A stretch of 64,000 nucleotides of DNA from Tubiluchus corallicola (lineage: Eukaryota; Priapulida; Priapulimorpha; Priapulimorphida; Tubiluchidae). The notes under the pieces were generated by a model. It saw only the letters and a list, made by a program, of their open reading frames with translations. It was not told the origin of the DNA and did not search any database. The DNA lies in assembly GCA_030141605.1 (NCBI GenBank), contig JAQGDQ010000008.1, positions 570,501 through 634,500 on the forward strand. The letters run 5' to 3'. Shown piece by piece: positions 1 to 64,000 of this stretch (position 1 is the first letter of the stretch; every line of letters starts with the position of its first letter). A program made the translations under genes and the position numbers.

Positions 1-1206
1 GTACTGTCTATCAATTTGAAAACAACCAGCTAGATCAGCTAGTGATTGAGTCACTTGAATTATGTATCGCTATCAGTATCAACAATAACTGTAAACATTT
101 TTGCTGTATCTCTTGCAAAATCCATGATAATATTATGTGATCAGCAGCAGTGTTTTTACACGTGCTGAGTTATACTTTATTTATTGTATTTTTCTTTATG
201 TATTCATCTTTATTTAGATAGTCATTGTCATCTTTATTTTATTATGATCTTTATTTTGTTAATATATGTTTATAAATTACAGCTTTTGGTGTACGGCTGA
301 GCCCTTCTAGAGTGCGAAATTAAGTAATCTTGGTATTGTGTAATTATGTCTATTATTATATGCTGTTTTGTTTTTATTTATGATGCTGTGTAATTACATT
401 AGAATTGGCAATTATGTTTATTATAATTGTACTCAAATGACTTTGTATCTTTTATTGTGTGTATTGCGTGTAGATTTTATTGCTATGTATTAAAATAAGC
501 TCTTTTGTCCTTTATTCTGTATGTATGTTGTGATGGATTATAATTTGCAACTATGTCGGTTGTATATGATTGTTGTCTTTCAGTGTGTGTAATGTTAGAT
601 TCTAAAATTATGTATATGACAATATGTTTAGTGCTTTGTAAAAAACTTTTAGCAATTTTAAAACATATCCCTGCTATATATATTGTATCTTGAATGTATA
701 TTGGGGAATGTATATATGAATATAGGGAATATATATTGCGTCATGTTTTCTGGTAGGTCATTTAAAGATGAAAGCAGGCATTTAGTGGTAATCCCAGAAT
801 GCTATTTTATTGAAATACAGAATAATCGATGCACTGCTGTACAAATAGATCTAATGAAGTTCAAATCATAATACAATACTCTACATATTGTACATAATTT
901 TTTCAAAAATAAAGAATTATAATAAAAAGATAAATTATATATAAAAAGCACCTACTATAGTTGTTTCCAATTTTAATGACATGATCGGACGAGCATTCCC
1001 ACTAAGTCTAGGCACTAGGCAACGTGATTTGTAGCACAGCTTCATAATGTATTCTTGTGTAATCAAGTCACGCTGGACATAACAAAAGCAATGTGCTCAA
1101 CTGAGCCAATGCCCAAGTGTCTGATCCCCAATCAGCCATGCCCAAACGTCCTATCCACATGTTTATTCATCTTCTGAATTGAGAAATTTAATATTTGTGA
1201 ATTCAG
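1..1206. other. Upstream non-coding sequence (probable OCIAD1 intron)
   Basis: AT-rich, T-biased sequence with no exon I can recognise. The first OCIAD1 exon in the window opens at a splice acceptor (1205-1206) in mid-protein, so this stretch is most likely the 3' part of an upstream OCIAD1 intron. The N-terminal half of the OCIA domain must lie outside the window. The small ORF at 683-871 resembles no family, and an AATAAA-like string near 907 has no gene attached to it. Confidence 0.5.
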
Positions 1207-4200
1207 GTGCAGGATTCGTTGGCTACATGTTTGGAAAGTTTTCTTATCAAGGTGTCTGTCGTGAGAAGCTGATGAAATTGGAAAACAGCCCATTGGCCGA
1301 GGCATTGAGAAGGGGTAAATCTGGCAGAGACCATTATATTGATATGTGAGTAGAAATTTTTGTAATAATTATTTTTTCTTGAAAGATCATCAGATTTATT
1401 CATTTATTTTTTTGTTAATTAATGAAATTAAAGCCATTATTTTTCACCTGTAGTGGAGGAGCAGCTAGTCCCAGTGAGTGCTTAGTCGCAGAAGCGATAC
1501 TGAATTTAGTTAGTATCTGCGCGGGTGACGGTCAGGAAGGTTCTTACAGGGGATTTTATTGACATATTATCTCTGATTGTGGGAAATTGTTTAATACGTC
1601 CAAAGAGGCACCTCCTCCGTCACAGTTTTCATCTCAGACAATTTTCTTTATAATGAGGTCCGGTCCTTCCACAAATTGGTTTTTCTATTAAGTGTTAGAT
1701 TTTGGCTTGCAGAGTAGCGAACTGTTAAGATTTTGAAATTTTTGGAATATTTTCAATTTTCACAGAGCAATGCATTTTCACGGAGTCGTATGCCTCTGTT
1801 TATGTTTATGCCTGTTTAGGTGTTAACACACTTCATATTTTAATTATTCTCTGTCTTATCATAAGGGTGTAATATGTAAATCATAACCTTTCCAGGGCAT
1901 GGAACGCTTCCAGCACTGAACAGCAACAATCTGGATTAAGTAGGTTACAATCAGGCACATCAGACGATTATCAGGGCACTTTTGATGTGGACACAGACAC
2001 GAGAGCAGACCACAAGGGATTAGATGATACGTTTAGGCCTAATGTAGATTGTAAGTTGATATAATTAGTCAATGGCTGCTTTAACATTTCCTGTGATTGA
2101 TTATTGTTGATTTTAATGAATTAAGATTCTGCTTACAGCAGAATCTTCTTGATTTACCCGCGATTTTTATTTTTATTCATTTATTTATTATTATAACTTA
2201 TGACGTTTTGTTTCTTTAATAACTCATACACGCGCAGGGCTAGGGTCACGAATCTCATATGACACACTTCCAGGTAGGGGGATTTATATCAATATGAGAC
2301 TCGTCACCCTTGGGTCAAAGGTCGTGTAGCGGGGAGGGCTTCATATTTTTTCGTTAGGCTGGATCTCCTACAGTTTTTGAGCTAGGGCCACAATTTTTGG
2401 TATGTTGTAAGGTGATGTCGAGTTGTGCATGGCTGAATATGAGCCATTTGCGTGTGGAAAATTTTTCGGTAGCTGGCAAAAAACCAAAATTGAGGTGGTT
2501 GGGGACAGTAGATTATATGACCTTTTAAAAGTCCATGGTTGCTATGGTGTACAAGGTCTTAATCTGGTGGTTGCCAGGGTGTAAAAATGACCATTTCTTC
2601 CAAGACAGATAAAGTACATATTCTTTGACAATTTTGAGGCCAAACAGATGCAACATACAGAAAACATTGTAATGCTAGAGTTTTCGACACTGCCAAAATT
2701 TTGGCTCACCCGGGATCACCCAAAGGTCATCAAAAGGGAATATCTCAATCATATTGAGTAATATATCAAATTAAAGCTTGGGGTGAGGCTGGTTTGACAC
2801 TAACAAATGTTGGCCCATCTGGGGTCACCTAAAGGGCATCTGCAGGAAATGTGTCAAACATTGTGTAATATATCAAATTAAAGCTTATGCAGAGGCAGTT
2901 TGACATGGTTCATTAAAACATCGATCATCTTTGACAAATGAGTTAATCTTCTTTATTTTGCCAAAACCTTTGTCCTTCATCTTAGATTTGTAGTAGTAAC
3001 CTTTGATGTGTAGTAACCTTTGCATAAAGTGCATGTCAAACTGAATGACCAAGGTCAAAAATTTTGGGCCATCTGGGGTCACCTACAGGGCATCTCAAGG
3101 AAATATCTCCAATAATTGTGTAATAATTATAGGGTACTATAAGCTTAGAAACTCAGTACTAGAATGATAACCTTAAGGATCTTATTTGGGTCTGATTTAG
3201 GAAGATGCTAAATGCAAAGTTAATAGGAAGACAAAAGAGAGCACAGCAGGATATGTCAGGGCATTATAATTAGGGCATTATAATTAGTTGTGGGTGTAAA
3301 GGCACTATCAGAGTTTTTCTGACACTAATGCATTTGTATACTAGTAGGATGTCATGGCAACGTGGTAACATATGACCCCCAATAAGCCAGTGTGCTTTTG
3401 TGCTTGAGCAATCATTCTACCACATGTCACACAAGTTTGTTGTGGTTATTGCAAATTTTTCTTTAGGGGACCTACACCGTCATTGACGGTCTGGTTAATT
3501 ATTGTAAAAACAGTTTTTATTTGTAAATACAAAACAAAAGCTGTCAGTTAAAGCATCTCTTGTCACAGAAGCAGAATCTTACCACAGTTTTTGACACAGT
3601 CAAAAACGTCCACTAGTTATTTTTTCTTGGCTCTTTGAGTAAGAAAATCTGAAACAGTTTGCAAACAGATAATTAAAATTCTGCAAAGTCTTCCTGGAAA
3701 TACACCATATATTTATTTATTCATTTTATTCTCAACTGTGAATGAATAACTTTAAAAAACCACACTATCTAGAGTCACCAAACTTGCAGGGTAGAAACCT
3801 GAGGTAGGGGCTCATACATTGATCTGGAAGGATGAAGAGCACTGGACATCAGTTGTTTTGAGTATGGCTAAGGCTTTAGCTTAAATTCTTTTTTCTCAAG
3901 TATTTAGGCCCTGTGGGGTAGTGTGCATTAAATTAAGCATTTTTTAGAAATCAGAATGTGGAAAAGTTCCAAGTTGGGAGCCGAAATGTGAAAATTAGGG
4001 CAGATGGCTTTGTCACTCCACTTCCCTTACAGTATTGGACTAGGAACATAATGAATTCATTGAACACAAAGATTAGACCTTTGGCTCCCTGGCTCATGGG
4101 GTTGTGGATCCAAAAGTGACAGGTTTTGATTTGATTAAAAAGAAATGCAATTCATGGGTAATCAAGCATGGCAAATTTAGCAAAATCGAATTTATGATCT

Positions 4201-7200
4201 TGAACTAGTCTGACTTAACAACAAAAATCTGCCCTAGTCCAGAGGCTATAAAGATTGATAACCTGGGAACTTTTTACCAATCGTGTTATAATGTAATGTT
4301 ATGTGACACATTACACTACATTGCATTATTTTGCAAATTACAGTATTATTACATTACAGTAATGTTAGGCTTACTTAGAGTAACGTAATGTACATTGCTC
4401 TATTATAAAGCATTACACTACTTCACAAAATTACATTACACTTGCAGAACGTACATTGCAGATGCAGAACCTTCAGTTTATGACTTTGTCATAAACAGTT
4501 TTCTAGTTATAATTATATTTCATGTTTTTGGTTTTATATCAATTAAATTTTGTTAAATACTTTGTAATTTCCAACATTCTCTTTGGCTTGGCTGTCTGCA
4601 CTATACTCCTCCAGATCATGTTTTTACACCAATTGTTAAGAAATCTAGTAGAGCCCAAGTGCAGTTTGTCTTGCTACAGTAACTGCTTCGGCTCAGTGAA
4701 TTAATTTTCTTATTTGTGTGTTCTTAACAGCTGATCCTGTATATAATGAACCTCTTGGCAAAGCTCTGCAAAGTGAAAAGCCGTTAGTAACTTATGATGA
4801 GCTTCGACAGCAGAATAGAAATGAATACAACAAAAGATTTCAGGTATGTGCTTTGTGTTTGGTCTTCAATAACGTGCAGTGTACACCTCATAACATTAGC
4901 CAAAATAATATATAGCATAACAGTTTTTCAATTGACATTCCTGCCTTTATAATAATCATTGTGTACTGTACACAAATTGAGAGTTCCCATTATTTAATCA
5001 GTTATGTTTAATATTGCTTGAAAATTTCAAGGTTGTTGGTTAAGTATTTTCTACTCTAAGCACAACTGAAGAAAACAGGCTATATGATTGTTAAAGCAAT
5101 AGGCCATAATGGTTCTAATTGTAAAGCTACACTGAAATGTGTACGTAATAACCATTACGTGCCATGGCAGGCATTGTTTACTTGCACCCGAATGCTTGAG
5201 ATTATTTTTCTCAATGCAGTTTTTCTATAAAAATTGCATCTCTTGGTTTCGAGTTCATTAAAAATGTGTTTAATTAACCCAGTATTGAAATAATGATATT
5301 AATTAATAAGAATTATTTATACCATTAAAAACTATTCCCACATTTTTCATCCTTTTCTGACCAGAATGTGAGTCTGACAAATTTCGACTAACATTGGAAG
5401 AAATCAGACTTGGGTCTTGAAATTTCAATCTTGTAGAATGTTGACCTTATTTTTAACATAGGAGGCATATATGCAGGACCTTGTTGATAAAATGAGGTAA
5501 ATTTTGTGATTTTTAAGTGCTGACAGACCGGCAAGGAATGTGTATTTTGCAGAATTTAGCACTCCATGTACATATCAAGAACCATATTGCATAAACGTAG
5601 CTGTGCCTATTATACCTGTCTTATCTGGGAGAGTTATTCTTGATAATAAACTAGATTTCAGTCTTGCCACATCAATTTATGTTGAATAATGGCTTTGGTT
5701 TGCAAAGTGCATAGTTACATAAAAAAATTTAAGTAATTTAATATATTGGTCAATTGATATTTTTAGGTTCCTTCTGCAGAAAGTAGAGTTACTTCGGATT
5801 TTTCACACATAAAGGAACGGCCACGGCCTACAGCTCCGTCATCTTTTAGGCAACGGGAAGGTTCTTTAGGCAAGTTTTGGAATTAACAGCAGGAATCTAA
5901 AATTCAGTTTGTGGGTGATTTTCTCTTGGTCAGCAACTAAAATACTTGTCAACCTGTCCTACATAGTGCATATTATACAGTCTAACCTCGTTATCTCGCC
6001 CACTGTCCGTCTAGGGCAAATTTTTGGCGAGAGGCGAGTATGGTGAGATAACGGGAATATAACAAAGTTAGTCTATATGTATATACATACTGTACATAAT
6101 AGTTGGTTAACATAGTGTTCCTCTATGTACATATAAAATATATTTCGCATTATGATACCAATCAACATTAAATCAGAAATGAAAAAATGTCATTTTGGCT
6201 CGCAGTGTTTCCGAAATCTGTCTAAAATTATGTCTGGATTCGCCCTATCATCGTCGTTCAGACCCCACGAGTTGAAGATTTTTAGGCCGTCTTGGCCTAT
6301 CCACTGCAAAATATACCTGGCTTTTTGTGCGTCAGTTTTAGTTGTTAGCGGGCCTTGAAAAATGTCTGCAATACTGCTCAAACGCTTTAGAACTCGACGG
6401 TAAATCACGACAACTCCAGTCCATACAAGGTGGATTTATTCCCGATAAATCTCCCATTATTTCTTGGCACTGAGTTTCGTTGAAGTAATTATACGTAGCG
6501 TTTAAAATTATTGTAACAGACAACACAGTTCGTAGTAAGCTATTGCGTCGCACACTGTAGAACTGTTTATAAAAGTCTGCTGTTTTACTCACTGACGTGC
6601 CCTCGCTTGCTATGTCAAGACTTCAAGTTCACTGTCTCGGAAATCCAATTGTTTTTTTTGCGCACAGATCTGAGCGTCGGGGCTTTCGCGGGAACGTGCC
6701 AACGTGGTCTCCTGCTGAGTGGCCGTGCGTTTACAGCTAGTATGCCTTTCTGATATTAAACTTCCTTGAAAACTGGTATTTCTCACAGCTTCCTGGTGTT
6801 TAGCTGTGTAAGTCCGTTTCCACTGGCTGCCACCATGTAATATTATGTACTAGAACACAGTATTTATATGTAAATTTCCTTTTTTTTGTTCAAGATTAAG
6901 ACAAAACAGTTTTCGCTTCAGAGATACAATGTAAAGTTGCTCACACTTTGTGGAAACTCAAACTTAAACGCAGCTTTGGTGTTATAGAGTAAGGATATCG
7001 GTGACGCTTTAGTTTCTCTGCGCATTAACCAACCACAGCACTCCTAATCTAATCCTGGTGAGACACACACTAGATTAATTATGTCTGTCTATCAAGTACA
7101 GCAGCATTGTCTGCATACCGCGGTTATATTGATCGACACGCGGTATATGTATTGATCTATTCATCTCTGAGTTTGTCTGTTTGGCGACATAACGAATATA

Positions 7201-7598
7201 GTTTACATAAGCACTCATCCTAGCATGACGTGGCGACTTAACGAGGTAAATATCAAAGCAGAAAATCCGTCCTGGTACTTTCTATGGCGAGAGACGAGCT
7301 TGGCGGCATAACGAGGTTAGACTGTAGAAAGTATAATAGAAGGCATGTTATAGAAAGTATAATAGAAGACAGTAGTGAAGCTGTGAAATTGAAACATTGC
7401 AAAAATAATTTCGTTAAGCAGTGTTGGCGAGTACATCAACTGCAAAAAATATTCGCTGTTTTTCTTTTCTTCTTTATTGAACTCTACTCATTAGCAACAA
7501 TGCAAAAACTTAGTAAAAAACAACGACAAAATAATTGTTAGTTTTTATTTTCAGAAACAAAGAACAAGTATGGTGATGCGTGGGAAGAAACAACATAA
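1207..7598 (+). CDS. OCIAD1: OCIA domain-containing protein 1 (OCIAD1), C-terminal five exons
   Basis: OCIAD1 is a small membrane protein of endosomes and mitochondria, linked in animals to respiratory-complex assembly and STAT/Notch signalling (family knowledge). Visible exons are 1207-1345, 1896-2050, 4731-4843, 5767-5869 and 7555-7598, and all join in phase. Exon 1 encodes the end of the OCIA domain, a hydrophobic GFVGYMFGKFSYQG stretch followed by the diagnostic KLMKLENSPLAEALRRGK. Exon 3 carries the conserved VTYDELRQQNRNEY. The last exon carries the family's C-terminal signature KYGDAWEE, then stop. The exon at 1896-2050 is a low-conservation linker. The start codon and first half of the OCIA domain are upstream of the window. 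The 5767 exon can end at 5869, with a GC donor matching AG/GCAAGT, or at 5860, with a weak GT donor. Both keep frame and differ by three residues. The last intron holds transposon DNA. The assignment rests on the two conserved blocks at each end. Confidence 0.9.
1490..1555 (+). repeat. Possible 5S-like SINE fragment (weak)
   Basis: In the first visible OCIAD1 intron, the segment TTAGTTAGTATCTGCGCGGG followed by TGACGG loosely resembles the 5S rRNA-like block seen in better copies elsewhere in this window. No tail core follows. It may be chance similarity. Confidence 0.25.
2699..3131 (+). repeat. Three diverged tandem-like units with GGGGTCACC/AAAGG(T/G)CA motifs
   Basis: Three related units begin near 2699, 2810 and 3062. 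Each contains a version of GGCCCATCTGGGGTCACCTA, then an AGGGCATC- or AGGTCATC-like string, then AGGAAATAT. The first two also share TAATATATCAAATTAAAGCT. Spacing is irregular (about 110 and 250 bp), so this is a decayed repeat array inside an OCIAD1 intron, not a gene. The minus-strand ORF across the third unit (2885-3082) is not a recognisable protein. Confidence 0.6.
5978..7324. mobile_element. pogo/Tigger-like DNA transposon remnant with TIRs and TA target sites
   Basis: The left end reads CAGTCTAACCTCGTTATCTC. The right end is its inverted complement (CATAACGAGGTTAGACTG, ending at 7324), giving terminal inverted repeats of about 19-24 bp with few mismatches. Both ends abut the dinucleotide TA (5976-5977 and 7325-7326), the target duplication of Tc1/mariner/pogo elements. 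Subterminal copies of GGCGAGAGGCGAG / GGCGAGAGACGAG lie at about 6029 and 7286, and GGCGAC(A/T)TAACGA occurs near 7180 and 7208. No transposase ORF is present. The middle carries Gypsy-derived sequence, so this is probably a non-autonomous element that received, or captured, a retroelement. A 26-bp-period direct repeat (7325-7368) begins at the right TA. Confidence 0.75.
6190..6836 (-). mobile_element. Ty3/Gypsy-like retrotransposon fragment (gag N-terminus and PBS-like site)
   Basis: Read on the minus strand, the segment encodes pieces typical of invertebrate Ty3/Gypsy gag-like proteins: a PPCMDW-like start in one frame (about 6490-6360), then ARYILQWIGQDGLKIFNSW and LDRFRKHCEPK in another (6408-6190). 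The frame changes near 6355, so the gene is broken. Upstream on the same strand, the string TGGTGGCAGCCAGTGG (complement of about 6820-6835) directly follows TTACA, as a primer-binding site follows a 5' LTR end. No second LTR, protease or reverse transcriptase is present. This is a dead fragment in the last OCIAD1 intron, antisense to the gene. Confidence 0.6.
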
Positions 7599-9869
7599 CA
7601 ATTTGTTGCTTTACTTGTTGTAAAAATTTGCTTTGTAACAGATCCCTTTAGTTGTTGTATAAACTGACAAGGCCAGCAATATATGCAGATTTCATTGTGT
7701 ATTAAAATTTTGTTATTCTGCATACAACTGTTGACTTTTCCATGTTGTGTTGTGGTATAGATATAGTGAAATTAGTTCGTGGTGGGGAAGCAGATTAGGG
7801 TTATGGTATTTACAGTTCAAATCCAGGCTGGGTCCCACTTCTTAACATTACTCGTCTTTCATATTTAGTTTCAAAAAGTGAACAATTATCAATAAGGAGC
7901 CATGTGATTAATTTAATCAGCCAGGAAGACAAGCATGTGCAGTTGTGTATGTTTTTTATTAAACTCATTACAGCTGCCAACAACTACAATTCATGCAACA
8001 CCTACAAAAATATACTCTGTAAAGATTCTATTTCAAAATTTTCAACATTTATAAAACAAATAAAAGCACTTCATTCATCGGTCAGATAACTTCGAACGTG
8101 GTAATTACTGCCACAAGTCAATGATTCCTAATAAATGTGATCCTCGTGTAATATCAACACAAAAAAAGTGAGAATATAAACATGCAATATTACAACATTT
8201 GAGCAATTAAATGTATGACCACACTTAAAAAACAAATTCTGTAATTTTAATGCTGTCGATGAAACAGTAACATAGACACACTCGAGACTATTTGCTGCAG
8301 AAGCCTAGTGTCCCTTAATGTTGAAAATGCTAGTGCCCAGATCCTATTAAAAATACAGGAAGTATATAAGTATGTACATAACTTGGTTAGACTGACAACT
8401 GTATACAATAATATAATTTGACTGGACTAAAAACTGCATACTTCGTATTTATGTTGTTTGTTTGGACTGAAATCTGTATATGTTGTACTTGTTTTTTTTA
8501 TTTTGAGTGAAATCTGTATAGGTTACAAGCACTTATGTTGTTTGGTTAGATTGAAAACTGTATAGGGTGTATTTCTATTTGGTTGGATTAACAATTGAGC
8601 TAGGAGCATTTATTGTAGGTCCTACTTTCTTGAGAGAAGGACTTGGTCAGAATACGACAATAATGCAAGACAAGTATCTTCATCACAAAAATGGCTATTA
8701 ACAAAATTCCTGTATAAGAGCTTACACAGAGGTATATCGGAGAGTGGAAAAAACAATAGCTTTCAAATGCAATTGATACACAGGAGATGTAAAAAAATAA
8801 TGTAAGACGATAAAAAGATTCAACTTCCCAATAAGGAGAATTCACTGGAGACTTACAATATTAACAAATTTAGTGCCTCCATTTGTGACATATCTTAAAC
8901 TCGATAATTACAATACCATTGCATTGTAGTACAGACTAAGATACGACAGTTACTGACTTTGTATATTAGCACATAAGATAAAATTATATCAAAAAATAGA
9001 TTTCAGTGGGTAGGAGATTGAAGCTACGAGTTTCATAAGATTATAGCTAAGTCAAAATATTCCATGATATGTGACATTGGCACCTTTCTACTGTCACTGT
9101 GGTGAATGCATTTAAAATGGGACAGTACTCATAATACACAATGCCCACAATTTATTGCATACAACGGTATTTCACATGCTTTACAAAAACCTGTCTACAA
9201 AAACACGAAAGAAAGAAAAACTCCCACTGGGAGGTTAGTGTGAGATTTAAATAAGAATATGAGCGATTTCTATGCTTGAATAATGCCAGTTAGGTGAAAT
9301 GACCAAAAAGCGAGCTAACGATAATGTTCATGGTTAAAATCCAGTAACATGAGAATTTCACCTATGACAACTTGAAAATCATATTCACAAATTACTGCCA
9401 AGGTAAAAACAGCATTTTCTAACAACTAATTTACACAATGTTCTGGTACATCTAGGTAAGCCTTCCGCAGTTCCAACCGATTAAAAGATGCCTACCTACA
9501 AATAGTAGATACATCCATGTTGTGTCAAACAGGTTCTGGCTAAATGCACTGCTTACACGCATTTGGAACCAAATTCTCCACCTGCAGGCCCCATCTATAT
9601 GATTTGATTCTAACTTGTTTGCTATCGTCATAAAAGTATTCAAAGCATATCCTCACTTACATGTATTTAGGTTGTAACATGCAAAAAAGCTACAAAAAGT
9701 ATTGCATGAAAGTTAGCAGGCATACTGTGGTTTGATTACAATGCAAAATCTTACTTAATAAGCTCACCTAATTACTGAACAGCACCACAAGAACATTAAA
9801 TTCAACTGTTGTTAATGAGTGTGTACAGCAGCTTCGCAGTTATTAATTAAACTAATAACATAAGATCTT
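7599..9869. other. Intergenic region between convergent OCIAD1 and SLC6 genes
   Basis: This region holds the 3' untranslated and flanking DNA of two genes that point at each other. Candidate polyadenylation signals for OCIAD1 are AATAAA at 8059-8064 and 8130-8135. For the minus-strand SLC6 gene, TTTATT lies at 9151-9156. Between 8388 and 8600 there are about six diverged copies of a TTGG(A/T)CTGAAA-CTGTATA unit spaced about 30-75 bp apart, an old tandem repeat. A tRNA B-box-like string (GTTCAAATCC) sits near 7817. I see no exon here. Confidence 0.55.
9151..9156 (-). terminator. Candidate polyadenylation signal, SLC6 gene
   Basis: TTTATT on the plus strand (AATAAA on the gene strand), about 715 bp downstream of the SLC6 stop codon. 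It is chosen by position only. Confidence 0.4.
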
Positions 9870-12800
9870 CTATATTTTGCTCTGAGTCGATTGATCATAC
9901 GGCGCATATTGTTGCGTCACTACGGGATTGTCGTACACGGCTGCCGATGCCCGCGAATCCCATCTATTCTGCGGAAACAGATTTCTCACTACTCCATCGA
10001 GAAACAGTTTCTTTCTCCTGCTTAACATGTGTGCATAATCTGTCTTGTAAGGTTCTACTGCTGGTCCCCAACCCGGCTTCTCTTTTATGCTGTTATATAG
10101 ACGCTGAAAATAAACAAGTTTTTCAGAAGAACACAAGACTCACAGCTCAAATGTTATTAAAGCCAAAGTTGTAGCTTTACTGTGCAAATTTTGTGGATCA
10201 TACCCCTTTGCTATTAAACTACTAAATGTTAATAAGACAATGTCCCCGTTTACTATATCAAACAAGGTGGTGCTACAACACGGAAACACAAAGTAATGTG
10301 ACGGCCTCACTCCCAAGAAACTCCTGAAACTCTTACCTCCTTCAAATTTCCTTTCTGACGTATACAGTAGTATATGGCATATAAAGGTATAGGTATCATC
10401 GACATCATTGCCACAACCCATCCGATGCCTATCGTCCAGGAGGGATAAGTATAACCGGAATAAGTTACTGTAGTTTGATATATTGCGGTTGTTATGAGGA
10501 TAAACTGGAAGACAAATACAAATGTCACGAAATAGTTGGAAAACCAGGTTAATTTATTAGATTCTGAGCTTGTTACTTGGTTGTATAATTTCCATATTTG
10601 ATAACAGTCCTGTGTTTCAAGTGAAGAACCTCGATTATGTTTAATATTGTTTATGCTGCATAGACATTAACATTTTTTCTAAACTCCTTTATGTTCCAAT
10701 AGACAGAGGAAGTATGACTGGTGCAATCCCTATTCACAAGAGAAAATTCTTAGAAATACTCACAATAAGTACAAATGGTACAACGATCATCCACATGGCA
10801 ACAAAAAGATATTTCACAATGATATTGAGTTTCATGTCCACCATAAACTCTACCTCGTCCAACAACCTGAATGGTCCTGTGAAATATAAGTACAATGTAA
10901 TGAGAAGAACAATATAGTAAAAAGCTTTATCCATTAGCTGTGCAATTCTTTGTCTCAACTTTTCATTAGTTAGCGGAGAAATATTGGCCTGGTTCTAGAT
11001 TATTATCATCACTTGAAATTGCAAGTGAATTAGTGGAAATATATGGTCTAGTTTCATTTATAGGAAGAAATGCACAATGCTTACGTCTATAAGTTTCTGA
11101 TTAAACCATTTTGCACTCAAGAAAATACACAGTTTGATAAGTTAGATATGTTAAATAAGTTAGTTAAAAGTTGCAAGTTAGATAAAAACAACTATTTGAT
11201 TAACTTTAAATAAGGACAAAACAAAATATTTTCTTTTCTGGCCAGTTTTTATAAACCTCAATGAGATCTTCACAGTCAAATTAATTCAAATGTGTTCAAA
11301 ACCTATAATATTATACATCAATGTAGTATTAGCTATTTTACGCTATTTTCTGATTAAAATCATGGTTAAAAGATGCCATTGGGACTTATGTAACTCTGGC
11401 ATTCAATATAGGGTTGTCTATGGAATCAAATAATCAAATTTATTCCATTTCCTTAGCCTAACAAACGGGAAAATACAAAAACTAAATAACTCTTGCAGAC
11501 GAATATGGTCAGTTAATATAGAAAAATACATCGCAGGCATGAATGATGTTCGTATGTTCAAAGGCAAAAGAGACTTAATATTTTTGTTACTCATTTATTG
11601 TAAAGCAAGGCTAACTGGCTTAGCTTCTTTATTATACTAATGTCTTTGCATTTTGTAGTGCTTTGAAACTCGTCTCTACATTCTGTTTAAATTGAATTCA
11701 TTGTTTGGCTACTCGAAGTGATAGATTCATTTAAAAATAGCTGCGTGATAGATTCATTTAAAAATAGCTGCAGTTCTGCAAATTTGTGTTTATGAAAAAG
11801 TGCAATCAGTTTATCTGCTGATTAGACATTAGTTGTGACTGTCATACTGTTTCGCTTAGTTTAGTTTAGTTGAGACAGTTGTTGTTCAGAATGAGCTCTT
11901 ATCCCGAAAGCCGCTGAGCGTGCTTAAGTTACAGTGGAGGCGGAGCGATAGACCAATGTTTGACGTCAATTCATTGATTTAAAAGCGTCAAAAGAAAATT
12001 ACTTTTCTAATCGACCATGAAGATGGGCAGGAAAAACTGCTATCTGTTCCTTACAATTTATTATTGTCTTCATATACGATTTATAATCTAATGCTTTACA
12101 CAAAATCGGAAAGATAAACAAACCATATATCCAGCCAATAGCAACAACCTCACAAAGTGAAATAACCATTACAGAGTAACCGGCAGCATACCAATCGAGC
12201 AGGTAGAATACGTAGGCACCACCCTATAAAAGCATGCAAGAAACTGATGTTACCTTACACGGCAGAGAACAGTTCAGCATTACTTTAGAAGACAAGTACA
12301 TAATGTAAAATTATGAAATCAAAGAGTACTATAAGGCTTTGCTTAACGATCGTAAAACACCACAATGATCCCACTAGTAATAACTAAATATAACGTTAAA
12401 TGAAGTCACTTTCCACAGGGAAAAGTGTTTTCCTCCAGCCACATGGATGCAAATACATGCTATTAAATGTACCGGAACATGTGACACTGTGGGTTAGACA
12501 AGCATCAAGTTGTACAAATATAGGTCAGTCTAACAACCTGAATCATTAGGGCAAATACAGCTGGGGAAACTTTAAAAACTACAAACACAAGAAAATAACT
12601 TTCATTCAAAGTAAGTGACACGTCTAGCGCTACACATCACAAAACTTTGCAGAATTTATTAATTTGTAATATTACGAGCTTTCTTATTTAGAAGGTCTTG
12701 AAAAAACATGATCCTAAGTGTGGTTACTTTCAGTTGAAAGTTCTTAGGTGACATTCGTGATCACCACCAAGTTAAAAAACTCAGTTTACAAAAGTTAAAT

Positions 12801-15800
12801 CTTGTACAGTACATTTAACTAAAAAAAGTAATAATATGTGCAGTGTTATTACTGGTACTATCCTGTGTTTGATAAATCGAATGTAATTAAACATGAAATA
12901 TATATGTACTTTAATGAAAAGGAGATTCATTTAAAAATAGAGATAACTGTAAGTGAATCAGCTCTTACCCTTGTGGTCATACTAAGACCTAGCAGAAACA
13001 TGACAAGGCAGCAACCAATCAAGATGAACAATTTCGATCTTTTCCAGCGACGAGTGATATAATGGAACTCATCAGAAATGGCCGTAACAACTGTCTCAAT
13101 CATCACAAACTGAAACAAAGTTTCGGTAAAAAATTAAAAAATACAGAAACAATATTAATCAAATAGTCAGTCCAGTAGAGTTAAGAATCCATGTTCAATT
13201 ACAAAATATCTGAAAAGGTTGTGAATAAAACTGCAAATAAAATTGTGAATTTGATGAAGAGATGACTCTGTATAATTTTCCTACAATTCATTTATGTTTG
13301 GAACTTTATTGGTAATCCTAATTTAAACAGAAAGGACAAAACGACATAGCACATGCATCATGGGATTTACATAACAATACATGATTCCTGAAACTACTAG
13401 TTTGGTTGAAGGGACTGTGACAACTTAAAATAGAAAATTATTTAAAAGGAATCTGTTTCCACCACCCGATAAAACAATTTTGAAAAAATAAGTAAATATA
13501 ACATTACCTGGCTGTCTAAGCCAAGGGTGAGCAACATAAAAAAGAAAAGAACTGCCCATAATGGTGATATCGGCAGTAAACTCAGTGCCTCTGGATAAAC
13601 AACAAAGGCAAGACCAGGACCTGAAAAACACGCAATAAAAATTCAATTGAATTTATGCGGTGCATTCACTAAACTAACAAACCAGAAAACAGACTAAACT
13701 GCACATTTAAAAATAAATTACCAAAAATATGTTATTAAATTTTGCATTTTTTCTTTTTTTCTTTTTGTTTATGCAATTCGCAATCCTGCAAGCTGGCATC
13801 CAGCACTCAACAGCAGGTCCTCCTGAACTTAGACAGTCGTGGCAAAATCGGAACCTGGCAAATTAACAAGGTTATAGCACAAAGATAAGCCACCGAACTA
13901 GCATAAGTATCCTATCTTTATCTGGAAGTACATACATCTTTTTATGCAGTAAAGAGCTAGAATCAGTACAGCAACTGAAACCACCACGAGTGAGAACTGA
14001 AACCACCTCGGCGAGTCAAGCTCAATTCATAAAAAGCATAGACTGAACTATTATTGCATTTTAGAGCACTTCTGTGACCATGTAGAACAAAGACTTGCTC
14101 TTCTAGTCTGATACCAGAGCAAGTACCAAAGTTTCTTCAAGTAGCACTCACAAAATCAATGCTCAGCTGCTTCCTTCTACAAAAGGTCTCTTACAATTTA
14201 AAGAACAAAAGGTGGAATATATCAGCTTAGTTCCATTACATGGATATAATCCCCTAACATACCTGAAGCTACTACATCTTTGACCTCTACTTTTGCCACA
14301 TGTGCCATATTGCCCACAACCGAGAAGACCACGAAACCAGCAAATACGCTTGTCCCACTGTTAATTAATGGCACCATGTATGAATCTCTGAAATACAAAA
14401 ATGAGACGATTACAATGCTGCAACGCTGCTTTTTACAGTTTATCAAGCTTATTCCAACATGCAAAAAATCCTTGCTACAAAACCTGCTTCTTTAGTGAAT
14501 GAAACCTGACACAAGGTGGCATTCACTAAAGAAGAAACAATGTTTGCTGAAACTGCACATCAGTCTCTTTCTTCAACAATCACAGCAATAACACATTATA
14601 ATGAAAACTACATTATATGTAAATATGCATCACCATTCAACATTATTACCACGATAATAGCGAACAGAAATTGCTAATCAAGGAAAGATTAGCAATTTTT
14701 CAAAGTAAAACAATTTTTAAGACACATCCGTTCCGCTAACTCTGTTAAAATAATTGGTAATTGAAAGTGGTTCTGTATAGTATATTGTTACCATCAAACA
14801 ATTTTCAAATTTTCCATTGCATAATTTATCCATATAAGTAAACACACGGCACACATTGTTTTAAGCTTTTCAACTATTATCAACCACTTCTGAGAATATT
14901 AGTTTCACCAACCGATAATGAAAAAGACACACCGTAACACATTGTTCCGGAATCTGTTATATGAAGCCATTGTTATCAAACCACCCCAACCAGGTCCCAA
15001 TGAGTAAAATATTTGTATGCAGGCTTCACCCCATACCTAAAAATGTAAACTTGCATTAATTAAACACTAATTCACGAAAAACTGATTAAAGACATCGGAA
15101 ATTGCAGCATTACGACTCTAACCTTCTAGGATCAGACAATGAACTGGCAGAAGTGTCACAGCCATGTTCTGATAGATATGCGTCCTTCAGCAGTGAGGTA
15201 AGTAACCAGAAGCAATAAAGTGATTAAAACCATTCAGAGCAATTACTGAACAGGCAGTCACCAATCCATTTACTGACCAACTCCTAACTAGGTACTTACC
15301 ATGACCACTTGACTATTACTCTCAAACTCTAAACTAAAGAAAATAATATAAAATGCCAAAAAATAACAGATGGATATTATCTATGGCACATGCTTTTAAA
15401 TCCATAATATGCAACTCTCCAAAAAGCGAAAATCATTGGACAACCCAAATGGAAAATTTTGGCAAACAACTCAAATCCTCCATGAAGAATGTAAACAGAG
15501 CCAGATTGTGCATTAGCAAACAATTGGTGAAAGGAATGGCTACTAATCTCAGCTGACAAGCGAAGTGGAACAAGTGAGAGTCATAAAAATTTCCCTTCTG
15601 GGGGACAAGTGTTTGCACAGTAGCTGCAGACCTTGGAAGATGCCAAAAAGCAGCAAGAACTAGACAAAAGCAAAAATTACACTTTCCTGGAAGCAGCCTA
15701 TTTAGGAATAACAAAGTTAATAAGTTCTTTTCCTAGTCACGGATCCTACCAGAGACAGCCACACCTTAACTTTCTTGAAACTAGTACCCTAAAATTGCAG

Positions 15801-18800
15801 TCCATCCCTCATGCTACCCTATGATAAGTAATGCTAACCTGTAATGCTGGTGCTATTAAAAATTCGAACCTGTTCTGGTGAGATTTAAAGCAATATCAAT
15901 TAAAATGTTTTATCGAAACATAACAGGCATTATGAGAACCGTTCAAGGTCAACTAAAAAACCATTAGTTCGTAAGCAAGGAAGGAAATTTTTTAAGCGTA
16001 TTCAGGAAACCGAATTCCTATTGGAAGACTGACAGACACATTTGAAAGTTTTGTTCAAATCATTGAAAGTCTATAGGACAAAATAAAACTTTAAAGAGTC
16101 AAGAAAAAATTAACAACTTACAAAGAACAATGCAAAACTGCCATTACTAACATACTTAAACCTACAATCCAAGGCACACGAGATGAGAGACACCATAATC
16201 CATTTTACTGTACATAGCCCATAGCCATCCTGCTATTGAATTCCTAATACCTCATTGAAATGCAAAGCACATCACAAAACAAGGAACATAATTATTATAA
16301 ACTTCATACTAGGCAAGCAATTTCATCAGCGTGACTGGATCTAATACGACTCGTAAAAACAATAATAAGATATCGAGCAGAAAACCTGAAGAAATCAAGC
16401 GGAAGTTAATCAAAATTTGTAGTTAATGCGTGATTATGAAAGCGTACTAATCAGCTATTCACATTCTAAAACAAAGATTTACTAACTATTTACCATTCCC
16501 AGCTAAAATTTTTAATAAAGGATAAAGTGCAGTAATGTTGCAGTGTAATTTGCATTTTCACTAACACATGCGGAAGATTTCTGTCATTAGACAATCGTAC
16601 CTAACAGTGACTTCATCCTTAACTGCATTCATGGACAGTTAACTAAGTTTTTAAGTTTACAATTAGAAGCACTAAAAATTATATTCATTGAAAAATGTAT
16701 AAAGTCCAAAATAAGTCAGTTTAAAGAAAAGCCTCTTTATATTACCTTACTCGTGGCACAGAAACAAGTTACTTAACAAAATTCATTTACAGTACAACGG
16801 AGGCAATATAAAAGCAGAAGCTGCTAGTGCAGCCAAACAACCATATCTAATGCATCCAGTAGCTTTTCTTATTAAAAAAAAATAAATACCTTGTAATCTT
16901 TTAGTAAAGTAAAGTTTGGCTTGAGGTAGAACTTGACCCCCGCTGCAGCACCGGGTAATGTGACCCCACGTATGAGCAGTACAAGCAAGATGACGTACGG
17001 AAACGTGGCAGTGAAGTATACAACCTACAACGAGAAGTACGTGCACCACTTCAATATACTTTGCAGTGACCTTCTGACAACTAATTTACAGTTTATAAGT
17101 TCGTAAAATCAAAAGTAGTGAAAGTGAGTATAATCAAAAACTTTGGAAAAAATTGTCAAAGCAATATGTACACGAAAATTTAAATTTCCACAAAAAGTAC
17201 ACTTTAAATTTTCCCAAATAATGTGAAAAGTCATGATATTTTAAAGAAAACTCATACACATTCACTGAACACTTTCAGTACTTTTATATAAAAAAGTGAA
17301 ATGATGCTTCAAAATCTAACAATACAATGATTTTATGAAAGAATACAGCAAAGGTTTGTTAAATTTATTCTAGAAACCAACAAAGGAGACAAAATGGCCT
17401 AGCTTTAAAATCTAAACTCATTTACATTTACTAGGTAATTTTCAGTAATAATGCTAACAAGTAAAGCACTAAGAAGAAAATATCAAATAATTATAAATCG
17501 AAATGAAGCTGGCAAAAAATGTTAGTTGAAGGATGCAAACAAAAAATATATAGTAATTGTTAATGGATAAAACCACGCATCAAATAGTAGCCACAAAATA
17601 CAAAATTTGCAGCAAAAATCTAATGAAAAACACCGGATAACTGGGATACCTACAAAACTTTGCTGTACTGCCATCTCTCGTGAATGAAGGCATGCAAAAT
17701 TAACTTATTTGCAAGAATTTCAAAGTAATTAAAATCTGGGATACAATAAATCTGACGACATTCTATAACACATAATTTAAATAAAACGCTATTCGATCAC
17801 TAGTTATGTTACCGGGTGTCGAATGTGGCCGGCACAGCACGGAACGGCATGAGCGTACACACTTCTACAGAACGAGAAACCTCTACAATTGGATCAAATA
17901 CCAGTAAGAGACAATGCGAAATTAATTACGCTGCATAAAACAAATGTTCTTTACAAAAGCTTAAAAATTTTACTAAATCACAATTAACAATTACGCAGAA
18001 ACTGCACAATGTTCAAAATTCATATTACGTCAAATTGCATACTGTATTTGTGAATATTTGACATACGTTTTGACATTAAAAAATCCGCTCGTATTAATTT
18101 TCAGTCACTAACTACAAACTGGTTAGTCTTCAATAATAATAGTACGTGTATAAACATGTATTATCCGTATATTTTTACCACAGATTAAAAAAAAATTACC
18201 ACACCATATAAATAGACTATTCATATTTTTCTTTTCAGATAACTATAATAATTGTTTTTCATCTAAGCACATGTGTAAAAAGCAAGGATAAATCTATAAA
18301 GGGTAATGCCTCAATATGAACAAAATTTTTCAAAAACGATAAAACAAACGGAAAAATTTGAATTTGCAAAGCAACCTTTTATGTTCAAAAATATTACCAA
18401 TACATTCAAGCTGCATTTTCCAACATTAAACTTTCGCAAAACAAAAAAACATAGCATGTTTAAAAAATGCATCAATTACCATAAAAATGACTTGTGTTAG
18501 TTTTAAACCATCACCATGCTAGTTTGATAGACTTAAAGAGAGCCAAGGTTGTAATGGAAACTCAAGCTATATTAAGTACCTTTCCTGAGGATTTAACTCC
18601 TCGGCAAACACAGCAGAATACTATGATCCAAGCAACAGCCAATGCTAGAAACATTTGCCATCTAACGCCATTTGGAGATTCAATGCCGTCCGAGACATCC
18701 AAGATGTAGCGTCTGAAAAAATAAGAATTTGGAAAACAGTAGTACAATAAATATGCTAATCTAAATGAGAGGACACTAAAACACTACAAATAATCATCTA

Positions 18801-21800
18801 AAATCCCCTAACGGGTTGGTGCCAAAGCTTCATTTGGGGTATGAATGCAGCTTCGCTCAACAAGAGAATTAGTGAGGGAGGGGACAATATGAATATTTCT
18901 TGGTGGTTACTCGTCTATTTACTAGTAAGGTTTACCACTGCTTAACTTTCAAATCCCCCGTGACTAATTCCTCCACTCAATATACTCTTTTTGGTATATT
19001 GCTTAAAACACTTTGATCAATTCTCTTGGACTAGCAAAGATTTTTTGGGGCAACAGAAAATGTTCGGAACACGATGATATCAGTGGAATGTTTGCACCTG
19101 CACCTGTTTTGCTCAATATTATTGAAAATATTAAATTATTTAAACAAGTGCTAAGGCCCTTCAATGTAGGACAACAGGCGAGTAGTCACAGTGTTTGTTT
19201 TCTGTACAATTATGCAATGCTGGACCCGACCAGTAATTGGATTCATGACCACAGGATCAGTTACCACATTCCTGCTGGCAGCTAACGTGGCTAACACACT
19301 GTTATTCATCTTAGGCTTAAAAAATTATCTATTGAAACGAGCAGAGTTTTGGCCTGCCACAACCACTAGTAGCAAGTCGTACCATTCAGTGCTGGATTCT
19401 GGCTTGTGCTTAAAAAATTATCTATTGAAACGAGCGGAGTTTTGGCCTGCCACAACCACTAGTAGTAAGTCGTACCATTCAGTGCTGGATTCTGGCTTGC
19501 GCTTAAAAAATTATCTATTGAAACGAGCAGAGTTTTGGCCTGCCACAACCACTAGTAGTAAGTCGTACCATTCAGTGCTGGATTCTGGCTTGCGCTTAAA
19601 AAATTATCTATTGAAACTAGGAGAGTTTTGGCCTGCCACAACCACTAGTAGTAAGTCGTACCATTCAGTGCTGGATTCTGGCTTGCGCTTAAAAAATTAT
19701 CTATTGAATCGAGGAGAGTTTTGGCCTGCCACTACCACTAGTAGTAAGTCGTACCCCACTCAGCGCTGGATTGTGGCTTGCCTAGTGTTGAAATGAAGAC
19801 ATTACCATTAACAAGACTAAACCATCACGTTTTTTGGCTTTGGCCTTTGACCATTCGAACCAAACCTGTGCCAAGATTAATCTGTTCTTCTATTTTGATT
19901 TTGAGACTTTTTAACTTTGTGGCCTTGGTCTTTGACCTTTTCAACGAAAAATCAAGGGTTTCCAGCTTTTACTCAGACACATTCCTGCACTATGTTTGAT
20001 GATTATAACTTGGTGTGATTATACCAAATTTGATATCTTTGTGTGGACAGACACACAAACTATAAAATGATACTAAACATCCCATTTACACTTCAGGTAC
20101 TGTGAGCATGGATACAAACAAATATTACCAAACAGATATGTATTTGTCAACGACTAGACCTCGACACCATCTGATTAGGAAGCTGGAGATCCTGGAGGAA
20201 GAGCTATAAAACGCATTTGCAAGTGAGGAAAAAAACAACTATTTCTCGCTTTAGTTTCTAGAAAAAACTATTTCTTACTCCCAAAACTCTTCAGATGGTG
20301 TCCTCGGCTTGACGGTCGTATTCGTAAAAGCGTCAAAAAATGTTTTATTTTCTCCAGAAGTGCGGTCCAAACAGTATATGGAGTTCCACCAGTTTCCACA
20401 GGTCTTCCATGGCACATCTCTAGCAAATGACTTATACATGTAAAACAGCGACCATGATAGAATGATGTTGTAGTACACGCACAGCACTGACGTGACGACT
20501 ACAGTTCCAATACCTACACCTACAACAACAGAATAAAATTATATTCCTTCTATTATTAATGAGTAACTGAACAATAGGGAAGAAAACCAAAACTGCAGTA
20601 ATAGCAAGTATATTTCATCAGGATTTTAAGTGTTACTCTATTCAGTTATTTGATAAAAAGAAACAATTATTATTTTCTGATTCACAATACAATTCTCAAG
20701 CCATTAAGGATGAAAGTGAAATTTAGATGATTTACAACTTCACAGCCAAAACAGCCAACCATGAAGATTAAACTTCATCAGAAAAGCTTCTAAGCCATGG
20801 TGCTTCTATCTAATAAACTACTACTAATAGTTTGACAGAGGGAGTTAATAAAGAGGAAAAAATTCTATAATGGGAAAGGAGAACCAGAGCATTTTAAAAG
20901 GACAAGATTTATGCTCTCTATGAAACCCTATCAACATGAACTAATCAGGCCTCTAAGTAACATCATAATGCACAATGAGGTACATTACTTGAAATATTTA
21001 ATACTAATGTTACTGCGCTTCATTGAGCCAACAAAAATATAACAAAATGTCAAAACACCTGAATAAAAAAGAGAAAAATTTGAAATAAATAACAGCAACA
21101 TCAACATACATGAACAATTAAACATACCTTTAAAAATTGGTGCTAATCGCCATATTTCTATTGCACCACAGCTGGAAAACTGGCCAATAGCAGTTTCCAT
21201 GAAAAACAATGGAATGCCGCAAACGAACAGTGCGAACATGTATGGAATAAGAAATGCACCTAGGAAAAAAATTATTGGTAACAAACGATTTAATGAAATA
21301 TCATGTTCAATAATAAAATTTCTGATCACTGAATGAAGTTAAGTAATGCTGAGGTTGATCAGTAATGAAAGACCTGGTTGAAGAACGACGCATCACATCC
21401 AAACACATACCTGTTGGAATGATGTCTCGATAATTAATTGAATAGGTGCTGAATACCAGCTTGCATAGTGTGTATAAAAAGTCGTCACTGGACTACCAAT
21501 GCCCCCAGGAGATTAGTTCAATGTCAAAAACAATTTTCTCAGATTTGAGATAGTAAAACTAACACGGGTATCCTCAAAATGTATGAGTGCTGAACAAACT
21601 AAATAACTAAAGGCAATTTTCATGAACAGTCACTCATCGATTTACAAATCAGACTTCATGGCATTTAACTATCATAGTCAAGCACTCAGGGTGACCATCA
21701 TTACTCTAACAAATAACATAAATGTGTCCCATAAAGATCAATACTATACATATTAGTGATATGAATGTATTTGGAAAAAAATTGTGTGGACAACAAATAC

Positions 21801-24601
21801 CATTTTTCGAGATCAAGGTCAAAAATTTACAAGAAATGTACTTTGATGGGAGACGGAATTGAAGTACAGTAGGTGAAATCCTATCAACAGTTTAACATGA
21901 TGTCCTTCTATACCACTTTGCCATCAACTGTCACCTAATTTGCTAGGTATCTCTTTGAAAACTCAACCATCGTTTAAATATGCGCAATTTGACCAGTTCA
22001 AGCAAACGCTTGCGGGTATGCATTTATTGTACCAAGGTCAATTTACTGCTGAGCTAAAATATACACCAGCATCCAACTAAGAAACTTTGACTTAGTAGTA
22101 CCACTTGTAATATTTTGTTCCACAGTGTCAGGGTGTAACTGTGGCAACTAGCGCAAAGTGGCGCTACAGTCTCAAAAAATAATAATCTATTGAAGCTAAA
22201 TATGCGCGGTAATAAAAAGATAAAGTGATTACAGCAAGTTTCGCTTTTTCACTTTCACGGCTGGAAGTCTGTAAAACTGACATCAGCAATCACAGACATC
22301 GTAAACTCTCTTATCTTTGTGAAAATGTAATGATGTGATTTCAAATATGTAGATGTGACCAAACTATATTGTTTAATTTTTGTAAACAACTCGCAACTTG
22401 ATGGCAGAACATATTACACAGATTGGTGTGGTTGAACCGGGTTCTGGCTAATTATTAATGATACCTCTACGATACGACAGTAAATCGGCTAAGACGGTTT
22501 AGTCACATTCAGATGCGAATACATCCTTCCTCAACACAAAAACGTCAGAGCAATATGTCATGTGAAACAACACAAAGGCAGTTTCCCGGCGAACACCCAC
22601 CCATTTTTCAAGCAGACCTGACACTCCGCAACTTTGCAACCAAACATGCATGAACAGCACTGCGGGTGTCTAGACGAATGCAGAAGTTTATCATCTTTTC
22701 ATTCCGGAAAGCAATCAAGGATTACGCCCATGAACCCAAAGCAATCAAGGATTACGCCCATGAACCCAACATCAGCGACCAAGGTTTGTTTAATTGGGCC
22801 TGAGATTAGTGTCAAAGGCAACACACGTTAGCAGATGCCGGCGGGCTGTACAGAACCGGAGTATTGAAAGAATGAATCGTCTTTAGAAATTATTCTAAAG
22901 TCTTGTAGTATTTCATTTGCAAGATTGGAAGGGAAGGAAAAACTGAAAACTTAGGGGGGTGCATAACCGTACAAGATTCAGCACAACTATATTTAAATTT
23001 ATAAAAAAACAATAGTTATCAATGTGAGCTCTAGTAACAAAAAGAAAATCATTTTATTTGCAAATGTAAACTGGATCCATTGATTGATCTGGCAAACATC
23101 TGGATACGAACATAAAAACAGAAATGTTTCACAAAGTTTTGCAGCCCCTGCTAGTAACTTCCTAAACAAATTCATTCACGTAAAATCACTTATCAAAAAC
23201 ACGTAAAATCCCTATCATAAACAAGCACGTGCGAGAACTTTAAAATCAAATCATTTAACGTAAACAAGTAGCCCGGGGATAGATTTATTTATAAGGATAA
23301 GTTTCAAACTCAAAAGCTTTAAAAACCAAGTTGCAAAATGACGATTTCAAGCGGATAAAGTTACAGGAGTCACGTTAGTGTTGCACGCATTACCAAATAC
23401 CAATACAATTTTTTACGTTTATAAGTAGGTTAAGTTTGGCTGTGATCTAGGCGGATGATGAGGTTAAATAGAAACACACTCTTGCTGGGTAAATGTACGT
23501 CAACAGTTGCCTCGTTTTTCTTTCTGTACTTGAAAGACTAGCAAAAATGCCGTCAGCTCAATGCATACTACTGTACAAGATGGAAAATGTCACGCTTAAC
23601 GTCAGGATTTTTTCTCTTGAAACAGACCTACTTGGTATGAGTTACGCGGGCGAAAGAGCGTCTATTTCTGGCATTGCCTAGTTTTAATACGCATGCACGT
23701 ATATAGAATGTCCATCAGTGATACTGTGACCACGAGGGGGGGGGGGGCATTCTTGTAAACACTACGTCACAATTGCTGTAACACAACGTCCACATTACAC
23801 GATTACGTGATTTACACGACTATATTATACCTATTAGGTTTTTAAAATTTTCTTAGCCAACATGAGCCGCATGGAGTCTTTCATGTTACGAACACCGACA
23901 TACTGCAGTTGTTTCAGTTCTCATTCAATAATTACATTAAACACCAACCGTTTTTTTTTCAAAAAAAGTAAAAATAGAAACTGAAATCACTGCATCGATC
24001 CTTTATAGTTTAACAGAACATATACAGCAATACTCAACATCAAACACAATAAACCTTGATTAAATGAACACGTCCCTAAATCTTGCTACATCAAAACTAA
24101 TATTATACACTACAAGCATTTATACAGGTGCTATAAAACACCCTACTATCAATAGCAAGTTGTGTTTCAAGTGGTGTTGATAATGGCCAAAACGGTTATA
24201 TTTTCAAAATAGTTAAAAATTAATAGTGTCTTTCTCGTCAACAATTTAAATACACCACAACATGGTTAAAGCTCTTTAATAACTCTTTATTACTCTTTAA
24301 TAAAATTATTAAACTAATAAATGCAACAAATATCTTGCTTACCTCCGCCATTACGAAAGCAAAGATATGGAAATCTCCACACATTGCCAATGCCGACAGC
24401 ATATCCGACACAACTCAAAAAGAAGTCCAACTTCCCCGACCAGTTACCCCTCTCCTTGTTTTCGTCTGTTTTGTCTACACCCCAATCCAGTTCCTCGCTC
24501 GACTGCCCCAGTGCTGCACTTCCATTTTGCATATTAGACTTTTCGTCTCTCTCCGATAATGGAATTCCATTCTCAACTTGTTTTTCTTTGTCAACTGTCA
24601 T
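9870..24601 (-). CDS. SLC6 family Na+/Cl--dependent transporter, amino-acid (GlyT/ATB0,+-like) type, complete, 13 exons
   Basis: Plasma-membrane symporter that moves a small amino acid or related solute with Na+ and Cl-. Exons in gene order: 24343-24601, 21128-21259, 20279-20513, 18580-18712, 16890-17024, 14933-15036, 14263-14387, 13508-13620, 12969-13109, 12124-12223, 10764-10876, 10337-10504, 9870-10103. All phases agree, giving 663 aa, normal for SLC6. An acidic N-terminus of about 50 residues precedes TM1, which has [15 protein letters not shown] (residues 66-80). TM2 has [14 protein letters not shown]. The second outer loop has the paired cysteines C169 and C178 and N-glycosylation sequons NKT and NTT. 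TM6 has YSLGPGWGG (309-317), TM8 has LGLDSQF, and after TM12 comes the GlyT/proline-type GWGPAVEP tail. The TM1 position that is Asp in monoamine carriers is Gly here, so an amino-acid-type substrate is expected, but the exact substrate cannot be read. ATG at 24601 is the only in-frame start near TM1. A splice acceptor (about 24648) just upstream suggests a 5'UTR intron. Confidence 0.96.
11716..11775. repeat. 27-bp unit, two tandem copies
   Basis: The unit GTGATAGATTCATTTAAAAA plus TAGCTGC occurs twice in a row in an SLC6 intron. A shorter piece of the unit (GATTCATTTAAAAATAG) recurs at about 12924. This is a small local duplication. Confidence 0.6.
13790..13870 (-). repeat. SINE-like tail copy (GCTGGATTC core), minus orientation
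   Basis: The complement reads GGTTCCGATTTTGCCACGAC, then about 25 bp, then TTGAGTGCTGGATGCCAGCT. This is the same order of blocks (TTTTGGCCTGCCACAAC, then the core) as the tandem array at 19316 and the copies near 29765 and 41120. It lies in an SLC6 intron, with only the tail present. Confidence 0.6.
15180..15300 (-). repeat. 5S-like SINE copy, minus orientation
   Basis: The complement contains TTGGTCAGTAAATGGATTGG, then TGACTGCCTG. This aligns closely with the 5S rRNA intermediate element/box C region (GGTTAGTACTTGGATGGGAG, then ACCGCCTG). A decayed tail (CACTGCTGAAGGACG) may follow. It is in an SLC6 intron. Confidence 0.6.
19226..19780 (+). repeat. SINE-like copy whose tail is amplified into five 93-bp tandem units
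   Basis: A 5S-like block (ACCAGTAATTGGATTCATGA, about 19229-19260) is followed by five head-to-tail 93-bp units starting at 19316, 19409, 19502, 19595 and 19688. Each unit is a 31-bp A-rich linker (starts CTTAAAAAATTATCTATTGA) plus about 62 bp of SINE tail (TTTTGGCCTGCCACAACCAC, then the core CATTCAGTGCTGGATTCTGG). Units differ at only a few bases, so expansion is recent. Because 93 is a multiple of three, one ORF of 201 codons (19191-19796) runs through all copies as a 31-residue repeat. It lies antisense in an SLC6 intron and is not evidence of a protein. Confidence 0.85.
22709..22769. repeat. 30-bp unit, two tandem copies
   Basis: The 30-bp unit beginning AAGCAATCAAGGATTACGCC is present twice, identical, in the first coding intron of the SLC6 gene. 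It is a simple local duplication. Confidence 0.7.
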
Positions 24602-26036
24602 TTTTGCAAAAGTGATAATTTATATTTTTCACTCACTCAGCTTTTCCTAAAAATACGAAACATTTTAATTAATTGAATGTATTACAGAAAGTAACAATTC
24701 ATTCATACAAAACAAACTGGTCATGTACATGTAAACTGCCAAACACTTACTTCTGTCAAAGGCTGAGAAAAATAATGACCAAGCAAATACTAACATTAGC
24801 ATAACAAGACTATACAAGTTGATGCTCAAGTACATAAAGCAACATTAATTAATAGCATTCTTTTTGCAGGCATAATAATATAGTCACTATTATTAATCTT
24901 GAGTATAGGGTACTGCTAGGGTATAGACCAATAAGGCTATAACCACAAGTGACCAAACAGAACTTTTAAATAAAGAGAAATATATATGCGGATGCACTTG
25001 GATCAGGCAGCCTCTCGCTGAGCAGAAAAAAAACAGTATGACCACAGGTATTGGCTTTCTGGATTTTATCAGTGACACGTCTCGTGACAGTCACATAAAC
25101 TGAGACAGCGTTTTTACTTTCAACTAACCTACATCATATATGATGTAAAGCGTTTGAACAAATGCCAACTAATTACTAACGAAAAATGAAAATTGTGAGT
25201 ACGCAGTGGTCCAGTTACATTTAAAAACGTGAGTATTTGTCATTTAAAAGCACAACTAACAAGATTCCCATCAGCCTATCTGTTAAGTAACGCCAACTAA
25301 ATATAGCAACCATTCTAGCACTACATTTATCCAGCTGAACACTGAACAGTAACTAAGCCGAGCCCCTCGTGTGAAAGCCCGTAGTGACCAAGCCCGTCAA
25401 ACCCGTAAAACAACTAATATCCCGAAAACTTATTTTCGCGATTCACCACATTCGAAGGCTGTTGACAGTGACAGTTGTCACAATTCACGTTTTTTTCTGT
25501 AAATTACAATTTACTTCAAGTAAACAGGCGACTGGCAAGATTTTGAATATTTTTCCAAAATATAATACAGTAGTTTGCCAGCACTTACCACACAAACTTG
25601 CGGTAAATAGGCAGAGCGGGCTGTTGAAGGAGTCAGTCATTTGTACATAAAATCAATAATATTTAAAATTAACACAAAAATGTTCATATAATGCGCACCA
25701 CGATTAGCAACTAATGATAAAAATACAGTAAATAGATAGAAAATTTAGAAATCAAATCTTTAGTTGCAAAACGACACCCTTTTCACGGCAGTAATTTTAA
25801 TGTATTCTCACAAGCAACAACTCCAGTCTTTAAAAGTGCGTTTATTCGAACACAAACTCCTCCCACACAGAGCATGAACTTATGAAAATAATATTGTTTT
25901 TGAAGCCAAGCCAGAAAACACTTAGTGAGTACAACGCGTGCTTTTCTTATAAACAACACAAGTTCACTTTTTTTATACACTCCACTCGTCGTAAACGAAG
26001 CCAAACTCAATGTGGACATTCCTAAACACCTTAAAC

Positions 26037-26094
<58 letters not shown>

Positions 26095-26986
26095 GTACGT
26101 AATAGTTAGGTTCACCGACCTAAGAGAATCTTAGTTCTAATAATAACGCAAGGCCAAACGCAGATCCGCCAACAGTAAAGGTCATTTTCCAGTACCATGC
26201 GCACATATTCAGGCTAAGTTACAAAAATTACGACGAATACCAACAGGCAAAAATTATTTTAGTACGGTATAGTCAATTTATTATTATTTTTATGTCAGGT
26301 CAAACATAAATAGTAAAGCACAAGTACAATGCCGCTTGCAGCAAATAATTAACACAATTAAATATCACATTTAAAAACTACAGCTAAATAAAACGCCATG
26401 TTTTAAAAGACCTACGCCGCTTACAATATGCTCCTCTTTTATTATGCAAAGTTAAAACTCTGCAACCTTACTGCCATCAACGAATATTGTACCTTAATCT
26501 CGTCATTTTACAGTTTTCCTTTAACATCAAGCATCAGAAATATCAACCTCGGTAGCACCTCAAGGGCAAAAGAACACTGTAAACAATAATTAATCAGTTT
26601 TGCCTATTTCTGTGATATCTGCGGCACAAACAATTTCAGTTAATTAATACTTGTACGGCGCCCTACATGGATTGTTTTTCTGCCTCGTTTCTGCACCTCC
26701 ACTGGAAAAACACGCAATGACCTACCAATATGTACGAAATAGGGAAAAGTTCGCAAAGAGTTCATATATTCACAGCTGTTAAAAAATCAATTCGTTTAAC
26801 TTGTTATAAATAAGCAAACGGCCGCGAATAGAACCGTGAGGAAATTTTGAAATTATACGGTCAAGGTTAAATAAGACAATAATTTAGCTTACCTAAATCT
26901 TAAACTCATGTGACACCTGTTATTTAACAATAACAAGTAAATATATTTTCTCTCCGTAACCAAACAAAAAGTCCGGTATAAAATAC
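24602..26986. other. SLC6 5' flank and intergenic sequence with a (TA)n microsatellite
   Basis: Upstream of the SLC6 start codon. A minus-strand acceptor (TATTTTTAG, about 24648-24656) suggests a non-coding first exon somewhere upstream, but I cannot place it or a promoter. A pure (TA)26 microsatellite occupies 26041-26092, and the two ORFs across it are artefacts of the repeat. No coding exon is recognised. Confidence 0.5.
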
Positions 26987-29229
26987 TTGAAACCCCAGAT
27001 AGGACACATTGTTTTAAAAAAAGCTAACCCTGGTATGGACAACGACTGTAAAAGGAATGGCTGCGTGTCGTCACAGGTCTTGGATAAATTAATTGCAGAT
27101 ATGTTGCAAGAAGGATTATTTTCATATCAAACAAACAGATCTACATTAATTAAGAAAAGCGGTAGCATCAAGTAAAGTTAAAAATTCAATTACAAAATTG
27201 CTCTTCTGGGAATCCCAAAATGTTCGGGAATTCGCCAAGAAACACAGGTTACAAGGTGAATATCTACTGCAGGAAATACTGAACAAAAACTTTTTTCCAA
27301 CCACTAGCAAACCCTGTAAGCTTTAGGATTGGATAAAAATTTTATGGATGTTGAAAGCTTTTTGTGACTATGATTTTGAGAAACAATGTCCCGGCACAAA
27401 ACTTTATTTCAATCCGCCTTTGAGTTAGAGGACTCGCAAATGTGTTAGCTAAATTAAAACGTAAAAAGGCAACAGCAAATGACAGCATTCCCATTGAATT
27501 CATAAAAATGAAAGATTCATTGTAACTACAAATTATTTGCTAAAACGGTTTCACTGTTATTTCACTGTGACTCGCAGTTTTCCGGAAAATAGGTCAAACT
27601 CTTAGAAAATATCACTTCAATAATTTCGGCCGTATGTCTTTTAATGTTTGCAAATAACTTAGTTCTGGTGAGTAAAGACGAATTGCAAACTCTATTAAAT
27701 CTATTACCTATTTAACTGTCAACGCATTTCAAATCAAAATTATCGTTTTTGAAAAGCGTGATACCATGACATCTGGCAACACGCCATTTTACCACAATAA
27801 CAGTTAATTACATCATTGCTTTGAATATAAATATCTTGGTATGTACATTTTAGAAACATTGACTACTTTAACAAAGCTGTGGAACATTTAATGACAGAAA
27901 GCAATAAAACTACTTTGCAGTTACTGGCAAAGTAAAACCATTTAACTGCTTTAATGTTAGTATGGGACTTCTTTTGTTCAACACACATGTTAAACCTATG
28001 CTAAATTACGAGTGTTAAATGTAGGGGATAAAATATGAAAGATTGAGAGATCGTGTTTAAAATATTACAAGTCAGTTTTTGGTATAATATAGCGCCAACA
28101 CCTGCTGTGTTAGGCGACCTAGAGAGATCGAATTAGTAATTCGACATCTCTCTAGCTCGGATGGAATTAGCTTGGAAATATTAAAGAACTGTTAAATGGC
28201 TCCATGTCGTATCACTACCAGACAAAAGATTATATACGAAGGCTTTTATAACTGCAGAAAAGTTATATACGCCATTATTCACTTAAGAAATCGGATGCCA
28301 TTTTAGCTTCCTTATTAAACAATAATATTGTCCTATTTCAGTTTAACACTATTTTTTTAACTTACATGAGACTGACAGCAAATTTTCTGTACTCTGTACA
28401 ACGTGAGGGAATCTTTTACAACATGAACAAATTTAAATATGATTTCCAGTCTGAGTCAAATTTAGAAAATATCAAAAACAGAAGAGATGGGATAGCTCTG
28501 ACCTAAATCGGAGCTAGTACTGATACTCTTGCAATAGAGACTGGGCGATGTGAAAGACCACAGATAGGATCTACCAAGAGAAAATCAGCTACGTAAAAAA
28601 TGTAATAGAGCAGAGGATGAATACAATTTTTTTGTTTTACTGTGAGAAACACAGGTGAAAACATTTTTTAATGTTTTACTGTGAGAAACAAGTTTTGCAC
28701 GTGATTTCCTGTTAAATATTGTAAACCAATGTATGCCCGAGTTTTATAACCTAAGTGATAATGATGCACCGACATATCTTATGCAGTTACAGAAACAAGT
28801 TAGTGTGCTTTAACGAAATTTGTTAGCACGCGTTTGAAATATGATTATTACTGTGTATTTAAAATTGATCAGCCCTTATTGCCATAATATCTAATATCAA
28901 ATAAATATCTAATTAAAAATCAATACCTGTTTTAGTAACCAATAAAAATTATGTACGAAGATTAAAAACTATGTATTAGAATCCGCATTTGGTAACAGTT
29001 CTTCAGCGCCTCCTTTCTTTAACAAACTAGCTATGGCGTTAGTAACAATTTTTCACATAAATAATATGGCTCACTCAACAATCAATGTCAACTATGAAAC
29101 AACCTATTTATTACTAAAAATAGCAAACAAGCAGAAACGTTTTAAATTACCAAACTCGCTCGCAGAAAAACATTTCTTGGAAATGTTCTACTTGGCTAAA
29201 CAATACCAGAGATACCAACATCAAACAGT
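26987..29229 (+). mobile_element. Degenerate non-LTR retrotransposon (LINE), ORF2 3' half and 3' UTR
   Basis: Broken translations in the plus frames match LINE reverse-transcriptase landmarks in order. LKRKKATANDSIPIEF lies near 27450. EYKYLGMYI lies near 27825 (palm/thumb). APTPAVLGDLER lies near 28090, like the conserved GELGR-type C-terminal motif. ETGRCERPQIG lies near 28545, followed by CNRAEDEYNFF, the end of the ORF2 C-terminal domain. Stops and frameshifts interrupt all of it, so it is dead. From about 28700 to 29229 the sequence is non-coding 3' tail. Its last 434 bp recur at 32355-32788, which fixes 29229 as the probable 3' terminus. The 5' limit is not clear. Confidence 0.75.
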
Positions 29230-29383
29230 CTTTTGCGAGGTTAATTTATACGGAAACTCTACGCAATCAAGAGGGAGGTCACACAGGTCACGCAGACTGC
29301 AGATTAACAAGTGTTCAACACCACACTATTCAAGAAGCCATCTCACACTTGATTTTCCTCTACAGCCTGTGAATTCCGCGTAA
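29033..29383 (+). other. 116-codon ORF across the LINE 3' tail, not a recognised gene
   Basis: This is the longest ORF in this intergenic area. Its first two-thirds lie in the LINE 3' tail and are repeated, shortened, at 32592-32816. It has no recognisable domain, and the reading frame runs out of the element into unrelated flank. I regard it as fortuitous. Confidence 0.4.
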
Positions 29384-29599
29384 TGAGCATCGGAAGTCAT
29401 TCAGCGATATGACCTTGAAATGACATTGGATAGAATTTGCACGTACTTTTGCCAATGGAATTTTCCTAGAATATTTCCCAAGTTTTATACAAATATGTTA
29501 GTCCGCATCAATAGTTTTGATCAGACACCTACCCACACGAATTCATTAAATGCAGTAGCTTGTAACTTCGTGCGGTACCTAAACAGTTTAAGGTGGGGT

Positions 29600-29790
29600 A
29601 AATAAACGACTGTCATACGCGGGTACACCGTGACGAAAGCTGAGCAATGCTGATGCTGGTGAGTGAATGAATGGGTGACACCCAGGTTACATGGATAAGG
29701 CAAAGTCTTGATAATGAGCCAGGCTCCGGTCTTACCAAAAACATTGCCATAATCAATTAGCAGTCCCTATCGCTGAATGCTGGATTGCCA
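29600..29790 (+). repeat. 5S-like SINE copy with tail core
   Basis: GAAAGCTGAGCAATGCTGAT, then GCTGGTGAGTGAATGAATGG and GTGACACCCAGG, aligns with the 5S rRNA box A to box C region. About 75 bp later comes GCCATAATCAATTAGCAG, then TATCGCTGAATGCTGGATTG, the tail core shared with the 19316 array. It is the clearest copy with both parts in the plus orientation. Confidence 0.7.
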
Positions 29791-32316
29791 TCACCACTGC
29801 TGTGATGACAGCAACAACAATGCTGAACAACCACAGCAACAACAAAGTCTTTACATTTATGGCTCTGCGGGCACAGTGCAAAAACTGGAAATTGACTGCT
29901 AGTAGGCCATAAGTAGTAGTAGTAGTAAGCCATATGTAGAACGTACAAAGTGCCTAGCTCTCAATTCTCACAAAATAAAAATACAATAACTGCAAAGACA
30001 CGCACTTACCACGCATCTACAACCAAACTTATTAAAAAGCCTAGAGAAAATCATTACAACCATAATTTTCTAGACGTATTTACCAAAACTCGAAATGTTG
30101 TCAGTGTACATAAGTCTGCAGTCGCATATAGAAGTACATGTATTTTCCTACGCACACTTTACCAAGAGAAAACGAGCTTTGAACAATGACTTACACAAAA
30201 ATAAAACGCGCTGAACACGGGTCTAATATAACCTTATACTCCTCGGTCTATATTCACAGCTGACTCTGTTACGGCATACAAACAACAGGTATGTTTTGAG
30301 TTAAAATTCCATGAAAAGACGTCACAGGTGATAGCACAAAAATTGTCAGCAAAGCCACTGGTGCGCAACAAAACACAATAGGCCCAGGGCACAAACCATC
30401 AAAGTAGATGCTGTACGAAAAATTCCACAACTAATTGCCTGCTGGTCACATAACATAGGCGACTGATAACTGCTGTGAAGACCAGTTCACATGAATCAAT
30501 TAATGATCTACAAGTGCGAATATGCGGAAAGCAGTAAAAGACTGTTCACATAGTTTTGCTTCTGTTGGTGTTTTTGTACTGATCAAACTAGATTAGATTA
30601 GTCCTGAGATTGTGTGTCATTTTAAATCATGCAGGCTCCGGGCAGAAAAAGAACAGTTATCAGAAGTGGTGCTGGCAATACACGGGCCACGTGCAGTAGT
30701 ATAGCAGCCGACTATCTATTTTGATATTATTTGTTAGAAACGCGAAGTTGAAGACAGTAACGGCAACGAACAGATAAATCACTCATGGCTGGGGTTAGGG
30801 CAGGTGTAACAAAAATTAAGCCCTATAACTGACATATGATAGTTTTCTAAATGAACAAGGCAATTGCACACTAATTTACATTGAAAAGCTATGTTATACA
30901 TGCAATGTACAAGATGAAATAATAAATTAGTGTTAGAGGCCCAAGTGAGCCTTGCAGTGATGGATGCCCACAGCAGAAGTTATAAATCAAAAAGCCATGA
31001 CGCTGAAACTATCAGCGATTCACTAAAACGAAACAAGAAAAGAAAATTAATTATTCTTAACGCACGGATATTAACATTATCGAACGAGCGCGTGGCCTGC
31101 ATTTGGTAGACACCAACAAGAAAGGAATCAAGGGATGGCCTTTCGGGAGTCCCATGTTTGACCACTAATTACTGAAAACGGGATTATGGCGAAGAATTGC
31201 TTTTATAATTATCATAATGATGTTATTATACTGACCTACTTACTTACGACATGGCCTCCCATTTCCACATTAGCTGACAACTCTAGCACCACAATAATTA
31301 GAATTTTTGCAAAATTAAAACAGAACGTCATCATCGAAAATTGCCGAACATGCTGCACAAACTACAATTTCACTGTTAGTAAAATACAATTTCGACAACA
31401 GAAAAAAACTGTGAAGTGAGTCCCTCGCTAATTTAGCGGTACTGCAGGTCAACACCTTGAACTCCTCCCATAAAAACGGACAGTCAACTACCACGTGCTC
31501 GGAAACTTCTACAAAATGTGGTACAGTAGCAGTCTAATACAGATACAGTCCGTGCAGGCGCAAAGCGCACTGATTAGTGATTGGTTACCACTGGGGACTG
31601 TAAACCCGATAAACCGGCGCACATAGTGTTGGAACTATGCCAAGCCTAGCCAAGAAGCCAAAACAGAAAAAAATAGAGCACCGAAGCCTACAAACGGACA
31701 TGGCAAAAAGCGGGACTCCGAGCGGTTTGGCCCATACATATTGCAACCCATAATGTAGAAAAAATAATAATTCAATACAGATTTTAGAAGTTGCTAAAAA
31801 GATTGTCTATTCTGTACACAATTTGACAACAATGCAAAATGGAGTGGCCTGGACAAGAGAAAAAAGAGAAAAAAATACAGAATTAACACGTTGTTAAAGC
31901 TATTACACACGCAAGATTACGTAATTAAATTTCATATACTGTATATAATATAAATAAATAAACAAATAACCATACAGCGAGAAAGCTTGGTACTAATATT
32001 GTGAGTCTTTGGTGGGTACAGTTAATTTAAATAGGACAAAAATGAGAAAGAGTTAACATAATTGACACTATCATAGCAAAATGTGAAACAAAGCCGGTCA
32101 CTAATTTAACATCTAAATTCTAAAAGCATCCATTTTTAAATTACCATGAACACTACGTTAGAAAAAAGTGGTGCTGAAAAAACGGTTGTGATGTTCCTAA
32201 TGCATATTTTTTCAAGTTACAAGTTAAACTTTGCCGCAGCACCACCTACGTAATTCGCGAGCGTATTAGCACGTTATTTTAAATCTACACTAATCCATTA
32301 CCTCGCAGCCAGCGCC
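29791..32316. other. Intergenic sequence, nothing assigned
   Basis: AT-rich DNA with short ORFs (for example 29950-30189, 30980-31165 and 31186-31419), none resembling a known protein. A short GTAGTAGTAGTA run lies near 29914. No promoter or exon is recognised. Confidence 0.5.
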
Positions 32317-32826
32317 TGACAAAATTTTCCACTGCAGAACATGACTATTAGCAACAAGTTAGTGTGCTTTAACGAAATTTGTTAGCACGCGTTTGAAATA
32401 TGATTATTACTGTGTATTTAAAATTGATCAGCCCTTATTGCCATAATATCTAATATCAAATAAATATCTAATTAAAAATCAATACCTGTTTTAGTAACCA
32501 ATAAAAATTATGTACGAAGATTAAAAACTATGTATTAGAATCCGCATTTGGTAACAGTTCTTCAGCGCCTCCTTTCTTTAACAAACTAGCTATGGCGTTA
32601 GTAACAATTTTTCACATAAATAATATGGCTCATTCAACAATCAATGTCAACTATGAAACAACCTATTTATTACTAAAAATAGCAAACAAGCAGAAACGTT
32701 TTAAATTACCAAACTCGCTCGCAGAAAAAAATTTCTTGGAAATGTTCTACTTGGCTAAACAATACCACAGATACCAACATCAAACAGTTGACAAAATTTT
32801 CCACTGCAGAACATGACTATTAGCAA
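32317..32826 (+). mobile_element. 5'-truncated LINE insertion with 38-bp target-site duplications
   Basis: The insert 32355-32788 (434 bp) is the same length as, and differs at three positions from, the LINE 3' tail at 28796-29229. It is bounded by two identical 38-bp direct repeats (32317-32354 and 32789-32826, beginning TGACAAAATTTTCCACTGCA). Short microhomology (AA) at the 5' junction fits target-primed reverse transcription with abortive 5' truncation. There is no poly(A) tail. The perfect duplication indicates a young insertion. Confidence 0.85.
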
Positions 32827-35800
32827 AAACTTTGCCACAGGGGTGTGGAATTTTTTGGGAATATATATGTTACTGATATCAAAGTAATCTGTCAGTCCTC
32901 GCTACGTGAAGCTGTCTATGTCATTAGTCACGAGCTTATCACTTACAATGTGGATGTGAGCTGAGAAAAAACCGCGGATTCCTTGCAAAGGCATACTGCT
33001 GCCTGCCACATTCCCAATTAACCAAAGGCGAGAAAGTGGCGAACAGTCGAGTATGCCGGGTTTTGCTACTGATATTATACAACACCAAATCGGGTCAGGA
33101 AATGGATGGGGGACTGCTTGCTCTGGGCAGTTTCCTTCTCTATTATTGTTCCCCTAAGCTACTTTTTCCATCGAGGGATGTTGTATTCATATCCTTCTGT
33201 GGCTAAAACTGCTCTGCTGGTTCGGGGTCTTATCTGTAGCAGTTCATTAGGCTTGATGAGCTGCGTTCTGGTCCAACCATCAACTTTAAGTAAGCGCTGT
33301 TAATAAATGCTGAATTTTCATTTGCCAAATGATATTATCCAGTCGTATAGCAACAACACCAGAAGCAACAGTAAATCTCCCATTTGCAGCCTCTTTCTGT
33401 AAATCAATGGTATCACTGTGTATTCTTACATAAACCAAAAAAATATTGATTTGAATATACATGCACTGTTAATAATTTCATGAGCTTTGCCAAGTACTGC
33501 CATCCGCAGTATTGTAATTCGTTGTCAAAAACTAACTACTGCTACTAGCAACTTGGGCAAGGATAAAGAGAATCTTTATATTTAGGAAAGCATAGAGTAC
33601 CTATATATTTACTGCGTGAAGTGCCATCTAGTGCCACAGAAAAATTGAATATTCGAACTTGGTGGCTGGTGCCCAGTGTAACAATTATGATCACATTAAT
33701 GCATCGGCTGTGAATTGTGCAATCTAGGTATTCTTAACCCTACTCCAATTACTATACCATCGACTCATACCCCATCACAGAAATTACTCAATACACGAAT
33801 AAACTCAGTAAAGAATAGAAATGTAGTAATACTAGGACCAGCTAAAAACATAATGGCATCGCAATGGATTTCAAATAGTTCCGATTTTAACGAGTTCATT
33901 CAGAAGTTAAGCATTGACAGATCATAAACATAGGCCTACTATATTTAAGTAAACAGAAAAACGCATTTAAAAGACAATGTTGTAGTATCTAGCCCTATAC
34001 GAGCATAGGCACATTAGCAAGCTAGTTAACAGCAATCATCAGCCACTCACACTCAACACACATAGAGAAAATAAATCACACCGCAAACAAAACATGATCA
34101 ATAGGCAATACACAACTATACAAAAATATAGCCGTTTCTATATACGAGGACCAGTCAACTACAGTTTGACTGTGAAAGTCCTGAACCCAATTGATAAAGC
34201 ATACACAGCTGTAATGGTCATTTGTCTCTCCCCAGAATGTTTATTACGTACACCCACAGCTGCCACACGTACAAAATGCAAACGTACTAACTGATCAAAC
34301 CTGCCACAATTACTTTAGAAAACAAACTAGTGATGCAAATGACTCACAGTTACTGGAACAGGATCATATATATCAGCTAGAATCACATGCTCTCATAGCT
34401 TATCCGAGGAAATATAAGTACCGGTTTGATGGATTTGAAGCTTTTACGGGCTGTAAAACTAAAATGATGTGATTTTAAACACACAGGCGAGCTAGTAGCC
34501 CACTGACTATTCTACTCAACACAACTTAGAACAGATGTTTGGGTTTTTATAAAATTAAAAAATCTGGTGAATACTGGATTTTTCTAACCGGACCCAGACA
34601 GGATCCAGACTGATTTTTACCAAACTTCGCATTTAAAGTCAGGATCAGGTGCATCCATAAAAAAACTAATACAGAAAACAGTAATATATTTAAACACTTA
34701 CCGGGAAGATATTGTGAGAATGATTCACTTTCTCAAAGCAGGACTTGTTTGAAAGCTCCCAAAACCAAAAATAAACCAGGATCACAAAGCATTAACAGAG
34801 TGCCTCATTTACTATCCTTGGACTTGCTGCAGTTCAAAAATAAAATATCACCGAATGCTGAACATGCAGTAGCTAAAAAACTGTTGCACGTAAAGGTCTC
34901 TGCTTATAACAGCAATGACTATGAAAATATAATGTTGTTTTTTTACAATGTACACTAAAGGATAAAAAGTTCACAGAGTTCAGAATCCAATTTTTTCTAC
35001 TACAAACATCACAAAACTGTGCTTGGTTAGCAAATTTAATCGCTTCTGGATGATTTCATACTGGTTTCGGCTGTCAGTCTCATTCAGAAAGGATGTATTT
35101 GAATTGCAGTAAGACAACGACAACTCTACCAGTTCAGTTACTGGATAACAAGGATAACACTGTTGATCTGGGGACCTGCCTCAAGTGACAATGAATAGGA
35201 AATGTTGTCGCGTGTTGGATTCCAGAGTGAAGTGTACCGCAATGAACCATCAAAAGCAGTGTTTGAAATGGAAAAATAAAAAGGCATATTGCAAAAAATG
35301 ATAAAGCATACAACTTAACACAATTTGCACTTATTGCATATAATGTATATTAGCTACTAGGTTGTAACAATGTAATTTATTTAAGATTTAGTCCTCTATT
35401 AATAGCAGGCAACCATAATTGCCTGTGTACAAACAATAATACAATTAACAAGGAAGATGAATTCCTATTCTGCAATGGTTTTAACAATTCTGTTATGACT
35501 CGTGAAACACAAAAAATCCAAAATCATACCAACAAGCCTGCCTTTACTTGTTGTGTACTCATTATAACAGAAAGAAAATTACGTTACTTAAAATGCAGTC
35601 GAACGCCGAACGCTGAAGATCTTTTCTCCATTTCTTCTTTTTGCAAAATAATTGCAAAGTTACTAACACAATCTCATTTAAATTTGTCAATAACACAAAA
35701 ATATCATTGTCAGGGAAAAACCCGTACACTCCCGGGAAATCCGTGCTGCCGAGAAACAAAGTGACTCCGAAGAAAAATTTCACATACTGTGGCAGACAAA

Positions 35801-35972
35801 CAAGAATTGAAAGAATAATGAAAGCAAAAAAATTAACATACAGCTACAACATTTGAGTACCTGCTGTTCGGATTTCATTTCACTCACATTCATACAAAAA
35901 AGCAACTCTTGCTGAAAATCAAAAACATGATACTTCAACGAAAAGAAGTACATACAGCATGCTCTTGAATGC
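32827..35972. other. POLE2 3' flank and intergenic sequence
   Basis: No coding exon is recognised. A 5S-like block lies at 33060-33130 (listed separately). TTTATT at 35376-35381 is a possible POLE2 polyadenylation signal on the minus strand. Short ORFs such as 33106-33303 and 35495-35764 have no visible domains. Confidence 0.5.
33060..33130 (+). repeat. 5S-like SINE fragment
   Basis: GGGTCAGGAAATGGATGGGG followed by GACTGCTTG matches the family's 5S-like block nearly base for base. No tail core is evident downstream, so this copy is truncated or decayed. Confidence 0.5.
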
Positions 35973-38900
35973 TCACGTATCAATTTTACTGTCATCAAGC
36001 TGCTTCGTAGCCGGCATGTAAACTTTAAAAGAGAATCCGGAGTTTGGAAATGAGCCCTATGAATAAGAAAAAATAAAATAGCAAAAACGACTTCCACCTT
36101 AGTTAAAGGCAGAAGGGCGATATTTTCTGACTGCAGCTCATTTTGACATTATGGTCTAAAATACAGATTTCATTATTAATAGCAACTGTTTCCAAAATGT
36201 TTCATAAATTTAAATTACAGCTTACAAACTTAACTAATGACCAGGAATGCTAGGAAGATTTCATGCAGGGAATAACTTTCCAATAGCAGAAATCTTTCTA
36301 CGCACGTTTGCAAAAAGTGCAATCATTGCGGTATGACACTGACAATACAAACACAAAGATATGACAGCAAAGTTTAAATTCTCCATTTCAGAATTTGTTT
36401 ATTACACCAGGCTGATTTTACAAGGCAAATATTGATGCCTGACAGTCACATAGTTATCCACAACTCTACTAACTCTGGTACAATGCTTATTTTTTGTGCA
36501 ACAGATTTTCCAGAAATATCGTCCATTAAAAAGATATGACTGTATCTTTTTAATAGATATAATCAATAATATAGTCAAGGCAATAAATTCTTTAACTTAT
36601 ATCTTAAAAAACAATTTGCCCATATTTGATACTGTGGACCGATTTAAGCAGTAATCAAAAGTTTCATATTGGTTTCCTTTAAGCATGATATTAATATTAT
36701 TATACCTTTGGGGAAAACAATTTGTTCAGAAATATCACAAAACTGCCATATTCAGTATCTAAAGGTACGTGGTATTTTTTCCCAAATTTCATTTAGTGTG
36801 AGAGCTAAAACTAAAAAAATCAGCCAGTCTTGCCTGTTCAATTAAACAAACATTCAGTTCTTCACAAATTAGCCTTTATTTTCGTGTTTCTGCAGCCCTA
36901 GCTTTTGTTTACCACACATTATTATGTACAAACACTTATGCAACTTTAAAAAGAACAACAGAACTTACCGGGTTGAAAACGAGACAATCAGTCATTTTTT
37001 CGCTGAAAGAGTCATACTTGTCTGCACACACAATCACATCTGGCACGGGGTACAGCCTCAGGGCAGCATCGTACCCCCAGTAGACTGGAGACACATGGAG
37101 TGGTAGTGGACACAAGTGACCTTGAGAAATGATCGTTTTCACAAACTAGAACAAAAATACTTGTTTGTAACTTATATTTCTTGACACAGGGTCTCATGAA
37201 ACAAAGTAGTGTAAATATCAGTATTTTACACTATACGTTTGTAATAATTTTGCACCATAAAGTGTTAGTTAGCATATGCACCTTAATAAATATTGATATA
37301 CAAAAGGAAAAATGTAATACAAATAAGCTTAAAAAGTAACTGCAATACAGCATTTGGAATCCGATAGATTTGTATATGCACTTATGGAAATTTGAACATC
37401 TATCGCAAACTATAGTAGTCGAGGAAACTTTTGAACTCTGCATATTTCCTTTTAACTGGAAATTTAGCAAAGCCGACAACAGGCTTGCTATATAAATGAA
37501 TGAAAGACGGAAGATGCTAGCAGAATCTTTACTCCTCTAGTTCCTCAACACAGACAGTTGTTTGTAGGACTCACTTTCCTGCTGCTACTCATATTTTTAT
37601 CCCGGTCATTCCCAGATACAGAATGGCTCACTTATATACAGAGTTTTTTACTTGGACTTCTAATCTATTGAACATTTTAGTAGAGTACGGCTTCCCTGTT
37701 AATCACGTACTTCAAGAAAAACATTAGAAAATACTTCCTATCCCAGGCAAACACTTACAAGAATTATGTTTTCCTGGACCTGCATTCACATTTTCAATTT
37801 TCTACCGTAGCTGCTTACACAGACTGACAACTCGTCTTGTTTTGGGTTTATTTGCATAAGGAAAGTCAATGTTACTCACGACAACCTATAAATCACAGCG
37901 TTAGTAATCAGCACGGTTGTGCAGCAAACTTACATGATTAGTGATTTTAGCCGTTGATGTTGGGAAACGTACGCAGTTGCGACACATCTTCTGCACGATG
38001 TCCTCCCTGAACACCACAATCTCCTGAGTACAGTACTGTATTCGACAGGGGTTCGATGCAAACGTTACATTTGGCATCCTATCCTCAATTTCTTTCGTTA
38101 TTGTTCGGGGAAGAGACGGCCTGCACACATAAAAAACAACTTTTTAATGAAACTACAGGTTATGAAGTTTTGCAATTGAAATTATATGAAAAAGACACCA
38201 GTTTTAAATAGGCAGCGGCCATACAAACTTGAGACAATTTCAGAAATGCAGCCTTCTCTCTAGACTGAACTGAGCAATCATCCATTCTCTGACCAGGTTT
38301 GGTACTGCTTGACTTTGGTTGCAAAGCACTTCACAGTTCTAGTAATCACTGAGCTAATCGCACTTACAATGCCTGATGAAATGCTCTATTAGTCATCAGG
38401 CATTGTAAGTGCGATTAGCTCAGTGATTACTAGAACTGTGAAGTGCTTTGCAACCAAAGTCAAGCAATACCAAACCTGGTCAGAAAATGGATGATTGCTC
38501 AGTTCAATACTCCATCTGAGCAGTTTCATCTGCCTTACTGTCTGTCAAAAATTATCAGGACAAGGGAAGATGCATGTGCATCTAAAAGTGTCTGAATCAC
38601 CCCTGCCAATTCAGCATCTCAAACTTATTAGCCTTGATGATTCCAGTCTAACCACAATTACCTGCATAATGTAGATATTGTCAGTGAATGCTGGAAACAT
38701 GTTTCCAGAGTTCCAGCTACAGAGTTTCCCAAATTTTTGAAAAACAGCGCCATCCAGTTATAGCATATAGAGTAGCAAACCATAACTAACTTATAAAGGG
38801 CTAAAACTTCACGCAATAATACACATAACTACATTAGGCTATCACTCTATGTTCTGAATCAGTAGTCTGAATGTGCCATATCTCAGTGATTTAAAAAAAT

Positions 38901-41900
38901 GCTCTAAAAATGTATTTTCATAATTTAGATCTTTTAGAATTAGCACTAGTTTTTGCTTTTACGCTGGATTTCAAAGATAAACCTCAAAAAAAAATTACAA
39001 AAATCAAAAATACAGTCACCTCGGCAGAATTTTGCCAGGTCCGGGATCGAGTGGTCCTGGCACAAAAACAAACTTGCTGCCATCCACAAGACTTGGAAAT
39101 TCACTTAACAGTTGAGCAAAATTGTGCAAAGATTCTAGAAGAAACATATAAATATGTAAAAAGCATGTTATCGGGAATTGTTATCATCGAAACAAAACTT
39201 CACAGTTAAAATTCAATTTGAAAAGAAACTGAAAACTGGAACACCGAAGAACATAATAAGTGCTAAATACATAGGTCTCACCTTTTAATGTTTTATAATG
39301 ATTTGGACCATACGGCTGTGAAGTGAAATTCCCACATAAAACAAAACAGGTCGGTGGAAATCCAGAAAACCCAGAAAACAATATTCTTAGTTTTTCTATA
39401 ACCTGAATTAAAATCAAACATGTGATTGCTACAATACAAATTAAATAAATTAGTTTAAGAATAAAAACTATTAACTAAAATGTTCACTTTACAACAGTTA
39501 GCCACATACTAAACCATTTTTTCCAAGCTTTCAATTATGACAAAGCACTTATGACTTACTTTTAACAAAGCTGATGGAAAGCAGTTTTAGCAACTGGTTT
39601 ACAAAAAGTGAACTATCTCTATTTTAAATTTCAGTGATCAGTTTCAATTAATCAGTGATCAACCTCCAGAAACCAACTTTGAACTTAACATCACTTTTAC
39701 AGGATATATTAACCCACAATTATCGAAATTTTGAAACAAAACATGAATGAAATACAATTCAACACACTTCCAAGTCAGAATCCAGCATTGAACAATGATG
39801 TATTGAATAAAGAGCAAGTATTGAAAATGGTCACCCATCCAATCCCTGACCAGCCATCCATCACTTAACTTCAATTGCAAAACATTGTCTTAACTGCAAT
39901 CAGACTTTGTTGTTGAGTCATTACTTATTTTTCATGGATAGGTAAAAACTATCCATTACTCAGATGTGGATTTGAACCAAGGACCTTTAGATTATGATAT
40001 TAAATGTACAGCATGTTACTAATGATGTTTTATTGTGATTTACTATCTATCGTCTTATTTTCAAAATTGTCATCTTCAAGGTTGATTTCAACAGTTTTTT
40101 TTGCACAGACTAACCCAAACAATACCAAAAGGCTGAAGGCAAAAAAAGTGCAAAGTTAGAAAGTTAGATATGAGTACAGGCAAGGATCTATTGACGTTCT
40201 TCTTGAAACGAAATAATTTCAAATACTATATGAGTGTGTTCTGCATAAAACAGTAAAGCTGTTACAGTTTCTAGCATACATGAGTAGGACACTGTAATAA
40301 GAAGTTACCTTGACTTGATCAAGCCAAATGTCAGACAAAAACACGAACATGGCACCATCATTTTGTTGCTCTAGCTCCTGCAACTTCGTAGACACCTTTA
40401 CACTGAGTTTGTTTGGACCCCCAAAGAAGTTTACGTTGCCAAAGAAAAACCTGAGAAGGGTGAATAAGCTCAATACAATGAGACCAAAACATACTTGGAC
40501 AGTTGAGTACAGACATAAAATAGCTGTGAAGTACATTAACCTGTATCGTTAACAAGTTTAAAATAGCTTTAATTAACCTGCATTTATTCATTTATGAATT
40601 CTTAAAATCAAAAGTTAAACAGACCATGCAAGAGATACTTCTACAGCAATAGTAAACTGAAAGTAATTTCTATTCAAGTTAAATCGCAGCAAGGTCAATT
40701 TTAGATGCAAGACACAAATACGAAGCTAAGGTTAAAACCGCTGACTTTCTAGACACCTGGTAATTTTGGCTGCTTCTGCAGGTGGGAAACCCACTGCATT
40801 TACATGGAATGTCTTATCTTCGTACCATCCCTCCGCTAGGACAAAACAGTTTTCCGTGAATAAGCCTGTGTGAAAGACCGCATTTGACAGATCCAGAGGA
40901 ACTGCACCAGTCGGGTCCTCCAGAGAAAAAACACCCTGAAATAATTAAAATCATGTAGACACACAGAACAACATGCCACAGTACAGAGATCTAATTCAGA
41001 AGCTAGTTTAACTCAAAGACAGCAGGCCACACAAGTTGATACAATTTTAAAGAAACAACAATACAGTAGAAGTTATGATAGCATATTTTGCGTGTTTTAC
41101 GCAGTGTTTTACACTGCGAGCCGGAATCCAGCAGTAATTGGCAGAGCCTACTCAATGTACATAGTTGTGGCAGGACCAAAACCTAGTCCCCAATCCTCTA
41201 CGTGTCAAATCAACTAATGGCAAGGTGACTTAACCACTGTTTACAGTCTCCCTCAATAAGGTAAATGGCCAGAATCAAAAATACTCAGCATAAGTGTTGA
41301 GCATTTATCCATTTACTAAATGGGCTTGGAGTTGCTCAAATTTGATCAGTAAACATACAGTGTTCAAAGACTTTTACTTGACAAGTAAAAGTATAAAAAT
41401 AAAAAAACATTTTTAGAGCAGCAACCCATATAAAACCAGTTTTGGCAAAGACAAAAATTTCCTATTTTATGTAGCCAACTTGATAGCTAGGTAACAGAGC
41501 TATAAATAAATAAATTACGTTTTCCACTCAGAGTCCACTATTCTGAGTTTGGATGTACTGATATCATAATAAGACAAATATCTAAGATAGTAAGGCTCTC
41601 CATTACAAATCAAAATTGAATCAAAATGAAGTTTTATATTTTGAATTCAGATTGTTAGGGAACTTATAAAGACAATAAAAGTAACTGGAATTATGCATCT
41701 AATTTACTAGGCACAAAACTCTCTGTTATTAACTTATCTGATAAAGCTAAATACTTTTAACACTAAAACTTATTTTAAACTCAAATTAGTAAAAGCAAAA
41801 TCGATTTCGAATTTGAACATTCGACGAACGGCCTAACAAGTTGTGATAGGACATTGGCAGAAGCAACGGCACTTACCTACAATCAGCATTCATAAAAATT

Positions 41901-44900
41901 TAACATGAAAATATCTTTTGACTGACCTCTTTTATTTGGGTCAACATACCAAGTACGATGACATCTCCCACCTTAGCGGTGCATCCAAGAAGATATTCCA
42001 CTGGTTTCAGCTACGAATAAAAACGAGAAAGGAAATCTTCACTTAATTAAAAATAACATCATTTTCCAGAAATGTATTATAAGCTTTACTGCTCATTGGG
42101 TACACAATAAAATCAATGTTAGGCATTGCTCAACAAGAACGCATATTTTCAACAACACGATTAGTATAGAATTGCACAAAGAAAAAGCCTGCCTGGAATT
42201 GAAGAGAAATGATTATGTGCTTTATGAGTGCTAAAGAAACAATTTTTACGATGACACAGAAAAGAAAGTCTTTGTGCTTTTAAAGGTCAAAAACTAGTCG
42301 TTAAAAAATAAACATCAGCTGTAAGGGACAAAAATGAACGGCATAATTTCATCACTGTTACAACGAATTGATGAAATATAGCAACAACTATACTTTAAAG
42401 GATATTAGCAAACACTTGAAATACACTCCAAACACAACTAGTAAAAATGCAACTTAATCATGACGTCATCAGGATTTCACAACAAAATCAAACCAGCTAA
42501 AGTTTCTTAGCAATTATTCTTACTTGATTATTAATAGGGCTGCGTATTCAATGAGATTTTCATATTGCTAATTTGCTATAGGTATACAGTATACTAACCA
42601 CTTATAGCGAAATTCAAAGGACTGTGAAAACTTGCTTGCTATAACACAGTCCCATTACAGCAGCGGTCAATTGTCTAGGACTCTAGGTGTATGTACAAGA
42701 TAGTAATGATGCCTATAAGGCGGTGCAGTAATGATTAAAACAGAGCACTTTCTATTGAGAATGGCACAAGTTTCTTAATGAGGGCCAAAGTTTAGCAACT
42801 ATTTTACCACAAAAGAGTAAACCTATATGAAACTCTAGAATTTTAAGATTAAGGCAGTATTTTATGCAATAAATTCCTCCATAAAACCGCCGAGCAAGTT
42901 GCTTTTCTAAGTCACCACTGCTGTGATTCATGATGATGTATGATCACGGCTGAGTGTTTTGTGGGTGTCATACTATAATTATTTAACTGCCAGTGCATAG
43001 TTAGTGGATGGACAGAGGATGCCTTGCATAGGTGGAAAGCACAACACCTTTTATCAGTTTAAGCTTATTTTGGATGCAAAAATCTGTCTTTATTTAAATA
43101 GCTATGCAGATGCAACATGATTTATGATTATAGTCATTTCAACATGGCCTAAGCCAGCTAATAACTAAGTCTACAGTCTGGTTAGCTTATGTGTTACTTC
43201 ACTGTATTTATTTAAAATAGTATTTTTGTTAAACATTAAACTTTGAAAAGTCACAGAATTACTTAGTTTGTGAAACCGAACAGTTTATTTTTTGAAAAAC
43301 TCTGAAGGTTATTTTTGCCAGCTCCACATTAAATTGCACCACAGATTTGTCGAAGAAGCTGTCCAATTCTGAAAGGCATGACAACAGGTCGTTATAGTTA
43401 ACCAGTGATGACGCACAAAATTGCTGAAGTTTAGCAATTGCAATAATTGCTTCATTCAATAACATGTAGATAAGCTGATCTTAATCTATGTCATTCTGAA
43501 TGGAGGTTACAATTACAACAGTACAAGTAGTTGCAGACCCACCAGCACATCTTCATGTGCTGTACTTGATACACATTGTTTTTTGCACAATCAAAAAATT
43601 AATCCCCACAGGGAATGGTGACCTCTTTGCCCTTGGTGAGTGGTGCCTATTTATCCATTGTATTACAACTCAGGCCTCGTTACATGCAGGGGTAGTACAT
43701 TCACAGGGCAGTAAAATTACCTCGTACTAAGCAAAATCTCGTATGTTGGAGCTTGTTGTAAGCAAGGTTAAATATATTATTCGAGCCTAAGAATTGATGG
43801 GACTTTGAAATTTACTCTTAATAACCATTTACCTTTTATAACAGGTCTCGTTATAAGCGGATTATACTGTAGATTGCTCTTTTAGAATTCAAGGAAAAAA
43901 GTGAGTAGCCTTGATTTCAATTTGATCTAACCCCTTATTCAAGTAATTCTGCTCAGTGGTGCAGCTAACAGGGAAGCAATGGAAACAAATGCTCCCCCTG
44001 AGAATGGAAGCAACCGCTCCCCCTGAGAATGGAAGCAACCCCTCCCCATGAGAATGGAAGCAACCGCTCCCCATGAGAATGGAAGTAACCGCTCCCCCTG
44101 AGAATCGAAGCAACCCCTCCCCATGAGAATGGAAGTAACCGCTCCCCCTGAGAATGGAAGCAACCCCTCCCCATGAGAATGGAAGTAACCGCTCCCCATG
44201 AGAATGGAAGCAACCGCTCCCCCTGAGAATCGAAGCAACCCCTCCCCATGAGAATGGAAGCAACCGCTCCCCATGAGAATGGAAGCAACCGCTCCCCCTG
44301 AGAATCGAAGCAACCCCTCCCCATGAGAATGGAAGTAACCGCTCCCCATGAGAATGGAAGCAACCGCTCCCCCTGAGAATGGAAGCAACCGCTCCCCCTG
44401 AGCACATTTTTCAAAATTGGTGAGTTTACAACCATTTTTAAATCTGTAGTTCATTTGCGTAATAAAAGTCGATTCATTATGGAAGTGAATATTGTTATGA
44501 TGATCGGAAACCTGAATTTGTGAGATACTCTTCCGATCATCCGAACCGCTGTGTTCAAGTTCTGATCATCAGAATGCCGATTCTGCTCAGTTTGCTGTGC
44601 ACAAGTACTGATTATTGAATTTGCTAGTAGTCTTCCAATAATCTGAACCACAGCTACACTGATATATATATATATACGATGCACTTGAATCATCTCCCAC
44701 CTGAACTGCTCTGAAGACTATTTTTATCTGAAAAAGATAAGTGCGGTAGCACAACTGCCAGATAAAATGCAGATGTACGCACAACTCACGAGAACATTTA
44801 AGCCGCTGGGTATAACATTTTTAAAATGTGAATTAAGATAATGGTGTGAAAATATTTGAAATTTGTATAGCTATATCAGTTTTGCCTACATCCAACAAAA

Positions 44901-47900
44901 TACAGTAAAGCACTTTTTAAACCTACCCCACCCTTCTCCTGAAAACAGAAGTGTGCGTCTGCTGTGCCAGATAGTGCAGTATCGCTAGAAAAAAATCTTC
45001 TGAGAACAGAACATTAAGAAACGCATGGGAAGTTTAGGGTTCCGACATTTTATTGTAAATGTATATATACATTTTAGAAAACGTAACTAGATGAGATAAT
45101 GACAAAACACAGCATGAGAACCACAAAAGATATATGTAGTGCTATTAAATGGAGTGAAAAGTGTAATTCTATTTCAAGGATGTTTAGTTAGTTTCTTATT
45201 AAACTTTTGCACTATGCATGGACAAGGACAAGAATGGTACGCTTTTTACTCATGAAACCTCCAAGTTAGTCCTTCCTCATCAATGTGCAATGCAATTTGT
45301 TGCAACCAGTCTATCAAGTATCTGCTCAATTATAAAAGAACAATACAACTTTGATCAGTAGGACCAATTCATACCATCATCAAAAAAAAAGCACAAGGAA
45401 TAAAAACTGGTAAAAAAATTAGAACTTTAAATCATAAGTTCTTGCTGATAATAAAAATGTGATTTTATGAAACAGGATTAAGTCACATTTGCTTAAACCA
45501 TATTTTATGTGATATCGAAAAGACACTTAGCCAGCAGCTTTATTTTATATTTTATCATGTTTGTTTGTTTATCAGACGTCAGGCCACTCACAGATAGGGA
45601 CACACTGACTGGCAGCCAACCAACCAGTTTGTTCCAACCAAAGCCAGACAACCACCATTGCTAGGTGGCCTACATGCATGCTAAAGCTTAACTGAAGCAA
45701 CTGAAAGTGGAGCTATGCGAGCTCGGTGTTTGAGAATGTTTAGTGTTTGCATCCGCAATTTTTCCATGTCAAGTAGTTTCAATTGTCATTTTTGTATTTC
45801 AAATTATTCTCTTATTTAGATATCCACTGCACTTATACAGTTCTTGGAACAGTACTAGCACCGCTCTCTTTACCGCTAAGATCGATAAAGTTTGGAAAAC
45901 TTTGGCTAATATTCATTCTCCAGGAACGTGGTCCCGATCACAGGAACAATATCTACTGCCAATCATTTTTGTTTGTTTTTTTAATCACATGGCCCTGGAA
46001 GAATTTTCTGGGGCCATTACTTTATTTGAGCAACCTGCCTCAGGCTGAGTGCTAGTGCCTCTCATGTTCTAGTTTTAATTTTAAATACAAAATAGCAATT
46101 ATGTACTTCCTTTAAAATGGTACCTTCCTCGTGTTTAACACAAAATTAAAATGTATAATTAACGCGTTAAAAATTGTTAGGTATGTGTCACCACGCCTTT
46201 TTATTGTGCTTGCTCCCCCTATCTTTAGAACACAGCTACACCCCTGGTTCTGCTTTTTATAATATTTGAGGTTTTGCAGATTAGTAAAATGCTATTTAAA
46301 CTGATAAAAATAATTGCCTGCTAATAAATACAATAATATTAACAGCATTAATGTTGCTTAATGTCTTGTCTTCAAGCTCATTCTTCATATAGCAACTTCA
46401 TTTAGAACAATGAATTAACAACTAGGGCCGTCTTAGCACATGGGCACACTAACCAATTGTTCTGTGTGGGTACACCGTTGCCCCAGTGCTTTGCCGGGGG
46501 CCTATAACACTATTAAGATGGGTCTGTTGACAACATAATTATGGCAACTACAATCCAATTAAAGTGATATGGTTCATACATTACAACCCCATTTATCAAT
46601 CTTTCTAATTTTCAATATGACAGATCTTCAGTAATATAATCATTTAAAGCAATACCTGAAATTTCTTGTTAGCTTCCTCTGGAAAACAGCCGGGAATAAC
46701 AGGAGTAAATAAATCATGTCTTGAAGTCCTCTGTACAAAAAATAAACAAAACTTAGATATAATTATAGGCACACAGACTTAAACCACTTTTTGTCTTTTT
46801 ACAACTGTTTCCAATTTCCCTGATTTTAGCCCCATTTTTATCATTTTCCCTGACTTTTTAATGTCTTTCCAACAAATTATCTTTTTCCCTGACTTTTCCA
46901 TGACTTTCCAGGATAGCCTGTATTTTCAAGGATTTTCCCTGCCTGTGGGAACCCTGTAAATGGATGACTCGTTCCCAAAAACCTTTCACAATGGTCTGCA
47001 TTGTGCAAATACAAAAGAAATTTTACCTGATACATAATTTTGTATCGATCGATAAAAATGTCGGCTTTGTCTTTTGCAGGACCGTGTAGACAAACGTCCG
47101 GGGAATTTAATACTTCATTCCTGAAAAAGCCAGTTAGTTTTCTTTTATCACAGCAAATCAAAACATATATTTGCATTGACCATATCCTGGAAAGCAAAAT
47201 TTTTTCTTTTTCATTATGAATGTTTTCGAATATTAGCAAAAATGATAAACCCATCTTACGGTAAAAATTTCTTTCTATCCTGGACGTACGTAAACCGTGG
47301 AATTGCAAATGCATCTATAATTGTCAAAATCTGTTCCCTGAAACATGAAATTAACATTAATAATTTACAAGTCATAAAATGCACATGCAAAATTCAATGG
47401 ATTGTGGGTGTATTTGGTTTTTCATTCATAAAAAAAACTACATATAACAACAAAATTTGTACTATTGGTGGTAAAAAATTTCTTACCCTTTATCATCTTC
47501 AGAATGACTACACTCCTGCACTGCAGCAGCTACAGTAGCCTTGTCAATTACAGATGAACTCACTGCAATTAAAAAATTTAATACGAAAGGTCATGCTAAA
47601 GTTGTTACAGTTAACAATTTAGCCACCAAATCAATACAGGAAGCACTGAATTGACTTGTTCTAAAAGCTAACCAGGAAAAAACTAATCAAATGCAATACC
47701 ATATAAAGTGCGGTCCTTACTCTCTCAAAAAGATAAACAGTCATAATTAGTATAAGTATGATCCCAAAGCAAGATATGAACCTAGCTGTCATCCATGCGC
47801 TAATCAGCCTTGGCGTTGCTTAACTTCAGTTGCTAAGCACATATTGCAACCACTCAAACCATTCCCCCCTAAGGATAACCTTGCACATCGGTAATGTGAT

Positions 47901-48994
47901 GCAAAATAAACCAAAGTATTACTATTATAAAACAGCTTTCACTGCACATAAATATTTTAATGAATTAAAGTACGAACGTGGTTGTTTCTGCACAGCTTCC
48001 AGTATCCTGTCCAACCAATCTTCTCTGGAAACCTCACTCACAGGAAGCAGTATGTCAACCAGGTACTTCGAAGCCTCACTGGAAAATACAAAATATCTGT
48101 TCAGCAACTTAATGAAAATTGGTGAAACACAGCCGCCAGGGGGCACCAGTAGAAAGTAGGCTTTTCTTTTCTGTAAAAAAAACTGTCTCTTTGAACAGGA
48201 AATGTGGTAAGATTGGCTACAAAGATTAAAAGGCTAAAACTATTTAAAACAATCGAATGGAATACTAGTATGCCATACTGGCACTAAATATTTACCAATA
48301 TTTAAATTAAAAATAAACATTTTACTATTAAGTTATAGTGTCGCATAGTGGAAACTGACGAAAAACTCGTTGCAATACACACTTCCCTTTGACCTGTTAT
48401 ACACTAGGGTAATGGGAGCCTGTTATACTGCCATCACTACACAGGGACTGCCATAAGGAGCTCTGCATTCTTATTAGCCAAGTTGATTACTTAGTAATGT
48501 GTCACCTTTTGATGAAAATTTATCATGCAAAAAGTCTAGTATGAAAATTAAACTACATCACTACATGAAAACAATAAACTGTACAGCACATTTGCCACTG
48601 GTCAGAACCACAGCCAAGAATCGGCTTCAGAGTTGAAATCGAACATTCGGTAAAGCATAAATGTAAAACAATCAATGAAAATGCAGTCTGCGCAATTTTA
48701 GCTAGACATCTTACATGTAAAAAAGATCCAGGATTACAGAAACAAAAACATTAAAAGCACTAGAGTTACATTACCTTTATTTGTTATGGCATTTCCAGGG
48801 ACAATCAAATTTACTTCAAATTACACCCTTAATAATTGTTTTAAAAACAGTAAGTTATAAAAGCTCTTACTTGTGTGCAACTTGTAAACACAAAAAAAAC
48901 TACTTAAGGGACAAGGAGGTTCATACCTTCGAAGTGTATAGCCATGCATTTTAAAAGCCGACACGATAATGCTTTTCACGCTCACTGCTGTCAT
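35973..48994 (-). CDS. POLE2: DNA polymerase epsilon subunit 2 (POLE2), complete, 14 exons
   Basis: B-subunit of DNA polymerase epsilon, a nuclear scaffold that joins the catalytic subunit to the CMG helicase in leading-strand replication. Exons in gene order: 48927-48994, 47978-48078, 47487-47562, 47260-47337, 47027-47120, 46656-46730, 41927-42010, 40757-40935, 40309-40450, 39282-39402, 39020-39134, 37934-38120, 36969-37145, 35973-36056. Phases match throughout, giving 526 aa, essentially the family length (human 527). The N-terminal helical domain holds [10 protein letters not shown] and AAAVQEC. An OB-fold part holds [19 protein letters not shown]. The inactive calcineurin-like phosphoesterase part holds [62 protein letters not shown], and [18 protein letters not shown] near the end. 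ATG at 48994 is chosen because its [12 protein letters not shown] aligns with the known N-terminus; no in-frame stop lies just upstream. One intron (42011-46655) is 4.6 kb and carries a minisatellite. Confidence 0.97.
38266..38506. repeat. Near-perfect 114-bp inverted repeat (hairpin) of 5S-like SINE sequence
   Basis: The arms 38266-38379 and 38393-38506 are reverse complements with about two mismatches, separated by a 13-base loop. The right arm reads GCGATTAGCTCAGTGATTAC (a tRNA A-box-like string), then AAAGTCAAGCAATACC and CCTGGTCAGAAAATGGATGA, the family's 5S-like block. Two SINE pieces therefore sit head to head in a POLE2 intron. Any transcript on either strand could fold into a long dsRNA stem. 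Confidence 0.9.
39765..40030 (-). repeat. 5S-like SINE copy with tRNA-like head and tail core, minus orientation
   Basis: On the complement, in order: an A-box-like ATTAGTAACATGCTG, a B-box-like TGGTTCAAATCC (about 39975), the 5S-like GAAGTTAAGTGATGGATGGC, CTGGTCAGGGATTGGATGGG and TGACC (about 39830-39880), and the tail core TTCAATGCTGGATTCTGACT (39772-39793). This is the fullest copy, and it gives the family order tRNA-like head, 5S-like body, tail. It lies in a POLE2 intron. Confidence 0.7.
41110..41270 (-). repeat. SINE-like copy with tail core, minus orientation
   Basis: The complement shows GAGGATTGGGGACTAGG, then TTTTGGTCCTGCCACAAC, then CAATTACTGCTGGATTCCGG. It matches the block order of the 19316 units, including GCCACAAC. 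It is in a POLE2 intron. Confidence 0.6.
43992..44402. repeat. 25-bp minisatellite, 16 units, with a 75-bp higher-order repeat
   Basis: The unit, in phase, is CTCCCC(C/A)TGAGAAT(G/C) followed by GAAG(C/T)AACC(G/C), exactly 25 bp, repeated 16 times plus a partial copy. Variants mostly cycle in threes: one unit ending C, then two units with CCCCATGAG ending G. This gives a 75-bp higher-order period over most of the array. Because 25 is not a multiple of three, all three minus-strand frames are open (156-172 codons) and read the same 25-residue cycle. It lies in the 4.6-kb POLE2 intron, on the gene's own strand. Confidence 0.95.
46795..46961. repeat. TTCCCTGACTTTTCC-type dispersed repeat, truncated
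   Basis: Several copies of TTTCCCTGA(C/T)TTT, GACTTTCCA and TTTTCCCTGCC end in GTGGGAACCCTG at about 46946-46957. A CAGGGTTCCCAC terminus on the complement is typical of a widespread animal MITE-like repeat. The other end is not visible. It is in a POLE2 intron, and the antisense ORF through it is repeat-derived. Confidence 0.5.
47755..47875 (-). repeat. 5S-like SINE copy, minus orientation, no tail
   Basis: The complement reads TTAGCAACTGAAGTTAAGCA, then GGCTGATTAGCGCATGGATG and ACAGCTAGGTTC. This follows the 5S rRNA layout GAAGCTAAGCA, GGTTAGTACTTGGATG. The tail core is missing. It lies in a POLE2 intron. Confidence 0.65.
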
Positions 48995-51900
48995 TTTACA
49001 GGCCGCGTGTCTCTGTTGCAGCCAAATTTTCAATATGGCCAAATGGGCAAAACTGGAAAATAGCTGTAATAACAAAACAATTTAACAAAACTTGAGTAAA
49101 ATGTAGATTAAACATTCACAACGATAAGTATAAAATTATTGCAAAAAACTACTATACACATAAAAGCACCATAACAGGAATCTAGTAATGGGAGCCTGCT
49201 CTGAATGGCTTACATTCAGAAATAATCCCTCTTAATAAAAGCTTATAATATGTTTTGTAGAACATAAATCTAACTGTCTGTAAAATCAATTTTGATCGTA
49301 TCTGGATATATTTATACATACATTTATATATATTTATATATACATAAGATTCCAGGCTACAACTCCAACGACTGCACCATTCTTGGCGATCTGCATATCA
49401 AATTTAAGGTCTCAATCTGGTCCTTTACCATTGGGGGTTTATTTTTCGAATCAGGCCCACCAGGAGGAACAGTCGCTGTTTCCCCTACGGGCATTTTCAG
49501 TGTCCCAAGCTGGCAGATGGCCTTGAGAAAGTCACCAATAGTGTAATGGTGGTTGCAGCAGATATTATGGTGTAAGAATTAATTCATGGAATGCATTCTT
49601 GGAATTTGGGTGATGGCAATTAAAGCGTGCATTATGCTACAGAATCAAATTATCACATTACAGTTACCAATTGCTGTTAAAACAGCGTTGAATGCATTTT
49701 TAATGTTAAGCTCAAATAACTATTTTTTGTGCTTGAATATTTCAATCCACTACATGCGAATGACGAAAAAAAATTTAGTAACAAGGCACAGTGTGCGAAA
49801 GCTTTAGCATGACGTCACTGGTATCTCACACCCTGTTGGTTTATCATTGCAGCCATGACTCAACCATGGCTAAATTTATTGCTTTTTAAATTTCTGACTG
49901 TCAAGGCTGGCTTGTGTCACTCAAAACAGCGAATATTTTTACGTTTTCCAAATGCTAAAATTGTAAAAGGACAGTTGATACATAGATGCGACTGACGAGA
50001 AAAAACTGTATACAGGGCAGAATGATGGCGTTTGCTGGCTTTGGCCATTGATGGTCTTTATACGCTATCTGTTAAATGAGTGATGGAAAATAAACATTGT
50101 CTTTTGACTTTAACATTATCAAGACTATTTAATGACTTTTCACACTCTCTCTCAATGTTTTTAATAATTATGTTGATTGAACAACTCAAGTAATGACAGA
50201 TATTCATATTCATAATGACAGACTTGCGCTTAGTTAAAGATTCTGTTGTTCAATTTCGCTGTCTTATAGCTTGTTACCAGTGGCCATAAAGTAAGTTTGT
50301 GAAACCTTCATTTCCAACCAGGAATATGCTACATAACTGAGTGAGGTTTCAGACAAACACTAAAATTTAGCCCGAATGATTAATATTACCTTAGTTACTG
50401 CACAAGTATTAACCAAGAAAGTTGTGGCTGGCAGCTAATTACACTATCATAATAACATTTACTTTAAATCATAGACTTGATTTGCGAGAGTACTCCTCAC
50501 CATTATATTGTTCATACAACTCAATGCAATACCATACAAGGCTTGACTTATCATTTCTATACAGCTACAGATTAATAAGTAAATTGATTAACTCCTACTT
50601 GATGCATCCCAAGTTTAGCTTTCACAGACTGTGATACTTAGTCTGGTGTAAATTCAGCATTTTAGTTATATTTTACCGCATACGTGCGAGTATTGTTGAA
50701 TGTGCTAGAGGTACTAGGGATGTCATGCCGAAATTAATAAAGGTTATTTGTGCTTGTACAAAACTTTTTTGTCACTTTTTAAATACAACATGGTTATCAG
50801 TAATGTCTAAACTACATTTTAACACCCAATTATATTTTGCATTCAGTGCTGCTTTAAGTATAAAACAGCACACTACTCTAACGCCGCAGAAAAAATGTGG
50901 CTAACAACAGTAGCACCGTTATTACCACTTCGCTATTATCCAACACACAATCCAATGACCTACATATGGAAAATACATTTTGATGCCCAGGCAAGCAACT
51001 AACATATAAGTAACAATGATATAATCGTTTTGGCTTTCAGATCGATTTTAAACATTCAGCACATTTTGTGTAAATTATGGTCTAAGACAAATTTTGCGAA
51101 TCGAATTAAAACAAATGTCACTGACACAAAGCAAATACCTAATGTTTAATTATTGCCATGATATTAGATATAGAAAACTGTAGTTGTTGTGAAACACCTT
51201 TCTTGAAATAAGATTTTGTAATTTACAATTCAAAAAGTTCACCAAAATTTAAAATTTCGTATGATAAAAAAGTATAAACTGCAAAAGTTCAAATGACTAT
51301 GATTTATAGTTGCAAACGTCCTTTTCGTTTCTTCTTTATCGGCATAATTACGTGAAGCATATCTAGGCTAGACTTTGACAGCATAATTACACTGACCTGA
51401 CATTTACTCACGCACACATTAACGCCAACCAAAAATTAATGGAAACACTGACGCAACTAATAACATACGCGCGCATATAACACTATAATATACTCAAAAC
51501 ACAAGTCTAAGAAAAATAGCTTTCAAAAACTGAATCTAACTTAGCCTTATAGTACCGCCAAATTTTTGCAGCGTCACCTATTGGCGGTAAACTAGGTATG
51601 CAGATAGTAACACTGCGGCTAACATGCCTAATAAAAGGGAAAACTTTTTGCGATATCAGCATTAAAATGTTAGCTTTTTTTGATTACAGATTCACTGTTG
51701 GTATTTTACCTATTTCTTAACGTACAGCTGTTATTCGTGTATGTTTTTTTCATTTCAATATAAACTTTTTAGCAGTATAATTATACATTTAGAAAACTCT
51801 CTTGTAATAAATAATAATAATATTCTTTATTACTGTTAATGAATTTACAATTTAAAACACAAGTGAGGTTGTAATTAATTACACTAAAACTTAAGACTCA

Positions 51901-52244
51901 CTTAAGACTTTAAAACTTTACAATATTTACAAATTGAAATTCAAATTAGGTACTTTATGGATGTTTTGTGTTAGTGATTTGAGTGTTTTGTGTGTGGTGG
52001 GTTTTATTTTGTTGATATGATGTTAATGCATGACAGGTTTTGGTATGCCACTATCTACAAACTACTGGGTCAACGTTGATAATACGTGTTGTTTCATGTT
52101 TTCATATTAGTTATTTTTTTGAAGGCCACTATAGTATTTTTCAGTTCATTTTTGAATTTTTTAGAGTCACTGCAGATTTTGCATTAATTGGGCAAGCATT
52201 CCATTTATTGCCGTTCTGCAGACTGAATTGTGTCCACATTTATT
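48995..52244. other. POLE2 5' flank and intergenic sequence
   Basis: The POLE2 promoter should lie just above 48994, but no TATA box or motif stands out. A TATA-rich simple repeat lies at 49308-49346. Next to it is a GC-richer orphan ORF (listed separately). From 49.6 to 52.2 kb I see no exon. An inverted pair TACCGCCAA / TTGGCGGTA sits at 51553-51589. Confidence 0.5.
49357..49578 (-). other. Unidentified minus-strand open frame without its own ATG start
   Basis: A 73-codon open stretch runs from an upstream stop to TAG at 49357. It includes YTIGDFLKAICQLGTLKMP and VKDQIETLNLICRSP. The stretch is clearly less AT-rich than its surroundings. It has no obvious splice acceptor and no N-terminal ATG, and I cannot match it to a family. 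A TATA-rich simple repeat follows its 3' end, as at some retroposon tails. It could be a terminal exon of an unseen gene, a retroelement scrap, or chance. Confidence 0.3.
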
Positions 52245-53204
<960 letters not shown>

Positions 53205-53318
53205 TATTTATCATTTGTATTTATGTGTTTTATGCTGTATGTCTTTGGTTTAGCGTTTTTTTCGATATTAAATAGAAGCTGTTTGGCACTGAAAGCTGTC
53301 ATCAAATCGTTTAAATAT

Positions 53319-53609
53319 TTATAAAGAAAAATTAGTTAATGGAATTGGAAACTGGATTCTACAGTGTGATTTTAGTTTTTCCCTGTTTGCTGTAGTTAAA
53401 TACTTTGCTCTTGTTGTGAAACCAAGGACGTGTTTTAAAGCGTAATTTTGGGACACTTCTAGCCTGTTTAAAGAAGTTTTAGATATATTTGAGAGTAGGT
53501 GGCAGCCATACGTTAAGTGGGGCAAGATCATGATTTTATATATTAGTAGTTTTGTTTTTACATTGAATTGTCCTTTAATTTGTTTCATGCAACAAAGTGT
53601 AACCTGCAA
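53319..53609 (-). mobile_element. LINE reverse-transcriptase thumb-region fragment
   Basis: The minus-strand frame reads KTKLLIYKIMILPHLTYGCH, then LNRLEVSQNYALKHVLG. This is the usual 'Y-K-ILPHL-YG ... LE-QN-AL--ILG' pattern found after the reverse-transcriptase palm of Jockey/CR1-like elements. It lies just outside the hAT right end and is isolated from any other LINE part in the same orientation. Confidence 0.7.
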
Positions 53610-54224
53610 GTAATTTCTATGCCAGTTAAATTAAAACAATGCTTTCATAAAATTTGGGACACGTTTTTGCGTGTTCTTGTTGCATATTTTTGCAATTCCG
53701 TATAGTTCCTGATGACGCATGTATGGGGTGTACAATAACGCTATGTTAATCTAGCAGCTGGGGTAAATATGAAAGAAATTTAATAAAGAAAGAACTTGCT
53801 ACATTACAAATACATAGAGTCAATTCCATTATATAACAAGACAAGTTTGTTTACATCTAAGCGTTAAGTATATAACATAAGTATCTCATCTTAGCATTCT
53901 GCCTACAAGATTTAATTATTGCCTCCATAGTAAATCTGCATACAGGTAAATCGTACTGAGTTGCTAACTGGAATCTCTAGTGTTTACAACTTATACACTC
54001 TGCATTCTCCTCACTTCGCCGAAATAGCTTCTACACACTTTTATGTGACTCTGATAATAACACACAACAAAGTGGTTTCAACTCTGACCTGGATTCTCAG
54101 AACTCATGTTAAACACGTCTTAACAGCTTGACGACCAGGGTTCAACCGCCGCCGTTCTCTTCCCAAGATCCCAAGTGAATTAAGATTCTGATAAATACAT
54201 CATAGACTGACATCACTAATGTCA

Positions 54225-55310
54225 CTGATTTGTAAAGTATTTGAGAAATTACTGGCTGAAAGAATAATGGAACATTTAGAGCAACATGGTTTGGCAGGAG
54301 ACTCGCAACGTGTATTTATACAAGTCCGGTCATGCGTAACCAACCTGTTAACTTGTACATGATATTACAAAGGGTGCCAATAAAGGCAAGCCACTTGATT
54401 GTATACTTAGACTTTGCCAAAGTTCTGCATTAAACGCTTTTAAAAAGGTTCCTGCACATGGTATATATATATATATATATATATATGCACGAGGTATACC
54501 ATATATATGGTATATATGTAAACATGACATATAATTATGGCATTACTGGGGCAATTGGCAAATGGTTAGATTCTTGGCAGACCGGGCAAAAACAAATGGA
54601 CACATGTCATCATAACTAAAGATTAAAGTGGTATAGGTTCCACAGTGGCCCGTTCTTTCATGGGTCTTGAGCTTTACAATTTTCATTAATGATGTAGCAA
54701 TGATGAGGTATCTGTACATAGTAACCTGATTAAATTTGCCTATGACTCAAAAATATAGGCAGCAAAGATTTACACATCATTTTTAATGTCAATAAATGAA
54801 AGGTCATGCAGTTTTGAATGCAACAACCCTCGTATGGTATATTACATGAATGGTGTAGAGATGACTTTAAATTTGTTAGACAAGAGAAAGATTTGGGTGT
54901 GTAGGTAACTAATGACTTTATTGAAATCTGCAAGCCACGCAGTGCGTTGAGGTGGTCAAAAGTGCAAACCAAACAATAGGAATGATAAAGTGACAGTTTG
55001 TATCCACATAAAATTGTACAAAGGCTTGGTAAGACCCAAATTAGAATAATTGCATGCAAGCATGGAATCCACATTCTAGGAAAGACATACAGCTCCTAGA
55101 CAGTGTGTAACGTAAAGTGAAGGTAAGTAAGAAATATGGTATCCCGAAAGACTTACAGAACTCTCTCTTACACAGTATGGAGCCAGTTTGGAATACACAA
55201 AATATTTTTCACAGAAAGTGGAGTTAGAGAGTAGAATTTACCCCCGTCTGATGATGTTAAGACTTCGACTTTCAAGAAGAAGCTGGACAGATAATTAGAT
55301 ATGGGATTAC
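54225..55310 (+). mobile_element. Degenerate CR1-like LINE, reverse transcriptase to C-terminus
   Basis: Plus-strand frames, broken by many stops and shifts, follow the reverse-transcriptase order. ISLICKVFEKLLAERIMEHL-like sequence lies at 54225-54280, then SCVTNLLT, and YLDFAKVLH at about 54401 with its DFAK motif. FINDVA and IKFAYDSKI, a decayed form of the catalytic FADD box, lie at about 54680-54760. KRKIWV, ANQTIGMIK-like and KLYKGLVRP-like pieces lie at about 54890-55050, and SDDVKTSTFKKKLDR at about 55240-55290 gives the typical C-terminal end. It has no coding potential. Confidence 0.75.
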
Positions 55311-56148
55311 GATGAGTTTACTCGATAAACCTCTACCACTCATATTTTAAGAATAGTGGTATGGTATATGGTATGGTAACAACTATATTTTTTAACACAA
55401 TGGCTAGTAAAGAAACATTTAATTTTTTTAATTTTAGTGACAAAATTTTCTTGTTTTTTCAGTAACAACATTGTGATCTTGAAGATGAGAGTAATCCCGA
55501 AACAATGAGTAAAAAATCAGCGCGAATTTTTAACAGCCAAATGTCACTTTTTTATTACTTTTGGCAGGAGGAACAATTGACAGTAAAATTCTTAAGTCAC
55601 TCAACGTATATTATTATTGTATGTATTATTATATTATGCTGTCTTTAAAATGAGACATTAGATTGTTTTCGCAAACCCTTTTATTCATGAAACTCCGGAC
55701 TTTTGTTGGCTTGAATACATCAACGCCTGAAATCACTAAAGAATGCGCAATCGCAACCTAGCTGTGGAGTTTGTAGTTTGTTAATTAATGAATATGTTGG
55801 GGAATTCCATTAAGGTCCGACAAAATCCTATCGCATTTAATACTGATAAGACTAGCAGCTCTAGGGATTAATTGTGGGCTTTACATCAAGAAGCGACATG
55901 ATGTCGCGGAGCAGTAGTAAAGTAATAAAATTTAATCGTATTAACCGCGTGAAGATCTCTCCTAATGTCCTACAGGAACGCGCATGATCAGACAGAGTTG
56001 CTTGCAGGCATACCCTGCGAAAAAACACTTGAAACATTTAAGAATATAGTTCTGGTTTGAATTTTGAATAAAGTAAGTGAGGATATTTCATTTGAATTGT
56101 TTTTAGTCAGTGAAACTTAGTTTAAACTCAATGAAACAAATTAAAGAA

Positions 56149-56214
56149 AAGGGTTGTCGTTGTTTATGTCTGTTTGTGAAGAAGATTCCAACGTTTTTAT
56201 GTTCGACAACCCTT
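56149..56214. repeat. Short hairpin with 11-bp inverted ends
   Basis: AAGGGTTGTCG (56149-56159) and CGACAACCCTT (56204-56214) are perfect inverted copies enclosing 44 bp. TTAA follows the right end. This could be a minimal MITE or a chance hairpin. Confidence 0.4.
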
Positions 56215-58561
56215 AATTATAAAACACGATAATTTGTACATTCGTGATACTGCACCAGGCACCAAGAGATTCTCGGCTCGGCAAGCGTTGCTCGCGTAGC
56301 GTAGCCTGACATCACCGCAGTAACCACGAACCTGATAGCTGTCATTGTATTATCACTACGGGACAATCGCGCGTGCTCGACATTCCTGTGTCCTGCCTCA
56401 CAATGTCCTGCAGTTCCATGTTCCTCACTTTGTACCATCTTGCCATGTACAACCTCATCATGGTGCATTGTGCTGTGCGATACTTGGTGAGGTGGTACAT
56501 GGTACTCTGCAGTACACAGTGATGTCGACCAAGTGCTGATTTGTAGTACCTTTCGTTTTCCAAGTAGTCCATAGCAGAGTCTTATATGTTTTTGGTTCTT
56601 TTAAATATTCAACAGATAGTCTCCTATTACAGGTTTCCTCGAAGGAAAAACCATGTCTTTTCTGAAGTTGAACTCATCTGAGAGCATGTTAGAAAGCTTC
56701 AGCAGTAAAACTGTGATTTAAAAGCAGCTCGCGTAATTAGTCAAATCAGTTTATAAAGTCACGACCGCTTCATGCTTTTGCGCTCTCATTATGAACGAAA
56801 AACGGCATCGTTCGATTACCATGCAATATAAGCAAATATCCGGACAGGTGTTTGAATTAACTTTTTTGCAGCCTACAATTACAAGTAATCCAAACTGTTG
56901 AACAAGAGATTGAAATACTGTTTTTTGGCATTTCAAAGAGTCACTATGAAATGAAAACCAGTTACCAACGATAATATAATAACCTCCAACTCGGCTAGTT
57001 AATGCTGACAAAGTAACAAAATAATTATTTTAGCAAGCTAAAACTGAACTCTGTAAGCTAAAGTAACCCACCCGGCAGCTATAGTATACCTGTGGCCTCA
57101 AAAGAATTTCATGCTTATGTGTAATTATATTATGTGTAGTACTTGCACATTTTGAGATGTATTGAGCTATGTAAGCACTTTAAAATTGTTGCTAATATTG
57201 TCCAATGACAAATTTTTACACAAACGCGGTTAAACACAAAGATTTAATCAACTAGAATAGGGGAACATCTCAGTGAACTACAGAAAATTTGTTGTGCAAG
57301 TCTTCTTGCTGTCCATTAGCTTATGTCATTTTTTTCAAATATACTGGCAGCAAGGTTTGTTTGGCAACAGCAAGGTTTGTTTGGTGGGAAATAAACATTA
57401 TTTAAATTTGTTTTACAACTTTGAGCTAGGATTCTTTATGCGCATATATTATGTGATAATTTCAACATTTCTCAACGTATATTAAAATATAATGAATGTT
57501 ATTCGAGGATTGGTTTTAAGGAATTTGAATTTTTCAGTTACTCGCACATTGGCAGAGGTGTTCGTTGTAGCTTTTTCTTTATAATATATGAGTAACTTGA
57601 ATTTTGTTGTCCCCAAGTAATGCCATTAATATTGACTTATTGGCAGCTTGGTCAGCTGAGAAAGTATGTCAGTAATCTGGCTTTTTACATGACATTTAAT
57701 GCAATGTTGCCTATACTGATGGTTGATTTAAATCGACCAAAGACAATGGTTTTGACTTTACAATTGTAGTTAACCTTTTACTAAATTTTGTGACTTTCAA
57801 ATTCGAGTCTTTTGTGAGCCGATGTGTTTAATGCTAGGTTTCACCCATAACTCAATACATTTATAATTTGTATTGTACTGTAATGTAAGTGTTGTAGTGT
57901 TATGTAATTTTGGTATATGCACTGCCAGCTTATGTTTGCACATTGATGTTGTATTACATTGTCTTGCTTATTTGGTTAATAGTGCTAGGCAAAATTGAGA
58001 AAAAGACAAATTTTAAAATTTAATTTTTATTTCATGACGTTGAGTTGAATGAAATAGGCTGATTTAACCATCAAATCGAATCTAATATGCATACTTATTT
58101 CGAGTAAAGCAGAATTTTTTCCATTTTTGTCTTAAGGTACTTTTCTTTCTCATTAATGTGGATTAAAATAGGACTCAAATAAATAAAAAGCAGTTTGCAG
58201 AAATCGTGTCTGCAGAATTCATCTGAATAAACCAGCCTTTTCTAAATCAGCGTGGGGTGTGGATTCAGCTATAGTATTTCAATTGCATATTTTGTTCACT
58301 TCATTTCTGTTGGCAGTCAACCTTTTTACAATTATTCAAATATGTTTGACAATGATTTTGTTAGTTCTACTGTTAGAATTTCAAACATTATCACCAGCAC
58401 TGATTGTCAGTGCTATCATTTAGGTTATAGGCGTTTATATTTAGTGTGTGTGAATTTCTACTATGTATTTTTAAGTTATGTGGTGATCATTTGCATCAAT
58501 AAAATCTTGCTGTATGCTCTTTTATTTATATACATGCAAAGCTAAATTAGCTTGTCATTTT

Positions 58562-58632
58562 TGTATAGTCTTGAGAACCAGAATCCAGCACTCAATGATA
58601 GGGTTACTATAGTGGTTGCAGCAGCACAAGTA
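58562..58632 (-). repeat. SINE-like tail copy, minus orientation
   Basis: The complement reads CTGCTGCAACCACTATAGTA, then CCCTATCATTGAGTGCTGGA and TTCTGG. It matches the tail of the 29600 copy (AGTCCCTATCGCTGAATGCTGGATT) and the 19316 units. No 5S-like block is visible upstream of it. Confidence 0.6.
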
Positions 58633-59005
58633 TCTATCTCATTATTAAAAACAGTCTTTTAAAATGAGATATTTCACCTGTAGGTGTCTTTGCAAAACCC
58701 AGAAGCACACACATCTGTCAATGATCGAAATAGGTGTGTATGCTGTAATTCTTTTCATGTGTCACCTTCCATTTGCTCAACAGATCCAGCTTTACTTAAC
58801 TGCACACCCAAGACCCAAAGGGTCTCAAAACTTAAGTACATAATACGTGGTGTTGCCTAATTATTTTGCACTCATATTTTAAATCCATAGTATGTTATTA
58901 GATAGTTAACATTCGTTGACGTCTCACTAACTCAGAGGATTTTTCTGTTTGAAAAAGACAAATGTACAAAAGACAGATAACATTGTTTTCATTTACTAGG
59001 CGGTT

Positions 59006-60088
59006 ATGGCTACTGACTCAGCAGATAAAAAGCAGACAGATACCAGTCTTGCAAAACATGTTGCTGAGCACTACAACAAAAGAGAAGAAAAGGGCGTTGA
59101 TGCACGCTACGACAGTCGCATCTTCTACATGCGAAATTTTAACAACTGGATAAAAAGTGTCCTTATTAACAAATTTCTGAATGAAATCAAAACAGACAAT
59201 AAAACAAATATCTGCGTGTTAGATCTCGCCTGTGGAAAGGGAGGTGACTTGTTAAAATGGAAAATGGGACGAATTCGACACTTGACGTGTGTGGACATTG
59301 CAGAAACGTCAGTGAAACACTGTCAAGGCAGATACGAAGAAATGAAGTTGCGGCAAAGAGATGTTCGCGATTTGTTCTCGGCAGAATTTCACACAGCAGA
59401 CTGTTCCAAAATAAGATTGAAAAACCTATACAGAGATCCAGGAACCCAGTTTGACTTAACAAGCTGTCAGTTTTCTTTTCATTATACATTCGAAACGTAT
59501 TCACAGGCAAAGATGATGATGATTAATGCATGCGAGTGCCTAAAAGAAGGTGGCTACTTCATTGGTACAATCCCAAATGGAAACGAAATCGTTAGGCGTT
59601 TACGTGATGCGAAAGGGTTTTCGTTTGGCAATGATGTTTACAATATTAAATTTTCCAATAAATCAGAATTTCCGCTGTTTGGTTGCAAATATAACTTCCA
59701 TCTAGAGGGTGTCGTAGACTGTCCTGAATTCCTCGTTTATTTTCCGGTCTTTGCAGAACTGGCAAAACAGCAGGGGATGGAACTGGTGTGCCGGAAAACT
59801 TTCGCAGAGTTCTTTGCTGAGAATGTGTCACAAAACAAAGGTCTATTAGCGAGAATGAAAGCATTAGAGACATATCCTCCTGATGAAGGCACCAAACTCA
59901 TGAGTGATCAAGCAGAAGATTATTTATCAGCACAGTGTGAGTACGAACACGCTGAGGAAGGTAGCAAAAGAAACAGAGACGAAGCCAGAAAAATCGGGAC
60001 TTTGTCAGCAACAGAGTGGGAAGCCACTAGTCTTTACGATGTTTTTGTTTTTAAAAAAGTCAGCTCTGAAACACTTAAGTCAAAGTGA
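59006..60088 (+). CDS. RNMT: mRNA cap guanine-N7 methyltransferase (RNMT)
   Basis: Transfers a methyl group from S-adenosylmethionine to N7 of the guanosine cap on nuclear pre-mRNA. The 360-aa ORF covers the entire catalytic domain. HVAEHYNKREEKGVDARYDS (18-37) is the conserved entry. The SAM-binding motif I is VLDLACGKGGDLLKW (71-85), followed by the acidic CVDIAETSV. FDLTSCQFSFHYTFET is the motif around the active site. GGYFIGTIPNGNEI, PLFGCKYNFHLEGVVDCPEF (cap-pocket region) and the C-terminal LSATEWEATSLYDVFVF follow. The reading frame has no intron, and an acceptor (TTTACTAG, ending 58999) sits six bases before the ATG. The vertebrate enzyme has about 110 extra N-terminal regulatory residues. 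Here they are absent, or lie in an unseen upstream exon, since the six bases are in frame. AATAAA lies at 60390. Confidence 0.97.
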   Translation: MATDSADKKQTDTSLAKHVAEHYNKREEKGVDARYDSRIFYMRNFNNWIKSVLINKFLNEIKTDNKTNICVLDLACGKGGDLLKWKMGRIRHLTCVDIAETSVKHCQGRYEEMKLRQRDVRDLFSAEFHTADCSKIRLKNLYRDPGTQFDLTSCQFSFHYTFETYSQAKMMMINACECLKEGGYFIGTIPNGNEIVRRLRDAKGFSFGNDVYNIKFSNKSEFPLFGCKYNFHLEGVVDCPEFLVYFPVFAELAKQQGMELVCRKTFAEFFAENVSQNKGLLARMKALETYPPDEGTKLMSDQAEDYLSAQCEYEHAEEGSKRNRDEARKIGTLSATEWEATSLYDVFVFKKVSSETLKSK

Positions 60089-60389
60089 CAGTTTTTTTCA
60101 TGTATTCGGATGAATATTGCATGTTAGAAATGACCTATGTGCCTAAAACGATCAAGTTGTTGGAAGATGGCTTAAGTTGTTTTTCGAGGAGCCCTTCAAG
60201 TTACTATACGTACTGTGTCTGTGTGTTCTATAATGTAACCACAGAAGTGATGCATTTACTACACTAAGAAATTAAAATGCTGCATTGTTAAAATCGTATG
60301 ATAACCTTTAGATGTACGTGCACTGTTTTAAGTAATTGTATATTGTAACTAAGACCACATGCTGAGTGTGTTAAACATAGAACTACGTA

Positions 60390-60395
60390 AATAAA
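60390..60395 (+). terminator. Polyadenylation signal, RNMT
   Basis: AATAAA about 300 bp after the RNMT stop codon and well before the next gene. Confidence 0.6.
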
Positions 60396-61137
60396 ACTGA
60401 AGTGAAGGAGTAAAAGTTCCAAGAGTGTTTTTTGGAATCTAGCTAAATTCACCAGAACATTTATTGCATCTTCTGTGACTGGAATTCCCATTCTGACTTT
60501 GAGAAGCATGTTTCTGGTAGTGCAAGCAGCATGTGATTTAAAAACTATTTCAAAGTTGTTTTTGTGTTTGCTCACAGTAGTTTTTGTTGTGCTATAGCAA
60601 ATATCTTTTTAAATGCCTCTAAATATTAATGTTTCCTATGCAGTTACTATGGGTATCAAACTGCTGCTATGTGACCAGGCTGAATTCATCTGCAGAATAA
60701 AACTAGAACAGCATACATTTGCAAATGGTGAAATGGCAAATTCAAATGCCAACAAAAATTTAAATTGACACTAAAGAAAAAGGCCATTTATTGTCAATGT
60801 GACACCTTAAAAATCTTAATAATGAGTTGGAAAAAATTTTAATAAAAAAATCCACAATACTGAAATTGAATTGTATTGATATTTCAATACAGGCTACTAT
60901 CTTTAAATATTAGTGCAAAAAATTAATACTGATTGTTTTTCAGTGCTACACAACTGGCGTTACAAGTGCTAGTTTATTAGAATTGTACTTTTTCTCATAT
61001 TTTTGCTGTGCTTAAGTATAACTGTTATTAGAAATTCCAAAATTAGTATTTTGTGATTTTCCCCTCCTCTTGTGCATTAAAACAATTTTGTACTTTTTTA
61101 TAAAACTACATTGTTTCTTATTTACTTTTATGTCTAG
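60396..61137. other. RNMT-TMEM70 interval
   Basis: AT-rich sequence ending in a strong polypyrimidine tract and acceptor (TTTTATGTCTAG, ending 61137). Part or all of it is probably the 5'UTR intron of TMEM70. No exon is recognised. Confidence 0.5.
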
Positions 61138-61153
61138 GCTTAAGGCCATCAAC

Positions 61154-61828
61154 ATGTCGGTGTGTGCGGCTTATGGTCAACTTACCGTACTTATTACAAA
61201 GCAAATAACACATCGCATAAGTGTGCGTTCCTGTGTCTTCAACAAAATGCTACTGTCAAGATCTCCTTATGAAGTACACCACTGTGTCTTCAGAGACGTG
61301 TCCAGTTTTACCCCGCACAGGGAAAGGCCGGAGTTGGGTCGCGTAGTTTACAGTGGCTTGATAAGTCGGTTTCTCAGGAATGTGAAATTTTTATCGATTA
61401 CAACTAGTGGATTGACTGTAATTTTGCAGCCGTACATGATTCCGAGTGTACTGTCAGTTTCAACGTCGACTGTACAATACGTTGCTTACTTTTCTTTTGT
61501 TGCTATTTTCGTCTTCTTCACTCCGCTCATAATTCACTTAATCGGACGCAAGTATGTCACCAGGTTATACTTCAATGACCAAACAAAACAATTCTGTGCA
61601 GTCACATACAACGTCTTTGGTTTGAAGAGAGAACTTTCATTCACTGCCAAAGACGTGTATGTGCCAGACATTCCGGGATTGTTTACTAGTGTTATCGTAA
61701 ATCGCAAGCCGTTGTTCATGGACTCCAGGATGTTTACGGACACCGAAGCATATGCACATTTAATGGGTTACGATAAGCCCATCGATTTGAGATTTGATGA
61801 TGAAAAAGATGAGAAAGTTGCAAAATAA
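61154..61828 (+). CDS. TMEM70: Transmembrane protein 70 homolog (TMEM70), mitochondrial
   Basis: Inner-membrane factor that helps assemble mitochondrial ATP synthase by handling subunit c (family knowledge). The 224-aa ORF has a basic N-terminus plausible as a transit peptide, then GRVVYSGLISRFLRNVKFLS (the family's hallmark opening). Two hydrophobic segments follow, about residues 81-101 (TTSGLTVILQPYMIPSVL) and 109-132 (VAYFSFVAIFVFFTPLIIHL). Next come YVTRLYFN, AVTYNVFG and DVYVPDIPGLFTS, and the near-diagnostic AHLMGYDKPIDLRF close to the C-terminus. The frame is open further upstream, but a splice acceptor ends at 61137, so the ATG at 61130 would be intronic. ATG 61154 is therefore the first start in the exon. 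The gene is convergent with UAP1. Human TMEM70 is slightly longer (about 260 aa) and intron-split. Confidence 0.92.
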   Translation: MSVCAAYGQLTVLITKQITHRISVRSCVFNKMLLSRSPYEVHHCVFRDVSSFTPHRERPELGRVVYSGLISRFLRNVKFLSITTSGLTVILQPYMIPSVLSVSTSTVQYVAYFSFVAIFVFFTPLIIHLIGRKYVTRLYFNDQTKQFCAVTYNVFGLKRELSFTAKDVYVPDIPGLFTSVIVNRKPLFMDSRMFTDTEAYAHLMGYDKPIDLRFDDEKDEKVAK

Positions 61829-62356
61829 CCTTCAACTCATCTTTTACCTAAACAGCAACTGATCATGACATGATTTCTTCCAGAAAATTTATTCAACTAG
61901 AGATGATGTCACAGGGAGACAAAACAAAACTTGTGTGCATAAATGACCATGCACTGGCTTGCTAGTCATTTTCTGCCTTTGTGCCTAACAAATTCATGGT
62001 ACGACCAGTTTGAACAGTGTTTTGCATCAGCTTAAAGGATGACCAAACTGTTAAAGAACAGACTATTTTCAGTTACAGATTGTTTTGTATTGCATTGAAC
62101 GTAGGCCTATCTGCTGCTTGGACTCACTGCTAAAACTTTAGCCATGGAAAGTACATTCATCTGCAAAGCGTTGCCCAGTTTTGTACCAAAATTTGTAAAA
62201 TTTTCAACATGATGGCTGTCAAAGTCACCATATCTAAAAAATACTTGCAATTAACACTAGTTTACACTGTCAGGATTCGCATGTTATCACAGTTATATCA
62301 CATATCTCTTCTGATTACACCCCTGTTTGGTGCAGTAACTCATTGAGCCTTTTGTA

Positions 62357-62372
62357 AATAAAACTCAATAAA
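62357..62372 (+). terminator. Paired polyadenylation signals, TMEM70
   Basis: AATAAA at 62357-62362 and again at 62367-62372, about 530 bp after the TMEM70 stop. The minus-strand signals for UAP1 lie less than 100 bp further on. Confidence 0.65.
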
Positions 62373-62447
62373 TCAATGCTAGGTTGTTTTTTTATAATGA
62401 CATAAATCCAAATAATAAAACTTTTGTAAAAAAATCAAATCTTACAT

Positions 62448-62464
62448 TTTATTATTGCTTTATT
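62448..62464 (-). terminator. Candidate polyadenylation signals, UAP1
   Basis: TTTATT at 62448-62453 and 62459-62464 (AATAAA on the minus strand), 210-230 bp past the UAP1 stop codon. Confidence 0.55.
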
Positions 62465-62675
62465 GATTAATTGTGTTAGTGCATCAATGAACAAAAATCA
62501 ACAAAAAGTATAAACAATATATATGTATATATAATTTCTTCGTTTACATTCAGTGCAAATACATAATGATTACCCATAAATGGTAAACAACAGTTTGTTA
62601 TCTTTAATACATAGCAGTACAATACAACTTCGCCGGCAATTGTTAATGAATAATTAGATAAGGCTGAGTGGTCCT

Positions 62676-64000
62676 CTAACTTTCACCAAGTAATGTGATA
62701 ACGGAATGTAGTGGTTCCCCGGATAAGCTTGAGGTTTCCCCGTTTGAAAAAAGCACTAGCGGTGGAACAAATTTCTTCTTGGAGACCATTGTTGTCAGGC
62801 CCTGATAAGCACACATGAAGACATAAGCATTTCAAATTCAAGACAGCATTTCAGTGATTCAACAGTTAGCAGATTAAAAATTATCAAGGTACATTTCTAT
62901 GTAATGTATACAAAGTACAGTAAGCTCCTGCTTAAAAATTTGAGTAGCAGTGCTTTAGTGCTACATTTTCACACGTCTAAATTTTTGTGGACAAGATTTT
63001 TAATTCAAAAGAGCAAAGTTTAAATCTATATACCATGGTAAAAGTAATAATTATCTTTACAAACAAGTCATTTACAATCATTCAAGGTAAGTTTGGGCAA
63101 AGTACTGGGCAAACAATGTGGTTTAATGTCGTACCTCTCCTGCATAAGAGACAAGGGGTGAAATCTCACAACTAATTGCCTTGCTCTTTTGTCCCGGCCT
63201 ACAGTTAAAAAAAAAGACAAAATCTTGCAATTTTTCTGTTTAATCGAAGTCTCCAGCAAATGACATCTGTATGAAAATATCTTCAACAACCGGGCAAAAT
63301 AATGTACGACAAACTACAGTACATGCTTTGTAACTGCGTTACATCAAGAAACCAATCAGAAAATGTGTTTTCTGTAAATCATTTTTAGTGCATTACCTTG
63401 CAGAGAGTCAAAGGCCAGAACTGACTGTAAATTCTCCTTGTTACAGTGCATCTAATCTAATAAATGCCCTTGTATTTGAAACTTCACTACAGCATAATAA
63501 TTCAACTTATACGCAGCATGGCAAGTCATTTTTCTTAGTAAACACCCATGTGTCTTTATTACGCTTTATCAAGTTATGTTACTTTCTTCTATATCCAAAT
63601 ATTTATGTTTTCTGCACAGGTGGCAGCAGGATTTCTTGTAAGTTTGTTGCATTAAGTCAAATTTACAATCTTGTAAGTCAAACACTGATATTAGAACCTT
63701 GTCTAATGCCTACAATAGTGATCAAGCCTATTTAATACTGAAATGGAAAAATGTATGAAATGGTACATTTCATTTACTTATACACAAGGTACAATACCAC
63801 CCTGCACTGAGTCGACGTGAGCATGAACAACTGCCAGTAGGAGAGCCTTTAATGAAGCAAAAAATGGTAAAAAAAACTGAGTACCTTTTACTGGAAGAGA
63901 CAGTGTTACCATCTTCAGTTACAAACTGTCCACCGGCCTCTTGAATGTATCGAGCATGAAGTGAGCACAAGTCCTCCCTGGAAGTGGTGGGCGTGTCTTT
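62676..64000 (-). CDS. UAP1: UDP-N-acetylhexosamine pyrophosphorylase (UAP1), last three exons, 5'-partial
   Basis: Cytosolic enzyme that makes UDP-GlcNAc/UDP-GalNAc from UTP and the hexosamine-1-phosphate, feeding glycan and chitin synthesis. Exons on the minus strand are 63885-64000 (runs off the window edge), 63135-63198 and 62676-62801, joining in phase to about 101 residues. The first has LHARYIQEAGGQFVTEDG, like the 'YV-AGG-F-DE-G' C-terminal segment of the family. The middle exon carries the diagnostic CEISPLVSYAGE, continued by GL in the last exon. The C-terminal tail of about 40 residues (FVPPLVLFSNGE, then stop) is as expected for the family's small C-terminal domain. The nucleotide-binding and catalytic parts lie outside the window. 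Identification rests mainly on the CEISPLVSYAGEGL block. Confidence 0.88.

Follow-up and report, generated by a model that had tools for sequence, protein, structure and literature searches.

A dispersed SINE-like repeat family with a 5S rRNA-derived segment in Tubiluchus corallicola

SINEs of the SINE3 type carry a segment of 5S rRNA (box A, intermediate element (IE) and box C) near their 5' end, followed by an unrelated body and a 3' tail, and examples include zebrafish SINE3, SINE3-1_TC, HaSE3 and PxSE4/PxSE5, with HaSE3 having its body and tail in common with the tRNA-derived HaSE1 (PMC3272025, PMC8010984). Reports place SINE3 elements in vertebrates and some insects (PMC7245038) and SINEs related to 5S in a fungus (PMC5063351). 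The DeuSINEs, which include AmnSINE1, form a superfamily in which some families are listed with a 5S head and others with a tRNA head (PMC3747384). Part of a 5S promoter is also found on Ajax, a non-autonomous retroelement that keeps only the box A/IE/C part (PMC10886601). Kapitonov and Jurka, as quoted in PMC3272025, argue that 5S-derived SINEs are held back because type 1 promoters require upstream signals. Here we describe a family from the priapulid Tubiluchus corallicola in which a 5S-like segment lies between matches to the A and B boxes of tRNA-type promoters.

Detection of the family in the window and across the genome

The window, by which we mean the whole 64,000-nucleotide stretch of DNA analysed, had been proposed in an initial annotation to hold about ten loci of a dispersed family, each with one or both of a 5S-like block and a shared tail. 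We searched with a profile whose training set was 67 copy rows, 66 of them distinct, lying outside the window in the same 343.5-Mb genome, these copies themselves having been found with queries made from window copies. The profile matched all ten listed loci (11 copies, 38266 counting as two) and nothing in the reversed window, with E-values from 1.6e-45 to 1.8e-10 except for the tail piece of the 39765 copy (39752..39793, minus strand, profile positions 307-347; E=0.006). Besides that piece and the two pieces of the 29600 copy, the spans matched by this profile were 14004-13756, 15324-15117, 19167-19406, 33037-33327, 38361-38264, 38410-38698, 39885-39811, 41359-41090, 47856-47718 and 58807-58554. 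Leave-one-out analysis with window copies only recovered 12 of 12, the weakest recovery being 29630, which came out as two fragments with E-values of 0.0018 and 0.0027, and the others reaching 6.9e-7 or lower; this set of 12 includes 22642 and 18955, both off the initial list, and excludes the second 38266 copy. Six further window copies, at 1453, 5594, 18950, 21697, 22637 and 35012, were matched by the window-free profile.

Genome-wide, whole, tail-only and head-only consensus queries matched at least 41, at least 40 and at least 40 places respectively, and a tail pattern gave 361 matches compared with 0 for its reversed control. The copies are short and scattered on both strands, as is characteristic of SINEs, and exact family patterns had 0 matches in viral and prokaryote contigs, as expected of a eukaryotic repeat. 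Rfam at gathering threshold returned nothing in the whole window, ARAGORN returned none, and on 39700-40100, 33000-33350 and 20 genomic loci Rfam gave no 5S match and no tRNA match on the SINE copies. One weak Rfam tRNA match was seen at L005 (930-1002), away from the SINE copies. The presence of a dispersed SINE-like family in the window and in the genome is confirmed.

Two plus-strand copies are near-complete, that with the top score in the window at 38399..38714 (profile 13-338; E 3.6e-53, and 1.6e-45 with the window-free profile) and that at 33021..33332 (profile 7-337 of 373; 6.6e-44 and 2.2e-34), which comprises head, 5S block (GGTCAGGAAATGGATGGGGGACTGC), body and a degraded tail. The second 38266 copy (38265..38373, minus) consists only of head and 5S block and is the inverted partner of the 38399 copy, the two SINE 5' halves lying head-to-head in a palindrome at 38266..38506 with arms 94.65% identical. 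Permissive Rfam matches to MIR2600, MIR395 and others at 38.3-38.4 kb coincide with this palindrome and were therefore not taken as microRNA genes.

Both blocks are present at 41086..41362 (minus, profile 44-360), 58552..58817 (minus, 49-358), 22371..22647 (minus, 50-360; absent from the initial list) and, with an internal deletion, 29581..29788 (plus, window-free profile pieces 29589-29689 and 29704-29788). The locus given as 19226 is likewise a copy with both blocks (19164..19406, plus, 19-329) and opens an array derived from the tail, continuing into four more tandem units at a 93-bp period with the SINE tail in each (19409..19808, plus, profile from 234). Three listed loci are family members with one of the two blocks: the copy at 13790 (13753..14003, minus, 112-365) is 5'-truncated and has the tail without the 5S block, and those at 15180 (15118..15331, minus, 14-246; head, 5S block and body) and 47755 (47718..47866, minus, 24-181; head, 5S block and a piece of the body) lack a tail over the stretch that aligns. 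The 5S block of the 39765 copy lies at 39811..39886 (minus, 49-128). Also missing from the initial list were copies at 1453..1728 (plus, 25-348), 35013..35258 (plus, 73-358) and 18789..18964 (minus, 40-247), the 3' half of a copy at 5593..5734 (plus, 195-361) and a degraded copy at 21508..21697 (minus, 38-268) with a weak window-free match (E 3.3e-4).

Element architecture and the 5S-like block

A consensus was built from 90 rows, drawn from 135 matches by retaining one per common central 40-mer; on recounting 84 of the 90 were distinct, the near-identical rows being two true duplicates, tandem units and the palindrome. It describes an element of ~330 nt with both blocks inside, in the order A box, 5S box A/IE/C, B box, a body of ~140 nt and a tail of ~75 nt with GCCACAACCATC and TTGAGTGCTGGATTCCAGCTTGCAGTG, followed by the A-rich 3' end typical of a SINE, which closes in ATTGTATAAAAAAA. 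The suggestion that the two blocks are parts of a single element is borne out by loci retrieved with the tail-only query, 15 of 25 of which have the 5S block in register (30 of at least 40 listed places were sampled and five identical loci dropped; one of the 25, L055, is the copy at 41362 in the window itself). Median divergence among family copies is 25% (79 of the 90 rows, each with at least 100 comparable positions), in agreement with the old and diverged family that had been supposed. Among the regions compared, conservation is highest in the 5S box A stretch (82% vs 72% for the body), and of the larger regions the head is lowest (70.7% identity). The 5' 147 nt are predicted to fold at -59.1 kcal/mol vs -43.6 +/- 4.0 kcal/mol for shuffled sequence, a value reached in 0 of 500 shuffles. 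No covariation was found in the consensus fold, paired cells equalling shuffles, a test that says little because the copies have decayed. The copies analysed are decayed relics of an old SINE-like family.

Aligned with nt 45-104 of a host 5S gene, the consensus agrees in 48 of 60 letters and scores 65, whereas the shuffle maximum was 33 and none of 2000 shuffles reached 65. The host gene outscores human 5S (65 vs 53), and the result is the same with the window-free consensus. Judged by this alignment the 5' block is derived from nt ~45-104 of a 5S rRNA gene, covering box A, the intermediate element and box C as in SINE3, although the element does not start at the 5S 5' end: ahead of the match at nt 45 the consensus carries an A box together with further sequence. 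Individual copies retain the resemblance to varying degrees. In a blind 5S scan the window scored up to 34 compared with up to 26 in one shuffled window, and of 11 tiles scoring at least 31, nine fell on six family copies; the remaining two mark a 5S-like spot at 21801 (plus) that by profile is not a family member. Tested segment by segment (300 shuffles, the better of two 5S references being used) 5 of 11 were at the floor of p=0.0033 and 3 of 11 at 0.02-0.03, while 13790, 41110 and 58562 were individually not significant.

Putative internal pol III promoter motifs, as expected of a SINE, lie near the 5' end of the consensus, and include the A and B boxes that typify tRNA-headed SINEs (SINE2). 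The A-box motif TAGCCGAGTGG begins 30 nt 5' of the 5S block and the B-box match GGTTCAATAC lies directly past box C, covering the last aligned 5S letters; an A box followed by a B box (scored over its first ten positions) at 25-110 nt spacing occurred in 0 of 5000 shuffles. At least 9 of 11 A-box positions are kept in 31 of 37 copies as against 0-4 for slid controls, a count that is not independent as the same copies built the consensus, and motif counts were confined to copies whose motif was free of gaps (37 and 41 of 90). In the alignment of consensus and 5S the B-like motif sits at 5S GGGAATAC, from which a 3-nt insertion suffices to produce it. When compared with 39 distinct tRNAs of 40 the head gave no significant match, the best being L114 (p=0.18), which we take to be a tRNA-Ser from its anticodon, assigned by eye. 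A tRNA-like head ahead of the 5S block had been put forward from A and B boxes upstream of the 39765 copy; the consensus does place an A box upstream of the 5S block, but the boxes at 39765 are not the head of the family, since that copy is alignable from 39886 on only, and the Rfam tRNA model has no match on 39700-40100 even at E<=10.

Alternative explanations, promoter and mobilisation

Taken as a whole the data are very probably best explained by an old SINE family of ~330 nt, with a 5S-derived segment between A and B boxes, presumably mobilised by a LINE. Dispersed 5S pseudogenes would account for the many 5S-like sequences in the genome (47 5S matches above cut-off among the matches listed, and 12,963 first-look candidates), yet the body and tail common to the copies, to neither of which 5S can be aligned, already contradict such an origin, the 5S alignment lacks nt 1-44, and mere chance resemblance is opposed by the shuffles above; we regard either as extremely improbable. 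Nor do we think it at all likely that the copies are solo LTRs of a TRIM-type element of the Ajax/Cassandra kind with a 5S promoter fragment in its LTR. Ajax LTRs likewise keep just the box A/IE/C part of 5S (PMC10886601), and two same-strand copies occur at each of six loci outside the window (L005, L021, L041, L043, L054 and L081), but at none of these are both near-complete, their similarity at the four measurable loci (0.55-0.61) is no higher than the family median of 0.59, the 3' end is A-rich, and a convincing flank repeat was seen once, with a length of 13 nt and not 5. It is less improbable, though still unlikely, that the 5S block represents a conserved central domain, already named (Deu, V, Nin, Meta, Snail, MESC or others), that is shared across SINE families with differing heads: the low conservation of the head noted above would fit, as would the fact that leave-one-out matches of a 5'-extended model begin at or near the 5S block, while the recovery of a single head consensus from many copies argues against it.

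A further possibility, to which we give somewhat less than an even chance, is an ordinary SINE3, 5S-headed as in insects and fish, whose A- and B-like boxes are due to chance or are trivial by-products of 5S. The 5S origin is well supported, the B-like motif is just the 3-nt insertion away from 5S, and the 48 nt upstream are not significantly similar to a tRNA; on the other hand the 5S alignment ends at nt 45 with a full A-box match upstream in conserved surroundings, and the spacing of A and B boxes was not reproduced by shuffling. This differs from our preferred explanation in the reading of the promoter only. A more far-reaching proposal, to which we likewise give somewhat less than an even chance, is that the framed 5S segment is a nested pol III promoter. 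In it a tRNA-type A box would precede the 5S internal control region, and the B box closing that region would have arisen from the 5S sequence (GGGAATAC to GGGTTCAATAC by the 3-nt insertion). A captured type 1 promoter would thereby have turned into type 2, and the 5S-derived SINE would no longer depend on TFIIIA and upstream signals; the change may have taken place in an animal lineage other than the vertebrates and insects with reported SINE3.

Under the LINE-mobilised SINE explanation the element would be transcribed by RNA polymerase III from its internal elements, with TFIIIC probably binding the A and B boxes, and the 5S segment would then have no need of TFIIIA or of 5S-gene upstream signals; of all the steps this use of the promoter is the least secure, and its odds are about even. 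A LINE-encoded reverse transcriptase would recognise the tail and copy the RNA into new sites, and the partner LINE would be expected to have a 3' end like GTGCTGGATTCCAGCTTGCAGTG. Inspection by eye of the longest ORFs lying 5' of tail-only loci revealed no reverse transcriptase. Among 35 copies reaching both ends, with no duplicates among them, two have candidate target-site duplications at p=0.0034 where ~0.12 would be expected; one (L065) is in simple-repeat-like DNA and the single convincing flank repeat is that of 13 nt at L034. The mean flank score is hardly raised (6.29 vs 5.99 for mismatched flanks), and exact-match searches gave no excess of duplications, with none above chance in the window.

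Comparison with known systems

If the proposed promoter is correct, flanking a 5S segment with A and B boxes would be a natural way round the upstream-signal limit of type 1 promoters and a directly testable instance of pol III promoter type conversion, and would add to the part orders known in chimeric 5S/tRNA SINEs. The family resembles SINE3 in having a 5S segment near the 5' end, an unrelated body and a 3' tail; unlike SINE3 its 5S similarity does not begin before nt 45, with an A box upstream and a B-box match after box C. AmnSINE1 has the order 5S, tRNA-related part, Deu domain, whereas here, comparing by description only, the 5S part is between the A and B boxes. This combined order of 5S-type and tRNA-type promoter elements was unmatched by description among related elements in the portions of the literature covered.

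The family is similar to the Ajax and Cassandra TRIMs in placing a 5S promoter on a non-autonomous retroelement, but these are LTR elements, Ajax having 5-bp duplications, whereas the family has an A-rich tail and shows no sign of LTR pairs. In Yarrowia tRNA-5S dicistronic genes, which are functional yeast genes, a tRNA-type promoter stands ahead of 5S; the family has the same succession of a putative tRNA-type promoter and 5S sequence, carried by a repeat and not by genes.

Family copies in the window and across the genome

In a blind 5S scan, 200-base tiles from both strands of the window were compared with human and Drosophila 5S sequences. The top 11 tiles scored 31-34 against a best of 26 in one shuffled window, and nine of them are accounted for by six family copies, five of which (39801, 29601, 15201, 47701 and 33001) had already been listed in the initial annotation and one of which (22501) is new; 18801 is another new copy with a score of 27. 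Two top tiles at 21801 reflect a 5S-like GTACTTTGATGGGAGAC stretch (score 33) at 21838-21875 on the forward strand, an unrelated spot that does not belong to the family. All of the loci listed by eye proved to be family copies, since each was matched by a profile trained on 67 aligned copies from outside the window (66 distinct) and the reversed window gave no match. When each of 12 window copies was left out of the profile in turn, all 12 were found again, and the full profile, window copies included, covers 4,125 bases (6.4%) of the window at E<1e-5.

Anchored alignment of the window copies revealed a shared body joining the 5S block and the tail into one element. A consensus built from the window found at least 41 places in the genome (best E 3.0e-28; 40 of 328 first-look candidates scored), with at least 40 for both a 98-nt tail-only query (401 first-look candidates) and a 118-nt head query (329). 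A 22-base tail pattern allowing up to two mismatches gave 361 genome matches, tandem units and duplicated contigs included, against 0 for the reversed control. The assignment of both blocks to one family holds, as the 5S block is correctly placed in 15 of 25 nonredundant tail-query loci, counting the window's own 41362 copy, so that the two do co-occur; the remaining 10 loci start later.

The 5S likeness of the block was likewise borne out. The consensus, drawn from 90 aligned copies (84 distinct), aligns with nt 45-104 of a host 5S gene (L093, one of the assembly's four best-scoring, at 119.8 bits); 48 of the 60 letter pairs match and there is a single 2-base gap. Calculated from this gene only, out of two host 5S genes retrieved, the score of 65 compares with maxima of 33 in 2000 shuffles and 42 in 2000 random window segments, which may include family copies, and is unchanged for a consensus made without window copies. 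Human 5S scores 53, and the source of the block is therefore closer to the host's own 5S.

Order of parts and promoter-type motifs

The consensus reads AGGTGAA, TAGCCGAGTGG, 19 nt, ACCAAAGTTAAGCAATGCCGAGGCTGGTCAGTGAATGGATGGGTGACCGCC (the 5S block), GGGTTCAATAC, the body, a tail containing GCCACAACCATC and TTGAGTGCTGGATTCCAGCTTGCAGTG, and lastly an A-rich end. TAGCCGAGTGG fully fits the A-box consensus and GGGTTCAATAC fits the first ten B-box positions. None of 5000 shuffles contained both motifs at a distance of 25-110 nt; 281 had the A motif alone and 37 the B motif alone. Nine or more of the 11 A-box positions are kept in 31 of 37 copies and eight or more of the 10 B-box positions in 32 of 41, whereas displacing the motifs by 7 or 12 columns leaves 0-4 copies at that level of retention. 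These retention figures are not independent, because the same copies made the consensus.

The 48-nt head showed no significant similarity when set against 39 distinct tRNAs of the assembly (p=0.18), a poor comparison because many of these tRNAs look bacterial. On these results promoter-type motifs are well supported, and tRNA descent is not. The tRNA-like A and B boxes originally placed before the 5S block, at 39765, lie outside the family, that copy being alignable only from 39886; what stands is an A motif ahead of the block in the consensus, with the B motif after it. Box A of 5S genes and box A of tRNA genes can stand in for one another. A nested promoter, in which a 5S segment would sit between A and B boxes, is a plausible reading of this order.

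Element class, fold and age

Several loci hold copies paired on the same strand, as LTR pairs would be, but measurable pairs have a similarity of 0.55-0.61 against a median of 0.59 between any two members and, being no more alike than these, do not look like LTR pairs. Of 35 complete copies, 2 have candidate target-site duplications at p=0.0034, the only convincing one (L034) being 13 nt long with 1 mismatch and adjoining both ends. No partner LINE was recognised when the longest ORFs upstream of tail-only loci were read by eye. The 5' 147 nt of the consensus fold better than 500 of 500 shuffles, and in the predicted structure the 5' end pairs to nt 134-146 in a stem of 13 bp; the whole consensus gives z=-2.88, one shuffle in 100 doing as well, and the copies display no covariation for the predicted fold beyond shuffles. 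Median divergence from the consensus outside CpG is 24.9% (range 16-40%, 79 aligned copies), which marks the family as old. The best-kept region compared is the 5S box A stretch (82%), followed by the B-like motif (79%), tail (76%), body (72%) and head (71%), with the spacer inside the 5S block lowest (66%). The family is real, old and SINE-like, with a 5S-derived promoter segment and an unusual order of parts.

Genomic setting and comparison with known elements

The window (GC 35.3%, CpG observed/expected 0.61) is part of contig C215 in an assembly of 343.5 Mb and 2344 contigs, and contains an mRNA cap methyltransferase gene and a TMEM70-family ORF. Four minus-strand stretches at 10310-24619 that match the sodium:neurotransmitter symporter family apparently represent the exons of a single gene whose introns are long, and several SINE copies are located between them. 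The genes present suggest that the host is an animal. A hAT transposase C-terminal fragment lies at 52638-52952 (minus strand); an ORF at 53322-53630, which by eye resembled the end of a LINE reverse transcriptase, lacks a Pfam match. A 439-bp direct repeat (28791-29229 and 32350-32788, 99.1% identical) and a tandem array of a ~50-bp unit (43978-44402) are also present. Two head-to-head SINE 5' halves form a palindrome at 38266-38506 with arms 94.65% identical, and permissive microRNA matches coincide with it.

Many of the top-scoring assembly tRNAs (loci L095-L134; e.g. contigs C1761, C188, C1716 and C402) look bacterial by eye, and the assembly therefore probably includes bacterial contigs. 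Stretches of ~3 kb are identical across contigs at loci L011/L012 and L029-L032, and a group of 13 (L072-L080 and L082-L085) has the central 40-mer of both SINE copies in common; these are either contigs present in duplicate or large repeats of recent origin that contain SINE copies.

Literature consulted for comparison comprises PMC3272025, PMC8010984, PMC7245038, PMC10886601, PMC3747384, PMC6887750, PMC11121367, PMC10294476 and PMC11203168. Among the titles, opening lines of abstracts and passages searched, mostly from non-subscription papers, we found no SINE in which a 5S segment is flanked by A and B boxes, which does not prove absence. The A and B motifs of the consensus are 71 bp apart, in contrast to the usual 30-40 bp given in PMC7279448. 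At 19310-19808 a tandem array with a 93-bp unit containing the SINE tail is apparently a small satellite born from the SINE end, a case comparable to the limpet satellite PcH-sat, which PMC11121367 traces to a Nin-SINE.
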